Position numbers and translations under genes: made by a program. DNA of 64,000 bases from Peronospora farinosa (Eukaryota > Oomycota > Peronosporomycetes > Peronosporales > Peronosporaceae): positions 578,618-642,617 of the forward strand of contig CANTFK010000943.1 in NCBI GenBank assembly GCA_947646735.1, in the 5' to 3' direction. Shown here in pieces: positions 1-64,000 of the stretch. The notes under the pieces are model-generated. The model saw only the letters and a program-made list of their open reading frames with translations. It had not been told where the DNA came from and searched no databases. Every line of letters starts with the position of its first letter. Position 1 is the stretch's first letter.

Positions 1-896
1 TTCCACAGATAAACTGCAGAAGCACAGACCACATAGACGTAAAAGAAGATCGACCCATGCCAAGTCGACGACCGCTCTGTCGACTGTTGGTTGCTACTCT
101 CCAAATGTCCAGCAGTCGGAATCGATATGCTCTCCACACTAAATCGTTGATAGTCATTCTTATCTTGTAGCTGATTTGTCTCCGCAAAAAGCACGAGTCC
201 TTTCATGGCGTCAGACAGTCCATGAGCACGAGTATCCTCTCTCTCCAGCAGCTCTCCACTATCCTTTATCATCTTCTGCTCTTCCTGCCAAGCCATATGC
301 AATGGCCTCATTGCAATCTCCACTGGCAACGAGATGTTCATTCTTATTAGCCGCTCTTTCGTCTCCTGGATCTTCTGCTTCTGCTCCGCGTAGTACTGGA
401 GCACCTCCTTCGTTACTTGCACGTGCTCTTCAGTCTGTGTCTTTACCTGTCCGTCAAATCTTCTTATAGCTGCGTTTTGCAGAATTTCTTTCCTCGTAGA
501 GACTGCTACGTGCGTCTCTTTGCATTGCTGAAGGAACTTGTCAGCTGTCGTCTTGAGTCGTGCAGTATCTCTGTAGAGCAGGGAGAGACTTTTCTCCAAC
601 TGCTCGAACTTTTCTTCAACCTTCGACGAGCTGCTTCTCCAGGCGTGTAACGATGGAGAAAGCACCCTAGCGCCTGTAGAGAGCAAAACAACAGCTAATA
701 TGCTGCCTACAAAGACACGCAACGGATCAAAGAACACCGTGGGCTTTAGCTTCGTCTCCTGCCTGCTAAATGTTGCTACATTTTCTACTGCATGTCGTCG
801 ATGAGGGACTTGGTGCTGCATTGCAATAGGTAGAGACGCCGTATCCTCCAGTGACGCGGTGGACCGCATACTATCCGACAGTCCAAGTCGAGTCAT
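1..896 (-). CDS. Coiled-coil membrane protein, partial (runs off left edge)
   Basis: The minus-strand frame is open without a stop from an ATG at 896 to the window edge, about 298 codons, so the C-terminus lies outside. The N-terminal ~50 residues are polar. A hydrophobic segment follows at about residues 61-80 (VFVGSILAVVLLSTGARVL), probably a membrane anchor. A long charged region rich in E, K and Q then starts at VEEKFEQLEKSL and looks like coiled coil. A second hydrophobic stretch (IFFYVYVVCASAVYL) lies at the edge. A possible splice donor (CAG|GTAAAG) is present near 448, so an intron cannot be excluded. I do not recognise the family. A transmembrane segment followed by a long coiled coil occurs in many nuclear-envelope, tethering or scaffold proteins, but nothing seen decides between them. 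The start is the most upstream in-frame ATG; an internal ATG at about 866 is an alternative. Confidence 0.6.
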   Translation of the reverse strand, partial: MTRLGLSDSMRSTASLEDTASLPIAMQHQVPHRRHAVENVATFSRQETKLKPTVFFDPLRVFVGSILAVVLLSTGARVLSPSLHAWRSSSSKVEEKFEQLEKSLSLLYRDTARLKTTADKFLQQCKETHVAVSTRKEILQNAAIRRFDGQVKTQTEEHVQVTKEVLQYYAEQKQKIQETKERLIRMNISLPVEIAMRPLHMAWQEEQKMIKDSGELLEREDTRAHGLSDAMKGLVLFAETNQLQDKNDYQRFSVESISIPTAGHLESSNQQSTERSSTWHGSIFFYVYVVCASAVYLW

Positions 897-919
897 TCTT
901 TTGGCTTTGATAATCGACC

Positions 920-937
920 TTTTACATATATAAACGT
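920..937. promoter_or_regulatory. AT-rich TATA-like stretch between divergent reading frames
   Basis: A tattata/tatataaa-like tract lies in the short gap between the minus-strand gene starting at 896 and the plus-strand ORF starting at 984. It is plausible as shared core-promoter sequence, but this rests on composition and position only. Confidence 0.2.
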
Positions 938-983
938 GCATATATTGTGTTAAAGAGTGAGTATACTTGATGGAAACAGAGGA

Positions 984-1211
984 ATGGCTAAAGCGTCGCA
1001 AGCGTCTCAGAATGAGATTCTCATTACCAGCATTAACAAGATAAATGGTCGAACTGCTGGAAATAAAGAGATCGTCCATACTGAATCTGATGAACTCGGG
1101 CATCCAATGCACATTGATCAGTGCATAAGAACTGCTGAAGCAAACGTTGTGTTTCAACACGCTGACATGGCACACGTGCCTGAGCTGTACGTGGGAGACG
1201 AGTACGAATAA
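984..1211 (+). CDS. Small hypothetical protein, 75 aa (doubtful)
   Basis: A short open frame starts at ATG 984 (MAKASQASQNEIL) and ends with an acidic tail (VGDEYE) at a stop at 1211. It has no membrane segment and no motif I recognise. It lies divergent from the membrane-protein gene and convergent with the REV7 gene, whose stop is only ~60 bases away, so there is room for a small gene. An alternative is that it is the last exon of a spliced transcript or simply non-coding sequence. Confidence 0.25.
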   Translation: MAKASQASQNEILITSINKINGRTAGNKEIVHTESDELGHPMHIDQCIRTAEANVVFQHADMAHVPELYVGDEYE

Positions 1212-1274
1212 AAGCGCAATATTCTTTATCGCCAAGAATCCCGTTACATTGTACCAGTGTAGCCCGCCTTCCTC

Positions 1275-2133
1275 TTACTCGCTGACTTCTGCCATTGAGA
1301 CTAATCGATGGTTCTCCATATAAATATTGAGTCGAACAGGTGAAGCCTTTGACTGTATCGTTTTGACTGGGAAGATCTCTTTGTCTCGTTTGTGATCGTC
1401 GTGCCAACACGGATCTGCCAACACCCACGAATTGCTTACGTTGTCATCATTAATTGCAGTTTCTCGATTGGTTGCGTCTTCAACTGTCTGCGCTAGAATT
1501 CGGAACGTGTGTGGCTTGTTGCTTTCTGTCTGATTAATTGTACTTGATGCGGCTGTTGCCACTAGCGCCACCATTCCCGCACGAAAGGCCTCTTCAAGCT
1601 GCATCAATGGCAGTACCTGGTCTTCCTCAGAATTTGCAGCTTCAATAAATGCTATGCTCCATCCTGGCTCAATTGCTAGTGTATTCAGCATCCGGCCTTC
1701 CTTGGAGAGAAGAATGATACACAATTTCTCCAGTTCTCCTCTTAACAACCACGTTCGACAGCCAGTCAACATCGAGTTAATGTACTCGCACAGTAGCGGA
1801 TGTTGACTCATATGAATCGGCACATCATACAGTACACGCTGTTCAAATACTTCTACTAGGACATTGGAACAATCACAAAGTATTAGAAGCTTAAAGGCTT
1901 CATCTTTCATTACTATTGTATCGATACATATGCACCTTTTGGATAAACATGCCACGCAAATCTGTATTATCATCAAAATTGAGCTTACAAGTAAGCTTTT
2001 GACCATGCCAAACGCAATATTACAATAATACAATTCAGTCGTACAAAAATTCATGCACAGTAGCCTCCAAGAACTCGAGTATGAGGTCTGTCAATATCTC
2101 TCTAATGCTTATTTTCGACCGATCGGTCTCCAT
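1275..2133 (-). CDS. MAD2L2: REV7 / MAD2L2 HORMA-domain protein (DNA polymerase zeta accessory subunit)
   Basis: REV7 is the HORMA adaptor that binds REV3 and REV1 in translesion synthesis and takes part in shieldin and mitotic control in animals. I read three exons: 2133-2045, 1961-1936 (a 26-base microexon) and 1852-1275. All junctions are GT-AG, with two 83-base introns, giving about 230 aa (human protein 211 aa). Family landmarks appear in order: ILEFLEATVHEF near residue 18, HVYPK across the microexon, FEQRVLYDVPIHMSQHP (human counterpart has VPVQMSCHP), then WVLADP and IFPVKTIQS near the C-terminus, matching the safety-belt end of the HORMA fold. The start at 2133 puts a short N-terminus before the first helix. 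The last acceptor could also be 3 bases earlier (exon starting at 1855), adding one residue. The spliced frame is continuous and conserved across the joins, so I regard this as an intact gene. Confidence 0.88.
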
Positions 2134-2292
2134 TCACACCCGTCAATAGCTAAACTTTTACCCCCAGTAATTATAATTCGTCATGTATTCAAAGGTATAC
2201 GTAAAAATAACGTGACTTTTGATAAGTATACATAGCTGCATCGTTTTTTTTATCCGGCAATCCGCGACACTGAAGTAACACAAAACCTGAGA

Positions 2293-3992
2293 ATGTGGCG
2301 CAACTTGGCGTATGGGTCCCAGCAGGTGGCGGATGCAGTGCCCACTGTGGTTCCGACCAAGTTAGTGAAGCAGACGGTGGTTTCTCAAGGTCTTCTTCCC
2401 TTTATTCTCTACTATCTACACCTATATAAGAGCAGATTAATGGCTGACAGTCTTTGAATTCTTGTGGTGGTGTGCTCCTGGTAGTGGACGCATCTCTCGT
2501 GCCCAAGAATGACGGTGCAAAAGTCTACAAGATTTTGGAATATTTACGCAAAGTTCCCATGCACAAGGCTGTGTCAGGGTCCGATATCTTCAGACACACG
2601 GGCGTCGTACGTAATTGATGTAGACGAGTCGAAACATGTTGATGCTGACAAGGCTACGGCTGCTGTTAGGACCTCACAATGGATGACCAGGTGGAGCAAC
2701 GTCTTAAGAATAATCCTAAAGTTTGGGTCCAAGGAGATCAATACGCGTATCGGGTGAGAGAGAGAGAGTGACACTCTGACACAAAAGGTTTTGGCTGGCT
2801 ATGAGCTGAAATGTTGTTTTTTGCTACGTACTTGAAGGCGAAATATGACATTAAAAATCGGATGCAGTTGATCAAAATTCTAGACCGAGTATGAATGCTG
2901 TGCTGTAGTGAGAGGGCTTCTGTTTTCTGGAGGCTGATTGGGTTGGTGTGTAGATTCCCGAGGGGATGCCGATTGAGGACTTGATCGATTGTTACGTAGG
3001 CGTGGAGGATGACTTGAAAGAGCTGACGCGGACGGGAGAGATCATTTGTCTGAAAAATGCTGACAAGGGTGCAGAAGTGTACTACTCGCGCGGACCTACC
3101 TTTCTTGTGGATCTTTCTGGAGTTTCTACAGTTGAAGCTGGCAGCTACTTGGCCCATTCTAGTCAAGACATTACTGAAGAAATACGGCGTGGTGATGCAT
3201 TTCGTGTTGGAGATAATTGGTTTCGCGTGTCAGCAGCGGTCAAGGTACGGGACCAAGTAGTTGAATGGCTGTAAGAATATTTCTTACCGGTACCTTTTTG
3301 TCGTATGTAGAGCTCAAGCACTACCCGTCCAGCCCCATTTGCAGGCATGACCACTAAAAGTGTTTCATCCACGCGAGATCCTAATGTATCGAAGAAGATT
3401 AAGTGCGTTTTCATTGCGGGGCTTAGCTTTTTTCAAGTTCCGGAAAGTTATTACTGATTGTTTGCTACTGTGGCTGTACAGGTACATGTTCAAGTTTGAC
3501 AAGGACCACCTTCCTTTAGATGTCCCCTTTCCAGATGCGAAGAGGCGGAATGTAGCTAGCAGCGATCGCTGGGATCTTTTACCCAGGCGTGGTCCCAAAT
3601 TTCAAATGGTGAAACATGGTATGCGATACAAGACGAAGTCTCGAACATTGTATGTACCATTAGGATCTAATTTGTATTGTGCAACACTTTTCCTAGGTGC
3701 CACAAATGACATTCGCCAGTTGTGGCGTGATACTTTACGAACATGGCCGTCGGATCGTGCTGAATTTGAGAAGAAACTGGTCCAAGCTGGTCTGACAACG
3801 CAGGCTAAGGTTGATGCAAACCGCCGTCAACTGAAGCGCCGCCTGAAGGAAGATAAGAAGAAGAATCGTCCTCGCAAGCAGCGTGATATCAAGATTACAA
3901 ACCATCACCTCATTGGCACAAAGCTTGGTGAAATTTTGGCGAAGGGCAGCCAGGATCAATTTACACTTGGTGCTGTTAGGTTCGAGAAGTAA
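2293..3992 (+). CDS. GTF2E2: Transcription initiation factor TFIIE subunit beta
   Basis: TFIIE-beta helps recruit and regulate TFIIH at RNA polymerase II promoters. I read eight exons: 2293-2389, 2485-2606, 2670-2753, 2838-2888, 2954-3244, 3311-3402, 3482-3618 and 3697-3992. All introns are GT-AG and 63-95 bases, and the total is about 389 aa. Winged-helix 1 runs from KVYKILEYLRKVPMHK to NNPKVWVQGDQYAYR (human counterpart LVNNPKIEVIDGKYAFK). Winged-helix 2 follows from AKYDIKNRMQLIKILDR and IPEGMPIEDL to the IICLKN strand. The conserved NDIRQLWRDTLR block and the basic C-terminal helix (RRQLKRRLKEDKKKNRPRKQ then KITNHHL) close the protein. An extra segment of roughly 110 residues sits between YYSRGPTFLVDLSG and NDIRQLW, where the animal protein is much shorter. 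The last intron (3619-3696) is inferred from phase; without it the frame also stays open. Confidence 0.85.
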
Positions 3993-4128
3993 TAGCTGCC
4001 TTTTTGGCTAAAAGCATATGCTGGCAGACTGCGCACTCGAAGCATCTATCACGAATACACAAAACATATTGCTGTCACATACAAGTCTCCTTGCAGCAAG
4101 AATTTATATCGATATAAACTAGATGCCC

Positions 4129-5635
4129 TCAAATATGCAGCACTCCCTTCTGTCTGAAAAACAAAACGCCTACGATAGTGATAACCACAAAAGCTACCAC
4201 ACAAGTTATCGCAACTCCCCAGAACCATCCCCAAGCTTCCTCTACCCCCGACGTCAGATTCATGCCAAAGACTCCTGCAAGCAGTGTGCCCACCGACAGA
4301 CTAATCGTTGAAAGCGAAAACACAAGGTCTACCCGGAGCAAGTAATTTCGCATCGAGTCAAGCTTCAACATAACCAAACTTTCAGTGTTTGTAATGCGAT
4401 GTTGCATCAGATCCGCCTTCGTGCGCGTCGAAAAGATGTCTTGGAGATAATTCTCAATCAAAACTTCCGCTTCCTCCGAGTCAAAACTGTACAGGTCCGT
4501 GAGTAAAGAAGGGTCTTCGTAAAGCTTTGTAAGGTAGAGCAAGCGTAAGTCTTCTTCATTGTCCAGCAACTCCATTAGCACACGGCGCACACCATCCACC
4601 TGAGACTCAAACTCATTCATAGTGTTTTTGAACTCGCGCAGCGTTTCCAGTTCCCGTGAGTGAAGATTTCCTTGCACCAGCCGGTCCAATGCAGAGATCA
4701 CGACAGGAGAGAGCTTTTCGTAGTCTGCTTGAAAGTACCGCGCGAGCGTCGATAGCAACGCTTCCAATGCTCTATACCCATTGATAATGTCACTAAATCG
4801 CTTCTTTACCAACACTTGTCATTCCACTGTGCACTAACCTGAACTCGTACGAATCCTCCGCGTTCTCTCGGGCAACCTGACTAAATTGCTCCTTAAGAAT
4901 CGACAAGAGGCTGTCTGCTCCATCGGGGACATACACGAGACACACATCTCGCATCACAATCGCTCGTAACGGGTCTACAAGTTGCAGCCACGATCAGCGC
5001 AAATATAAACTACGACTCAGTTTGCATTTGTAGTCGTACCAGCACTAATGAGAATCGCCTGTTTTCGAATAATTATTGACGGCTCGTTTGACACGGAGAA
5101 CGCATTCTCCATCCGTCGAATATCTCGTGCGTGAACACGCTACCATTACATCACACCAATAAAACAGTCATGTAACAACCCAACACCATCGACAGAGCTA
5201 GACATTTACCTGCACATCACAGACGGTAGCATAATTATGTCCGTCTAGTCCCCCTCCATCACCACGCATCATGTTCATGCTGGCTCGTCGACCCTTGGCG
5301 CCAAGATTCTCCAACTTTCGCATCGGAGCTGTCGCGACATCTGCAACCTCGTCACCATCCGCCGTCTCCTCCTTTCTAGGCACCGCCGCTTGCTGTGTCA
5401 TCTTCAGGACGTCCAATCTGCTTATCTCCTTGAACTCCGAGTCTCCGTCGCGATCAAACAGTAACACCAGCACACGCCCATTCTTAGAGCCAGGATCAAA
5501 CTGACATGCAAAGCGCTTCAAAGAGCTGACACCCGGTGAACTGGCACTGCTCAGCTCCGTCGGGTCGGTTGCATGTAGGTCAATGCGGTGGTAATTAGTC
5601 CCCGAGCTACGCGCTTCGGCTACAGGGGTCTCCAT
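4129..5635 (-). CDS. MRS2: MRS2-type (CorA superfamily) magnesium transporter
   Basis: MRS2 proteins are Mg2+ channels, usually of the inner mitochondrial membrane, with a long soluble N-domain and two C-terminal helices. I read four exons: 5635-5210, 5139-5040, 4974-4839 and 4792-4129, all GT-AG with matching phases, total about 441 aa. Typical landmarks are ARDIRRME, IIIRKQAILI, DPLRAIVMRD, the YEF-SDIINGYRALEALL start of the long helical stalk, DNEEDLRLLYLT, and near the C-terminus the first membrane helix ending in the diagnostic GMN triad (GVFGMN) followed by a second hydrophobic segment (FWGVAITCVVAFVVITIVGVL). An N-terminal extension of ~110 residues with an RFACQF...VLVLLFDRDGD stretch precedes the core. 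No clear mitochondrial presequence is obvious, so location is left open. Confidence 0.9.
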
Positions 5636-5920
5636 GAAAGAGGAGGTCCGAGAAGTCTTGTCATTGGATAGCGAAAAACGGCTCTAACTCGGTCCAGAAA
5701 ACGAAATTCTCGTAAACTTAAAAGAGAAGCGCTAAATATCCCGCAGCTTTCTGTTAATTAGCCATCTTCCCCCAACATTATCTAAATATGATTGGTCAGA
5801 AACCTACAATGGAATCATCCCATTAAAATTCAAAAAAACTACTTTTAACGTCGCAATGTTGGACTTTCTACAGTAATCTCGTGCGTCAACATCTACTGCT
5901 GTTGCTACTAATACTGCTAC
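5636..5920. other. Intergenic, AT-rich; probable MRS2 promoter side
   Basis: No gene or recognisable RNA is seen. The stretch is AT-rich compared with the flanking coding DNA. It presumably contains the MRS2 promoter, as MRS2 starts at 5635 and reads left. Confidence 0.4.
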
Positions 5921-6292
5921 TGTTGAGAGAAGTCGCTCTGTGTGAATGCATGATCGCAAGAGTTGCATTGAAGATGCGAAAGGTCAGTATCGGGCACACT
6001 GAGTTCTAGTATGCAGCGAGAAGAGAGAAGCAGACGACGTACGGCAGCAGTCGCGATGGCGTGTGTGTGGCGTGAGCAGTCGCGATGGCGTGGTATGATC
6101 AGTCGCGATGGCGTGGCGTGAGCAGTCGCGACGAGTGGAAGGATCGCGTGCCTGTTGGATCGTATGGCGCGAGCGCAGTGAGAAAAGGTGGCATGATTGG
6201 TAGTGAAGAGCTAGCGAGAGAGAGAGACTGACAGATAGCGAGCGCGGATAGCTGTGGAATGAATGCCAGAATCCAATTTTCTAAAACGTACA
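5921..6292 (+). repeat. Candidate 5' LTR of the Copia element
   Basis: The segment begins TGTTGAGAG and ends ACGTACA (TG...CA ends) immediately before a primer-binding-site-like stretch (ggttatgagctta) and the gag region. No matching 3' LTR is present because the element is truncated, so the left boundary is inferred from the terminal motif only. Confidence 0.4.
6046..6137. repeat. Minisatellite inside the candidate LTR
   Basis: Four copies of a unit resembling cagtcgcgatggcgtg, separated by short variable spacers (gtgtgtgg, agt, tatgat), lie in tandem. The last copy is degenerate (cagtcgcgacgagtgg). Confidence 0.75.
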
Positions 6293-6296
6293 GGTT

Positions 6297-7534
6297 ATGA
6301 GCTTAATGCCTGGATCCGAGACGAATGACATGCAGCACGCGTCGCTGACGACGGTCACGAAAGGGCCGCCGCACCGACAGTTGCAGTTGCTGCTACACCA
6401 GCTGCGCCAGCGGCTGCGATGGTCGTCGATTCTTCCGCTCACGAAAGGGGCGAGTACTCGGACATCAGCGCACGGATTCTCACTGCTCTCGAGAACATGA
6501 CGAGCCGCATGGACCGACTTGAGATGTCGCAGATGAAAATCGATGAGATCGAGCGCCTACGCGGCGCCATCGACAGTGGACTGTTTGACTCCGCTCTCGG
6601 CAGAGAGATTGGTGGAGGACCAATGAACCGCGAAGCACTCGGGTTCATACCGCCAAGACGATCGCCTGAGACGCCAGCAGCTCCGCGGACACGTCTGCGA
6701 GCTCCGGTTATGGGACAATCGTTGTTCGAGCCTCTCGGTTTGCGAGTACCGTCACCGCAGCATCAGCAACAGGCCCCGGCGATGTAGCAAGCCTACGCAC
6801 AGCAAGCGTATGCGTTAATGCAACAACAGGCAGCGACAGCACCGGTTGCTGCACCTGCGCCAGTACTGCTAGGGTATCACACGCCGGACACGTGTCAGCG
6901 CAAGCTCGCGATCCGAAATTTTGACGGCTACAAAATGTATGAAGTAGTCGGCGCCGGCTTTCAAGACTGGGGACGCTCGTCCATCCGTGCGGTGAATTTC
7001 TCACAGGCGGCGTGCGGCTTCCCGTGGGCTGAAGATGTTAAAGTTGATTTCTTCGGGCATTAACTTAGCGGAACCGCCGAGCGATACTACAATAAGCAAG
7101 TCGATGTTTGGTGGGAACAGCTTCCGACGCTGGACCACATCATGGAGCGCATGTATAAAGCGTTCCGGACGACGGTCACAGCGCCTCAATCGATAAATCT
7201 GTTCAGGCCAAGTAGGACCACAATAGGTCGTGTCCTGAACATGGCCACAGTGGGCGACGCGTGTGGAGGAGGCGCCGAGGCGCGGGTACTTGACAACATA
7301 GTACACTATGCGTCGGCGGATCTGTCGATGGTGCTCATGGCGAAGTTCGACGCAGGACGCATCGACTACTTGCGCCAAGCTGAGGAGCTTGCGCACTTTT
7401 CTCAAGCAGTCGAGGTCGACAGTTGTGCCGGCAAGTCACTAGGTCGCGAGGTCGTCGCAAATGACTCGACACAGCGCAAGGAAACGCGCACGTGCCACAA
7501 CTGCAAGAAGCAGGGTCATTTGAGGAAGGACTGA
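6297..7534 (+). pseudogene. Copia gag, broken
   Basis: Fragments of a gag-like protein: an N-terminal part (6297-6787) with LENMTSRMDRLEMSQMKIDEIERL, a middle part interrupted by stops at about 6785 and 7061, and a zinc knuckle at about 7495-7534. The knuckle reads C-H-N-C-K-K-Q-G-H-L-R-K-D and then a TGA where the fourth ligand Cys would be expected, so a Cys to stop change is likely. Confidence 0.75.
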
Positions 7535-7579
7535 CGCTCCAAGAAGAAGGAGAAGAATGGCAAAGACGACAACGAAGAA

Positions 7580-7933
7580 GTGATGCTGCTGGACGTGAAC
7601 GACAGTCAAGCAGGTGCGAGCTTCAACTGGATCCTTGACAGCGGCGCCAGCCGCCATATCGCGAGTGACGATCGTTTAATCATCGAAAGCAAGCAGTACA
7701 ACGATGAGATCTATCTTGCTGACAACAAGATGCTCGTGCTCACGAAGGCCGGAAGGGTGCGTCTGTTTGTGACATCGCGCGGCGAGCAGCGTCAGATCGA
7801 GCTTTCGGACGTTTACTACGCACCAAGTCTTGCGCACAACCTCATCAGCTACGGAAATTTCGAGCATCTTGGGTACCCACTCACTTACACTGAAGATGGG
7901 CGTGAATCGTACGGCGATCGGATGGACACGTAG
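7580..7933 (+). pseudogene. Copia protease, broken
   Basis: Carries the aspartic protease core WILDSGASRHIASD, followed by VRLFVTSRGEQRQIELSDVYYAPSLAHNLISYG, which is the typical Copia protease to integrase bridge. The frame ends at 7933 and continues in other frames with stops. Confidence 0.85.
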
Positions 7934-8040
7934 CGTTTGACGTTACGATGCGCAATAGTGTTTTGGTCTTCGAGACGTTCAGCGCGATCAAGACAGCAGA
8001 CGTGATCCTTTCTGCTCTTGAGGAGGAGGCGACGGCAGAT

Positions 8041-9081
8041 GTGTCGCCTGATGTGCAAGAATCGACACTCGTGAAATTCCAGTAGAGGTTTGGGCATTTG
8101 TCGGTTGACACGATCGAGAGGATCGCGAAGAACCCGGGCAGTTAACTTTGCATCACGGATCACAGACGTTTGACGTGCATCACGTTTGCTAAGAGCAAAC
8201 AGACGAAGAACAGCCAAAGCAAGAAGGACACCGGCATGCACTCGCTAATTGATCGTGTCGAGAGAGAGATATGCTCCGATCTCAAAGGGCCATTGACACC
8301 TGCTGGTCGCTTGAGAAACCGGTATCTTGTTAATTTCGTCGATCATAAGAGTAACGACTGCCGCCTCTTCCTGGCTAAGACCAAGGATGACGCCGCAAAG
8401 AAATTCGAGCATTTCCTCGCTTTCTTCTAGCAAGAGTTAAATTGCAAGGTCGCCGTGTTGCGCACAGACGGAGGAGGAGAATACCAGAACGTCGAACTGT
8501 TTTGCAAGCAATATGGTGTCGCTCGCCAAGTGATTGAGGCGCGTAATTAGGCGTCCAAGGAAAAAGCCGAACGTATGCACCGGACGGTGTTATACATGAC
8601 GCAGGCGATGATCTTTGCGTCGGTACTGCCTTTGACGTTCTGGGGGGACGCTGCTGAGTATGCGACATACATACTCAACAGAAGCCCTACGAGCGCGAAC
8701 CCGAAGCGCGCAACACCAATTGAAGTCCTGACGAAGCAAGCTCCAGATCTACGCAAACTTTTTGTCTTTGGTTCGTATTGCACTGTGTGCTGTGATCTAC
8801 GGAAGGACGCGTTCGCCCATCGCGCTCAAGTCGGCACCATCGCTGGTGGAAGCCGCGAGACGAAAGTGCTCTGTGTTTACTTGCGCAAGGACAACTTTGT
8901 TGTCGTCACACAACATGTCAAGAACATCGAGACACTGCCAACAGCGCAGAACGCACAACTGCAGCGCGAGCTCGAGAGCAAAGACCGTGCCACCACCAGC
9001 AGCGGCGCTCTAGAGCCAATGCATGCGACGCAACGTAAGCACAAGGCGTCTAGCAAGAAGCCAAAGAAAAAGCACAAGTGA
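8041..9081 (+). pseudogene. Copia integrase, broken
   Basis: The zinc-binding start (FGHLSVDTIERIAKNPG at ~8090) and the catalytic core are readable across several frames. ICSDLKGPLTPAGRLRNRYLVNFVDHKS gives the first catalytic Asp, and RTDGGGEYQN (~8461-8490) the second. KAERMHRTVL and the NRSPTSANPKRATPIEVLT block follow. Stops at about 8143, 8428 and 8548 and a Lys/Arg-rich tail (~9030-9080) show that it is dead. Confidence 0.8.
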
Positions 9082-9159
9082 ACGAGACAACTGATCGCCA
9101 CACGTGTAGCGTCGAAGAAGTCCGTTACGAGTCAGGACGAGGCCGCTCATAGCACTGAC

Positions 9160-10189
9160 GTGGTGAGCCCCGTGTTCAAATTTGATCCGAAGAACTACCG
9201 CGAAGCGATCAAGATCACGCAGTGTTTGAACTGGAAGAAGGCGATGGAGGAGGAGCTTGCGGCTCTCGAGTCCAACGACGTGTGGACAGTTGTCCTTCGT
9301 CCGAGTGGCAGCAACGTCTTGCGTTCCAAGTGGGTCTTTAAGAATGAAACGACCGCGGACGGTGAGATCGAACGTCGCAAAGACCGCTTGGTTGCCTGTG
9401 GCAACGAGCAAGTTCTGGGCGTTGATAACTTCCTGACCTTTGCTGCGACGTGGGACGTCCCGGCTAAGCATGGTGACATACCCAATGCGTATGTCAAAGC
9501 GTCAAAGAAGCCGCATCTCGAGATCTTACTGCACATCCTAAACGGCATGGACGTACCAGCGGTGCGCATGCACGAGCTCGGTGTCACGAGCACGAAAGAC
9601 CTGGCTTTAGAGCTACGCTTAAGTCTCTATGGCCTTAAATAGGCCGTTCGACTTTCGAGTCAGCTGTTGCATCAGCGAATCGTCGAAGGCGGGTACACGC
9701 AGTGCATCAGCTACAGCTGCTTATACTACAGGCGAGTAGACTCAGAGCTCGTGATTGCAGGAGTCTACGTCGACGACATACTTGTCACCGGAATGGCTTC
9801 GGCAGTCGTAAAGCGGTTTTTTCGACGTGATGCAGTGCCTATCGATCAAAAACTCGGTCCAGTTGCGAAGTTCCCTGGAATGCGTGTGAACAAGACGGAA
9901 AGTAGTCGAGTCGCTGCGAGAGCATAGATCAAGCGACGCGAATACCACGCGTTCGACAATTGGAGCAGACGTGTACGAGGGAAAGATGCTGACAGCGAAC
10001 TACTCGACGATAATAACGCAGGCAAGCACGCGACGATCCGGTCGTTCCAGTCTTTGGTCGGCTCACTACTTTGAATCACACGATGCACGCGACCGGACGT
10101 GTCGCTTGAAGTACACAAAGCAACACGACAGACGCACCAACCGCGAGTGCACGACTGAAAACTCGCCAAGCGGATCGCACGATACTTGA
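9160..10189 (+). pseudogene. Copia reverse transcriptase, broken
   Basis: Begins with the classical WKKAMEEELAALESNDVWTVV, followed by SKWVFKNE. The catalytic YVDD is at about 9768-9779 (GVYVDDILVTGM). A stop lies at about 9641, and the connection region (SFQSLVGSLLW, then RPDVSLEVHKATR and WKLAKRIARYLK) is shifted into another frame. RNase H is missing beyond 10193. Confidence 0.85.
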
Positions 10190-10193
10190 AGCC

Positions 10194-10201
10194 ATTCCCC
10201 C
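10194..10201 (-). repeat. Remnant of tRNA-Trp 5' end at the Copia junction
   Basis: The last 8 bases before the typical Trp upstream spacer read GGGGGAAT on the minus strand, the first 8 bases of tRNA-Trp(CCA). The rest of that tRNA is replaced by the broken Copia element. Confidence 0.6.
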
Positions 10202-10647
10202 AACACCAAATAGTATCAAAATATACACCAATAACATCCCACGCAAAGCACCAGCACGCCTACTTCCCGTCCGCCATACCACACACAGCCTACTGCACAT
10301 TGTTTCACACGATCTTCGAATCCCGACGCACGTCGACCACAACACGATGCTTTTGCTTTTATTCCGCCAGAGCGAAAGGGTGTGGGATGGAGATCTCACT
10401 GCAGGTTCGAAAACCCAGTCAGCCGGTCAAGTAATTGGTCGGTACATGATGATGGTGGTACAGCTATTTGTATCGACTTTCGAAGCTTTGTATCGATAAG
10501 TATAGATTCCTAGAGCTGGCAGAAGATAAATCGTGTCCGTGCAATCGGATAACAGTGGATTTTGAGGCATGTTTTAGCTGTTGGTATTGCTTTTTGTATT
10601 ATGGTTGTACGTGGTATAAGCGATTTTGTCGATGCAAGAGAACGTCT
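10202..10647. other. Trp-Thr intergenic spacer copy (diverged)
   Basis: This is the head-to-head spacer normally found between tRNA-Trp and tRNA-Thr; it is homologous to 42646-43081. No gene is seen in it. Confidence 0.75.
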
Positions 10648-10663
10648 GCCCATATAGTTCAGT
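10648..10663 (+). repeat. Half-tRNA-Thr (LINE A 3' target-site copy)
   Basis: GCCCATATAGTTCAGT differs by two bases from positions 1-16 of tRNA-Thr(CGT), suggesting an old insertion. It directly precedes the 3' end of LINE A (minus strand). Confidence 0.75.
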
Positions 10664-13600
10664 TGAAAGGTTGTCTATATTGTATGGTATAGACAGGGGA
10701 CTAATTAACCTACCTGGCTAATATATACTATACTACTCTATTGTACATTTTTATTGAAAATTGAAAATTGACATATTTTCAAAAAAAATTGAGAATAAAA
10801 TTTTAAAATATTCAGGAATCGGAAGTTTTCTCACGCCGAAGAATTCGTCAGCTAGTCTTGGATGGACCCGATAACGCATACACCAGACGCTAGTGCGTCA
10901 GCGACACTCGTAGACCCCTCGCCTCGCGATGGTACACCGGAAAGACCGTGCGCGTGTCCCACACAGCCGAGAAACAAGCGCCCCGAACCTAGGCCCCCCG
11001 GTGTCTGCCACGTGTACGTGGCATAGAAATCTTATAAAAATTTAGAAAATTTCTAATTTGTTTCTAACGTGGTGCCGATTCTTGTTTTCTTGTTTGTTGC
11101 TTTTTCTCGTCTCCTTTTTTGTTGTTGATTGTATAGTAGTTCCTCCACCAGTCGTACCGGATACCACAACCGGTGTAGAAGTCATTGTGGCTACTACCTC
11201 CTCTGACGTTGCGACTCAAGCTGGGGCTGTAATGTCACCGCATGCGTCTGCAAAGGTGGCTGGGGGCATGAGACCAGAGAGTTGCATCGAAGGGGGAGGC
11301 GGGAGTCATGATGGTTGCTGCCGGGTTGGGTGAGTCGTCCACGGAGGAGGAGGAGAAGGGTGAGCTCCGTCCAGAAATCATGACGGTCCCCGTCGTTCTT
11401 GTGAGAGCATCTCACGCTGGCGGACTTGCAGTGCCGTTAAATTCCGACTGAAAAAGTCGTGGAAAAGTTGATTGCGTGACATCCGAGCAAGAAGAGCTTG
11501 TTGCCGTGCCCGTTGGTCAGGATCGTAACAACGACGAAGTCGCTGTCGGAAATGTGCGCTAGCAATTGTCAAAATGACCTGCATGGCTGGAAGCGTAGGC
11601 GTGGGGTGCCTCCCATCGAAGAGGCATCTGTTGCGGTCGGTCTAGAGGAAGTGGAGCGTCACCGCGCGAAGCGTGTGTCAGACGTCGTAGACCACCTCCG
11701 CGCTGGCCATCCACTCGTCACGGACGTGTAGCTTTCTTGATAGCACAATGTCTTACCATGTCGCGCGTAGCCGGAAGAAAGGCGACATCAGTCGGTGAGC
11801 GTGCTCCCAGAGCTGGACTGCGAGTGTGCAATCGAAAACCAAATGCTGCTCGGTCTCGATTGCGCCGCACCCAACACGAACGCAAATACCAATGCTTGGG
11901 TTGGCCGCCTCCAGGAACCAGAAGCGCGAGCGGACTGGTAGAAGACGGAATGCTAGGCGAAAATGAAGATCTGCAAACACGGGGAGCAAGATCTTCTGCA
12001 GGTGCTTGCTGTACTTCACGTAAGTCCGGATTATCCCCATATCAAAACGCTGGGAGTGGATCGTCATCGGATGCTGCTTTGTCGGCGGCTGTGGTGACCA
12101 CACGATGCGAAGCAGCGCAGACTTCGGGATTGATGGCATTAGCACACCTTATCGCCACTGCTGGAACCGAGATATGGAAGTGGGTGGCGTCGACTGCTCT
12201 CTGGCTGTACAACCATATGCTTCGCTCCAAGTCTCGCAACGATCTGGGTTGCCTCCACGTATAGCATGCGCAGCCATTGTGCCTGTCGTCCAGGCAGCAC
12301 TGAACCAAGTGTGAAGTCGATGTGACGTTGCACAAAGTCTTGCCGCGACGGCCAAACACCCCCATCGCGCATAAAGTCAGCAAGCGACCGCACTCGGAAG
12401 ACTCTGGACACATGTAGCCGGAAGCTCCGTTGCGGTTCGACTACCATACCAATGCATCGACGATGCGCTGTGCCCGTGGTTGTTCGCGAAGATCTCTCAT
12501 AGTGCAACATGGCGTCCGAGTGGAACCATATTGGCTGGTGAAGACCATACAATGCGCGCTCACAAGGAGGAAGGTCATGCCATGTGAATGTCCACCGGAT
12601 CTTGTACCATGATGTCCACGTCGCTTTCCACCATGCAGAAGCCAGCCACCATCGGATTAGTTTCCCATGGCGCAACGGAGAGATGGAGAGGAAGTCCAAG
12701 GCACTTGCAAGGAAGAAGTAGCTTCAGCAGTTCGGAACTCGCTGTCGTCCAGTTCCGAATATGTGTCGTTGTCGCGGCGCTGATAAACTGAAGAAGGAAT
12801 TGGAGACGCTGGCGCTTGAGATGGGCTGCCAGGCTTGGTACACCCAGCCCACCATCGCCACGGCGCTGGTACAGGAAATCGGTTGGGATCAACTGAACGT
12901 GCGACTCATGACGATCGTGCTTTCGACAGAGCACAAACTTGTTCAGCATGGACTGCCACCGCTTCACAATAGTCCCCGGAATGGAGACGTGCTGAGTGTA
13001 ATGCCACAGACGAGAGAGTATCATGGTTTGAGCGACTAATAGGCGACCACGAAGCGTCCGTGCCCGTCGATGCCACAGTTTAAAGCCATCGTAGAAGCGT
13101 TTCTCGAGCGAATCCACGAGAGCGTGATCAACCGATGACTGCCCGAACGGAATACCTAGGTATTTCACCGTCTCCACACGGCCCAATACGTAAACACCAG
13201 GGAGTAAAGGACAGTCGTGGTTCCTGTTCAGCGCTAGCAGCTTAGACTTGGATAGGTTGAGCTTGGCACCTGAACCGTCGCAGTACTTCGCCACAACGAC
13301 AAGCTGGGCTTGCAGGTGCGCAATCGAGTTACTTAGAAGCGTCGAGTCGTCGGCAAAGAACGTGCTCGTGGCGGTGTGGTCTGCGTTTATACACACGCCA
13401 TATTCCTCGTGGGACCGCAGCATATTGCCAAGAGGTTCAATGGTAAAGATGAATAGAAGAGCTGACAGCGGATCTCCCTGTTTTACTCCACGAGTCGGAC
13501 ACAGCGCGGGTTGAATGTTCTGGTTTATGACGAGACGAGCTTGAGGATTCGTGTAGAGAAGCCGGATCCATTGCGTAAACTGCTTATCGAAACCCATTTT

Positions 13601-14211
13601 CTCGAGCAGGCGGAACATATAGTCCCAGTTGACGCGATCAAAAGCCTTCTCGAAATCTAGAAACAGCGCATACGCTTCTTCTTCCTGGCTTGTCACAAGG
13701 TCTTGCAAGTCAGCTAGAAAGCGTATGTGGTGGTGGATGGACCTGCCTTTGACAAACCCTTTCTGGTCCGGATGGACCAAGTCGGGGATAACGTGTTGCA
13801 GTCGGTAGGTCAGTGCCTTCGACAGGACTTTCACGTCGACCTGCACGAGAGCAATAGGTCTATAGTTACCAGGTTCAGCCCGCGACTCTTTCTTGTGGAG
13901 AAGAACTACCGCCGACTTACGCTGCGAAGGTAGCAGTGCGCTGCAATGAAGCAACGCGCTGAAAACAATGGACAAGCATTCACCAAATATGTCAGGAAGC
14001 CACCTGGTAGAAACCAGCCGTCAATCCGTCCATGCCAGGAGATGAAGTCGCTTTCATGTGTCGGATCGCACTCGCCAACTCAGCAGCTGAGACTGGTGCG
14101 TTCAGGATATTGTGGTCTACCTCCGAGACAGTTCGGGTAACTGAGTCGAGAAGATTGCGTTAAATGACAGCACCAGGTGGAGAAGCGCGTCCTGCTGGAC
14201 TGGCGGGGTCT
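10664..14211 (-). mobile_element. LINE copy A (subfamily 1, 5'-truncated)
   Basis: Minus-strand LINE: the 3' end (tgaaaggttg in plus orientation) is at 10664. The 3' UTR with its A/T-rich tract runs to about 10860. An extra ~545-base 3' segment absent from copies B-D follows, then ORF2 coding sequence up to 14211. There homology ends abruptly where a Gypsy-like fragment begins. ORF1 and the 5' half of ORF2 are missing. Confidence 0.85.
11378..14211 (-). pseudogene. LINE A ORF2, broken (RT and C-terminus)
   Basis: The RT domain is readable from about 13975 (SIVFSALLHCSALLPSQRK), with GNYRPIAL, KAFDRVNWDYMF, GVKQGDPLSALLF and FFADDSTLL. Frames break at about 13997 (extra A, shared with copy B), at about 12705 (an 11-base deletion shared with copy C) and again near 12140 and 11750. 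The C-terminus ends ...REMLSQERRGPS, unlike the ...RELLPHD of C and D. Confidence 0.85.
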
Positions 14212-16007
14212 GAAAATTGTCGGCTTGGATTGCGCAATCTTTGATTTTTGTTTGTTTGGGGACCTTAGCCTCTCGGTTTTCACCGTCGGCTGATGGTCCT
14301 CTGGATCATGATAGGCGTCATGACCCAAGGTATCCTCTACGAGGACATAGGGAGGGTATTTAGGTTCATCTTCGATGAATTTAACCTCGACCATGTTGAC
14401 CGGGCCCTTCCCAAGGTCCGGTCGGCCCTTCAATCTTTTGTTTTTTTCTTCTTGAGTCACTGGCGATCGGTCTTCCAGTGACTCTTCGGTCTTGTGCTCC
14501 TTCTTGACATGAACATCTTTACCGTCTTGGGACTCGCGGTGAAATCCCGCGTCTTCCGAAAAACCGGGCACGCGCAACATTGTGGTGGAGTGGGTTCTCA
14601 AAATTGTATGATGAGAACCCAAACCACTCACTGTGCCGGACTGCCGACTGTCGGAGGGGGTACCCCGATGCCGCGTATGAACCTTCTCTCACCTTGTGTA
14701 CCCGTCGGCTGGCGGGTTGCACTCTTCGGAGGACTTGGTGACGATGTAGATGTCTGCATTGAGGGAGGGAGACCTGGGGGGCCTCGAGTGGATATGCTTC
14801 ACTCGGTGGGCCGGTAGGTGGCCACTCGATCGACCTTGTCGAGAGTGGACTTAGAGCCAAATTCTTCAGGGGCGCTTGTCGTCCCTGGCCTTTTCCTTCT
14901 GTTTCAGGGGTATTAACCACCTGACCTTTACGTTGCTCCCGGACCTTGAGGTGAGGGAGACCGCTTCCGATAGCGGGTCTTGGCGGGTGTTGCTACTCGA
15001 TCGAGCTCACAGCCAAATATATCCTGGAGCTCTATTCGCACTTGAACTTCGCTACACAACTGTCTTCGACGGGGGGCCAAAATTCATCCCTTCCCGGAAC
15101 AGTGAGTAGCTTAGAGCAAGTTCTTCTTGGGTGACGGAGTCGTGCCACGTGGGGTTCAGCTCGCACTTGTGTCGGACCACACGCCTGTCTTCAACGTGGG
15201 GGCCAAATATATCCCTTCCCCGGAACAGGCGTGTGGCCAGACTAGAGTTCCTTTACAGCGCGACGAAGACTTGCCAAGTAGATCGCAAATTGAGTAGTAT
15301 TTAATATAGTCCTATCCTTTTAACTCCTTTACTCTATCCTTTCCTGAGCTCTGATTCCTTGCGTCGACTGGTCTGATCCTTGTATTAACTGGTCAGGAGT
15401 AGCTGAACCCCGAGGGGCCGAGGTCGACCAATGAGGGACCGGGTCGACCAATGAGGGACCCAGGTCGACCTATGAGGGACACGGGTCTACCAACGAGGGG
15501 CCGGGTCGACCGACGAGGGACCCAGGTCGACCAATGAGGGACCGGGTCGACCGATGAAGGACCGGTTCGACCAATCAGGGACCGGGTCGACCGATGAGGG
15601 ACCGGTTCGACCGATGAAGGACCGGTTCGACCGACGAGGGACCCAGGTCTTCCGATGAGGGACCGGGTCGACCGCTGATGGACCGGGTCTACCGACGAGG
15701 AGTCGAGGTCGACCGATGAGGGACCCAGGTCTACCGATGAGGGACCTGTTCGACCAATGAGGGACCGAGTCGACCAATGAGGGCCATGGTCGACTCCCTT
15801 CGCTACCGGTTAAACAGTACCCTGGTAATGAACTCTCCTTTGTTTGTCTTTCTCGTTCTCAGCCAACGGTCGCTTCACTCCGAGGTTCCCTTCATCTCCG
15901 GTCCCTTCTCTCTGGTCCGTGGTTCCTTCTCCCTAGTCAACGGCCCCTTGTACCTTCAATTTAACTGGCCCTAGGTTCTTCACAATTTAGGAAACCACTT
16001 CACCATA
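14212..16007 (-). mobile_element. Insert between LINE fragments; probably 5' part of a Gypsy-like LTR element
   Basis: This block separates two LINE fragments of opposite orientation. Read on the minus strand it starts with possible LTR sequence, then a 20-base minisatellite. Two related leader segments follow (near 15071-15102 and 15199-15230, both with ggccaaa-like and cccttcccggaacag motifs). Last comes an open frame (14080-14631, minus) of charged residues (VKKEHKTEESLEDRS, KGRPDLGKGP) like the linker of LTR-element gag regions. No protease, RT or integrase is present, so the class is inferred. Confidence 0.4.
15411..15790. repeat. Minisatellite, ~20-base unit, about 18-19 copies
   Basis: A tandem array of variants of gggtcgaccaatgagggacc, with alternations such as aggtctaccgatgagg. 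The open frame across it is only a by-product of the unit. Confidence 0.9.
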
Positions 16008-17057
16008 GATGGCCAGCGCGGAGGTGGTCTACGACGTCTGGCACACGCTTCGCGTGGTGACGCTCCACTTCCTCTAGACCGACCGCAACAGATGCCTCTT
16101 CGATGGGAGGCACCCCACGCCTACGCTTCCAGCCATGCAGGTCATTTTGACAATTGCTAGCGCACATTTCCGACAGCGACTTCGTCGTTGTTACGATCCT
16201 GACCAACGGGCACGGCAGCAAGCTCTTCTTGCTCGGATGTCACGCAATCAACTTTTTCACGACTTTCTCAGTCGGAATTCAACGGCACTGCAAGTCCGCC
16301 AGCGTGAGATGCTCTCACAAGAACGACGGGGACCGTCATGATTTCTGGACGGAGCTCACCCTTCTCCTCCTCCTCCGCGAACGACACACCCAACCCGGCA
16401 GCAACCATCATGACTCCCGCCTCCCCCTTCGATGCAACTCTCACTGGTCTCATGCCCCCAGCCACCTTTGCAGACGCATGCGGTGACATTACAGCCCCAG
16501 CTTGAGTCGCAACGTCAGAGGAGGTAGTAGCCACAATGACTTCTACACCGGTTGTGGTATCCGGTACGACTGGTGGAGGAACTACTATACAATCAACAAC
16601 AAAAAAGGAGACGAGAAAAAGCAACAAACAAGAAAACAAGAATCGGCACCACGTTAGAAACAAATTAGAAATTTTCTAAATTTTTATAAGATTTCTATGC
16701 CACGTACACGTGGCAGACACCGGGGGGCCTAGGTTCGGGGCGCTTGTTTCTCGGCTGTGTGGGACACGCGCACGGTCTTTCCGGTGTACCATCGCGAGGC
16801 GAGGGGTCTACGAGTGTCGCTGACGCACTAGCGTCTGGTGTATGCGTTATCGGGTCCATCCAAGACTAGCTGACGAATTCTTCGGCGTGAGAAAACTTCC
16901 GATTCCTGAATATTTTAAAATTTTATTTTCAATTTTTTTTGAAAATATGTCAATTTTCAATTTTCAATAAAAATGTACAATAGAGTAGTATAGCATATAT
17001 TAGCCAGGTAGGTTGATTAGTCCCCTGTCTATACCATAAAATATAGACAACCTTTCA
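16008..17057 (+). mobile_element. LINE copy A' (subfamily 1, 3' fragment)
   Basis: Plus-strand 3' end of a LINE: the last part of ORF2 (through ...REMLSQERRGPS at about 16341), the same extra 3' segment as copy A, the A/T-rich tract and the terminal ...acctttca at 17057. It is an inverted, near-identical counterpart of 10664-11715. The 5' side joins the Gypsy-like insert. Confidence 0.85.
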
Positions 17058-17073
17058 ACTGAGCTATTCCCCC
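17058..17073 (-). repeat. Half-tRNA-Trp (LINE A' 3' target-site copy)
   Basis: The minus strand reads GGGGGAATAGCTCAGT, equal to tRNA-Trp(CCA) positions 1-16. It is followed by the normal upstream spacer of tRNA-Trp, showing that A' was a Trp-targeted insertion. Confidence 0.9.
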
Positions 17074-17491
17074 AACACCAATTCTTACCAAAACATACAT
17101 CAATACCATCCCACGCAAAGCACCACCACGCCTACTTCCCGCCCGCCAGACCACAACACGATGCTTTTGCTTCTATTCCGCCAGAGCAAAAGGGTGTGGG
17201 ATGGAGATCTCACTGCAGGTTCGAAAACCCAGTCAGTCGGACAAGTAATTGGTCGGTACATGATGATGGTGGTACAGCTATTTGTATCGACTTTCGAAGC
17301 TTTGTATCGATAAGTATAGATTCCTAGAGCTGGCAGAAGATAAATCGGGTCCGTGCAATCGGACAACAGCGGATTTTGAGGCACTGTTGTCCGATTGCAC
17401 GGACCCGATTTATCTTGTTTTAGCTGCTTGTCTTGCTTTTGTATTATGATTGTATGTGGTATAATTGATTTCGTTGATGCAAGAGAACGTC
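17074..17491. other. Trp-Thr intergenic spacer with a 32-base inverted repeat
   Basis: Homologous to the other head-to-head spacers, and like 26391-26781 it lacks a ~50-base segment. It contains the inverted repeat listed separately and no gene. Confidence 0.75.
17338..17415. repeat. Perfect inverted repeat, 32-base arms, 14-base loop
   Basis: Arms 17338-17369 and 17384-17415 are exact reverse complements. Only one arm exists in the equivalent spacers elsewhere, so the second arm arose here by local inverted duplication. Confidence 0.95.
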
Positions 17492-17508
17492 TGCCCCTAT
17501 AGCTCAGT
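17492..17508 (+). repeat. Half-tRNA-Thr (LINE B 3' target-site copy)
   Basis: TGCCCCTATAGCTCAGT, identical to 24522-24538, which spans the start of the intact tRNA-Thr at the other end of LINE B. It forms a 17-base target-site duplication. Confidence 0.95.
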
Positions 17509-17857
17509 TGAAAGGTTGTCTATATTTTTGGTATAGACAGGGGACTAATCAACCTGCCTGGCTAATTTATGCTATAATACTCTATTGTACGGTTTTTTTT
17601 TTTTTTTTTTTTTGAAAATTGAAAATTGACATATTTTCAAAAAAAAATTGAAAAGAAAATTTTCAAATTATTCAGGAATCGGAAGTTTTCTCACGCCGAA
17701 GAATTCGTCAGCTAGTCGTGGGGGAGCAGCTCACGCTGGCGGACTTGCAGTGCCGTTGAATTCTGACTGAGAAAGTCGTGGAAGAGTTGATTTCGTGACA
17801 TCCGAGCAAGAAGAGCTTGCTACCTTGCCCGTTGGTCAGCATCGTAACAACGACGGT

Positions 17858-17945
17858 GTCGAAAATGTGCGCTAGCAGTTGTCAAGATGACCTGCATGGC
17901 TGTCGAAAATGTGCGCTAGCAGTTGTCAAGATGACCTGCATGGCT
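17858..17945. repeat. 44-base tandem duplication in LINE B
   Basis: Two consecutive copies of a segment beginning gtcgaaaatgtgcgctagc lie at the end of ORF2. The other copies have one, so this is a local duplication unique to B. Confidence 0.85.
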
Positions 17946-20900
17946 GGAAGCGTAGGCGTGGGTTGCCTCCCATCGAAGAGGCATCTGTTGCGGTCGTTCC
18001 AGAGGAAGTGGAGCGTCACCGCGCGAAGCGTGTGCCAGACGTCGTAGACCACCTCCGCGCTGGTCATCCACTCGTCATGGACGTGTAGCTTTCTTGATAG
18101 CACAATGTCTAACCATGTCGCGCGTAGCCGGAAGAAAGGCGACATCAGTCGGTGAGCATGCTCCCAGAGCTGGACTGCGAGTGTGCAATCGAAAACCAAA
18201 TGCTGCTCGGTCTCGATGGCGCCGCACCCAACACGAACGCAAAGACGAATGCTCGGGTTGGCCGCCTCCAGGAACCAGAAGCGCGAGCGGACTGGCAGAA
18301 GACGGAACGCTAGGCGAAATTGAAGATCTGCAAACACGGGGAGCAAGATCTTCTGCAGGTGCTTGCTGTACTTCACGTAAGTCCGGATCATCCCCACATC
18401 AAAACGCTGGGAGTGGATTGTCATCGGATGCTGCTTTGTCGGTGGCTGTGGTGACCACACGATGCGAAGCAGCGCAGACTTCGGGATTGATGGCATGAAG
18501 CACACCTTATCGCCACTGCTGCAACCAAGATATGGAAGAGGGTGGCGTCGACTGCTCTCTGGCTGTAAAACCATATGCGTCGCTCCGAGTCTCGCAACGA
18601 TCTGAGTTGCCTCCACGTATAGCACGCGTAGCCAATGTGCCTGTCGTCCAGGCAGCACTGAACCAAGTGTGAAGTCGATGTGGCGTTGCACAAAGTCTTG
18701 CCGCGACGGCCAAACACCCCCATCGCGCATAAAGTCAGCAAGCGACCGCACTCGGAAGACTCTGGACACATGTAGCCGGAAGCTCCGTTGCGGTTCGACT
18801 ACCATACCAATGCATCGACGATGCGCTGTGCCCGTGGTTGTTCGCGAAGATCTCTCATAGTGCAACATGGCGTCCGAGTGGAACCATATTGGCTGGTGAA
18901 GACCATACAATGCGCGCTCACAAAGAGGAAGGTCATGCCATGTGAATGTCCACCGGATCTTGTACCATGATGTCCACGTCGCTTTCCACCATGCAGAAGC
19001 CAGCCACCATCGGATTAGTTTCCCATGGCGCAACGAAGAGATGGAGAGGAAGTCCAAGGCACTTGACCGATCCGTGCAAGGAAGAAGTAGCTTCAGCAGT
19101 TCGGAACTCGCTCTCGTCCAGTTCCGAATATGTGTCGTTGTCGCGGCGCTGATAAACTGAAGAAGGAATTGGAGACGCTGGCGCTTGAGATGGGCTGCCA
19201 GGCTTGGTACACCCAGCCCACCATCGCCACGGCGCTGGTACAGGAAATCGGTTGGGATCAACTGAACGTGCGACTCATGACGATCGTGCTTTCGACAGAG
19301 CACAAACTTGTTCAGCATGGACTGCCACCGCTTCACAATAGTCCGTGGAATGGAGACGTGCTGGGTGTAATGCCACAGAAGAGAGAGTATCATGGTTTGA
19401 GCGACTAATAAGCGACCCCGAAGCGTCCTTGCCCGTCGATACCACAGTTTAAAGCCATCGTAGAAGCGTTGCTCGAGCGAATCCACGAGAACGTGATCAA
19501 CCGATGACTGCCCGAACGGAATACCTAGGTATTTCACCGTCTCCACACGGCCCAATACGTAAACACCAGGGAGTAAAGGACAGTCGTGGTTCCTGTTCAG
19601 CGCTAGCAGCGTAGACTTGGATAGGTTGAGCTTGGCACCTGAACCGTCGCAGTACTCCGCCACAACGACAAGCTGGGCTTGCAGGTGCGCAATCGAGTTA
19701 CTTAGAAGCGTCGAGTCGTCGGCAAAGAACGTGCTCGTGGCGGTGTGGTCTGCGTTTATACACACGCCATATTCCTCGTGGGACCGCAGCATATTGCCAA
19801 GAGGTTCAATGGTCAAGATGAATAGAAGAGCTGACAGCGGATCTCCCTGTTTTACTCCACGAGTCGGACACAGCGCGGGTTGAATGTTCTGGTTGATGAC
19901 GAGATGAGCTTGAGGGTTCGTGTAGAGAAGCCGGATCCATTGCGTAAACTGCTTATCGAAACCCATTTTCTCGAGCAGGCGGAACATATAGTCCCAGTTG
20001 ACGCGATCAAAAGCCTTCTCGAAATCCAGAAACAGCGCATACGCTTCTTCGTCCTGGCTTGTCACAAGGTCTTGCAAGTCAGCTAGAAAGCGTATGTGGT
20101 GGTGGATGGACCTGCCTTTGACAAACCCTTTCTGGTCCGGATGGACCAAGTCGGGGATAACGTGTTGCAGTCGGTAGGTCAGTGCCTTCAACAGGACTTT
20201 CACGTCGACCTGCACGAGAGCAATAGGTCTATAGTTACCAGGTTCAGCCCGCGACCCTTTCTTGTGGAGAAGAACTACCGCCGACTTACGCTGCGAAGGT
20301 AGCAGTGCGCCGCAATGAAGCAACGCGCTGAAAACAATGGACAAGCATTCACCAAATATGTCAGGAAGCCACCTGGTAGAAACCAGCCGTCAATCCGTCC
20401 ATGCCAGGAGATGAAGTCGCTTTCATGTGCCGGATCGCACTCGCCAACTCATCAGCTGAGACTGGTGCGTTAAGGATATTGTGGTCTACCTCCGAGACAG
20501 TGCGGGTAACTGAGTCGAGAATCTTGCGTTGAATGACAGCACCAGGTGGAGAAGCGCGTCCTGCTGGACTGGCGGGGTCTCCCATCTCTGAACCCCAGTG
20601 TTCCAGGAAACGGAGAGAGATCTCGTGAGGATTCGATGAGACAGTACCAGTCGGTGTCACCACCTCCTCGATCGAGACCCGTCTCAAGCTCGTATCCAGC
20701 GGACGGAAGAAGTGCTTGGACGATTTCTCAGAATTTGCTGCTTGGAAGTCGAAGGCAGTGTCTTGGTTGTACTGGCTAGTCCGAGTGACTGTCTCGCGGT
20801 AATTACGCATTGCTTCGTCAAAGTGTTCGTGGGTCGAATCACTGGAAGCGACACGATAACAAGCAGCAGCGTGATCAAGTTGGATCCTAGCCTCATCGAT

Positions 20901-21841
20901 AGCTTGAGTGTCTTGCTGCCGGAGCCTATTCTGAACGGCTTGAAGCTGGGACTTGATGCTCGCTTTCCACTTCTCCCAGACCTTTCCCGGGTTAGACGCG
21001 GTGCGCAGTACAGCCCGGACAGATTCTGCTTCTCTCTCGATAGCTGACACCACCATCGGATATTCCAGTAAGTAGAGAGGAAACTTCCAATATCCACGAC
21101 CATGCAGCTGAGTGCCGGACCGAAAAGTTACACTGTGAGCAAGGTGATCGCCAGCATGCTGTGGCGTGAAATACACGGAGTTACGGTAGAAGCGATCGCA
21201 GAAAGACTTCGACAGCATGATGTAGTCCAGCCGATTTTTCCGGGGAAGAGGCCCAGTGAACACCCGCTTATTATCGTAGTGGATCCGCCATGCATCAACA
21301 ACACCTAGCCGTGCCAGCCACTCAAGACAGCTGGAACGGCCCGGATCGTAGCGCAAGTCAGGACTGGAAGAGTCGAGTCGTGGGTCTAGGGGAGTGTTCA
21401 GGTCGCCCAACACGAAGTGAGTAGCATGGTCGTCGAACTCCTCGGTGACCAAGCTGGAGAAAAATTGTTGTTTTTCCTGTCTGTCCACAGGTGCATAGAC
21501 ATTGTGCACGTAAATGGGAGCCCCTCGACCATCACTTTCACGACGAGATAGCGGCCGGGGATGGACACACTTGGGACAGCGACAGCCGAATCGAAGCCTG
21601 GGAAGTCAGAGCGGAGTATTGTGAGAACTCCATTGCGCCGCCCTCGCGTCGGCCGATGTAGCTGGGAGTTGGGGTCGTCCACAAAGATCTTGTGCTCGAA
21701 ACACGAGTCGAGGTGAAACTTGAAAGTGGCCAGGTGCGTACTGTCGCCGAGCTTGGTCTCTTGGACACACGATACTGAGTACTTAGAGATCAACTTCTCG
21801 ATAAAGAGATGTCCGTTCTGTTTAATTCCATTAGTGTTCAC
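17882..21841 (-). pseudogene. LINE B ORF2 (endonuclease-RT), several frameshifts
   Basis: The endonuclease begins at VNTNGIKQNG (21841). A one-base loss at about 21525 and a one-base gain at about 20370 (shared with copy A) split the frame. The RT part (20344-17882) is open, with GVKQGDPLSALLF and FFADD intact. A 44-base tandem duplication near 17858-17945 destroys the C-terminus. Confidence 0.9.
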
Positions 21842-21887
21842 AGTGAGAGCACTAATATTGCTCCAAGATGTTGAGGCTGAGGAGACC

Positions 21888-24436
21888 TTAGCAGCGAGTG
21901 GCCAAACCCCCTGCTACCAGCACAACTCCTCCTTCAACGACTTGAAGCTGCAACACCGAAGAGTCTGCCGGGTAGAACCCGTCAAGCCCTCGAAGTTTTT
22001 CCAAATCGTCCAGAAGAGGCCCCTGCCACTGGACCTCCCGCCAGTGCTGCATGCAGTGAGCACCAAGCTCGGATCGCAACAGGCATAGGAGGGTGTTGGG
22101 GTGAAGCAGCCGTGTGTTATGCGCTGGAATCCACTCAACTGCTTGACCCGTAATATACTGGATCCAGTGATCGTTGGAGAAGATAATTGGTGCGATGGAC
22201 ATGAGCATGAGCTCGAACAAGCCCAAAGCCTTCCTCGCACGGGAAAGTTCCGTGATCTCATCCGAAGATGTCCACCAGGCAGCGCACATCTTGAAGATAT
22301 CACCGCGCTTGGAAGGTACTGCCGTCTTCATGTGTTTTTTCCACTTCGTACTGAAGGTGGTGTCATGCTTTGGACGAGTCGCACACAGCACGCGGTTAAT
22401 GACATGCAACTGGGCGACTTCAGCGATCTCCTTTCCATTGCCGACCATTTTCAGCGACATAGCACTGTTGAAGGCGAGAGGCGAAGTGGTCGCCGACTTG
22501 GTGACGTGTTCGAGGAGCTGGCCTACTCCATCAACCTGCGTGTCTGCAGAGGCAAGACAGTCAGGGAGGATGTTAAGAAGCGCCGTGTTCTCGTCATTTA
22601 GCATTGACTCAGCCACTTCAAGGACCGAGGAGGCTTTTGCCGCTCTCCTGATCTTGGTGTGATGCTTTTCCACGAAGAACGAAGACTCGGTCGAAGTCTT
22701 CATGACGTCAGGGCGCTTTACTTCCACAGGTAGTACCTGATGACGGACTCCATACTGCTTATCAGTAGTCAAGTCTCGTAATTCAAACTTGGCCTCCATC
22801 GTCTGCAAGGCGAGGAAGTAGTTGGAGGTGGCAATGCCGTCAAGCGGCTGCGCGGATTGCTTGACAAGCATGTTGGAGAAGTCAACCGCGTTGCGATTGC
22901 GTTTTTTCTGTTAGGCGGAGCGACGAAGCCATCGTTCGAGCCGTTGGTTAGCAAAAGCGTGGGCTTATTCTTGGCTCTAGGACTCCCAGGGGGAGTAATT
23001 TTGCCGTTAGATCCGCTGAAAGTCGAGATTGACAACGCACCCGAAGTGTTTCCTGGAATTATCGCGAGCTGATTGGCAGCCGATGGCTTGCCATGCTGAG
23101 CTCCATGGTGGAGCTGGCCATCCCGTTTCTTCGCATCCTCAACTGCCTTTTGAAGCGAGGTTTGCTTGGTTATCGCCGTCGGTCGTGCAGGTGCATTTAC
23201 AGCTTGCGCGTACGTCCGTGTTAGAGGTTGGTGATGATGCTGAGGTGGCTCGGGCACAGGTGCAGACGGCGGAAAGACGTCGTCAGTCGTGCCCAAATCG
23301 ATTCCGTGTTGCGAGCGAAAGCCAAACGGCAGACGCTCAGACTGGAAAGGAGCGTTCTTCCCGTGTGCCGGGTGCAGCTTATTCTCAAACAACACTTGGT
23401 CACAGACGCTGCCGTTCACCAACAAGGCACTGGGACATGAACTTGACAAGAAGTACACACGCCAAGTCGCAGACGTGATACCAGTCGCGAGGTTCACTTC
23501 TCGAAAGGTGTCATACACTGGCTTGCACCCTAGCAGGAACAAGCGCTGCATGATCAAATCCGTATCCGTGTCAGAGTCGACATTAGAGATGTCGATGAAG
23601 TACTTGCCGCCAAGGATGTCAAACTCCTTGAACAGGTAGACCCCACCGAGGATGTTCACCTTCGTCCGTTCGAGTTGCAGACAAGCTTCCTTCGATTTCA
23701 CCTTCATTCGAAGATTGCCACCGGGAAGCTTTGAGATCTGGCCTATCTCGTAGCGGCTGTAGAGGTCTTCGAGAAAGTCGTTGCCATGGTTTCTGCCCGA
23801 AAGCGAAGACATAATTTTCTGGAGCGGAGTCTTGGCAAGCGTCCGTCCAGTCTCGATCACCATGTCGTACTTGGCGCGAGGAAGCACATACGGCCGAGCT
23901 TGATCCATGCGAGACGCGATGAACGACCAATCGCCACCAGCGGCGTACTGGCGCTCGATCCATTCAATATCGCAAGCGAGTGGCTTTGGGGTCTCCACTC
24001 GACGTCGCGCAGCATCGTTGTCAGCACGGTCGCGACGAAGGTGGTCGTGTTGTGACAGCACGTCTGCCAGTGTCGGTCGTGGATCCGCTGGTGGCGACGT
24101 GGTGGCAACGGGTGGTGGTACCGCAGACTCCATCGACTCGTCCACTTGCTGATGCAGGGCACGCTCAGCCAGCGCATCCACCATCGACACGTCCGCGGAG
24201 TAATCATGGCCGACCAGCTCAAGAGCAGACGAAACGGATGTTTCAGCCGTGGACGTAGACGCGGATGCAACTGGTAGAGAGGCCGAAAATTCTTCAGAGA
24301 GCGATCCCGACCCATCCAAATTTTCAAATGAGGATGGGCACACAGTGGGACCAGGAGAGCTCTTGGGATGGGCACCAGATGCGACAGTTTCCATCTGGTC
24401 AGCGAGAGGCTGGGAGGCGATGGCAGGCTGTTCCAT
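21888..24436 (-). pseudogene. LINE B ORF1 (gag-like), one frameshift
   Basis: Same protein as LINE C ORF1, starting MEQPAIAS at 24436. One T is lost from a run at about 22905 compared with copy C, which shifts the frame after ...VAPPNRK. The rest is readable to ...VAGGLATRC at 21888. Confidence 0.9.
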
Positions 24437-24522
24437 GGGGAAAGGCGGAGAGAAAGCAGAGATGGGAGGGGTTGGGTTCTTCTTGTGAGTCGACTTGTGT
24501 AGTAGCCGGCAAATTGAGAAGT

Positions 24523-24594
24523 GCCCCTATAGCTCAGTGGTAGAGCACTCGCTTCGTAAGCGAAAGGTCGGTGGTTCGATCCCGCCTGGGGGCT
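24523..24594 (+). tRNA. tRNA-Thr(CGT), set 1
   Basis: A 72-base cloverleaf: acceptor GCCCCTA/TGGGGGC, A box TAGCTCAGTGG, anticodon CGT at 24555-24557 after U33, B box GGTTCGATCC, discriminator T, and a T4 terminator just downstream. Its first 16 bases are one copy of the LINE B target duplication, so the LINE 5' end abuts the mature tRNA 5' end. Confidence 0.95.
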
Positions 24595-25794
24595 AATCTT
24601 TTGCCTCTGCTGCCTCGTCTGCACCTTCTTTCTCGCTCTTCCCTCACTTCAGGATCAGTGTACTGCTCACTGCCTGCTATCACGTCCGGTGAATGTAACA
24701 CACCGCCTTCACTACATCATTGCCTTGTCGCACCAAGTATTATATCGAGTAAAGGGTGTGATGTTCTACATTGCAGATCCTTAGCCGGATCGGAGCTCTA
24801 CAAACTCATCTCAATACACATTTCACACCTTATCGGGTATGTTTGGACCGCTTTCCACCTTTGCCGTCGTCAACCTTCCCTCTATTCTCAGTCTTGACCT
24901 CCCCACTATCCTTCTGAAAACTTCCTCTTTTGCGGTGCTGCTATCGTCTTCATCACCTCTGAATGTCTCTTTCCACCAACTCGCAAGTCCACTTCACGCC
25001 CTTCAGCATCTGATCATGCTTGCGTCCTTGTCCGTTGCCATACTTGCCAGCCATACTACCGTTTCGTTATATCTTCTGTAATGGTGCGTTCGTATTCAAA
25101 CCTTGTACTACGCCTTTACCACTGCTGTAGTTTCTTGTCCTGGGTAGCTTCCACCTCTATCTGTGCAGTAAGAGGACACTATCTCCGAGGATGTGAGATC
25201 CGCCGAGCTCTTCTCCACCGCTCTGTCAGAACACCAAGTATGCCGCTCACTGACAAGTCTTCGCGCTTAAATAGCATTCGATGATGACCGACTACAGCTG
25301 TGCTGTGAGCATCTACTCTAATGGGGATAGCAATACATGTCGCCGTAGGATATGAGCAGTATGCTGTACGCTACAACAGCGGCAATACGCCTCTCACTAC
25401 GTTATTCGAATGGCTCGATCAAACAGGCAGTGGACAGAAAGTAATGAACAACAAGCATGTATCTACCATAGCAAGCGTTTTGCTCAAAAAGTGTGTGTAC
25501 ATTCGATTACAGCTTGTTGGTGACAAACTAAAAGCGCAGCACATTCTAAACGTATAGACGCTGCAAATCTGGTGGTGCTGTGTGGTTGGTTGAAAGGAAC
25601 GTTTTCTCGGAGTATTGTGTGTCGATGGGGCTGGTTATCCCTGTGACATATGGTGTGGTGTAGTGGGCTATGTATGCGTGAGGAATGTGGCTGGCAGTTA
25701 GTAGATGCATGCAGCATTGAGTGGTAGTTTTTGAGAGGAAATGAGCTCAAGAATGGATATGTAGAAGAAGGATACCATATAATATTTACAGCTC
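24595..25794. other. Thr-Ser spacer, 1.2 kb
   Basis: Repeated in every unit (33837-35036, and inverted at 43649-44644 and 55030-56227). A 78-codon ORF (25321-25557, starting MGIAIHVAVGYEQYAV) is present in all copies, but they are recent duplicates, so this conservation is not evidence of coding. No other RNA gene is recognised. Confidence 0.6.
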
Positions 25795-25875
25795 GACAGC
25801 TTGGCCGAGTGGTTAAGGCGTTAGCCTGCTAAGTTAATGGGGCAACCCGCGTGAGTTCGAATCTCACAGCTGTCG
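25795..25875 (+). tRNA. tRNA-Ser(GCT), set 1
   Basis: 81 bases: acceptor GACAGCT/AGCTGTC, anticodon GCT at 25828-25830, long class II variable arm (ATGGGGCAACCCGC), T arm GAGTTCGAATCTC and a T4 terminator. The D arm is TGGCCGAGTGG, unlike the TAGCTCAGTGG of the two LINE-targeted tRNAs. Confidence 0.95.
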
Positions 25876-26060
25876 CTTTTCTTATCTTCCTCGTATATCC
25901 CTTCTGGCTGCTCAATGCACGCGCTCTCTCCGATGTGCTGTGCTGTGGGACAGCAATGCGTTGTAGACAAGTCCTTTGCTAAAAGAAGACACTGACTTCT
26001 CTCCATCTCGTCCTGTTGTTTGCAGTAGTGGTTCTGGATGTGATGCCTAAGCCGACCACT

Positions 26061-26066
26061 TATAGG
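26061..26066 (+). promoter_or_regulatory. TATA element of U6 (set 1)
   Basis: TATAGG lies 28 bases before the inferred U6 start, the standard place for the TATA of Pol III type 3 promoters. The same element is at 35303-35308, 43377-43382 (minus) and 54758-54763 (minus). Confidence 0.65.
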
Positions 26067-26088
26067 AGCGCGGCGCGTCTTGTTGACA

Positions 26089-26113
26089 GGAACCACTTCG
26101 GTGGTCATCCGTA

Positions 26114-26144
<31 letters not shown>

Positions 26145-26193
26145 GGCCCCTGCGCAAGGATGACACGCATAAATCGAGAAGTATCGCATTTTT
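26089..26193 (+). ncRNA. U6: U6 spliceosomal snRNA, set 1
   Basis: Contains the 5' stem-loop (AACCAC-TTCG-GTGGT), ATTGGAACGATACAGAGAAG with the invariant ACAGAGA box, the AGC triad region (GATTAGCATGGCCCC), GCGCAAGGATGACACGC and a closing T5. U6 forms the catalytic core of the spliceosome with U2 and U4. Length is about 105 bases; the 5' end is set by the stem-loop and the TATA distance. Confidence 0.95.
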
Positions 26194-26318
26194 GTTTTCT
26201 CGTGTTGACTGTGTCCGTTAACCAGTATACATAGCAGGCGTAGGTGGCACCCTGCCGCGGTTTGCGAGCTGTTCTCTGCAGGCAAAAGCGCACAAAGAAG
26301 TACTCAAAGAACAAAGGG

Positions 26319-26390
26319 TGAGGGAAGAGGGGATCGAACCCCCGACCGCTGGGTCTGGAATCCAGCGCTCTACCACTGAGCTATTCCCCC
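26319..26390 (-). tRNA. tRNA-Trp(CCA), set 1
   Basis: 72 bases: acceptor GGGGGAA/TTCCCTC with one G-T pair, A box TAGCTCAGTGG, anticodon loop TTCCAGA (CCA), T arm GGGGGTTCGATCCCC, discriminator A. No LINE is inserted at this copy, so its natural upstream spacer (aacaccaattctt) is visible. Confidence 0.95.
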
Positions 26391-26781
26391 AACACCAATT
26401 CTTACCAAAACATACGTCAATACCATCCCACGCAAAGCACCACCACGCCTACTTCCCGCCCGCCAGACCACAACACGATGCTTTTGCTTCTATCTGCCAA
26501 ATCGAAAGGGTGTGGGATGGAGATCTCACTGCATGATCGAAAACCCAGTGGGCAAGTAATTGGTCGGTACATGATGATGGTGGTACAGCTATATGCATCG
26601 ACTTTCGAAGCTTTGTATCGATAAGTATAGATTCCTAGAGCTGGCAGAAGATAAATCGGGTCCGTGCAATCGGACAACAGTGGGTTTTGAGGCATTTCAA
26701 ATTTTGTTTTAGCTGCTGGTCTTGCTTTTGTATTATGATTGTATGTGGTATAAGTGATTTCGTTGATGCAAGAGAACGTCT
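26391..26781. other. Trp-Thr intergenic spacer
   Basis: Head-to-head spacer between the uninterrupted tRNA-Trp and the half-tRNA-Thr of LINE C. It lacks about 50 bases found at 42646-43081. No gene is seen. Confidence 0.8.
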
Positions 26782-26797
26782 GCCCCTATAGCTCAGT
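26782..26797 (+). repeat. Half-tRNA-Thr (LINE C 3' target-site copy)
   Basis: GCCCCTATAGCTCAGT, identical to the first 16 bases of the intact tRNA-Thr at 33765 on the other side of LINE C. Confidence 0.95.
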
Positions 26798-27000
26798 TGA
26801 AAGGTTGTCTATATTTTTGGTATAGACAGGGGACTAATCAACCTGCCTAGCTAATTTATGCTATAATACTCTATTGTACGGTTTTTTTTTGTTTTTTTTT
26901 TTGAAAATTGAAAATTGACATATTTTCAAAAAAAATTTGAAAAGAAAATTTTCAAATTATTCAGGAATCGGAAGTTTTCTCACGCCGAAGAATTCGTCAG

Positions 27001-30000
27001 CTAGTCGTGGGGGAGCAGCTCACGCTGGCGGACTTGCAGTGCCGTTGAATATTGACTGAGAAAGTCGTGGAAGAGTTGATTTCGTGACATCCGAGCAAGA
27101 AGAGCTTGCTGCCTTGCCCGTTGGTCAGGATCGTAACAACGACGAAGTCGGTGTCGGAAATGTGCGCTAGCAGTTGTCAAGATGACCTGCATGGCTGGAA
27201 GCGTAGGCGTGGGTTGCCTCCCATCGAAGAGGCATCTGTTGCGGTCGTTCCAGAGGAAGTGGAGCGTCACCGCGCGAAGCGTGTGCCAGACGTCGTAGAC
27301 CACCTCCGCGCTGGTCATCCACTCGTCATGGACGTGTAGCTTTCTTGATAGCACAATGTCTAACCATGTCGCGCGTAGCCGGAAGAAAGGCGACATCAGT
27401 CGGTGAGCATGCTCCCAGAGCTGGACTGCGAGTGTGCAATCGAAGAACAAATTCTGCTCGGTCTCGATGGCGCCGCACCCAACACGAACGCAAAGACGAA
27501 TGCTCGGGTTGGCCGCCTCCAGGAACCAGAAGCGCGAGCGTACTGGCAGAAGACGGAACGCTAGGCGAAATTGAAGATCTGCAAACACGGGGAGCAAGAT
27601 CTTCTGCAGGTGCTTGCTGTACTTCACGTAAGTCCGGATCATCCCCACATCAAAACGCTGGGAGTGGATTGTCATCGGATGCTGCTTTGTCGGTGGCTGT
27701 GGTGACCACACGATGCGAAGCAGCGCAGACTTCGGGATTGATGGCATGAAGCACACCTTATCGCCACTGCTGCAACCAAGATATGGAAGAGGGTGGCGTC
27801 GACTGCTCTCTGGCTGTAAAACCATATGCGTCGCTCCGAGTCTCACAACGATCTGAGTTGCCTCCACGTATAGCACGCGCAGCCAATGTGCCTGTCGTCC
27901 AGGCAGCACTGAACCAAGTGTGAAGTCGATGTGACGTTGCACAAAGTCTTGCCGCGACGGCCAAACACCCCCATCGCGCATAAAGTCAGCAAGCGACCGC
28001 ACTCGGAAGACTCTGGACACATGTAGCCGGAAGCTCCGTTGCGGTTCGACTACCATACCAATGCATCGACGATGCGCTGTGCCCGTGGTTGTTCGCGAAG
28101 ATCTCTCATAGTGCAACATGGCGTCCGAGTGGAACCATATTGGCTGGTGAAGACCATACAATGCGCGCTCACAAAGAGGAAGGTCATGCCATGTGAATGT
28201 CCACCGGATCTTGTACCATGATGTCCACGTCGCTTTCCACCATGCAGAAGCCAGCCACCATCGGATTAGTTTCCCATGGCGCAACGGAGAGATGGAGAGG
28301 AAGTCCAAGGCACTTGCAAGGAAGAAGTAGCTTCAGCAGTTCGGAACTCGCTGTCGTCCAGTTCCGAATATGTGTCGTTGTCGCGGCGCTGATAAACTGA
28401 AGAAGGAATTGGAGACGCTGGCGCTTGAGATGGGCTGCCAGGCTTGGTACACCCAGCCCACCATCGCCACGGCGCTGGTACAGGAAATCGGTTGGGATCA
28501 ACTGAACGTGCGACTCATGACGATCGTGCTTTCGACAGAGCACAAACTTGTTCAGCATGGACTGCCACCGCTTCACAATAGTCCCCGGAATGGAGACGTG
28601 CTGGGTGTAATGCCACAGACGAGAGAGTATCATGGTTTGAGCGACTAATAGGCGACCCCGAAGCGTCCTTGCCCGTCGATACCACAGTTTAAAGCCATCG
28701 TAGAAGCGTTGCTCGAGCGAATCCACGAGAACGTGATCAACCGATGACTGCCCGAACGGAATACCTAGGTATTTCACCGTCTCCACACGGCCCAATACGT
28801 AAACACCAGGGAGTAAAGGACAGTCGTGGTTCCTGTTCAGCGCTAGCAGCGTAGACTTGGATAGGTTGAGCTTGGCACCTGAACCGTCGCAGTACTCCGC
28901 CACAACGACAAGCTGGGCTTGCAGGTGCGCAATCGAGTTACTTAGAAGCGTCGAGTCGTCGGCAAAGAACGTGCTCGTGGCGGTGTGGTCTGCGTTTATA
29001 CACACGCCATATTCCTCGTGGGACCGCAGCATATTGCCAAGAGGTTCAATGGTCAAGATGAATAGAAGAGCAGACAACGGATCGCCCTGTTTTACTCCAC
29101 GAGTCGGATACAGCGCGGGTTGAATGTTCTGGTTTATGACGAGACGAGCTTGAGGATTCGTGTAGAGAAGCCGGATCCATTGCGTAAACTGCTTATCGAA
29201 ACCCATTTTCTCGAGCAGGCGGAACATATAGTCCCAGTTGACGCGATCAAAAGCCTTCTCGAAATCTAGAAACAGCGCATACGCTTCTTCTTCCTGGCTT
29301 GTCACAAGGTCTTGCAAGTCAGCTAGAAAGCGTATGTGGTGGTGGATGGACCGGCCTTTGACAAACCCTTTCTGGTCCGGATGGACCAAGTCGGGGATAA
29401 CGTGTTGCAGTCGGTAGGTCAGTGCCTTCGACAGGACTTTCACGTCGACCTGCACGAGAGCAATAGGTCTATAGTTACCAGGTTCAGCCCGCGACCCTTT
29501 CTTGTGGAGAAGAACTACCGCCGACTTACGCTGCGAAGGTAGCAGTGCGCCGCAATGAAGCAACGCGCTGAAAACAATGGACAAGCATTCACCAAATATG
29601 TCAGGAGCCACCTGGTAGAAACCAGCCGTCAATCCGTCCATGCCAGGAGATGAAGTCGCTTTCATGTGCCGGATCGCACTCGCCAACTCAGCAGCTGAGA
29701 CTGGTGCGTTAAGGATATTGTGGTCTACCTCCGAGACAGTGCGGGTAACTGAGTCGAGAATCTTGCGTTGAATGACAGCACCAGGTGGAGAAGCGCGTCC
29801 TGCTGGACTGGCGGGGTCTCCCATCTCTGAACCCCAGTGTTCCAGGAAACGGAGAGAGATCTCGTGAGGATTCGATGAGACAGTACCAGTCGGTGTCACC
29901 ACCTCCTCGATCGAGACCCGTCTCAAGCTCGTATCCAGCGGACGGAAGAAGTGCTTGGACGATTTCTCAGAATTTGCTGCTTGGAAGTCGAAGGCAGTGT

Positions 30001-31081
30001 CTTGGTTGTACTGGCTAGTCCGAGTGACTGTCTCGCGGTAATTACGCATTGCTTCGTCAAAGTGTTCGTGGGTCGAATCACTGGAAGCGACACGATAACA
30101 AGCAGCAGCGTGATCAAGTTGGATCCTAGCCTCATCGATAGCTTGAGTGTCTTGCTGCCGGAGCCTATTCTGAACGGCTTGAAGCTGGGACTTGATGCTC
30201 GCTTTCCACTTCTCCCAGACCTTTCCCGGGTTAGACGCGGTGCGCAGTACAGCCCGGACAGATTCTGCTTCTCTCTCGATAGCTGACACCACCATCGGAT
30301 ATTCCAGTAAGTAGAGAGGAAACTTCCAATATCCACGACCATGCAGCTGAGTGCCGGACCGAAAAGTTACACTGTGAGCAAGGTGATCGCCAGCATGCTG
30401 TGGCGTGAAATACACGGAGTTATGGTAGAAGCGATCGCAGAAAGACTTCGACAGCATGATGTAGTCCAGCCGGTTTTTCCGGGGAAGAGGCCCAGTGAAC
30501 ACCCGCTTATTATCGTAGTGGATCCGCCATGCATCAACAACACCTAGCCGTGCCAGCCACTCAAGACAGCTGGAACGGCCCGGATCGTAGCGCAAGTCAG
30601 GACTGGAAGAGTCGAGTCGTGGGTCTAGGGGAGTGTTCAGGTCGCCCAACACGAAGTGAGTAGCATGGTCGTTGAACTCCTCGGTGACCAAGCTGGAGAA
30701 AAATTGTTGTTTTTCCTGTCTGTCCACAGGTGCATAGACATTGTGCACGTAAATGGGAGCCCCCTCGACCATCACTTTCACGACGAGATAGCGGCCGGGG
30801 ATGGACACACTTGGGACAGCGACAGCCGAATCGAAGCCTGGGAAGTCAGAGCGGAGTATTGTGAGAACTCCATTGCGCCGCCCTCGCGTCGGCCGATGTA
30901 GCTGGGAGTTGGGGTCGTCCACAAAGATCTTGTGCTCGAAACACGAGTCGAGGTGAAACTTGAAAGTGGCCAGGTGCGTACTGTCGCCGAGCTTGGTCTC
31001 TTGGACACACGATACTGAGTACTTAGAGATCAACTTCTCGATAAAGAGATGTCCGTTCTGTTTAATTCCATTAGTGTTCAC
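27001..31081 (-). pseudogene. LINE C ORF2 (endonuclease-RT), one 11-base deletion
   Basis: Open from VNTNGIKQNG at 31081 through the APE endonuclease (QETKLGD, NVYAPVD, LGDLNTPLD, RLDYIML, GDHLAHS) and RT (GNYRPIAL, KAFDRVNWDYMF, GVKQGDPLSALLF, FFADD). At about 28310, 11 bases present in B and D are missing, shifting the frame. The C-terminal part, with the CX4CX7HX4C finger (ETEQNLFFDC), continues in another frame to 27001. Confidence 0.9.
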
Positions 31082-31127
31082 AGTGAGAGCACTAATATTG
31101 CTCCAAGATGTTGAGGCTGAGGAGACC

Positions 31128-33677
31128 TTAGCAGCGAGTGGCCAAACCCCCTGCTACCAGCACAACTCCTCCTTCAACGACTTGAAGCTGCAACACCGAA
31201 GAGTCTGCCGGGTAGAACCCGTCAAGCCCTCGAAGTTTTTCCAAATCGTCCAGAAGAGGCCCCTGCCACTGGACCTCCCGCCAGTGCTGCATGCAGTGAG
31301 CACCAAGCTCGGATCGCAACAGGCATAGGAGGGTGTTGGGGTGAAGCAGCCGTGTGTTATGCGCTGGAATCCACTCAACTGCTTGACCCGTAATATACTG
31401 GATCCAGTGATCGTTGGAGAAGATAATTGGTGCGATGGACATGAGCATGAGCTCGAACAAGCCCAAAGCCTTCCTCGCACGGGAAAGTTCCGTGATCTCA
31501 TCCGAAGATGTCCACCAGGCAGCGCACATCTTGAAGATATCACCGCGCTTGGAAGGTACTGCCGTCTTCATGTGTTTTTTCCACTTCGTACTGAAGGTGG
31601 TGTCATGCTTTGGACGAGTCGCACACAGCACGCGGTTAATGACATGCAACTGGGCGACTTCAGCGATCTCCTTTCCATTGCCGACCATTTTCAGCGACAT
31701 AGCACTGTTGAAGGCGAGAGGCGAAGTGGTCGCCGACTTGGTGACGTGTTCGAGGAGCTGGCCTACTCCATCAACCTGCGTGTCTGCAGAGGCAAGACAG
31801 TCAGGGAGGATGTTAAGAAGCGCCGTGTTCTCGTCATTTAGCATTGACTCAGCCACTTCAAGGACCGAGGAGGCTTTTGCCGCTCTCCTGATCTTGGTGT
31901 GATGCTTTTCCACGAAGAACGAAGACTCGGTCGAAGTCTTCATGACGTCAGGGCGCTTTACTTCCACAGGTAGTACCTGATGACGGACTCCATACTGCTT
32001 ATCAGTAGTCAAGTCTCGTAATTCAAACTTGGCCTCCATCGTCTGCAAGGCGAGGAAGTAGTTGGAGGTGGCAATGCCGTCAAGCGGCTGCGCGGATTGC
32101 TTGACAAGCATGTTGGAGAAGTCAACCGCGTTGCGATTGCGTTTTTTTCTGTTAGGCGGAGCGACGAAGCCATCGTTCGAGCCGTTGGTTAGCAAAAGCG
32201 TGGGCTTATTCTTGGCTCTAGGACTCCCAGGGGGAGTAATTTTGCCGTTAGATCCGCTGAAAGTCGAGATTGACAACGCACCCGAAGTGTTTCCTGGAAT
32301 TATCGCGAGCTGATTGGCAGCCGATGGCTTGCCATGCTGAGCTCCATGGTGGAGCTGGCCATCCCGTTTCTTCGCATCCTCAACTGCCTTTTGAAGCGAG
32401 GTTTGCTTGGTTATCGCCGTCGGTCGTGCAGGTGCATTTACAGCTTGCGCGTACGTCCGTGTTAGAGGTTGGTGATGATGCTGAGGTGGCTCGGGCACAG
32501 GTGCAGACGGCGGAAAGACGTCGTCAGTCGTGCCCAAATCGATTCCGTGTTGCGAGCGAAAGCCAAACGGCAGACGCTCAGACTGGAAAGGAGCGTTCTT
32601 CCCGTGTGCCGGGTGCAGCTTATTCTCAAACAACACTTGGTCACAGACGCTGCCGTTCACCAACAAGGCACTGGGACATGAACTTGACAAGAAGTACACA
32701 CGCCAAGTCGCAGACGTGATACCAGTCGCGAGGTTCACTTCTCGAAAGGTGTCATACACTGGCTTGCACCCTAGCAGGAACAAGCGCTGCATGATCAAAT
32801 CCGTATCCGTGTCAGAGTCGACATTAGAGATGTCGATGAAGTACTTGCCGCCAAGGATGTCAAACTCCTTGAACAGGTAGACCCCACCGAGGATGTTCAC
32901 CTTCGTCCGTTCGAGTTGCAGACAAGCTTCCTTCGATTTCACCTTCATTCGAAGATTGCCACCGGGAAGCTTTGAGATCTGGCCTATCTCGTAGCGGCTG
33001 TAGAGGTCTTCGAGAAAGTCGTTGCCATGGTTTCTGCCCGAAAGCGAAGACATAATTTTCTGGAGCGGAGTCTTGGCAAGCGTCCGTCCAGTCTCGATCA
33101 CCATGTCGTACTTGGCGCGAGGAAGCACATACGGCCGAGCTTGATCCATGCGAGACGCGATGAACGACCAATCGCCACCAGCGGCGTACTGGCGCTCGAT
33201 CCATTCAATATCGCAAGCGAGTGGCTTTGGGGTCTCCACTCGACGTCGCGCAGCATCGTTGTCAGCACGGTCGCGACGAAGGTGGTCGTGTTGTGACAGC
33301 ACGTCTGCCAGTGTCGGTCGTGGATCCGCTGGTGGCGACGTGGTGGCAACGGGTGGTGGCACCGCAGACTCCATCGACTCGTCCACTTGCTGATGCAGGG
33401 CACGCTCAGCCAGCGCATCCACCATCGACACGTCCGCAGAGTAATCATGGCCGACCAGCTCAAGAGCAGACGAAACGGATGTTTCAGCCGTGGACGTAGA
33501 CGTGGATGCAACTGGTAGAGAGGCCGAAAATTCTTCAGAGAGCGATCCCGACCCATCCAAATTTTCAAATGAGGATGGGCACACAGTGGGACCAGGAGAG
33601 CTCTTGGGATGGGCACCAGATGCGACAGTTTCCATCTGGTCAGCGAGAGACTGGGAGGCGATGGCAGGCTGTTCCAT
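31128..33677 (-). CDS. LINE C ORF1, gag-like RNA-binding protein
   Basis: About 849 aa from MEQPAIAS. The first ~110 residues are low-complexity Ser/Pro/acidic. A conserved central domain follows (TLADVLSQHDHLRRDRA...ETPKPLACDIEWIERQYAAGGDW, then LERTKVNILGGVYLFKEFDIL and WRVYFLSSSCPSALL), probably the nucleic-acid-binding part. After a Pro/Gln-rich linker comes a second conserved block (NAVDFSNMLVKQSAQPL...WIQYITGQAVEWIPAHNTRLLHPNTLL) ending VAGGLATRC. There is no CCHC knuckle. Six residues (TNPDHI) present in D, F and G are missing near residue 700. An in-frame upstream extension exists, but it would run through the tRNA, so the MEQP start is preferred. Role by analogy: RNP protein that coats LINE RNA. 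Confidence 0.8.
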   Translation of the reverse strand: MEQPAIASQSLADQMETVASGAHPKSSPGPTVCPSSFENLDGSGSLSEEFSASLPVASTSTSTAETSVSSALELVGHDYSADVSMVDALAERALHQQVDESMESAVPPPVATTSPPADPRPTLADVLSQHDHLRRDRADNDAARRRVETPKPLACDIEWIERQYAAGGDWSFIASRMDQARPYVLPRAKYDMVIETGRTLAKTPLQKIMSSLSGRNHGNDFLEDLYSRYEIGQISKLPGGNLRMKVKSKEACLQLERTKVNILGGVYLFKEFDILGGKYFIDISNVDSDTDTDLIMQRLFLLGCKPVYDTFREVNLATGITSATWRVYFLSSSCPSALLVNGSVCDQVLFENKLHPAHGKNAPFQSERLPFGFRSQHGIDLGTTDDVFPPSAPVPEPPQHHHQPLTRTYAQAVNAPARPTAITKQTSLQKAVEDAKKRDGQLHHGAQHGKPSAANQLAIIPGNTSGALSISTFSGSNGKITPPGSPRAKNKPTLLLTNGSNDGFVAPPNRKKRNRNAVDFSNMLVKQSAQPLDGIATSNYFLALQTMEAKFELRDLTTDKQYGVRHQVLPVEVKRPDVMKTSTESSFFVEKHHTKIRRAAKASSVLEVAESMLNDENTALLNILPDCLASADTQVDGVGQLLEHVTKSATTSPLAFNSAMSLKMVGNGKEIAEVAQLHVINRVLCATRPKHDTTFSTKWKKHMKTAVPSKRGDIFKMCAAWWTSSDEITELSRARKALGLFELMLMSIAPIIFSNDHWIQYITGQAVEWIPAHNTRLLHPNTLLCLLRSELGAHCMQHWREVQWQGPLLDDLEKLRGLDGFYPADSSVLQLQVVEGGVVLVAGGLATRC

Positions 33678-33764
33678 GGGGAAAGGCGGAGAGAAAGCAG
33701 AAATGGGAGGGGTTGGGTTCTTCTTGTGAGTCGACTTGTGTAGTAGCCGGCAAATTGAGAAGTT

Positions 33765-33836
33765 GCCCCTATAGCTCAGTGGTAGAGCACTCGCTTCGTA
33801 AGCGAAAGGTCGGTGGTTCGATCCCGCCTGGGGGCT
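33765..33836 (+). tRNA. tRNA-Thr(CGT), set 2
   Basis: Identical in sequence to set 1. The LINE C 5' end lies immediately upstream, with one additional T at the junction. Confidence 0.95.
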
Positions 33837-35036
33837 CATCTTTTGCCTCTGCTGCCTCGTCTGCACCTTCTTTCTTGCTCTTCCCTCGCCTCAGGATCAG
33901 TGTACTGCTCACTGCCTGCTATCACGTCCGGTGAATGTAACACACCGCCTTCACTACATCATTGCCTTGTCGCACCAAGTATTATATCGAGTAAGGGTGT
34001 GGTGTTCAGACATTGCAGATCCTTAGCCGGATCGGAGCTCTACAAACTCATCTCAATACACATTTCACACCTTATCGGGTATGTTTGGACCGCTTTCCAC
34101 CTTTGCCGTCGTCAACCTTCCCTCTATTCTCAGTCTTGGCCTCCCCACTATCCTTCTGAAAACTTCCTCTTTTGCGGTGCTGCTATCGTATTCATCACCT
34201 CTGAATGTCTCTTTCCACCAACTCGCAAGTCCACTTCACGCCCTTCAGCATCTGATCATGCTTGCGTCCTTGTCCGTTGCCATACTTGCCAGCCATACTA
34301 CCGTTTCGTTATATCTTCTGTAATGGTGCGTTCGTATTCAAACCTTGTACTACGCCTTTACCACTGCTGTAGTTTCTTGTCCTGGGTAGCTTCCACCTCT
34401 ATCTGTGCAGTAAGAGCACACTATCTCCGAGGATGTGAGATCCGCCGAGCTCTTCTCCACCGCTCTGTCAGAACACCAAGTATGCCGCTCACTGACAAGT
34501 CTTCGCGCTTAAATAGCATTCGATGATGACCGACTACAGCTGTGCTGTGAGCATCTACTCTAATGGGGATAGCAATACACGTCGCCGTAGGATATGAGCA
34601 GTATGCTGTACGCTACAACAGCGGCAATACGCCTCTCACTACGCTATTCGAATGGCTCGATCAAACAGGCAGTGGACAGAAAGTAATGAACAACAAGCAT
34701 GTATCTACCATAGCAAGCGTTTTGCTCAAAAAGTGTGTGTACATTCGATTACAGCTTGTTGGTGACAAACTAAAAGTGCAGCACATTCTAAACGTATAGA
34801 CGCTGCAAATCTGGTGGTGCTGTGTGGTTGGTTGAAAGGAACGTTTTCTCGGAGTATTGTGTGTCGATGGGGCTGGCTACCCCTGTGACATATGGTGTGG
34901 TGTAGTGGGCTATGTATGCGTGAGGAATGTGGCTGGCAGTTAGTAGATGCATGCAGCATTGAGTGGTAGTTTTTGAGAGGAAATGAGCTCAAGAATGGAT
35001 ATGTAGAAGAAGGATACCATATAATATTTACAGCTC
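33837..35036. other. Thr-Ser spacer, set 2
   Basis: Near-identical to 24595-25794 with scattered substitutions. The 78-codon ORF is at 34563-34799. No gene can be supported. Confidence 0.6.
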
Positions 35037-35117
35037 GACAGCTTGGCCGAGTGGTTAAGGCGTTAGCCTGCTAAGTTAATGGGGCAACCCGCGTGAGTTC
35101 GAATCTCACAGCTGTCG
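35037..35117 (+). tRNA. tRNA-Ser(GCT), set 2
   Basis: Identical to the set 1 tRNA-Ser, followed by cttttctt, the Pol III terminator. Confidence 0.95.
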
Positions 35118-35330
35118 CTTTTCTTATCTTCCTCGTATATCCCTTCTGGCTGCTCAATGCACGCGCTCTCTCCGATGTGCTGTGCTGTGGGACAGCAATG
35201 CGTTGTAGACAAGTCCTTTGCTAAAAGAAGACACTGACTTCTCTCCATCTCGTCCTGTTGTTTGCAGTAGTGGTTCTAGATGTGATGCCTAAGCCGACCA
35301 CTTATAGGAGCGCGGCGCGTCTTGTTGACA

Positions 35331-35355
35331 GGAACCACTTCGGTGGTCATCCGTA

Positions 35356-35386
<31 letters not shown>

Positions 35387-35435
35387 GGCCCCTGCGCAAG
35401 GATGACACGCATAAATCGAGAAGTATCGCATTTTT
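35331..35435 (+). ncRNA. U6: U6 spliceosomal snRNA, set 2
   Basis: Identical to the set 1 U6, including the T5 terminator. TATAGG lies 28 bases upstream. Confidence 0.95.
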
Positions 35436-35560
35436 GTTTTCTCGTATTGACTGTGTCCGTTAACCAGTATACATAGCAGGCGTAGGTGGCACCCTGCCGC
35501 GGTTTGCGAGCTGTTCTCTGCAGGCAAAAGCGCACAAAGAAGTACTCAAAGAACAAAGGA

Positions 35561-35632
35561 TGAGGGAAGAGGGGATCGAACCCCCGACCGCTGGGTCTGG
35601 AATCCAGCGCTCTACCACTGAGCTATTCCCCC
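35561..35632 (-). tRNA. tRNA-Trp(CCA), set 2
   Basis: Intact 72-base tRNA-Trp. The base after its 5' end (35633) is the first base of LINE D, so here the LINE sits at a Trp gene rather than a Thr gene. Confidence 0.95.
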
Positions 35633-35718
35633 ACTTCTCAATTTGCCGGCTACTACACAAGTCGACTCACAAGAAGAACCCAACCCCTCCCATCTCTGCT
35701 TTCTCTCCGCCTTTCCCC

Positions 35719-38285
35719 ATGGAACAGCCTGCCATCGCCTCCCAGCCTCTCGCTGACCAGATGGAAACTGTCGCATCTGGTGCCCATCCCAAGAGCTCTC
35801 CTGGTCCCACTGTGTGCCCATCCTCATTTGAAAATTTGGATGGGTCGGGATCGCTCTCTGAAGAATTTTCGGCCTCTCTACCAGTTGCATCCACGTCTAC
35901 GTCCACGGCTGAAACATCCGTTTCGTCTGCTCTTGAGCTGGTCGGCCATGATTACTCCGCGGACGTGTCGATGGTGGATGCGCTGGCTGAGCGTGCCCTG
36001 CATCAGCAAGTGGACGAGTCGATGGAGTCTGCGGTGCCACCACCCGTTGCCACCACGTCGCCACCAGCGGATCCACGACCGACACTGGCAGACGTGCTGT
36101 CACAACACGACCACATTCGTCGCGACCGTGCTGACAACGATGCTGCGCGACGTCGAGTGGAGACCCCAAAGCCACTCGCTTGCGATATTGAATGGATCGA
36201 GCGCCAGTACGCCGCTGGTGGCGATTGGTCGTTCATCGCGTCTCGCATGGATCAAGCTCGGCCGTATGTGCTTCCTCGCGCCAAGTACGACATGGTGATC
36301 GAGACTGGACGGACGCTTGCCAAGACTCCGCTCCAGAAAATTATGTCTTCGCTTTCGGGCAGAAACCATGGCAACGACTTTCTCGAAGACCTCTACAGCC
36401 GCTACGAGATAGGCCAGATCTCAAAGCTTCCCGGTGGCAATCTTCGAATGAAGGTGAAATCGAAGGAAGCTTGTCTGCAACTCGAACGGACGAAGGTGAA
36501 CATCCTCGGTGGGGTCTACCTGTTCAAGGAGTTTGACATCCTTGGCGGCAAGTACTTCATCGACATCTCTAATGTCGACTCTGACACGGATACGGATTTG
36601 ATCATGCAGCGCTTGTTCCTGCTAGGGTGCAAGCCAGTGTATGACACCTTTCGAGAAGTGAACCTCGCGACTGGTATCACGTCTGCGACTTGGCGTGTGT
36701 ACTTCTTGTCAAGTTCATGTCCCAGTGCCTTGTTGGTGAACGGCAGCGTCTGTGACCAAGTGTTGTTTGAGAATAAGCTGCACCCGGCACACGGGAAGAA
36801 CGCTCCTTTCCAGTCTGAGCGTCTGCCGTTTGGCTTTCGCTCGCAACACGGAATCGATTTGGGCACGACTGACGACGTCTTTCCGCCGTCTGCACCTGTG
36901 CCCGAGCCACCTCAGCATCATCACCAACCTCTAACACGGACGTACGCGCAAGCTGTAAATGCACCTGCACGACCGACGGCGATAACCAAGCAAACCTCGC
37001 TTCAAAAGGCAGTTGAGGATGCGAAGAAACGGGATGGCCAGCTCCACCATGGAGCTCAGCATGGCAAGCCATCGGCTGCCAATCAGCTCGCGATAATTCC
37101 AAGAAACACTTCGGGTGCGTTGTCAATCTCGACTTTCAGCGGATCTAACGGCAAAATTACTCCCCCTGGGAGTCCTAGAGCCAAGAATAAGCCCACGCTT
37201 TTGCTAACCAACGGCTCGAACGATGGCTTCGTCGCTCCGCCTAACAGAAAAAAACGCAATCGCAACGCGGTTGACTTCTCCAACATGCTTGTCAAGCAAT
37301 CCGCGCAGCCGCTTGACGGTATTGCCACCTCCAACTACTTCCTCGCCTTGCAGACGATGGAGGCCAAGTTTGAATTACGAGACTTGACTACTGATAAGCA
37401 GTATGGAGTCCGTCATCAGGTACTACCTGTGGAAGTAAAGCGCCCTGACGTCATGAAGACTTCGACCGAGTCTTCGTTCTTCGTGGAAAAGCATCACACC
37501 AAGATCAGGAGAGCGGCAAAAGCCTCCTCGGTCCTTGAAGTGGCTGAGTCAATGCTAAATGACGAGAACACGGCGCTTCTTAACATCCTCCCTGACTGTC
37601 TTGCCTCTGCAGACACGCAGGTTGATGGAGTAGGCCAGCTCCTCGAACACGTCACCAATCCTGACCACATCACCAAGTCGGCGACCACTTCGCCTCTCGC
37701 CTTCAACAGTGCTATGTCGCTGAAAATGGTCGGCAATGGAAAGGAGATCGCTGAAGTCGCCCAGTTGCATGTCATTAACCGCGTGCTGTGTGCGACTCGT
37801 CCAAAGCATGACACCACCTTCAGTACGAAGTGGAAAAACACATGAAGACGGCAGTACCTTCCAAGCGCGGTGATATCTTCAAGATGTGCGCTGCCTGGTG
37901 GACATCTTCGGATGAGATCACGGAACTTTCCCGTGCGAGGAAGGCTTTGGGCTTGTTCGAGCTCATGCTCATGTCCATCGCACCAATTATCTTCTCCAAC
38001 GATCACTGGATCCAGTATATTACGGGTCAAGCAGTTGAGTGGATTCCAGCGCATAACACACGGCTGCTTCACCCCAACACCCTCCTATGCCTGTTGCGAT
38101 CCGAGCTTGGTGCTCACTGCATGCAGCACTGGCGGGAGGTCCAGTGGCAGGGGCCTCTTCTGGACGATTTGGAAAAACTTCGAGGGCTTGACGGGTTCTA
38201 CCCGGCAGACTCTTCGGTGTTGCAGCTTCAAGTCGTTGAAGGAGGAGTTGTGCTGGTAGCAGGGGGTTTGGCCACTCGCTGCTAA
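35719..38285 (+). pseudogene. LINE D ORF1, frameshifted near residue 708
   Basis: Starts MEQPAIAS at 35719. It matches C ORF1 but retains the six residues TNPDHI. One A is missing from the run at about 37836 (gaaaaacac against gaaaaaacac in C), shifting the frame after FSTKWKN. The remainder is readable to VAGGLATRC at 38285. Confidence 0.9.
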
Positions 38286-38331
38286 GGTCTCCTCAGCCTC
38301 AACATCTTGGAGCAATATTAGTGCTCTCACT

Positions 38332-41300
38332 GTGAACACTAATGGAATTAAACAGAACGGACATCTCTTTATCGAGAAGTTGATCTCTAAGTACTCAGTA
38401 TCGTGTGTCCAAGAGACCAAGTTCGGCGACAGTACGCACCTGGCCACTTTCAAGTTTCACCTCGACTCGTGTTTCGAGCACAAGATCTTTGTGGACGACC
38501 CCAACTCCCAGCTACATCGGCCGACGCGAGGGCGGCGCAATGGAGTTCTCACAATACTCCGCTCTGACTTCCCAGGCTTCGATTCGGCTGTCGCTGTCCC
38601 AAGTGTGTCCATCCCCGGCCGCTATCTCGTCGTGAAAGTGATGGTCGAGGGGGCTCCCATTTACGTGCACAATGTCTATGCACCTGTGGACAGACAGGAA
38701 AAACAACAATTTTTCTCCAGCTTGGTCACCGAGGAGTTCAACGACCATGCTACTCACTTCGTGTTGGGCGACCTGAACACTCCCCTAGACCCACGACTCG
38801 ACTCTTCCAGTCCTGACTTGCGCTACGATCCGGGCCGTTCCAGCTGTCTTGAGTGGCTGGCACGGCTAGGTGTTGTTGATGCATGGCGGATCCACTACGA
38901 TAATAAGCGGGTGCTCACTGGGCCTCTTCCCCGGAAAAATCGGCTGGACTACATCATGCTGTCGAAGTCTTTCTGCGATCGCTTCTACCGTAACTCCGTG
39001 TATTTCACGCCACAGCATGCTGGCGATCACCTTGCTCACAGTGTAACTTTTCGGTCCGGCACTCAGCTGCATGGTCGTGGATATTGGAAGTTTCCTCTCT
39101 ACTTACTGGAATATCCGATGGTGGTGTCAGCTATCGAGAGAGAAGCAGAATCTGTCCGGGCTGTACTGCGCACCGCGTCTAACCCGGGAAAGGTCTGGGA
39201 GAAGTGGAAAGCGAGCATCAAGTCCCAGCTTCAAGCCGTTCAGAATAGGCTCCGGCAGCAAGACACTCAAGCTATCGATGAGGCTAGGATCCAACTTGAT
39301 CACGCTGCTGCTTGTTATCGTGTCGCTTCCAGTGATTCGACCCACGAACACTTTGACGAAGCAATGCGTAATTACCGCGAGACAGTCACTCGGACTAGCC
39401 AGTACAACCAAGACACTGCCTTCGACTTCCAAGCAGCAAATTCTGAGAAATCGTCCAAGCACTTCTTCCGTCCGCTGGATACGAGCTTGAGACGGGTCTC
39501 GATCGAGGAGGTGGTGACACCGACTGGTACTGTCTCATCGAATCCTCACGAGATCTCTCTCCGTTTCCTGGAACACTGGGGTTCAGAGATGGGAGACCCC
39601 GCCAGTCCAGCAGGACGCGCTTCTCCACCTGGTGCTGTCATTCAACGCAAGCTTCTCGACTCAGTTACCCGCACTGTCTCGGAGGTAGACCACAATATCC
39701 TTAACGCACCAGTCTCAGCTGATGAGTTGGCGAGTGCGATCCGGCACATGAAAGCGACTTCATCTCCTGGCATGGACGGATTGACGGCTGGTTTCTACCA
39801 GGTGGCTCCTGACATATTTGGTGAATGCTTGTCCATTGTTTTCAGCGCGTTGCTTCATTGCGGCGCACTGCTACCTTCGCAGCGTAAGTCGGCGGTAGTT
39901 CTTCTCCACAAGAAAGGGTCGCGGGCTGAACCTGGTAACTATAGACCTATTGCTCTCGTGCAGGTCGACGTGAAAGTCCTGTCGAAGGCACTGACCTACC
40001 GACTGCAACACGTTATCCCCGACTTGGTCCATCCGGACCAGAAAGGGTCTGTCAAAGGCCGGTCCATCCACCACCACATACGCTTTCTAGCTGACTTGCA
40101 AGACCTTGTGACAAGCCAGGAAGAAGAAGCGTATGCGCTGTTTCTAGATTTCGAGAAGGCTTTTGATCGCGTCAACTGGGACTATATGTTCCGCCTGCTC
40201 GAGAAAATGGGTTTCGATAAGCAGTTTACGCAATGGATCCGGCTTCTCTACACGAATCCTCAAGCTCATCTCGTCATAAACCAGAACATTCAACCCGCGC
40301 TGTATCCGACTCGTGGAGTAAAACAGGGCGATACGTTGTCTGCTCTTCGATTCATCTTTACCATTGAACCTCTTGGCAATATGCTGCGGTCCCACGAGGA
40401 ATATGGCGTGTGTATAAACGCAGACCACACCGCCACAAGCACGTTCTTTGCCGACGACTCGACGCTTCTAAGTAACTCGATTGCGCACCTGCAAGCCCAG
40501 CTTGTCGTTGTGGCGGAGTACTGCGACGGTTCAGGTGCCAAGCTCAACCTATCCAAGTCTACGCTGCTAGCGCTGAACAGGAACCACGACTGTCCTTTAC
40601 TCCCTGGTGTTTACGTATTGGGCCGTGTGGAGACGGTGAAATACCTAGGTATTCCGTTCGGGCAGTCATCGGTTGATCACGTTCTCGTGGATTCGCTCGA
40701 GCAACGCTTCTACGATGGCTTTAAACTGTGGCATCGACGGGCAAGGACGCTTCGGGGTCGCTTATTAGTCGCTCAAACCATGATACTCTCTCTTCTGTGG
40801 CATTACACCCAGCACGTCTCCATTCCACGGACTATTGTGAAGCGGTGGCAGTCCATGCTGAACAAGTTTGTGCTCTGTCGAAAGCACGATCGTCATGAGT
40901 CGCACGTTCAGTTGATCCCAACCGATTTCCTGTACCAGCGCCGTGGCGATGGTGGGCTGGGTGTACCAAGCCTGGCAGCCCATCTCAAGCGCCAGCGTCT
41001 CCAATTCCTTCTTCAGTTTATCAGCGCCGCGACAACGACACATATTCGGAACTGGACGAGAGCGAGTTCCGAACTGCTGAAGCTACTTCTTCCTTGCACG
41101 GATCGGTCAAGTGCCTTGGACTTCCTCTCCATCTCTTCGTTGCGCCATGGGAAACTAATCCGATGGTGGCTGGCTTCTGCATGGTGGAAAGCGACGTGGA
41201 CATCATGGTACAAGATCCGGTGGACATTCACATGGCATGACCTTCCTCCTTGTGAGCGCGCATTGTATGGTCTTCACCAGCCAATATGGTTCCACTCGGA

Positions 41301-42423
41301 CGCCATGTTGCACTATGAGAGATCTTCGCGAACAACCACGGGCACAGCGCATCGTCGATGCATTGGTATGGTAGTCGAACCGCAACGGAGCTTCCGGCTA
41401 CATGTGTCCAGAGTCTTCCGAGTGCGGTCGCTTGCTGACTTTATGCGCGATGGGGGTGTTTGGCCGTCGCGGCAAGACTTTGTGCAACGTCACATCGACT
41501 TCACACTTGGTTCAGTGCTGCCTGGACGACAGGCACATTGGCTGCGCGTGCTATACGTGGAGGCAACTCAGATCGTTGTGAGACTCGGAGCGACGCATAT
41601 GGTTTTACAGCCAGAGAGCAGTCGACGCCACCCTCTTCCATATCTTGGTTGCAGCAGTGGCGATAAGGTGTGCTTCATGCCATCAATCCCGAAGTCTGCG
41701 CTGCTTCGCATCGTGTGGTCACCACAGCCACCGACAAAGCAGCATCCGATGACAATCCACTCCCAGCGTTTTGATGTGGGGATGATCCGGACTTACGTGA
41801 AGTACAGCAAGCACCTGCAGAAGATCTTGCTCCCCGTGTTTGCAGATCTTCAATTTCGCCTAGCGTTCCGTCTTCTGCCAGTACGCTCGCGCTTCTGGTT
41901 CCTGGAGGCGGCCAACCCGAGCATTCGTCTTTGCGTTCGTGTTGGGTGCGGCGCCATCGAGACCGAGCAGAATTTGTTCTTCGATTGCACACTCGCAGTC
42001 CAGCTCTGGGAGCATGCTCACCGACTGATGTCGCCTTTCTTCCGGCTACGCGCGACATGGTTAGACATTGTGCTATCAAGAAAGCTACACGTTCATGACG
42101 AGTGGATGACCAGCGCGGAGGTGGTCTACGACGTCTGGCACACGCTTCGCGCGGTGACGCTCCACTTCCTCTGGAACGACCGCAACAGATGCCTCTTCGA
42201 TGGGAGGCAACCCACGCCTACGCTTCCAGCCATGCAGGTCATCTTGACAACTGCTAGCGCACATTTCCGACACCGACTTCGTCGTTGTTACGATCCTGAC
42301 CAACGGGCAAGGCAGCAAGCTCTTCTTGCTCGGATGTCACGAAATCAACTCTTCCACGACTTTCTCAGTCAATATTCAACGGCACTGCAAGTCCGCCAGC
42401 GTGAGCTGCTCCCCCACGACTAG
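38332..42423 (+). CDS. LINE D ORF2, endonuclease-reverse transcriptase
   Basis: Open frame of 1363 codons, counted from the GTG of VNTNG; there is no ATG before the first endonuclease motif. The APE endonuclease occupies residues ~1-240 (QETKFGD, NVYAPVD, LGDLN, RLDYIML, GDHLAHS). The RT lies at ~515-780 with GNYRPIAL and FFADDSTLL, and the C-terminal finger CX4CX7HX4C has H in ETEQNLFFDC (N replaces H before LFF, so one ligand is lost). Relative to the other copies the RT core has Phe to Ser in KGSVKGRS, and Pro to Thr and Leu to Arg in KQGDTLSALRF, a normally invariant motif, so the enzyme is probably inactive. Confidence 0.85.
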   Translation: MNTNGIKQNGHLFIEKLISKYSVSCVQETKFGDSTHLATFKFHLDSCFEHKIFVDDPNSQLHRPTRGRRNGVLTILRSDFPGFDSAVAVPSVSIPGRYLVVKVMVEGAPIYVHNVYAPVDRQEKQQFFSSLVTEEFNDHATHFVLGDLNTPLDPRLDSSSPDLRYDPGRSSCLEWLARLGVVDAWRIHYDNKRVLTGPLPRKNRLDYIMLSKSFCDRFYRNSVYFTPQHAGDHLAHSVTFRSGTQLHGRGYWKFPLYLLEYPMVVSAIEREAESVRAVLRTASNPGKVWEKWKASIKSQLQAVQNRLRQQDTQAIDEARIQLDHAAACYRVASSDSTHEHFDEAMRNYRETVTRTSQYNQDTAFDFQAANSEKSSKHFFRPLDTSLRRVSIEEVVTPTGTVSSNPHEISLRFLEHWGSEMGDPASPAGRASPPGAVIQRKLLDSVTRTVSEVDHNILNAPVSADELASAIRHMKATSSPGMDGLTAGFYQVAPDIFGECLSIVFSALLHCGALLPSQRKSAVVLLHKKGSRAEPGNYRPIALVQVDVKVLSKALTYRLQHVIPDLVHPDQKGSVKGRSIHHHIRFLADLQDLVTSQEEEAYALFLDFEKAFDRVNWDYMFRLLEKMGFDKQFTQWIRLLYTNPQAHLVINQNIQPALYPTRGVKQGDTLSALRFIFTIEPLGNMLRSHEEYGVCINADHTATSTFFADDSTLLSNSIAHLQAQLVVVAEYCDGSGAKLNLSKSTLLALNRNHDCPLLPGVYVLGRVETVKYLGIPFGQSSVDHVLVDSLEQRFYDGFKLWHRRARTLRGRLLVAQTMILSLLWHYTQHVSIPRTIVKRWQSMLNKFVLCRKHDRHESHVQLIPTDFLYQRRGDGGLGVPSLAAHLKRQRLQFLLQFISAATTTHIRNWTRASSELLKLLLPCTDRSSALDFLSISSLRHGKLIRWWLASAWWKATWTSWYKIRWTFTWHDLPPCERALYGLHQPIWFHSDAMLHYERSSRTTTGTAHRRCIGMVVEPQRSFRLHVSRVFRVRSLADFMRDGGVWPSRQDFVQRHIDFTLGSVLPGRQAHWLRVLYVEATQIVVRLGATHMVLQPESSRRHPLPYLGCSSGDKVCFMPSIPKSALLRIVWSPQPPTKQHPMTIHSQRFDVGMIRTYVKYSKHLQKILLPVFADLQFRLAFRLLPVRSRFWFLEAANPSIRLCVRVGCGAIETEQNLFFDCTLAVQLWEHAHRLMSPFFRLRATWLDIVLSRKLHVHDEWMTSAEVVYDVWHTLRAVTLHFLWNDRNRCLFDGRQPTPTLPAMQVILTTASAHFRHRLRRCYDPDQRARQQALLARMSRNQLFHDFLSQYSTALQVRQRELLPHD

Positions 42424-42598
42424 CTGACGAATTCTTCGGCGTGAGAAAACTTCCGATTCCTGAATAATTTGAAAATTTTCTTTTCAATTTTTTTTGAAAA
42501 TATGTCAATTTTCAATTTTCAAAAAAAAAAAAAACAAAAAAAAAACCGTACAATAGAGTATTATAGCATAAATTAGCTAGGCAGGTTGATTAGTCCCC

Positions 42599-42621
42599 TG
42601 TCTATACCAAAAATATAGACA
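42599..42621 (+). repeat. 3'-terminal hairpin of subfamily 1 LINEs
   Basis: TGTCTATA - ccaaaaa - TATAGACA: an 8-base stem ending 8 bases before the LINE 3' end. The same hairpin is in A', B and C; subfamily 2 keeps a weaker GTCTA/TAGAC version. It is a candidate recognition structure for the reverse transcriptase. Confidence 0.7.
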
Positions 42622-42629
42622 ACCTTTCA

Positions 42630-42645
42630 ACTGAGCTATAGGGGC
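42630..42645 (-). repeat. Half-tRNA-Thr (LINE D 3' flank)
   Basis: The minus strand reads GCCCCTATAGCTCAGT, positions 1-16 of tRNA-Thr, followed by the Thr upstream spacer. It does not match the tRNA-Trp at the 5' end of LINE D. Confidence 0.95.
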
Positions 42646-43081
42646 AGACGTTCTCTTGCATCAACGAAATCACTTATACCACATACAATCATAATACAAA
42701 AGCAAGACCAGCAGCTAAAACATGCCTCAAAACCCACTGTTGTCCGATTGCACGGACCCGATTTATCTTCTGCCAGCTCTAGGAATCTATACTTATCGAT
42801 ACAAAGCTTCGAAAGTCGATGCATATAGCTGTACCACCATCATCATGTACCGACCAATTACTTGACTGGGTTTTCGATCATGCAGTGAGATCTCCATCCC
42901 ACACCCTTTCGATTTGGCAGATAGAAGCAAAAGCATCGTGTTGTGGTCGACGTGCGTCGGGATTCGAAGATCGTGTGAAACAATGTGCAGTAGGCTGTGT
43001 GTGGTCTGGCGGGCGGGAAGTAGGCGTGCTGGTGCTTTGCGTGGGATGTTATTGATGTATGTTTTGATACTATTTGGTGTT
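42646..43081. other. Thr-Trp head-to-head spacer, long form
   Basis: 436 bases, nearly identical to 54027-54462 and 63553-63988. It holds ~50 bases missing from 17074-17491 and 26391-26781. No gene is seen. Confidence 0.8.
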
Positions 43082-43153
43082 GGGGGAATAGCTCAGTGGT
43101 AGAGCGCTGGATTCCAGACCCAGCGGTCGGGGGTTCGATCCCCTCTTCCCTCA
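43082..43153 (+). tRNA. tRNA-Trp(CCA), set 3
   Basis: Identical 72-base tRNA-Trp in plus orientation; no element is inserted at this copy. Confidence 0.95.
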
Positions 43154-43249
43154 TCCTTTGTTCTTTGAGTACTTCTTTGTGCGCTTTTGCCTGCAGAGAA
43201 CAGCTCGCAAACCGCGGCAGGGTGACGGACACAGTCAACACGAGAAAAC

Positions 43250-43298
43250 AAAAGTGCGATACTTCTCGATTTATGCGTGTCATCCTTGCGCAGGGGCC

Positions 43299-43329
<31 letters not shown>

Positions 43330-43354
43330 TACGGATGACCACCGAAGTGGTTCC
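43250..43354 (-). ncRNA. U6: U6 spliceosomal snRNA, set 3 (terminator variant)
   Basis: Same as sets 1-2, except that the end reads GCACTTTTG instead of GCATTTTTG: one T to C change shortens the terminal T run from five to four. TATA is at 43377-43382. Confidence 0.93.
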
Positions 43355-43567
43355 TGTCAACAAGACGCGCCGCGCTCCTATAAGTGGTCGGCTTAGGCAT
43401 CACATCCAGAACCACTACTGCAAACAACAGGACGAGATGGAGAGAAGTCAGTGTCTTCTTTTAGCAAAGGACTTGTCTACAACGCATTGCTGTCCCACAG
43501 CACAGCACATCGGAGAGAGCGCGTGCATTGAGCAGCCAGAAGGGATATACGAGGAAGATAAGAAAAG

Positions 43568-43648
43568 CGACAGCTGTGAGATTCGAACTCACGCGGGTTG
43601 CCCCATTAACTTAGCAGGCTAACGCCTTAACCACTCGGCCAAGCTGTC
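43568..43648 (-). tRNA. tRNA-Ser(GCT), set 3
   Basis: Identical to the other tRNA-Ser copies. Confidence 0.95.
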
Positions 43649-44644
43649 GAGCTGTAAATATTATATGGTATCCTTCTTCTACATATCCATTCTTGAGCTC
43701 ATTTCCTCTCAAAAACTACCACTCAATGCTGCATGCATCTACTAACTGCCAGCCACATTCCTCACGCATACATAGCCCACTACACCACACCATATGTCAC
43801 AGGGATAACCAGCCCCATCGACACACAATACTCCGAGAAAACGTTCCTTTCAACCAACCACACAGCACCACCAGATTTGCAGCGTCTATACGTTTAGAAT
43901 GTGCTGCGCTTTTAGTTTGTCACCAACAAGCTGTAATCGAATGTACACACACTTTTTGAGCAAAACGCTTGCTATGGTAGATACATGCTTGTTGTTCATT
44001 ACTTTCTGTCCACTGCCTGTTTGATCGAGCCATTCGAATAACGTAGTGAGAGGCGTATTGCCGCTGTTGTAGCGTACAGCATACTGCTCATATCCTACGG
44101 CGACGTGTATTGCTATCCCCATTAGAGTAGATGCTCACAGCACAGCTGTAGTCGGTCATCATCGAATGCTATTTAAGCGCGAAGACTTGTCAGTGAGCGG
44201 CATACTTGGTGTTCTGACAGAGCGGTGGAGAAGAGCTCGGCGGATCTCACATCCTCGGAGATAGTGTGCTCTTACTGCACAGATAGAGGTGGAAGCTACC
44301 CAGGACAAGAAACTACAGCAGTGGTAAAGGCGTAGTACAAGGTTTGAATACGAACGCACCGTTACAGTTGACGACGGCAAAGGTGGAAAGCGGTCCAAAC
44401 ATACCCGATAAGGTGTGAAATGTGTATTGAGATGAGTTTGTAGAGCTCCGATCCGGCTAAGGATCTGCAATGTTGAACACCACACCCTTACTCGATATAA
44501 TACTTGGTGCGACAAGGCAATGATGTAGTGAAGGCGGTGTGTTACATTCACCGGACGTGATAGCAGGCAGTGAGCAGTACACTGATCCTGAAGTGAGGGA
44601 AGAGCGAGAAAGAAGGTGCAGACGAGGCAGCAGAGGCAAAGATT
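43649..44644. other. Ser-Thr spacer, set 3, with ~200-base internal deletion
   Basis: Matches 55030-56227 but lacks about 200 bases at position ~44363 (equivalent to 55745-55950). No gene can be supported. Confidence 0.65.
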
Positions 44645-44716
44645 AGCCCCCAGGCGGGATCGAACCACCGACCTTTCGCTTACGAAGCGAGTGCTCTACC
44701 ACTGAGCTATAGGGGC
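44645..44716 (-). tRNA. tRNA-Thr(CGT), set 3
   Basis: Intact 72-base tRNA-Thr. Its 5' end abuts a SINE-like element instead of a LINE. Confidence 0.95.
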
Positions 44717-44993
44717 TACCCCGGTGGCGTGGGGTAGTGGATTAAGCTTCTGGTCCTCACGGTGTGGATTGCGGGTTCGAGCCCCACACCGGACATCTTC
44801 GTAATTGAACCACACATGGAGAGCGGTCGGCTCCATGCTAAATAATAACCGACCCCAATAACCGTAACGGTATAATACTAATAATAGAGGAAAAAGTATA
44901 GAAAAAAAATTCAGCCTTAGCGAGCTGTGTAATATCTTAGCCATAGCCGAGAAGGTATAGGTTGTGTAAAAGGTAATATACAACTAACTTAAA
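44717..44993 (+). mobile_element. tRNA-derived SINE-like element in the LINE target site
   Basis: A 277-base unit flanked by actgagctataggggc (44701-44716, in tRNA-Thr) and actgagttataggggc (44994-45009), i.e. the same 16-base target duplication as the LINEs with one change. Its first ~75 bases resemble a tRNA (CCGGTGG start, A-box-like GTGGGGTAGTGG, B box GGGTTCGAGCC, CACACCGG end) without a good anticodon stem. The end (gtaatatacaactaac) resembles the LINE 3' end (gtaatatagacaacc), which suggests LINE-dependent mobilisation. Only one copy is seen here. Confidence 0.6.
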
Positions 44994-45009
44994 ACTGAGT
45001 TATAGGGGC
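44994..45009 (-). repeat. Half-tRNA-Thr between SINE-like element and LINE E
   Basis: GCCCCTATAACTCAGT on the minus strand, one substitution from tRNA-Thr positions 1-16. It serves both as the 3' duplication of the SINE-like element and as the 5' flank of LINE E. Confidence 0.85.
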
Positions 45010-46762
45010 TGTTCGTGCTGAGTCGAAAGCACGACCGAGACGCGTCGTACATCCAGCTGATCCCAAGCGAGTTCCTGTATCAGCGACGGAGTGAAGGTGG
45101 TTTGGGAATCCCAAGCCTGGAAGCACATCTCAAGCGCCAGCGTCTTCAGCTGCTTCTGCAGTTCATACGGGCTGCGAGAGTGACGGAAGCGCGGAACTGG
45201 ACGACAGCGAGCTGTGAGTTGCTCCAACTGGTTCTTCCTCGCACCGGTGGCTACAACGCACTCGACTTCCTCGTGGTCTCTCCACTCCGACATGGCGACA
45301 TGATCAAGTGGAGACTGACTTCAACCTGGTGGAGAGCGACGTGGACGTGGTGGTACAAGATCCGGTGGGAAGTCACGTGGCAAGACCTTCCTTTTGAGGA
45401 GCGCGCTTGGTACGGTCTCCGACAGCCGATCTGGTTCCATTCGGATGCAGAGCTTCATTTCGAGCAGACTCCGCGGACTCACACCTGCGTGGCGCATCGG
45501 CGGTGCATTGGGATGGTGGTCGAGCCACAGCGGAGTTTCCGGCTGCACGTGTCACGAGTCTTTGGTGTGCGGTCGCTCGTTGACTTCATGCGTGAAAGCT
45601 GTGCTTGGCCGTCGCAGCAAGATTTCGTCCAGCGCCACCTTGACTTCACGCTTGCATCTGTCTCCCCTGGACAACAGGCAAAGTGGCTGCGAGTGTTGTA
45701 CAAGGAAGCGACTCAGATCGTCGAGCGACTTGGCGCGACGCAGCTTGTTCTGCAGGCTTCGAGCAGTGCACGGCGACTTCTTCCCCATCTGGGTTGCAAT
45801 AGCGACGCGAAGGTGTGCTTGATCCCAGCGATCCCGAGATCTGCGCTGCTGCGTGTGGTGTGGACGCCAAAACCACCGACGAAGCCACATCCGATGACTG
45901 TGCACTCGCAGCGAGTTGGCGACGAGCAGATCAAAGCGTACGTCAAGTTCAGCAAGCACCTGCGCAAGATCCTGCTCCCTGTGTTCGAAGATCTGCAGTT
46001 CCGCCTCGCGTTTCGACTCCTACCGGTTCGATCGCGGTTCTGGTTCCTGCAGCAGTCGAACCCACGCATCATATACTGCATCCGAGACAGGTGCGACGCA
46101 GTCGAGACAGAGCAGCACTTGTTCTTCGAATGTTCACTCGCGACAAGACTGTGGGAACACTTTGGGAACATCATGGCGCCGTTCGTCCGATCTCAACTGA
46201 CATGGGTCATGATAGCGACAGCAAGGAAACCAGTCGTGCGAGACGAATGGAAGGAGTGTGAAGACATCATCGGAGATGTATGGCACACGCTCCGCGCGGT
46301 GACACTCCACTTCATCTGGTCCGACCGCAATCGGTGTCTGTTCGACGGAAGACAGCCCACACCGACGACATCAGCAACGATGGTCATCTTCACCACAGCC
46401 AGCGCGCACTTTCGGCACAACCTGAGGAGGCGCTACGATGACGATGAGAGCGCATCACTGGAGAAGGCGCTTATCAAGATGAGGAAGTATCCGCCTTTTG
46501 GAGATTTTGCAACGGCGCACCCCGCCATGTTCCCAGTCCGTCACCTCCAACAGTAGCCACTGCTCCTGCGTCTATTCACACACATCGGAATCATCCACAC
46601 TCGCACATCACGCAAGAAACAACTTGCACGCTATTCCCAAGAAACATGAAACATAGCAACTGTACAGTATATTTATTAGAAAAACAGCAGTAGTTTCTAT
46701 ACATAGCTAGGTAGATTGAGTAGTCACTTCGTCTAAATTCTAGTAATATAGACAACCTTTCA
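45010..46762 (+). mobile_element. LINE copy E (subfamily 2, 5'-truncated)
   Basis: Starts within ORF2 at the position equal to 52259 of copy F and runs to the ordinary 3' end (...acctttca). It is flanked by two half-tRNA-Thr sequences, as expected for a 5'-truncated target-primed insertion. Confidence 0.93.
45015..46556 (+). pseudogene. LINE E ORF2 C-terminal fragment
   Basis: About 513 codons, identical or nearly so to the end of F ORF2 (from LSRKHDRDASYIQLIPSEF), including the CX4CX7HX4C finger and the terminal VRHLQQ. It lacks endonuclease and RT. Confidence 0.93.
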
Positions 46763-46778
46763 ACTGAGCTATCGGGGC
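46763..46778 (-). repeat. Half-tRNA-Thr between LINE E and LINE F
   Basis: GCCCCGATAGCTCAGT on the minus strand, one substitution from tRNA-Thr. It is both the 3' copy for E and the 5' target copy for F. Confidence 0.88.
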
Positions 46779-46876
46779 ACTTCTCAATTTGCCGGCTACC
46801 CCACAAGTCGACTCTTCAGAAGAACCCTCTCTCGCCCGCCGCTCCCGCCGCCCCCCTCTGTCCAAGCTTTTCCGCT

Positions 46877-49675
46877 ATGTTCGCTCCCACGAATCCAACT
46901 TCGGCCACAGCTGCCAACCCAGCCAATGCCGCTCGTCATCATGGTTCCGGGAAAGAATCCAGTGAGAAGCCTGCCTCGTCTGTTCCCCCGTCGTCCTCAA
47001 CCCATGGCTCTGACCAATCAGAAGCGTGGATTCGTGGAACGGGAGGGAACGGTTCGGTGTCGCAAGACTCTGAACCCACCCCAGGTTCAAGTGCAAGTTC
47101 AAGTTCAACGCGCGAAAATTTGGGATCTGGTTTTCAACCCACCCCAAGTTCAAGTTCAAGTCCAAGTGCAAGTGCAAGTGCAAGTGCAAGTCGACCAAAA
47201 TTGGGATCCGGTTCCGAACCCACCCCAACTGCAAGTTCAACTTGCAAACATTTGGGAAGTGATTTCGAAACTGGAGAAAATTCCAGCTTCAACCCATCTT
47301 CGGAGGGACTTCCAGGACTGGATGAAGCGACCACCCCAGGTGGTACTTTAACCGAGAATCCGCCTGACACCACCACTGACGATGGGGATGTCGTCATGGT
47401 GGAAGGAGGTACTGTGGAAGCGCCAGCCGAAGACACACGTCCGACCATGGCCGAGCTGCTCCGGCAGCACGAACACCTCCGACGCGACCGAGCTGTGATC
47501 GAAGCAGCCCGCAAGCGCGTCGAGACCCCGAAGCCTCTTGCTGTGGACATCGAGGCGATTGAGCGCCAGTATGCTGCTGGTCACGACTGGTCGCTCATCG
47601 CTTCAAGAATGGAACAAGCGCGTCCCTATCAGCTACCGAGAGCCAAGTTTGACATGGTGATCGAGACTGGTAGAGCGCTTGCGAAGACTTCCGTCCACAA
47701 GATACTGGCGTCGCTTGCCGGTCCGGATCATGGAAACAGTGAGCTCGAAGAGCTGTACAAGCAATTCGAGATTGGCCAGATTTCCAAGATGCCGGGAGGC
47801 AACTTGCGCGTCAAGGTCAAGTCGAAAGAAGCCTGTGTGCGCTTGGAGCGCACCAAGGTGAATATCCTTGGAGGTGTGTTCACCTTCAAGGAGTTCGACA
47901 TCCTTGGCGACAAGTACTACTTGGATATTTCCAATGTAGACTGCGACATGGATACGGATATGATCCTGCACCGACTGTTCCTTCTTGGATGCAAGCCGGT
48001 ATACGACACCTTCCGTGAAGTGAACATGCCGACTGGAGTCACGTCTGCGACATGGCGGGTGTACTTCCTGTCGAGATCGTGCCCTCCAGCTTTGATCATC
48101 AACAACTGTGTGTGTGATCAGCTGGTCTTCGACAACAAGCTTCATCCTGCTCACGGGAAAAATGCGCCGTTCAGCTCAGAGCGAATGCCATTTGGCTATC
48201 GCTCGCACCACGGAATCGATCTGGGCACGCAAGATAGCGTCTTTCCGCCACCTGAGCCTGCGTCCGAGCCAGATCGCCAGCAGCAGCAACAACACCAGCA
48301 ATACCAACAACCGAAGACGTACGCGCAAGCTGCGAATGCGAATGCGAATGCGAATGCGAAGCCCAAGCCGATGCCCAAACAAACCTCGCTGCAGAGGGCA
48401 GTCGAGGACGCGAAAAAACGGGAAGGTCAGCTCCAGAAAGGAGCTCAGCATGGCAAGCCACCCGCTGCCAATCAGCTCACCAAGCTTCAAGGAAGCAACT
48501 CGGATGCGCTCTCGATCTCGACGTTCAACGGATCCAACGGCAAGATCACTCCCCCAGGGAGTCCGAAAGCTACAGCCAAGCCGAAGCTGTTGTTGACCAC
48601 CGGAGCCAGCGATGGCTTCATCGATGCGTCCAACAAGAAGAAACGCGGCCGCAACGCGATCGACTTCTCCAACATGTTGGTGAAGCAGTCCACGCAGCCC
48701 TTGAATGGCATCGCCACCTCCAACTACTTTCATGCGCTCCAGTCGATGGAGGTCAAGTTCGAATCGAAGAACTTGACTGCTGACAAACAGTATGGAGTCC
48801 GCTATCAGGTTGTCCCTGCGGATGTGAAGCGTCCCGACGAATTGAAGACCTCGACCGAGTCTGCTTTCTTCGTCGAGAAGCACCACACGAAGATCAAGAA
48901 AGCAGCAAAGGCGTCGCCGGTCCTCGAAGTGACCGAGGCGATGATCAACGACGAGAACACGGCGCTTCTCAACACCCTCCCTGACTGTCTTGCGAAAGCG
49001 GACAAGAAGGTCGACGGCGTGTGCAAGCTGCTCGAGAACGCCACGAATCCTGACCACATCACGAAGAAAGCGGTCGAGTGTCCGCTCGCCTTCAACAGCG
49101 CATTGGCGTTGAAGATGGCTGGAAGCGGACACGAGATCGCAGAACTGGCGCAACTTCACGCGATCAACCGCGTGTTCTGTGCGACGCAGCCCAATGAAGA
49201 CACCACGTTCAGCACGAAGTGGAAGAAGCTGATGGGATCGGCAGTTCCGTCGAAGCGTAGCGACATTTTCAAGACGTGTGCGAAGTGGTGGACGTCGTCC
49301 GACTCGATCAAGGAGCTGTCTCGCTCGTCCAAGGCTTTGGGCATGTTCGAGCTCATGCTCATGTCGATCGCGCCGACGATCTTCAACAACGACCACTGGA
49401 TCCAGTACCTCACGGGTCAGCCCGTCGAGTGGATCCCAGCACACAACACGCGACTTCTCCACGTGAACACCCTCCTTCGTCTCTTGCGGTCCGAGCTCGG
49501 TGCGCACTGTATGCAGCAGTGGAGTGAAGTGCAGTGGCAAGGTCACCTTCTGGACGACCTCGAGTCGCTTCAGAAGCTTGACGGGTTCTACAAAGAAGAC
49601 GCTTCGGTGTTGCAGCTTCAAGTCGTTGAAGGTGGAGTTGCGATGGTAGCGGGCGGATTGGCCACTCGTTGCTAA
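46877..49675 (+). CDS. LINE F ORF1, gag-like protein, 932 aa
   Basis: Starts MFAPTNPTS. Residues ~55-130 are Ser-rich and contain an in-frame hexanucleotide repeat (Ser-Ala dipeptides). The conserved core begins at TRPTMAELLRQHEHLRRDRA, with ETPKPLAVDIEAIERQYAAGHDW, LERTKVNILGGVFTFKEFDIL and WRVYFLSRSCPPAL. A Gln-rich and Asn-Ala-repeat linker follows, then KQTSLQRAVEDAKKREGQL. The second conserved block (NAIDFSNMLVKQ...WIQYLTGQPVEWIPAHNTRLL) ends VAGGLATRC. Part of the core may be an RRM-like fold; I see no CCHC knuckle. Expected role: RNP formation with LINE RNA. By eye it is roughly three-quarters identical to subfamily 1 ORF1 in the conserved parts. Confidence 0.88.
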   Translation: MFAPTNPTSATAANPANAARHHGSGKESSEKPASSVPPSSSTHGSDQSEAWIRGTGGNGSVSQDSEPTPGSSASSSSTRENLGSGFQPTPSSSSSPSASASASASRPKLGSGSEPTPTASSTCKHLGSDFETGENSSFNPSSEGLPGLDEATTPGGTLTENPPDTTTDDGDVVMVEGGTVEAPAEDTRPTMAELLRQHEHLRRDRAVIEAARKRVETPKPLAVDIEAIERQYAAGHDWSLIASRMEQARPYQLPRAKFDMVIETGRALAKTSVHKILASLAGPDHGNSELEELYKQFEIGQISKMPGGNLRVKVKSKEACVRLERTKVNILGGVFTFKEFDILGDKYYLDISNVDCDMDTDMILHRLFLLGCKPVYDTFREVNMPTGVTSATWRVYFLSRSCPPALIINNCVCDQLVFDNKLHPAHGKNAPFSSERMPFGYRSHHGIDLGTQDSVFPPPEPASEPDRQQQQQHQQYQQPKTYAQAANANANANAKPKPMPKQTSLQRAVEDAKKREGQLQKGAQHGKPPAANQLTKLQGSNSDALSISTFNGSNGKITPPGSPKATAKPKLLLTTGASDGFIDASNKKKRGRNAIDFSNMLVKQSTQPLNGIATSNYFHALQSMEVKFESKNLTADKQYGVRYQVVPADVKRPDELKTSTESAFFVEKHHTKIKKAAKASPVLEVTEAMINDENTALLNTLPDCLAKADKKVDGVCKLLENATNPDHITKKAVECPLAFNSALALKMAGSGHEIAELAQLHAINRVFCATQPNEDTTFSTKWKKLMGSAVPSKRSDIFKTCAKWWTSSDSIKELSRSSKALGMFELMLMSIAPTIFNNDHWIQYLTGQPVEWIPAHNTRLLHVNTLLRLLRSELGAHCMQQWSEVQWQGHLLDDLESLQKLDGFYKEDASVLQLQVVEGGVAMVAGGLATRC

Positions 49676-49724
49676 ACCTTCCTCGACGTCACAACCGACG
49701 TGGAGCAACATCAGTGTTCTGACT

Positions 49725-52700
49725 GTGAACACTAATGGCATCAAGAAGAATGGCCACCTATTTATCGAGAGCATGCTCTCCAAGTACTCAATGGCGTGCG
49801 TCCAAGAAACCAAGTTCGGCGACAGCACCCATCTTTCCAATTTCAAGTTCCACCTCGACTCGAGCTTCAAGCACAAGGTCTTCGTGGACGACCCCAACTC
49901 ACAGCTGCATCGACCCACGCGAGGACGGAGCAATGGAGTGTTGACTGTGCTCCGCTCTGACTTCCCTGGCTTCGACTCGGCTGTTGAATTTCCAAGTCTG
50001 TCGGTTCCCGGACGCTACCTCGTCGTGAAAGTAATGGTTGAGAGTGCTCCCATCTACATTCACAACGTGTATGCGCCTGTGGACCGCCAAGAAAAGCAAC
50101 AATTCTTCTCGAGCTTGGCGACCGAGGAGTTCGAAGATCAAGCGACGCATTTTGTGTTGGGCGATCTCAACACTCCCCTGGACCCGAGACTTGATTCTTC
50201 CAACCCCGACTTGCGCTACGATCCCAGCCGGTCCAGTTGCCTCGAATGGTTGGCGAAGCTGGGTGTCGTCGATGCATGGCGGATCCACTTCGACACCAAG
50301 CGTGTGTTCACTGGTCCTCTTCCTCGGAAGAATCGGCTGGACTACATCTTGCTGTCAGAGTCTTTCTACGACCGCTTCTACGACACCTCCAAGTACTTCC
50401 TGCCGATGCATGCTGGAGACCACCTTGCTCACAGTGTGAGTTTCAGGTCTGGCTCGCAGCTGCATGGACGAGGGTACTGGAAGTTCCCCCGCTATCTGCT
50501 GGAATACCCAGTGGTGGTGTCTGCGATCGAGAAAGAAGCCGAGCTGGTCCGAGACAAGCTACGCACCACGTCCAACCCAGGCAAGATCTGGGAGGAATGG
50601 AAGGCGAGCATCAAGACCCAACTCCAAGACGTGCAGAAGAAGCTCCGGATGCAAGACTCTCAAGCTGTCGAAGAAGCTCGCGTGCAGTTGGATCAAGCTG
50701 CGGCAAGGTATCGCACAGCAGGAAGCGATTCGAATCGAGACCACTTCGACGAAGCCATGAGGAACTATAAGGAGACGGTCACGCGGACGAGCCAATACAA
50801 CCAAGACACTGCATTCGACTTCCAAGCCGCCAACTCCGAGAAATCGACCAAGCACTTCTTCCGTCCGCTGGACACGAGCTTGAGACGAGTCTCGATCGAA
50901 GAGGTGATGACACCGGGTGGAAGTGTCTCGACGAACCCTCACGAGATCTCTCTCCGCTTCCTGGAGCACTGGGGGTCCGAGATGGGAGACCCCAACAGTC
51001 CGACAGGGAGAGCTCCTCCACCCGACGATGGCATGCAGCGCAAGCTTCTCGACTCGATTGTCTGCTTCGTCACGGAGACTGACCGTGCGATCTTGGACGC
51101 ACCGGTCACTTCTTCGGACCTTGCGAGCGCGATCCGACACATGAAAGCGTCGTCAGCACCCGGCATGGACGGATTGACCGCTGGTTTCTACCAGGTGGCT
51201 CCGGACGTGTTCGGAGAGTGCTTGAGCATCGTGTTCAACGAACGTCTCAAGCGTGGCGTGCTGCTCCCGTCTCAGCGCAAGTCTGCAGTCGTGCTTCTGC
51301 ACAAGAAGGGTTCGAGAGCAGAGCCTGGCAACTACCGACCCATCGCACTGGTGCAAGTCGATGTGAAGGTGCTGTCCAAGGCTCTGACGTATCGACTCCA
51401 GCAAGTGATCGCCGACTTGATCCATCCCGACCAGAAGGGCTTCGTCAAGGGTCGCTCAATTCACCACCATGTGCGGTTCCTCGCGGACCTCCAAGACTTG
51501 ACAACGAGTCGCGATGAAGAAGCGTACGCGATGTTCTTGGACTTCCAGAAGGCGTTCGATCGAGTGAACTGGGACTACATGTTCCGGCTGCTCGAGCGAA
51601 TGAGGTTCGGTTCAGAGTTTGCTCAGTGGATCAAGCTGCTGTACACCGACCCTCAAGCGCATCTTCTCATCAACCAGAACATCCAGCCTGCGCTGTTTCC
51701 GACACGAGGAGTGAAGCAAGGCGATCCGTTGTCTGCGCTGCTCTTCGTCTTGACCATCGAGCCGCTCGGCAACATGCTGCGTGCGCACGAAGAGTACGGA
51801 GTGTGTCTGAATGCAGACCACACGACGACGAGCACGTTCTTCGCGGACGACTCAACTCTGCTTGCGAGCTCGATACCGAACTTGCAGGCGCAGCTTGACA
51901 CCGTGGATGAGTACTGCAAAGGCTCTGGCGCGAAGCTCAATCTGTCCAAGTCGACGCTGCTAGCACTAAATCGGAACCAGACCTGCCCTTCGCTCCCCGG
52001 AGTGCAAGTGCTGGGTCGTGCGGAGACGGTGAAGTACCTTGGCATCCCGTTTGGGCAGTCGTCGGTGGATGACGACCTCGTGGAGTTCCTCGAGCAGCGC
52101 TTCTACGACGGCTTCAAGATGTGGTACCGGCGCGCAAGGACGCTTCGTGGGCGACTTCTGGTCGCTCAAACGATGGTGCTCTCCCGCTTGTGGCACTACA
52201 CACAACATGTGTCAATCCCAGCAACAGTCGTGAAGCGATGGCAGTCGATGCTGAATCGGTTCGTGCTGAGTCGAAAGCACGACCGAGACGCGTCGTACAT
52301 CCAGCTGATCCCAAGCGAGTTCCTGTATCAGCGACGGAGTGAAGGTGGTTTGGGAATCCCAAGCCTGGAAGCACATCTCAAGCGCCAGCGTCTTCAGCTG
52401 CTTCTGCAGTTCATACGGGCTGCGAGAGTGACGGAAGCGCGGAACTGGACGACAGCGAGCTGTGAGTTGCTCCAACTGGTTCTTCCTCGCACCGGTGGCT
52501 ACAACGCACTCGACTTCCTCGTGGTCTCTCCACTCCGACATGGCGACATGATCAAGTGGAGACTGACTTCAACCTGGTGGAGAGCGACGTGGACGTGGTG
52601 GTACAAGATCCGGTGGGAAGTCACGTGGCAAGACCTTCCTTTTGAGGAGCGCGCTTGGTACGGTCTCCGACAGCCGATCTGGTTCCATTCGGATGCAGAG

Positions 52701-53804
52701 CTTCATTTCGAGCAGACTCCGCGGACTCACACCTGCGTGGCGCATCGGCGGTGCATTGGGATGGTGGTCGAGCCACAGCGGAGTTTCCGGCTGCACGTGT
52801 CACGAGTCTTTGGTGTGCGGTCGCTCGTTGACTTCATGCGTGAAAGCTGTGCTTGGCCGTCGCAGCAAGATTTCGTCCAGCGCCACCTTGACTTCACGCT
52901 TGCATCTGTCTCCCCTGGACAACAGGCAAAGTGGCTGCGAGTGTTGTACAAGGAAGCGACTCAGATCGTCGAGCGACTTGGCGCGACGCAGCTTGTTCTG
53001 CAGGCTTCGAGCAGTGCACGGCGACTTCTTCCCCATCTGGGTTGCAATAGCGACGCGAAGGTGTGCTTGATCCCAGCGATCCCGAGATCTGCGCTGCTGC
53101 GTGTGGTGTGGACGCCAAAACCACCGACGAAGCCACATCCGATGACTGTGCACTCGCAGCGAGTTGGCGACGAGCAGATCAAAGCGTACGTCAAGTTCAG
53201 CAAGCACCTGCGCAAGATCCTGCTCCCTGTGTTCGAAGATCTGCAGTTCCGCCTCGCGTTTCGACTCCTACCGGTTCGATCGCGGTTCTGGTTCCTGCAG
53301 CAGTCGAACCCACGCATCATATACTGCATCCGAGACAGGTGCGACGCAGTCGAGACAGAGCAGCACTTGTTCTTCGAATGTTCACTCGCGACAAGACTGT
53401 GGGAACACTTTGGGAACATCATGGCGCCGTTCGTCCGATCTCAACTGACATGGGTCATGATAGCGACAGCAAGGAAACCAGTCGTGCGAGACGAATGGAA
53501 GGAGTGTGAAGACATCATCGGAGATGTATGGCACACGCTCCGCGCGGTGACACTCCACTTCATCTGGTCCGACCGCAATCGGTGTCTGTTCGACGGAAGA
53601 CAGCCCACACCGACGACATCAGCAACGATGGTCATCTTCACCACAGCCAGCGCGCACTTTCGGCACAACCTGAGGAGGCGCTACGATGACGATGAGAGCG
53701 CATCACTGGAGAAGGCGCTTATCAAGATGAGGAAGTATCCGCCTTTTGGAGATTTTGCAACGGCGCACCCCGCCATGTTCCCAGTCCGTCACCTCCAACA
53801 GTAG
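49725..53804 (+). CDS. LINE F ORF2, APE endonuclease and reverse transcriptase, 1359 aa
   Basis: Numbered from V of VNTNG (GTG at 49725). APE endonuclease ~1-240: N in VNTNG, QETK near 27, NVYAP 114-118, GDLN 146-149, RLDYI 204-208, GDH 231-233. RT ~515-780: HKKGSRAEPGNYRPIAL, DQKGFVKGRS, FLDFQKAFDRVNWDYMF, RGVKQGDPLSALLF 661-674, catalytic FADD 706-709. C-terminal finger CX4CX7HX4C at 1201-1219 (zf-RVT type). The layout and motifs are those of Tx1/L1-type LINEs. The frame is +1 to ORF1 and is open upstream to about 49646, but no ATG precedes the endonuclease start (WSNISVLTVNTNG), so initiation must be by frameshift, re-initiation or a non-AUG codon. The enzyme is presumed to nick the tRNA A box and prime reverse transcription. 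Confidence 0.92.
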   Translation: MNTNGIKKNGHLFIESMLSKYSMACVQETKFGDSTHLSNFKFHLDSSFKHKVFVDDPNSQLHRPTRGRSNGVLTVLRSDFPGFDSAVEFPSLSVPGRYLVVKVMVESAPIYIHNVYAPVDRQEKQQFFSSLATEEFEDQATHFVLGDLNTPLDPRLDSSNPDLRYDPSRSSCLEWLAKLGVVDAWRIHFDTKRVFTGPLPRKNRLDYILLSESFYDRFYDTSKYFLPMHAGDHLAHSVSFRSGSQLHGRGYWKFPRYLLEYPVVVSAIEKEAELVRDKLRTTSNPGKIWEEWKASIKTQLQDVQKKLRMQDSQAVEEARVQLDQAAARYRTAGSDSNRDHFDEAMRNYKETVTRTSQYNQDTAFDFQAANSEKSTKHFFRPLDTSLRRVSIEEVMTPGGSVSTNPHEISLRFLEHWGSEMGDPNSPTGRAPPPDDGMQRKLLDSIVCFVTETDRAILDAPVTSSDLASAIRHMKASSAPGMDGLTAGFYQVAPDVFGECLSIVFNERLKRGVLLPSQRKSAVVLLHKKGSRAEPGNYRPIALVQVDVKVLSKALTYRLQQVIADLIHPDQKGFVKGRSIHHHVRFLADLQDLTTSRDEEAYAMFLDFQKAFDRVNWDYMFRLLERMRFGSEFAQWIKLLYTDPQAHLLINQNIQPALFPTRGVKQGDPLSALLFVLTIEPLGNMLRAHEEYGVCLNADHTTTSTFFADDSTLLASSIPNLQAQLDTVDEYCKGSGAKLNLSKSTLLALNRNQTCPSLPGVQVLGRAETVKYLGIPFGQSSVDDDLVEFLEQRFYDGFKMWYRRARTLRGRLLVAQTMVLSRLWHYTQHVSIPATVVKRWQSMLNRFVLSRKHDRDASYIQLIPSEFLYQRRSEGGLGIPSLEAHLKRQRLQLLLQFIRAARVTEARNWTTASCELLQLVLPRTGGYNALDFLVVSPLRHGDMIKWRLTSTWWRATWTWWYKIRWEVTWQDLPFEERAWYGLRQPIWFHSDAELHFEQTPRTHTCVAHRRCIGMVVEPQRSFRLHVSRVFGVRSLVDFMRESCAWPSQQDFVQRHLDFTLASVSPGQQAKWLRVLYKEATQIVERLGATQLVLQASSSARRLLPHLGCNSDAKVCLIPAIPRSALLRVVWTPKPPTKPHPMTVHSQRVGDEQIKAYVKFSKHLRKILLPVFEDLQFRLAFRLLPVRSRFWFLQQSNPRIIYCIRDRCDAVETEQHLFFECSLATRLWEHFGNIMAPFVRSQLTWVMIATARKPVVRDEWKECEDIIGDVWHTLRAVTLHFIWSDRNRCLFDGRQPTPTTSATMVIFTTASAHFRHNLRRRYDDDESASLEKALIKMRKYPPFGDFATAHPAMFPVRHLQQ

Positions 53805-54010
53805 CCACTGCTCCTGCGTCTATTCACACACATCGGAATCATCCACACTCGCACATCACGCAAGAAACAACTTGCACGCTATTCCCAAGAAACATGAAAC
53901 ATAGCAACTGTACAGTATATTTATTAGAAAAACAGCAGTAGTTTCTATACATAGCTAGGTAGATTGAGTAGTCACTTCGTCTAAATTCTAGTAATATAGA
54001 CAACCTTTCA

Positions 54011-54026
54011 ACTGAGCTATAGGGGC
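54011..54026 (-). repeat. Half-tRNA-Thr (LINE F 3' target-site copy)
   Basis: GCCCCTATAGCTCAGT on the minus strand, exact tRNA-Thr positions 1-16. Confidence 0.95.
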
Positions 54027-54462
54027 AGACGTTCTCTTGCATCAACGAAATCATTTATACCACATACAATCATAATACAAAAGCAAGACCAGCAGCTAAA
54101 ACATGCCTCAAAACCCACTGTTGTCCGATTGCACGGACCCGATTTATCTTCTGCCAGCTCTAGGAATCTATACTTATCGATACAAAGCTTCGAAAGTCGA
54201 TGCATATAGCTGTACCACCATCATCATGTACCGACCAATTACTTGACTGGGTTTTCGATCATGCAGTGAGATCTCCATCCCACACCCTTTCGATTTGGCA
54301 GATAGAAGCAAAAGCATCGTGTTGTGGTCGACGTGCGTCGGGATTCGAAGATCGTGTGAAACAATGTGCAGTAGGCTGTGTGTGGTCTGGCGGGCGGGAA
54401 GTAGGCGTGCTGGTGCTTTGCGTGGGATGTTATTGATGTATGTTTTGATACTATTTGGTGTT
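54027..54462. other. Thr-Trp head-to-head spacer, long form
   Basis: Nearly identical to 42646-43081; no gene is seen. Confidence 0.8.
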
Positions 54463-54534
54463 GGGGGAATAGCTCAGTGGTAGAGCGCTGGATTCCAGAC
54501 CCAGCGGTCGGGGGTTCGATCCCCTCTTCCCTCA
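54463..54534 (+). tRNA. tRNA-Trp(CCA), set 4
   Basis: Identical to the other tRNA-Trp copies. Confidence 0.95.
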
Positions 54535-54630
54535 TCCTTTGTTCTTTGAGTACTTCTTTGTGCGCTTTTGCCTGCAGAGAACAGCTCGCAAACCGCGGCA
54601 GGGTGACGGACACAGTCAACACGAGAAAAC

Positions 54631-54679
54631 AAAAGTGCGATACTTCTCGATTTATGCGTGTCATCCTTGCGCAGGGGCC

Positions 54680-54710
<31 letters not shown>

Positions 54711-54735
54711 TACGGATGACCACCGAAGTGGTTCC
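54631..54735 (-). ncRNA. U6: U6 spliceosomal snRNA, set 4 (terminator variant)
   Basis: Identical to set 3, including the T to C change before the terminal T4. TATA is at 54758-54763. Confidence 0.93.
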
Positions 54736-54948
54736 TGTCAACAAGACGCGCCGCGCTCCTATAAGTGGTCGGCTTAGGCATCACATCCAGAACCACTACT
54801 GCAAACAACAGGACGAGATGGAGAGAAGTCAGTGTCTTCTTTTAGCAAAGGACTTGTCTACAACGCATTGCTGTCCCACAGCACAGCACATCGGAGAGAG
54901 CGCGTGCATTGAGCAGCCAGAAGGGATATACGAGGAAGATAAGAAAAG

Positions 54949-55029
54949 CGACAGCTGTGAGATTCGAACTCACGCGGGTTGCCCCATTAACTTAGCAGGC
55001 TAACGCCTTAACCACTCGGCCAAGCTGTC
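54949..55029 (-). tRNA. tRNA-Ser(GCT), set 4
   Basis: Identical to the other tRNA-Ser copies. Confidence 0.95.
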
Positions 55030-56227
55030 GAGCTGTAAATATTATATGGTATCCTTCTTCTACATATCCATTCTTGAGCTCATTTCCTCTCAAAAACTAC
55101 CACTCAATGCTGCATGCATCTACTAACTGCCAGCCACATTCCTCACGCATACATAGCCCACTACACCACACCATATGTCACAGGGATAACCAGCCCCATC
55201 GACACACAATACTCCGAGAAAACGTTCCTTTCAACCAACCACACAGCACCACCAGATTTGCAGCGTCTATACGTTTAGAATGTGCTGCGCTTTTAGTTTG
55301 TCACCAACAAGCTGTAATCGAATGTACACACACTTTTTGAGCAAAACGCTTGCTATGGTAGATACATGCTTGTTGTTCATTACTTTCTGTCCACTGCCTG
55401 TTTGATCGAGCCATTCGAATAACGTAGTGAGAGGCGTATTGCCGCTGTTGTAGCGTACAGCATACTGCTCATATCCTACGGCGACGTGTATTGCTATCCC
55501 CATTAGAGTAGATGCTCACAGCACAGCTGTAGTCGGTCATCATCGAATGCTATTTAAGCGCGAAGACTTGTCAGTGAGCGGCATACTTGGTGTTCTGACA
55601 GAGCGGTGGAGAAGAGCTCGGCGGATCTCACATCCTCGGAGATAGTGTGCTCTTACTGCACAGATAGAGGTGGAAGCTACCCAGGACAAGAAACTACAGC
55701 AGTGGTAAAGGCGTAGTACAAGGTTTGAATACGAACGCACCATTACAGAAGATATAACGAAACGGTAGTATGGCTGGCAAGTATGGCAACGGACAAGGAC
55801 GCAAGCATGATCAGATGCTGAAGGGCGTGAAGTGGACTTGCGAGTTGGTGGAAAGAGACATTCAGAGGTGATGAATACGATAGCAGCACCGCAAAAGAGG
55901 AAGTTTTCAGAAGGATAGTGGGGAGGCCAAGACTGAGAATAGAGGGAAGGTTGACGACGGCAAAGGTGGAAAGCGGTCCAAACATACCCGATAAGGTGTG
56001 AAATGTGTATTGAGATGAGTTTGTAGAGCTCCGATCCGGCTAAGGATCTGCAATGTCTAACACCACACCCTTACTCGATATAATACTTGGTGCGACAAGG
56101 CAATGATGTAGTGAAGGCGGTGTGTTACATTCACCGGACGTGATAGCAGGCAGTGAGCAGTACACTGATCCTGAAGTGAGGGAAGAGCGAGAAAGAAGGT
56201 GCAGACGAGGCAGCAGAGGCAAAGATT
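55030..56227. other. Ser-Thr spacer, set 4, full length
   Basis: About 1.2 kb, the full-length form. It carries the 78-codon ORF on the minus strand (55267-55503). No gene can be supported. Confidence 0.6.
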
Positions 56228-56299
56228 AGCCCCCAGGCGGGATCGAACCACCGACCTTTCGCTTACGAAGCGAGTGCTCTACCACTGAGCTATAGGGGC
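56228..56299 (-). tRNA. tRNA-Thr(CGT), set 4
   Basis: Intact 72-base tRNA-Thr whose 5' end directly abuts LINE G at 56300. Confidence 0.95.
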
Positions 56300-56396
56300 A
56301 CTTCTCAATTTGCCGGCTACCCCACAAGTCGACTCTTCAGAAGAACCCTCTCTCGCCCGCCGCTCCCGCCGCCCCCTCTGTCCAAGCTTTTCCGCT

Positions 56397-59201
56397 ATGT
56401 TCGCTCCCACGAATCCAACTTCGGCCACAGCTGCCAACCCAGCCAATGCCGCTCGTCATCATGGTTCCGGGAAAGAATCCAGTGAGAAGCCTGCCTCGTC
56501 TGTTCCCCCGTCGTCCTCAACCCATGGCTCTGACCAATCAGAAGCGTGGATTCGTGGAACGGGAGGGAACGGTTCGGTGTCGCAAGACTCTGAACCCACC
56601 CCAGGTTCAAGTGCAAGTTCAAGTTCAACGCGCGAAAATTTGGGATCTGGTTTTCAACCCACCCCAAGTTCAAGTTCAAGTCCAAGTGCAAGTGCAAGTG
56701 CAAGTGCAAGTGCAAGTCGACCAAAATTGGGATCCGGTTCCGAACCCACCCCAACTGCAAGTTCACCTTGCAAACATTTGGGAAGTGATTTCGAGACTGG
56801 AGAAAATTCCAGCTTCAACCCATCTTCGGAGGGACTTCCAGGACTGGATGAAGCGTCCACCCCAGGTGGTACTTTAACCGGGAATCCGCCTGACACCACC
56901 ACTGACGATGGGGATGTCGTCATGGTGGAAGGAGGTACTGTGGAAGCGCCAGCCGAAGACACACGTCCGACCATGGCCGAGCTGCTCTGGCAGCACGAAC
57001 ACCTCCGACGCGACCGAGCTGTGATCGAAGCAGCCCGCAAGCGCGTCGAGACCCCGAAGCCTCTTGCTGTGGACATCGAGGCGATTGAGCGCCAGTATGC
57101 TGCTGGTCACGACTGGTCGCTCATCGCTTCAAGAATGGAACAAGCGCGTCCCTATCAGCTACCGAGAGCCAAGTTTGACATGGTGATCGAGACTGGTAGA
57201 GCGCTTGCGAAGACTTCCGTCCACAAGATACTGGCGTCGCTTGCCGGTCCGGATCATGGAAACAGTGAGCTCGAAGAGCTGTACAAGCAATTCGAGATTG
57301 GCCAGATTTCCAAGATGCCGGGAGGCAACTTGCGCGTCAAGGTCAAGTCGAAAGAAGCCTGTGTGCGCTTGGAGCGCACCAAGGTGAATATCCTTGGCGG
57401 TGTGTTCACCTTCAAGGAGTTCGACATCCTTGGCGACAAGTACTACTTGGATATTTCCAATGTAGACTGCGACATGGATACGGATATGATCCTGCACCGA
57501 CTGTTCCTTCTTGGATGCAAGCCGGTATACGACACCTTCCGTGAAGTGAACATGCCGACTGGAGTCACGTCTGCGACATGGCGGGTGTACTTCCTGTCGA
57601 GATCGTGCCCTCCAGCTTTGATCATCAACAACTGTGTGTGTGATCAGCTGGTCTTCGACAACAAGCTTCATCCTGCTCACGGGAAAAATGCGCCGTTCAG
57701 CTCAGAGCGAATGCCATTTGGCTATCGCTCGCACCACGGAATCGATCTGGGCACGCAAGATAGCGTCTTTCCGCCACCTGAGCCTGCGTCCGAGCCAGAT
57801 CGCCAGCAGCAGCAACAACACCAGCAATACCAACAACCGAAGACGTACGCGCAAGCTGCGAATGCGAATGCGAATGCGAATGCGAAGCCCAAGCCGATGC
57901 CCAAACAAACCTCGCTGCAGAGGGCAGTCGAGGACGCGAAAAAACGGGAAGGTCAGCTCCAGAAAGGAGCTCAGCATGGCAAGCCACCCGCTGCCAATCA
58001 GCTCACCAAGCTTCAAGGAAGCAACTCGGATGCGCTCTCGATCTCGACGTTCAACGGATCCAACGGCAAGATCACTCCCCCAGGGAGTCCGAAAGCTACA
58101 GCCAAGCCGAAGCTGTTGTTGACCACCGGAGCCAGCGATGGCTTCATCGATGCGTCCAACAAGAAGAAACGCGGCCGCAACGCGATCGACTTCTCCAACA
58201 TGTTGGTGAAGCAGTCCACGCAGCCCTTGAATGGCATCGCCACCTCCAACTACTTTCATGCGCTCCAGTCGATGGAGGTCAAGTTCGAATCGAAGAACTT
58301 GACTGCTGACAAACAGTATGGAGTCCGCTATCAGGTTGTCCCTGCGGATGTGAAGCGTCCCGACGAATTGAAGACCTCGACCGAGTCTGCTTTCTTCGTC
58401 GAGAAGCACCACACGAAGATCAAGAAAGCAGCAAAGGCGTCGCCGGTCCTCGAAGTGACCGAGGCGATGATCAACGACGAGAACACGGCGCTTCTCAACA
58501 CCCTCCCTGACTGTCTTGCGAAAGCGGACAAGAAGGTCGACGGCGTGTGCAAGCTGCTCGAGAACGCCACGAATCCTGACCACATCACGAAGAAAGCGGT
58601 CGAGTGTCCGCTCGCCTTCAACAGCGCATTGGCGTTGAAGATGGCTGGAAGCGGACACGAGATCGCAGAACTGGCGCAACTTCACGCGATCAACCGCGTG
58701 TTCTGTGCGACGCAGCCCAATGAAGACACCACGTTCAGCACGAAGTGGAAGAAGCTGATGGGATCGGCAGTTCCGTCGAAGCGTAGCGACATTTTCAAGA
58801 CGTGTGCGAAGTGGTGGACGTCGTCCGACTCGATCAAGGAGCTGTCTCGCTCGTCCAAGGCTTTGGGCATGTTCGAGCTCATGCTCATGTCGATCGCGCC
58901 GACGATCTTCAACAACGACCACTGGATCCAGTACCTCACGGGTCAGCCCGTCGAGTGGATCCCAGCACACAACACGCGACTTCTCCACGTGAACACCCTC
59001 CTTCGTCTCTTGCGGTCCGAGCTCGGTGCGCACTGTATGCAGCAGTGGAGTGAAGTGCAGTGGCAAGGTCACCTTCTGGACGACCTCGAGTCGCTTCAGA
59101 AGCTTGACGGGTTCTACAAAGAAGACGCTTCGGTGTTGCAGCTTCAAGTCGTTGAAGGTGGAGTTGCGATGGTAGCGGGCGGATTGGCCACTCGTTGCTA
59201 A
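56397..59201 (+). CDS. LINE G ORF1, gag-like protein, ~934 aa
   Basis: Same domains as F ORF1. The Ser-Ala repeat is two residues longer. Substitutions include Trp for Arg in ELLWQHEHL and Gly for Glu in LTGNPPD. Because the 5' UTR C run is one base shorter, an in-frame upstream ATG at 56310 exists, which would add 29 residues. The MFAPTN start shared with F is preferred. Confidence 0.88.
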   Translation: MFAPTNPTSATAANPANAARHHGSGKESSEKPASSVPPSSSTHGSDQSEAWIRGTGGNGSVSQDSEPTPGSSASSSSTRENLGSGFQPTPSSSSSPSASASASASASRPKLGSGSEPTPTASSPCKHLGSDFETGENSSFNPSSEGLPGLDEASTPGGTLTGNPPDTTTDDGDVVMVEGGTVEAPAEDTRPTMAELLWQHEHLRRDRAVIEAARKRVETPKPLAVDIEAIERQYAAGHDWSLIASRMEQARPYQLPRAKFDMVIETGRALAKTSVHKILASLAGPDHGNSELEELYKQFEIGQISKMPGGNLRVKVKSKEACVRLERTKVNILGGVFTFKEFDILGDKYYLDISNVDCDMDTDMILHRLFLLGCKPVYDTFREVNMPTGVTSATWRVYFLSRSCPPALIINNCVCDQLVFDNKLHPAHGKNAPFSSERMPFGYRSHHGIDLGTQDSVFPPPEPASEPDRQQQQQHQQYQQPKTYAQAANANANANAKPKPMPKQTSLQRAVEDAKKREGQLQKGAQHGKPPAANQLTKLQGSNSDALSISTFNGSNGKITPPGSPKATAKPKLLLTTGASDGFIDASNKKKRGRNAIDFSNMLVKQSTQPLNGIATSNYFHALQSMEVKFESKNLTADKQYGVRYQVVPADVKRPDELKTSTESAFFVEKHHTKIKKAAKASPVLEVTEAMINDENTALLNTLPDCLAKADKKVDGVCKLLENATNPDHITKKAVECPLAFNSALALKMAGSGHEIAELAQLHAINRVFCATQPNEDTTFSTKWKKLMGSAVPSKRSDIFKTCAKWWTSSDSIKELSRSSKALGMFELMLMSIAPTIFNNDHWIQYLTGQPVEWIPAHNTRLLHVNTLLRLLRSELGAHCMQQWSEVQWQGHLLDDLESLQKLDGFYKEDASVLQLQVVEGGVAMVAGGLATRC

Positions 59202-59250
59202 ACCTTCCTCGACGTCACAACCGACGTGGAGCAACATCAGTGTTCTGACT

Positions 59251-62200
59251 GTGAACACTAATGGCATCAAGAAGAATGGCCACCTATTTATCGAGAGCAT
59301 GCTCTCCAAGTACTCAATGGCGTGCGTCCAAGAAACCAAGTTCGGCGACAGCACCCATCTTTCCAATTTCAAGTTCCACCTCGACTCGAGCTTCAAGCAC
59401 AAGGTCTTCGTGGACGACCCCAACTCACAGCTGCATCGACCCACGCGAGGACGAAGCAATGGAGTGTTGACTGTGCTCCGCTCTGACTTCCCTGGCTTCG
59501 ACTCGGCTGTTGAATTTCCAAGTCTGTCGGTTCCCGGACGCTACCTCGTCGTGAAAGTAATGGTTGAGAGTGCTCCCATCTACATTCACAACGTGTATGC
59601 GCCTGTGGACCGCCAAGAAAAGCAACAATTCTTCTCGAGCTTGGCGACCGAGGAGTTCGAAGATCAAGCGACGCATTTTGTGTTGGGCGATCTCAACACT
59701 CCCCTGGACCCGAGACTTGATTCTTCCAACCCCGACTTGCGCTACGATCCCAGCCGGTCCAGTTGCCTCGAATGGTTGGCGAAGCTGGGTGTCGTCGATG
59801 CATGGCGGATCCACTTCGACACCAAGCGTGTGTTCACTGGTCCTCTTCCTCGGAAGAATCGGCTGGACTACATCTTGCTGTCAGAGTCTTTCTACGACCG
59901 CTTCTACGACACCTCCAAGTACTTCCTGCCGATGCATGCTGGAGACCACCTTGCTCACAGTGTGAGTTTCAGGTCTGGCTCGCAGCTGCATGGACGAGGG
60001 TACTGGAAGTTCCCCCGCTATCTGCTGGAATACCCAGTGGTGGTGTCTGCGATCGAGAAAGAAGCCGAGCTGGTCCGAGACAAGCTACGCACCACGTCCA
60101 ACCCAGGCAAGATCTGGGAGGAATGGAAGGCGAGCATCAAGACCCAACTCCAAGACGTGCAGAAGAAGCTCCGGATGCAAGACTCTCAAGCTGTCGAAGA
60201 AGCTCGCGTGCAGTTGGATCAAGCTGCGGCAAGGTATCGCACAGCAGGAAGCGATTCGAATCGAGACCACTTCGACGAAGCCATGAGGAACTATAAGGAG
60301 ACGGTCACGCGGACGAGCCAATACAACCAAGACACTGCATTCGACTTCCAAGCCGCCAACTCCGAGAAATCGACCAAGCACTTCTTCCGTCCGCTGGACA
60401 CGAGCTTGAGACGAGTCTCGATCGAAGAGGTGATGACACCGGGTGGAAGTGTCTCGACGAACCCTCACGAGATCTCTCTCCGCTTCCTGGAGCACTGGGG
60501 GTCCGAGATGGGAGACCCCAACAGTCCGACAGGGAGAGCTCCTCCACCCGACGATGGCATGCAGCGCAAGCTTCTCGACTCGATTGTCTGCTTCGTCACG
60601 GAGACTGACCGTGCGATCTTGGACGCACCGGTCACTTCTTCGGACCTTGCGAGCGCGATCCGACACATGAAAGCGTCGTCAGCACCCGGCATGGACGGAT
60701 TGACCGCTGGTTTCTACCAGGTGGCTCCGGACGTGTTCGGAGAGTGCTTGAGCATCGTGTTCAACGAACGTCTCAAGCGTGGCGTGCTGCTCCCGTCTCA
60801 GCGCAAGTCTGCAGTCGTGCTTCTGCACAAGAAGGGTTCGAGAGCAGAGCCTGGCAACTACCGACCCATCGCACTGGTGCAAGTCGATGTGAAGGTGCTG
60901 TCCAAGGCTCTGACGTATCGACTCCAGCAAGTGATCGCCGACTTGATCCATCCCGACCAGAAGGGCTTCGTCAAGGGTCGCTCAATTCACCACCATGTGC
61001 GGTTCCTCGCGGACCTCCAAGACTTGACAACGAGTCGCGATGAAGAAGCGTACGCGATGTTCTTGGACTTCCAGAAGGCGTTCGATCGAGTGAACTGGGA
61101 CTACATGTTCCGGCTGCTCGAGCGAATGAGGTTCGGTTCAGAGTTTGCTCAGTGGATCAAGCTGCTGTACACCGACCCTCAAGCGCATCTTCTCATCAAC
61201 CAGAACATCCAGCCTGCGCTGTTTCCGACACGAGGAGTGAAGCAAGGCGATCCGTTGTCTGCGCTGCTCTTCGTCTTGACCATCGAGCCGCTCGGCAACA
61301 TGCTGCGTGCGCACGAAGAGTACGGAGTGTGTCTGAATGCAGACCACACGACGACGAGCACGTTCTTCGCGGACGACTCAACTCTGCTTGCGAGCTCGAT
61401 ACCGAACTTGCAGGCGCAGCTTGACACCGTGGATGAGTACTGCAAAGGCTCTGGCGCGAAGCTCAATCTGTCCAAGTCGACGCTGCTAGCACTAAATCGG
61501 AACCAGACCTGCCCTTCGCTCCCCGGAGTGCAAGTGCTGGGTCGTGCGGAGACGGTGAAGTACCTTGGCATCCCGTTTGGGCAGTCGTCGGTGGATGACG
61601 ACCTCGTGGAGTTCCTCGAGCAGCGCTTCTACGACGGCTTCAAGATGTGGTACCGGCGCGCAAGGACGCTTCGTGGGCGACTTCTGGTCGCTCAAACGAT
61701 GGTGCTCTCCCGCTTGTGGCACTACACACAACATGTGTCAATCCCAGCAACAGTCGTGAAGCGATGGCAGTCGATGCTGAATCGGTTCGTGCTGAGTCGA
61801 AAGCACGACCGAGACGCGTCGTACATCCAGCTGATCCCAAGCGAGTTCCTGTATCAGCGACGGAGTGAAGGTGGTTTGGGAATCCCAAGCCTGGAAGCAC
61901 ATCTCAAGCGCCAGCGTCTTCAGCTGCTTCTGCAGTTCATACGGGCTGCGAGAGTGACGGAAGCGCGGAACTGGACGACAGCGAGCTGTGAGTTGCTCCA
62001 ACTGGTTCTTCCTCGCACCGGTGGCTACAACGCACTCGACTTCCTCGTGGTCTCTCCACTCCGACATGGCGACATGATCAAGTGGAGACTGACTTCAACC
62101 TGGTGGAGAGCGACGTGGACGTGGTGGTACAAGATCCGGTGGGAAGTCACGTGGCAAGACCTTCCTTTTGAGGAGCGCGCTTGGTACGGTCTCCGACAGC

Positions 62201-63330
62201 CGATCTGGTTCCATTCGGATGCAGAGCTTCATTTCGAGCAGACTCCGCGGACTCACACCTGCGTGGCGCATCGGCGGTGCATTGGGATGGTGGTCGAGCC
62301 ACAGCGGAGTTTCCGGCTGCACGTGTCACGAGTCTTTGGTGTGCGGTCGCTCGTTGACTTCATGCGTGAAAGCTGTGCTTGGCCGTCGCAGCAAGATTTC
62401 GTCCAGCGCCACCTTGACTTCACGCTTGCATCTGTCTCCCCTGGACAACAGGCAAAGTGGCTGCGAGTGTTGTACAAGGAAGCGACTCAGATCGTCGAGC
62501 GACTTGGCGCGACGCAGCTTGTTCTGCAGGCTTCGAGCAGTGCACGGCGACTTCTTCCCCATCTGGGTTGCAATAGCGACGCGAAGGTGTGCTTGATCCC
62601 AGCGATCCCGAGATCTGCGCTGCTGCGTGTGGTGTGGACGCCAAAACCACCGACGAAGCCACATCCGATGACTGTGCACTCGCAGCGAGTTGGCGACGAG
62701 CAGATCAAAGCGTACGTCAAGTTCAGCAAGCACCTGCGCAAGATCCTGCTCCCTGTGTTCGAAGATCTGCAGTTCCGCCTCGCGTTTCGACTCCTACCGG
62801 TTCGATCGCGGTTCTGGTTCCTGCAGCAGTCGAACCCACGCATCATATACTGCATCCGAGACAGGTGCGACGCAGTCGAGACAGAGCAGCACTTGTTCTT
62901 CGAATGTTCACTCGCGACAAGACTGTGGGAACACTTTGGGAACATCATGGCGCCGTTCGTCCGATCTCAACTGACATGGGTCATGATAGCGACAGCAAGG
63001 AAACCAGTCGTGCGAGACGAATGGAAGGAGTGTGAAGACATCATCGGAGATGTATGGCACACGCTCCGCGCGGTGACACTCCACTTCATCTGGTCCGACC
63101 GCAATCGGTGTCTGTTCGACGGAAGACAGCCCACACCGACGACATCAGCAACGATGGTCATCTTCACCACAGCCAGCGCGCACTTTCGGCACAACCTGAG
63201 GAGGCGCTACGATGACGATGAGAGCGCATCACTGGAGAAGGCGCTTATCAAGATGAGGAAGTATCCGCCTTTTGGAGATTTTGCAACGGCGCACCCCGCC
63301 ATGTTCCCAGTCCGTCACCTCCAACAGTAG
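59251..63330 (+). CDS. LINE G ORF2, APE endonuclease and reverse transcriptase, 1359 aa
   Basis: Same protein as F ORF2, with all endonuclease, RT (FADD) and CX4CX7HX4C residues present. As in F, no ATG lies before the first endonuclease motif and the frame is +1 to ORF1. The differences from F that I saw are silent. Confidence 0.92.
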   Translation: MNTNGIKKNGHLFIESMLSKYSMACVQETKFGDSTHLSNFKFHLDSSFKHKVFVDDPNSQLHRPTRGRSNGVLTVLRSDFPGFDSAVEFPSLSVPGRYLVVKVMVESAPIYIHNVYAPVDRQEKQQFFSSLATEEFEDQATHFVLGDLNTPLDPRLDSSNPDLRYDPSRSSCLEWLAKLGVVDAWRIHFDTKRVFTGPLPRKNRLDYILLSESFYDRFYDTSKYFLPMHAGDHLAHSVSFRSGSQLHGRGYWKFPRYLLEYPVVVSAIEKEAELVRDKLRTTSNPGKIWEEWKASIKTQLQDVQKKLRMQDSQAVEEARVQLDQAAARYRTAGSDSNRDHFDEAMRNYKETVTRTSQYNQDTAFDFQAANSEKSTKHFFRPLDTSLRRVSIEEVMTPGGSVSTNPHEISLRFLEHWGSEMGDPNSPTGRAPPPDDGMQRKLLDSIVCFVTETDRAILDAPVTSSDLASAIRHMKASSAPGMDGLTAGFYQVAPDVFGECLSIVFNERLKRGVLLPSQRKSAVVLLHKKGSRAEPGNYRPIALVQVDVKVLSKALTYRLQQVIADLIHPDQKGFVKGRSIHHHVRFLADLQDLTTSRDEEAYAMFLDFQKAFDRVNWDYMFRLLERMRFGSEFAQWIKLLYTDPQAHLLINQNIQPALFPTRGVKQGDPLSALLFVLTIEPLGNMLRAHEEYGVCLNADHTTTSTFFADDSTLLASSIPNLQAQLDTVDEYCKGSGAKLNLSKSTLLALNRNQTCPSLPGVQVLGRAETVKYLGIPFGQSSVDDDLVEFLEQRFYDGFKMWYRRARTLRGRLLVAQTMVLSRLWHYTQHVSIPATVVKRWQSMLNRFVLSRKHDRDASYIQLIPSEFLYQRRSEGGLGIPSLEAHLKRQRLQLLLQFIRAARVTEARNWTTASCELLQLVLPRTGGYNALDFLVVSPLRHGDMIKWRLTSTWWRATWTWWYKIRWEVTWQDLPFEERAWYGLRQPIWFHSDAELHFEQTPRTHTCVAHRRCIGMVVEPQRSFRLHVSRVFGVRSLVDFMRESCAWPSQQDFVQRHLDFTLASVSPGQQAKWLRVLYKEATQIVERLGATQLVLQASSSARRLLPHLGCNSDAKVCLIPAIPRSALLRVVWTPKPPTKPHPMTVHSQRVGDEQIKAYVKFSKHLRKILLPVFEDLQFRLAFRLLPVRSRFWFLQQSNPRIIYCIRDRCDAVETEQHLFFECSLATRLWEHFGNIMAPFVRSQLTWVMIATARKPVVRDEWKECEDIIGDVWHTLRAVTLHFIWSDRNRCLFDGRQPTPTTSATMVIFTTASAHFRHNLRRRYDDDESASLEKALIKMRKYPPFGDFATAHPAMFPVRHLQQ

Positions 63331-63536
63331 CCACTGCTCCTGCGTCTATTCACACACATCGGAATCATCCACACTCGCACATCACGCAAGAAACAACTTG
63401 CACGCTATTCCCAAGAAACATGAAACATAGCAACTGTACAGTATATTTATTAGAAAAACAGCAGTAGTTTCTATACATAGCTAGGTAGATTGAGTAGTCA
63501 CTTCGTCTAAATTCTAGTAATATAGACAACCTTTCA

Positions 63537-63552
63537 ACTGAGCTATAGGGGC
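63537..63552 (-). repeat. Half-tRNA-Thr (LINE G 3' target-site copy)
   Basis: Exact copy of tRNA-Thr positions 1-16 on the minus strand. Confidence 0.95.
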
Positions 63553-63988
63553 AGACGTTCTCTTGCATCAACGAAATCATTTATACCACATACAATCATA
63601 ATACAAAAGCAAGACCAGCAGCTAAAACATGCCTCAAAACCCACTGTTGTCCGATTGCACGGACCCGATTTATCTTCTGCCAGCTCTAGGAATCTATACT
63701 TATCGATACAAAGCTTCGAAAGTCGATGCATATAGCTGTACCACCATCATCATGTACCGACCAATTACTTGACTGGGTTTTCGATCATGCAGTGAGATCT
63801 CCATCCCACACCCTTTCAATTTGGCAGATAGAAGCAAAAGCATCGTGTTGTGGTCGACGTGCGTCGGGATTCGAAGATCGTGTGAAACAATGTGCAGTAG
63901 GCTGTGTGTGGTCTGGCGGGCGGGAAGTAGGCGTGCTGGTGCTTTGCGTGGGATGTTATTGATGTATGTTTTGATACTATTTGGTGTT
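63553..63988. other. Thr-Trp head-to-head spacer, long form
   Basis: Third near-identical long-form spacer (one substitution seen near 63818); no gene is seen. Confidence 0.8.
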
Positions 63989-64000
63989 GGGGGAATAGCT
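63989..64000 (+). tRNA. tRNA-Trp(CCA), start of set 5, cut by window end
   Basis: GGGGGAATAGCT is the first 12 bases of tRNA-Trp, in the place expected from the ~9.5 kb tandem period. Confidence 0.85.

Follow-up and report, generated by a model that had tools for sequence, protein, structure and literature searches.

LINEs and a companion SINE docking at tRNA genes in the oomycete Peronospora farinosa

Several LINEs in the 64-kb window (the whole stretch of DNA analysed, 64,000 nucleotides) lie directly beside tRNA genes which are themselves intact. This raises the question whether these elements insert specifically at tRNA genes and how the gene survives the insertion. An earlier note on this DNA had proposed that the LINEs begin next to the first base of a tRNA, end next to a copy of tRNA positions 1-16 and regenerate the tRNA. 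We traced the LINE copies beyond the window across the whole genome (46.85 Mb). The docking of the LINE at tRNA genes is confirmed as real and genome-wide, and the interpretation in the earlier note is supported with the corrections given below.

Elements and tRNA genes in the window

The features are listed by position; the labels B to G of the LINEs were matched to the text of the earlier note.

10648..10663, plus strand: Thr-like head GCCCATATAGTTCAGT, older, following a LINE copy on its 3′ side
17058..17073, minus strand: Trp head, positions 1-16, 3′ of a LINE fragment on the plus strand whose last base is 17057
17509..24522, minus strand: LINE B, lineage L1; 5′ end at tRNA-Thr 24523, 3′ head 17493-17508
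24523..24594, plus strand: tRNA-Thr(CGT), intact, LINE B upstream
26798..33763, minus strand: LINE C, lineage L1; 3′ head 26782-26797, one T before tRNA-Thr 33765
33765..33837, plus strand: tRNA-Thr(CGT), intact, LINE C upstream
35558..35632, minus strand: tRNA-Trp(CCA), intact, LINE D upstream
35633..42629, plus strand: LINE D, lineage L1; 5′ end at tRNA-Trp 35632, 3′ head Thr 42630-42645
44644..44716, minus strand: tRNA-Thr(CGT), intact despite three stacked insertions (SINE, LINE E, LINE F)
44717..44993, plus strand: SINE, 277 bp, with tRNA-like head, B box at 44774 and 3′-terminal hairpin
44994..45009, minus strand: Thr head (positions 1-16) with one altered base, adjoining the SINE 3′ end
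45011..46762, plus strand: LINE E, 5′-truncated L2 copy stacked between SINE and LINE F
46763..46778, minus strand: Thr-like head GCCCCGATAGCTCAGT separating LINE E from LINE F
46779..54010, plus strand: LINE F, full length, lineage L2
46877..49675, plus strand: LINE F ORF1, 932 aa
49725..53804, plus strand: LINE F ORF2, 1359 aa, listed mechanically from GTG
54011..54026, minus strand: Thr head, positions 1-16, at the LINE F 3′ end
56228..56299, minus strand: tRNA-Thr(CGT), intact, LINE G upstream
56300..63536, plus strand: LINE G, full length, lineage L2; 5′ end adjoins tRNA-Thr G1 at 56299
63537..63552, minus strand: Thr head, positions 1-16, at the LINE G 3′ end

LINEs B, D and G begin at tRNA position +1 as had been claimed, with G1 of the tRNA at 24523, 35632 and 56299, respectively. 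LINE C also adjoins its tRNA-Thr, with one extra T before G1 at 33765. LINE F had been said to start at a whole tRNA as well; it adjoins only the 16-nt head at 46763-46778, which is one base off Thr and is the 3′ head of the truncated LINE E. LINE E in turn carries one extra T (45010) at its 5′ joint, and the stack at 44717-54026 reads, in order, SINE, truncated LINE and full LINE. LINEs B, C, F and G were all found to end next to a copy of tRNA positions 1-16, as noted before (17493-17508, 26782-26797, 54011-54026 and 63537-63552). LINE D lies within a near-perfect inverted repeat and its two ends mismatch (Trp vs Thr); it therefore looks like a recombination product and not like a clean insertion.

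ORF1 of LINE F has no Pfam match. A weak tandem-RRM-like region at residues ~251-430 appears in a predicted structure of low confidence, so that the fold may be called RRM-like at best, and with such a low-confidence fold no targeting domain was identified in ORF1. The domain matches of ORF2 comprise an N-terminal Exo_endo_phos domain (APE; 2e-6) and RVT_1 (1.3e-37) and include no restriction-like endonuclease domain. Among solved LINE proteins human L1 ORF2p is the best match (1.3e-59), the R2 proteins scoring from 3.9e-24. Judged by this best match, assignment of the element to the two-ORF, APE-type LINEs of the L1 group is supported, in agreement with the L1-like part of the classification proposed before. 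Close relatives of ORF1 and ORF2, where named, come from oomycetes, and viral contigs yielded no relatives. Eight other L1-like ORF2 loci of the genome show 26-32% identity. ARAGORN found no tRNA at six of them (C243, C246, C204, C245, C234 and C39; C193 and C26 were left out of this check), and tRNA targeting is therefore not general among the L1-like elements here.

The insertion site across the genome

Two LINE lineages, L1 and L2, which are ~75% identical, have a common insertion site. A tRNA head at +1 adjoins all 16 full LINE 5′ ends found, once with an extra T; 13 of these ends precede a tRNA body and three a stacked head. ARAGORN calls a tRNA for 12 of the 13 bodies, the remaining one being a Met/Tyr chimera, and gave no call for three short stretches because these were cut inside the tRNA. 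At the other side, a copy of tRNA positions 1-16 follows directly after each of the 18 intact LINE 3′ ends found genome-wide, always including TAG[CT]TCAGT. Every intact end found thus sits at a tRNA head and none away from tRNA genes, and with eight tRNA species carrying LINE insertions the proposed site-specific insertion with tRNA regeneration is borne out. A 19th 3′ end, of lineage L1 and decayed (C48:270033), reads GGCTCAGT, adjoins TTTGGCTCAGT and was kept apart from the 18 intact ends. The element searches score the best candidates only and may miss copies, so that all counts refer to copies found.

Across the genome the junction of AGCTCAGT with TGAAAGGTTG is matched exactly 17 times and once with a single mismatch. 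Each of these 18 matches lies at a 3′ end of this LINE, and a chance origin was rejected for zero to one mismatches. Specificity is lost when up to three mismatches are allowed (52 matches vs 25 for the reversed control). The 34 matches with two or three mismatches were left uncounted, since most are noise at that level; the match at C160:233726 (two mismatches), with neither a LINE nor a tRNA nearby, was dropped as chance, and the decayed but real end at C48:270033 also comes from this group. A search for lineage-L1 3′ ends which used no tRNA letters returned eight full ends, all within the 18, and in addition the decayed C48 end and one short internal match. LINE ends were not seen in the stretches read of the old fragments at C13, C233 and C273.

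The LINE 3′ heads in the eight tRNA species match their own tRNA at positions 1-14, and the upstream flanks are unrelated. Five arrays (Cys, Lys, Ala, Phe and Ile) contain both empty and filled units; comparison of the two shows that the 50-base upstream flank is retained and the tRNA head duplicated. We thus find both a constant LINE 3′ junction (18/18 ends) and a target-site duplication, as expected for target-primed insertion.

An element lies directly upstream of 28 of the 216 matches to the TAGCTCA motif (12 LINEs and 16 SINEs). The motif alone is not enough for insertion; at the 53 evenly spaced matches of the Asn array on C74 there is no element at all. In the window, all four tRNA-Thr genes carry an insertion, and the Pol III genes without TAGCTC carry none (Ser 0/4, U6 0/4). 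Likewise the His genes of the Ala/His arrays and the Gln genes on C247 lack TAGCTC where read and are free of insertions. At tRNA-Ala (two LINEs, one SINE) the target reads TAGCTCAAATGG and the 3′ head TAGCTCAGT. The GT of these heads is not in the target and only 14 bp are duplicated, which puts the nick no later than position 14 and makes the element RNA the source of GT. The duplicated bases are therefore tRNA sequence in general, as the note had it, with the exception of this GT, and a first nick after ATAGCTCAGT is not obligatory.

The tRNA at the 5′ side is usually left complete, as expected by the earlier note, and regeneration is unclean at C220:229519, C235:169729 and C240:92301. In the first case 43 nt of antisense tRNA-Met lie between the LINE and tRNA-Tyr, with a TGAA microhomology at the joint. 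Added, variable or changed single bases at 5′ joints occur at C248:612380, C240:92301, C235:169729 and in the first base of the SINE. From position 5-6 onwards the stacked heads at C56:14028 and C240:84489 no longer follow the local tRNA, which a nick near position 14 fails to explain. The first resembles Ile(1-5)+Ala(5-16) and the second Cys(1-5)+Ile-TAT(5-16), these partners having been chosen post hoc so that others may fit.

A SINE of 277 bp, which the earlier note does not mention, inserts at the tRNA site of the LINE. At 16 of 18 places it lies within one base of +1, the tRNA head running into the tRNA body, and 16 of 17 readable 3′ ends carry a tRNA head; the head is absent at a decayed SINE on C257. 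The tRNA genes concerned are Phe, Lys, Ala, Cys, Ile and Thr. The first SINE base varies among copies, and at C198:13.7k the base at position 7 differs between the two sides of the element. SINE positions 3-79 are tRNA-like according to ARAGORN at a relaxed threshold, and the B box is matched. Rfam (E 5) did not find a tRNA in the SINE head, and the A-box pattern matches far downstream only. We regard the element as a SINE by its shortness, its Pol III-type head and its target duplications. Compared with shuffled sequences, the 3′ hairpin reaches z -3.9 in the SINE and z -2.8 in lineage L1; in lineage L2 (z -0.12) it equals the shuffles. The tails of SINE and LINE are alike in layout (hairpin-spacer-AC-TGAGCTA) and only weakly similar in sequence, shuffles being as good in 62/2000 cases for L2 and 740/2000 for L1. 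These counts lend weak support to the SINE tail having been copied in sequence from that of the LINE.

Docking model and alternatives

We propose, with a probability of roughly 0.87, that a site-specific family of L1-group LINEs together with the SINE docks at the A-box TAGCTCA (positions 8-14) in antisense orientation to the tRNA, by target-primed insertion which rebuilds the tRNA. The compared sequences display the site with its fixed geometry and its duplication, its presence in eight tRNA species, its sharing by LINE and SINE, and the stacking. From them we infer in which order the strands are nicked, that the RNA pairs with the DNA and that ORF2p serves both LINE and SINE. The ORF2 endonuclease would nick the tRNA-sense strand inside or just past TAGCTCA, and the freed 3′ end would pair with a 3′-terminal UGAGCUA of the element RNA, immediately beyond the terminal hairpin and a spacer of 8-9 nt, and prime reverse transcription. 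The cut in the second strand would fall between +1 and -1, always 14-16 nt off, and repair would leave a complete tRNA at the 5′ end of the element and a 14-16-nt head at its 3′ end. The stagger would reach from +1 to the first nick, so that exactly this segment of the tRNA would be duplicated on repair; the rebuilt tRNA would be a new target and elements would therefore stack.

In line with what has been proposed for Dictyostelium TRE5-A, bound Pol III machinery (TFIIIC/TFIIIB) could guide the element instead of the DNA sequence. Every intact site found is a tRNA gene, presence of the motif does not predict occupancy (Asn array), and TRE5-A targeting requires the A and B boxes according to PMC5391098. 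We nevertheless consider this unlikely, as Ser, U6, His and Gln are Pol III genes without TAGCTC where read and are uninserted, and as the junctions here are base-exact and intragenic, compared with a spread of 47 +/- 3 bp given for TRE5-A in the same paper. A mixed model with Pol III machinery plus DNA sequence may also apply.

It is less probable still that the LINE RNA simply starts at +1 and that template switching or end joining makes the 5′ joint, the second nick not being fixed. The 5′-truncated LINE E still joins at +1 with one extra base, and the SINEs at C198:11.7k and C56:3.4k, which have a different 5′ stretch, join within a base of the head; the boundary therefore seems to be set by the target and not by the RNA start. 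The antisense tRNA-Met piece at C220:229519, according to which the RNA may start upstream, and the single-base variation at the 5′ joints (C248:612380, C240:92301, C235:169729, SINE) speak for such an RNA-based joint. Finally, it is hardly credible that repeated targeting is absent and that segmental duplication or gene conversion of tRNA arrays multiplied one or a few insertions: repeats, inverted and direct, abound in the window, the mismatched ends of LINE D indicate that recombination occurs and two Ala LINE copies have identical flanks, yet the heads match their own tRNA in eight species with unrelated flanks that differ between arrays, the SINE also sits at Phe, Lys, Ala, Cys, Ile and Thr, five arrays hold empty/filled pairs, and duplication of a single insertion is excluded because eight L2 copies, inserted at genes for Thr, Tyr, Lys, Ala and Cys tRNAs, show only 0-2 differences per 1200 bases.

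The docking model could be extended: the element RNA might carry, past its 3′ end, a copy of the tRNA head that adjoined its parent, as a guide pairing with the A box of any TAGCTCA tRNA gene, docking sites being reusable and tRNA pieces swapped. Hints in this direction are the heads at C56:14028 and C240:84489, the GT at Ala and the Met/Tyr chimera at C220:229519; we hold this extension tentatively, at somewhat less than even odds. If it is true, tRNA genes are reusable docking sites at which occasional swaps of pieces give rise to chimeric tRNA genes.

Essential tRNA genes may be a safe harbour for the LINE, the nick geometry rebuilding the gene instead of breaking it; as a complete tRNA is usually left behind, the gene is available for further landings. 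One APE-type nuclease would serve many tRNA species through a common 7-base promoter motif. With this system it can be tested directly how L1-type endonucleases acquire sequence specificity and what part RNA-primer pairing plays, and TAGCTCA with its 14-16-nt stagger would be a compact natural site for targeted-insertion work. Insertions replace the natural upstream region of the tRNA and can create chimeric tRNAs, so that tRNA supply may be affected.

Comparison with known systems

LINEs that target tRNA genes are as such already known. Searches of open-licence papers returned none with the tRNA-rebuilding geometry and no work on the present element, which does not prove absence. NeSL-type elements use a restriction-like endonuclease, and the LINE described here, with its APE-type endonuclease, differs from the NeSL/R2-type tRNA-specific LINEs. 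Bacterial islands and phages use tRNA genes as attachment sites, rebuild the tRNA and stack. They insert by site-specific recombination at the 3′ part of the tRNA and without reverse transcription, and the likeness is an analogy of logic only.

PMC4640811 lists the NeSL-clade families NeSL-1_TV (tRNA-Pro), LIN15_SM (tRNA-Arg) and LIN25_SM (tRNA-Glu). Like our LINE these are tRNA-gene-specific non-LTR retrotransposons, but as described there each uses one tRNA species, compared with eight here. The same paper describes Utopia of oomycetes, with a restriction-like endonuclease and RNase H and the U2 snRNA gene as target; it resembles the present LINE as a site-specific LINE of oomycetes with intact small-RNA genes beside the insertions. 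According to PMC3706591, zebrafish Dewa is also target-specific at tRNA loci, but its site is the tRNA-Leu spacer instead of the A box of a range of tRNAs. The Dada DNA transposons of Perkinsus have, in the same paper, TAGCTC in the tRNA A box as putative TSD. They share this motif with our LINE but are no retrotransposons (DDE transposase), and unlike our LINE they make intragenic TSDs of 6-7 bp with an own tRNA for each family.

The Dictyostelium elements TRE5-A and TRE3 are, like the LINE described here, two-ORF, APE-type and associated with tRNA genes. In PMC5391098 and PMC5633606 TRE5-A inserts ~47 bp upstream and TRE3 ~100 bp downstream of the tRNA gene, and integration proceeds via Pol III factors. 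These papers also describe a non-autonomous partner with the same integration behaviour, TRE5-A.2, comparable to the SINE beside our LINE, and extra bases at 5′ junctions as seen here. Unlike TRE5-A and TRE3 as presented there, the LINE of this genome inserts within the gene and base-exactly, with 16/16 5′ ends at +1 and the tRNA head duplicated.

LINE copies and their coding capacity

Within the window four units of tRNA-Thr(CGT), tRNA-Ser(GCT), U6 and tRNA-Trp(CCA) are interleaved with copies of a two-ORF LINE. These copies belong to two lineages, L1 (not the mammalian element of that name) and L2, which share about 75% nucleotide identity with each other. Coordinates without prefix refer to the window, and C-numbers denote contigs of the assembly (46.85 Mb, 274 contigs), in which the window corresponds to C248:578618-642617.

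U6 genes and example LINE copies in the window
26091-26195: U6 snRNA gene within a tRNA-Thr/Ser/Trp array unit
35333-35437: U6 snRNA gene within a tRNA-Thr/Ser/Trp array unit
43248-43352: U6 snRNA gene within a tRNA-Thr/Ser/Trp array unit
54629-54733: U6 snRNA gene within a tRNA-Thr/Ser/Trp array unit
35633-42629: LINE, L1 lineage
46779-54010: LINE, L2 lineage
56300-63536: LINE, L2 lineage

LINE F, a full-length L2 copy, encodes an ORF1 of 932 aa and an ORF2 of 1359 aa, the latter with APE-type endonuclease and reverse transcriptase domains. The solved protein nearest to ORF2 is human L1 ORF2p (1.3e-59), and R2 proteins follow from 3.9e-24. Many relatives of ORF1 and ORF2 are metagenome sequences; the named close relatives are all from oomycetes (Globisporangium, Phytophthora, Peronospora, Plasmopara, Pythium, Lagenidium), and the distant ORF2 matches with an organism name are from plants, an alga and a fungus. 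ORF1 is also 99% identical, over 40% of its own length, to an annotated Peronospora farinosa protein, for which a near relative, transfer or contamination may account. Thirteen genomic ORF2 matches start at residue 1 and reach residue 1168 or beyond. Twelve of them are free of stops and the remaining one (C235:162330) carries a single TAG; the L2-like matches in this set, at about 100% identity, number eight.

Junctions with the tRNA genes

A genome-wide search with the LINE 5′ ends yielded nine full L2 and seven full L1 ends with an identical start base. All 16 adjoin a tRNA head (positions 1-16), which leads into a tRNA body in 13 cases and into the next stacked element in three. ARAGORN calls a tRNA in 12 of these 13 bodies, the thirteenth being a chimera. 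Two short matches (C215:28972 and C82:3393), at 81-84%, fall in the interior of the L1-lineage 5′ region; they lack its first 45 bases and stand outside the 16.

The L2 3′ end, used as a query that took in 20 bases past the element end, was found at 18 places genome-wide, and at all of them the antisense of TAG[CT]TCAGT directly follows the LINE (an independent scan for the pattern scored 17 of them as exact and the other with a single mismatch). With the L1-lineage 3′ end as sole query we obtained eight full ends, all within the 18, one short internal match and a decayed copy on C48, the 3′ end of which lies next to TTTGGCTCAGT. Beyond the junction, except in stacks (element inserted on element), come the rest of tRNA positions 1-16 and then the natural upstream flank of the tRNA. 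The LINE sites comprise eight tRNA species: Thr(CGT), Trp(CCA), Lys(TTT), Cys(GCA), Ala(AGC), Ile(AAT), Phe(GAA) and the intron-bearing Tyr(GTA).

Untouched units of tandem tRNA arrays in the same genome served as empty-site reference. In the Cys, Lys, Ala, Phe and Ile arrays the filled 3′ side keeps the 50-base upstream flank of the empty units, followed by the head and the LINE, and on the filled 5′ side the LINE end is followed by the tRNA; no flank loss was seen in this comparison of five arrays. Eight L2 copies, compared over their last 1200 bases under the heading INDEPENDENCE and taken from sites in Thr (2), Tyr, Lys, Ala (2) and Cys (2), show 0-2 pairwise differences. Since the L2 copies are near-identical while the flanks of different arrays are unrelated, the pattern is that of recent, separate insertions. 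Duplication may have occurred inside one array, for example of the two Ala LINE copies.

The companion SINE, stacks and the nick position

The same tRNA site is used by a SINE with 18 genomic matches, 16 of them at most one base from a tRNA head leading into a tRNA body (Phe 7, Lys 4, Cys 2, Ala 1, Ile 1, Thr 1; for most, the first 20-45 bases of the body were examined).

The window SINE and the stacks
44717-44993: SINE, 277 bp, tRNA-like head and B box
44717-54026: stack at tRNA-Thr 44644-44716; in order SINE, truncated LINE E and full LINE F, each followed by a head, then the flank
C56:14028: LINE on LINE
C240:84489: SINE on LINE
C229:4.6-5.1k: SINE on SINE

The tRNA-like head of the SINE gave no Rfam match for a tRNA. 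The first base of the SINE varies between copies or is absent. A tRNA head follows 16 of the 17 readable SINE 3′ ends (TAACTCAGT at the window copy), the copy at C240:84.2k being counted and that at C198:1-208 left out because it runs off its contig; the exception, a decayed copy on C257, lacks both the tRNA at its 5′ side and the head at its 3′ end. The C229:4.6k SINE joins its stacked head imprecisely. The SINE at C229:4590-4820 is a variant that has the common 3′ tail and a Lys head but differs in its 5′ half, and a second SINE is stacked on top. As target regeneration predicts, the tRNA at the stack end is still called as a tRNA in all four stacks.

In the 3′ 45 nt a hairpin and, after it, a spacer of 8-9 nt are predicted for the L1 lineage (z -2.8) and for the SINE (z -3.9, with a further outer helix predicted); the L2 hairpin is weaker (z -0.12). 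Direct sequence similarity between LINE and SINE tails is weak. Judging from the common site, one reverse transcriptase likely serves both.

Positions 15-16 are GT in most targeted tRNAs, so that the duplication could be 14-16 bp there. The tRNA-Ala gene reads TAGCTCAAATGG and the 3′ head at two LINEs and one SINE in Ala sites reads TAGCTCAGT; this mismatch decides that the AC at the end of the element strand belongs to the element itself and that the nick in tRNA-Ala falls at or before position 14. At positions 6-8, the heads of unstacked LINEs agree with the tRNA of their own site in eight of eight species, which places the nick of ordinary insertions at or after about position 8. Two stacks have a head that diverges from the local tRNA starting at position 5-6. 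The stacked head on C56 resembles Ile plus Ala and that on C240 Cys plus Ile-TAT; the head at 46763-46778 may be a Thr and Phe mix or carry a point change. A read-through RNA bearing the tRNA head of the former host would explain such mixed heads in stacks.

Changes at several junctions indicate that restoration of the tRNA is usual, not invariable. At C220:229476-229519 tRNA-Met positions 1-43, with the same sequence as in two C226 Met genes, lie between a LINE 5′ end and tRNA-Tyr and are joined at TGAA, giving a chimera in which the tRNA-Tyr part supplies the intron and the 3′ half; the 3′ end of this LINE runs off the contig. The SINE site C235:169729 has the acceptor GGGCGATG in place of GGGGATG, position 7 is changed from G to A at C240:92301, and one additional T is present at C248:612380. 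The two sides of the C198:13.7k SINE disagree at position 7, with A in the 3′ head against G in the tRNA, and the tRNA-Ala beside the LINE at C235:159385 has a T to A change in the anticodon loop (CATAGCATG in place of CTTAGCATG).

Target choice and known relatives

The A-box motif TAGCTCA-(1-3)-GGNAGAGC has 216 matches in the genome (reversed control: 1), and an element lies directly upstream of 28 of them (12 LINE, 16 SINE). A match is not always a gene: among three unoccupied loci checked, the one on C93 has no ARAGORN call and the other two are tRNA-Asn. No insertion was found at the motif-less Pol III genes of the window (Ser 0/4, U6 0/4) or at the motif-less His genes beside occupied Ala genes. 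A dense array at C247:171488-193171 has many tRNA genes about 180 bp apart; the two examined are both motif-less tRNA-Gln TTG, and no LINE or SINE match is listed there. Large tandem tRNA arrays of this kind recall those described for Entamoeba (PMC2652664). The motif is not sufficient, since the array C74:1-40424 with 53 matches at an even 776-777-bp spacing (first unit tRNA-Asn) showed no LINE or SINE at any match in the genome-wide 5′-end and SINE searches. These observations are best accounted for if the A-box sequence is recognised directly, perhaps with the aid of chromatin or of Pol III factors.

Among the known systems, the cited passages present Dewa, in the tRNA-Leu spacer (PMC3706591), and NeSL-1_TV, LIN15_SM and LIN25_SM (PMC4640811) as tRNA-specific LINEs, and TRE5/TRE3 as LINEs near tRNA genes (PMC5391098, PMC5633606). 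The Dada DNA transposons of Perkinsus are given a putative target site duplication TAGCTC, a motif also of this LINE (PMC3706591). In these passages no LINE with an APE-type endonuclease is described as inserting into the A box of many different tRNAs and rebuilding the gene, and no SINE partner as sharing the LINE's insertion base.
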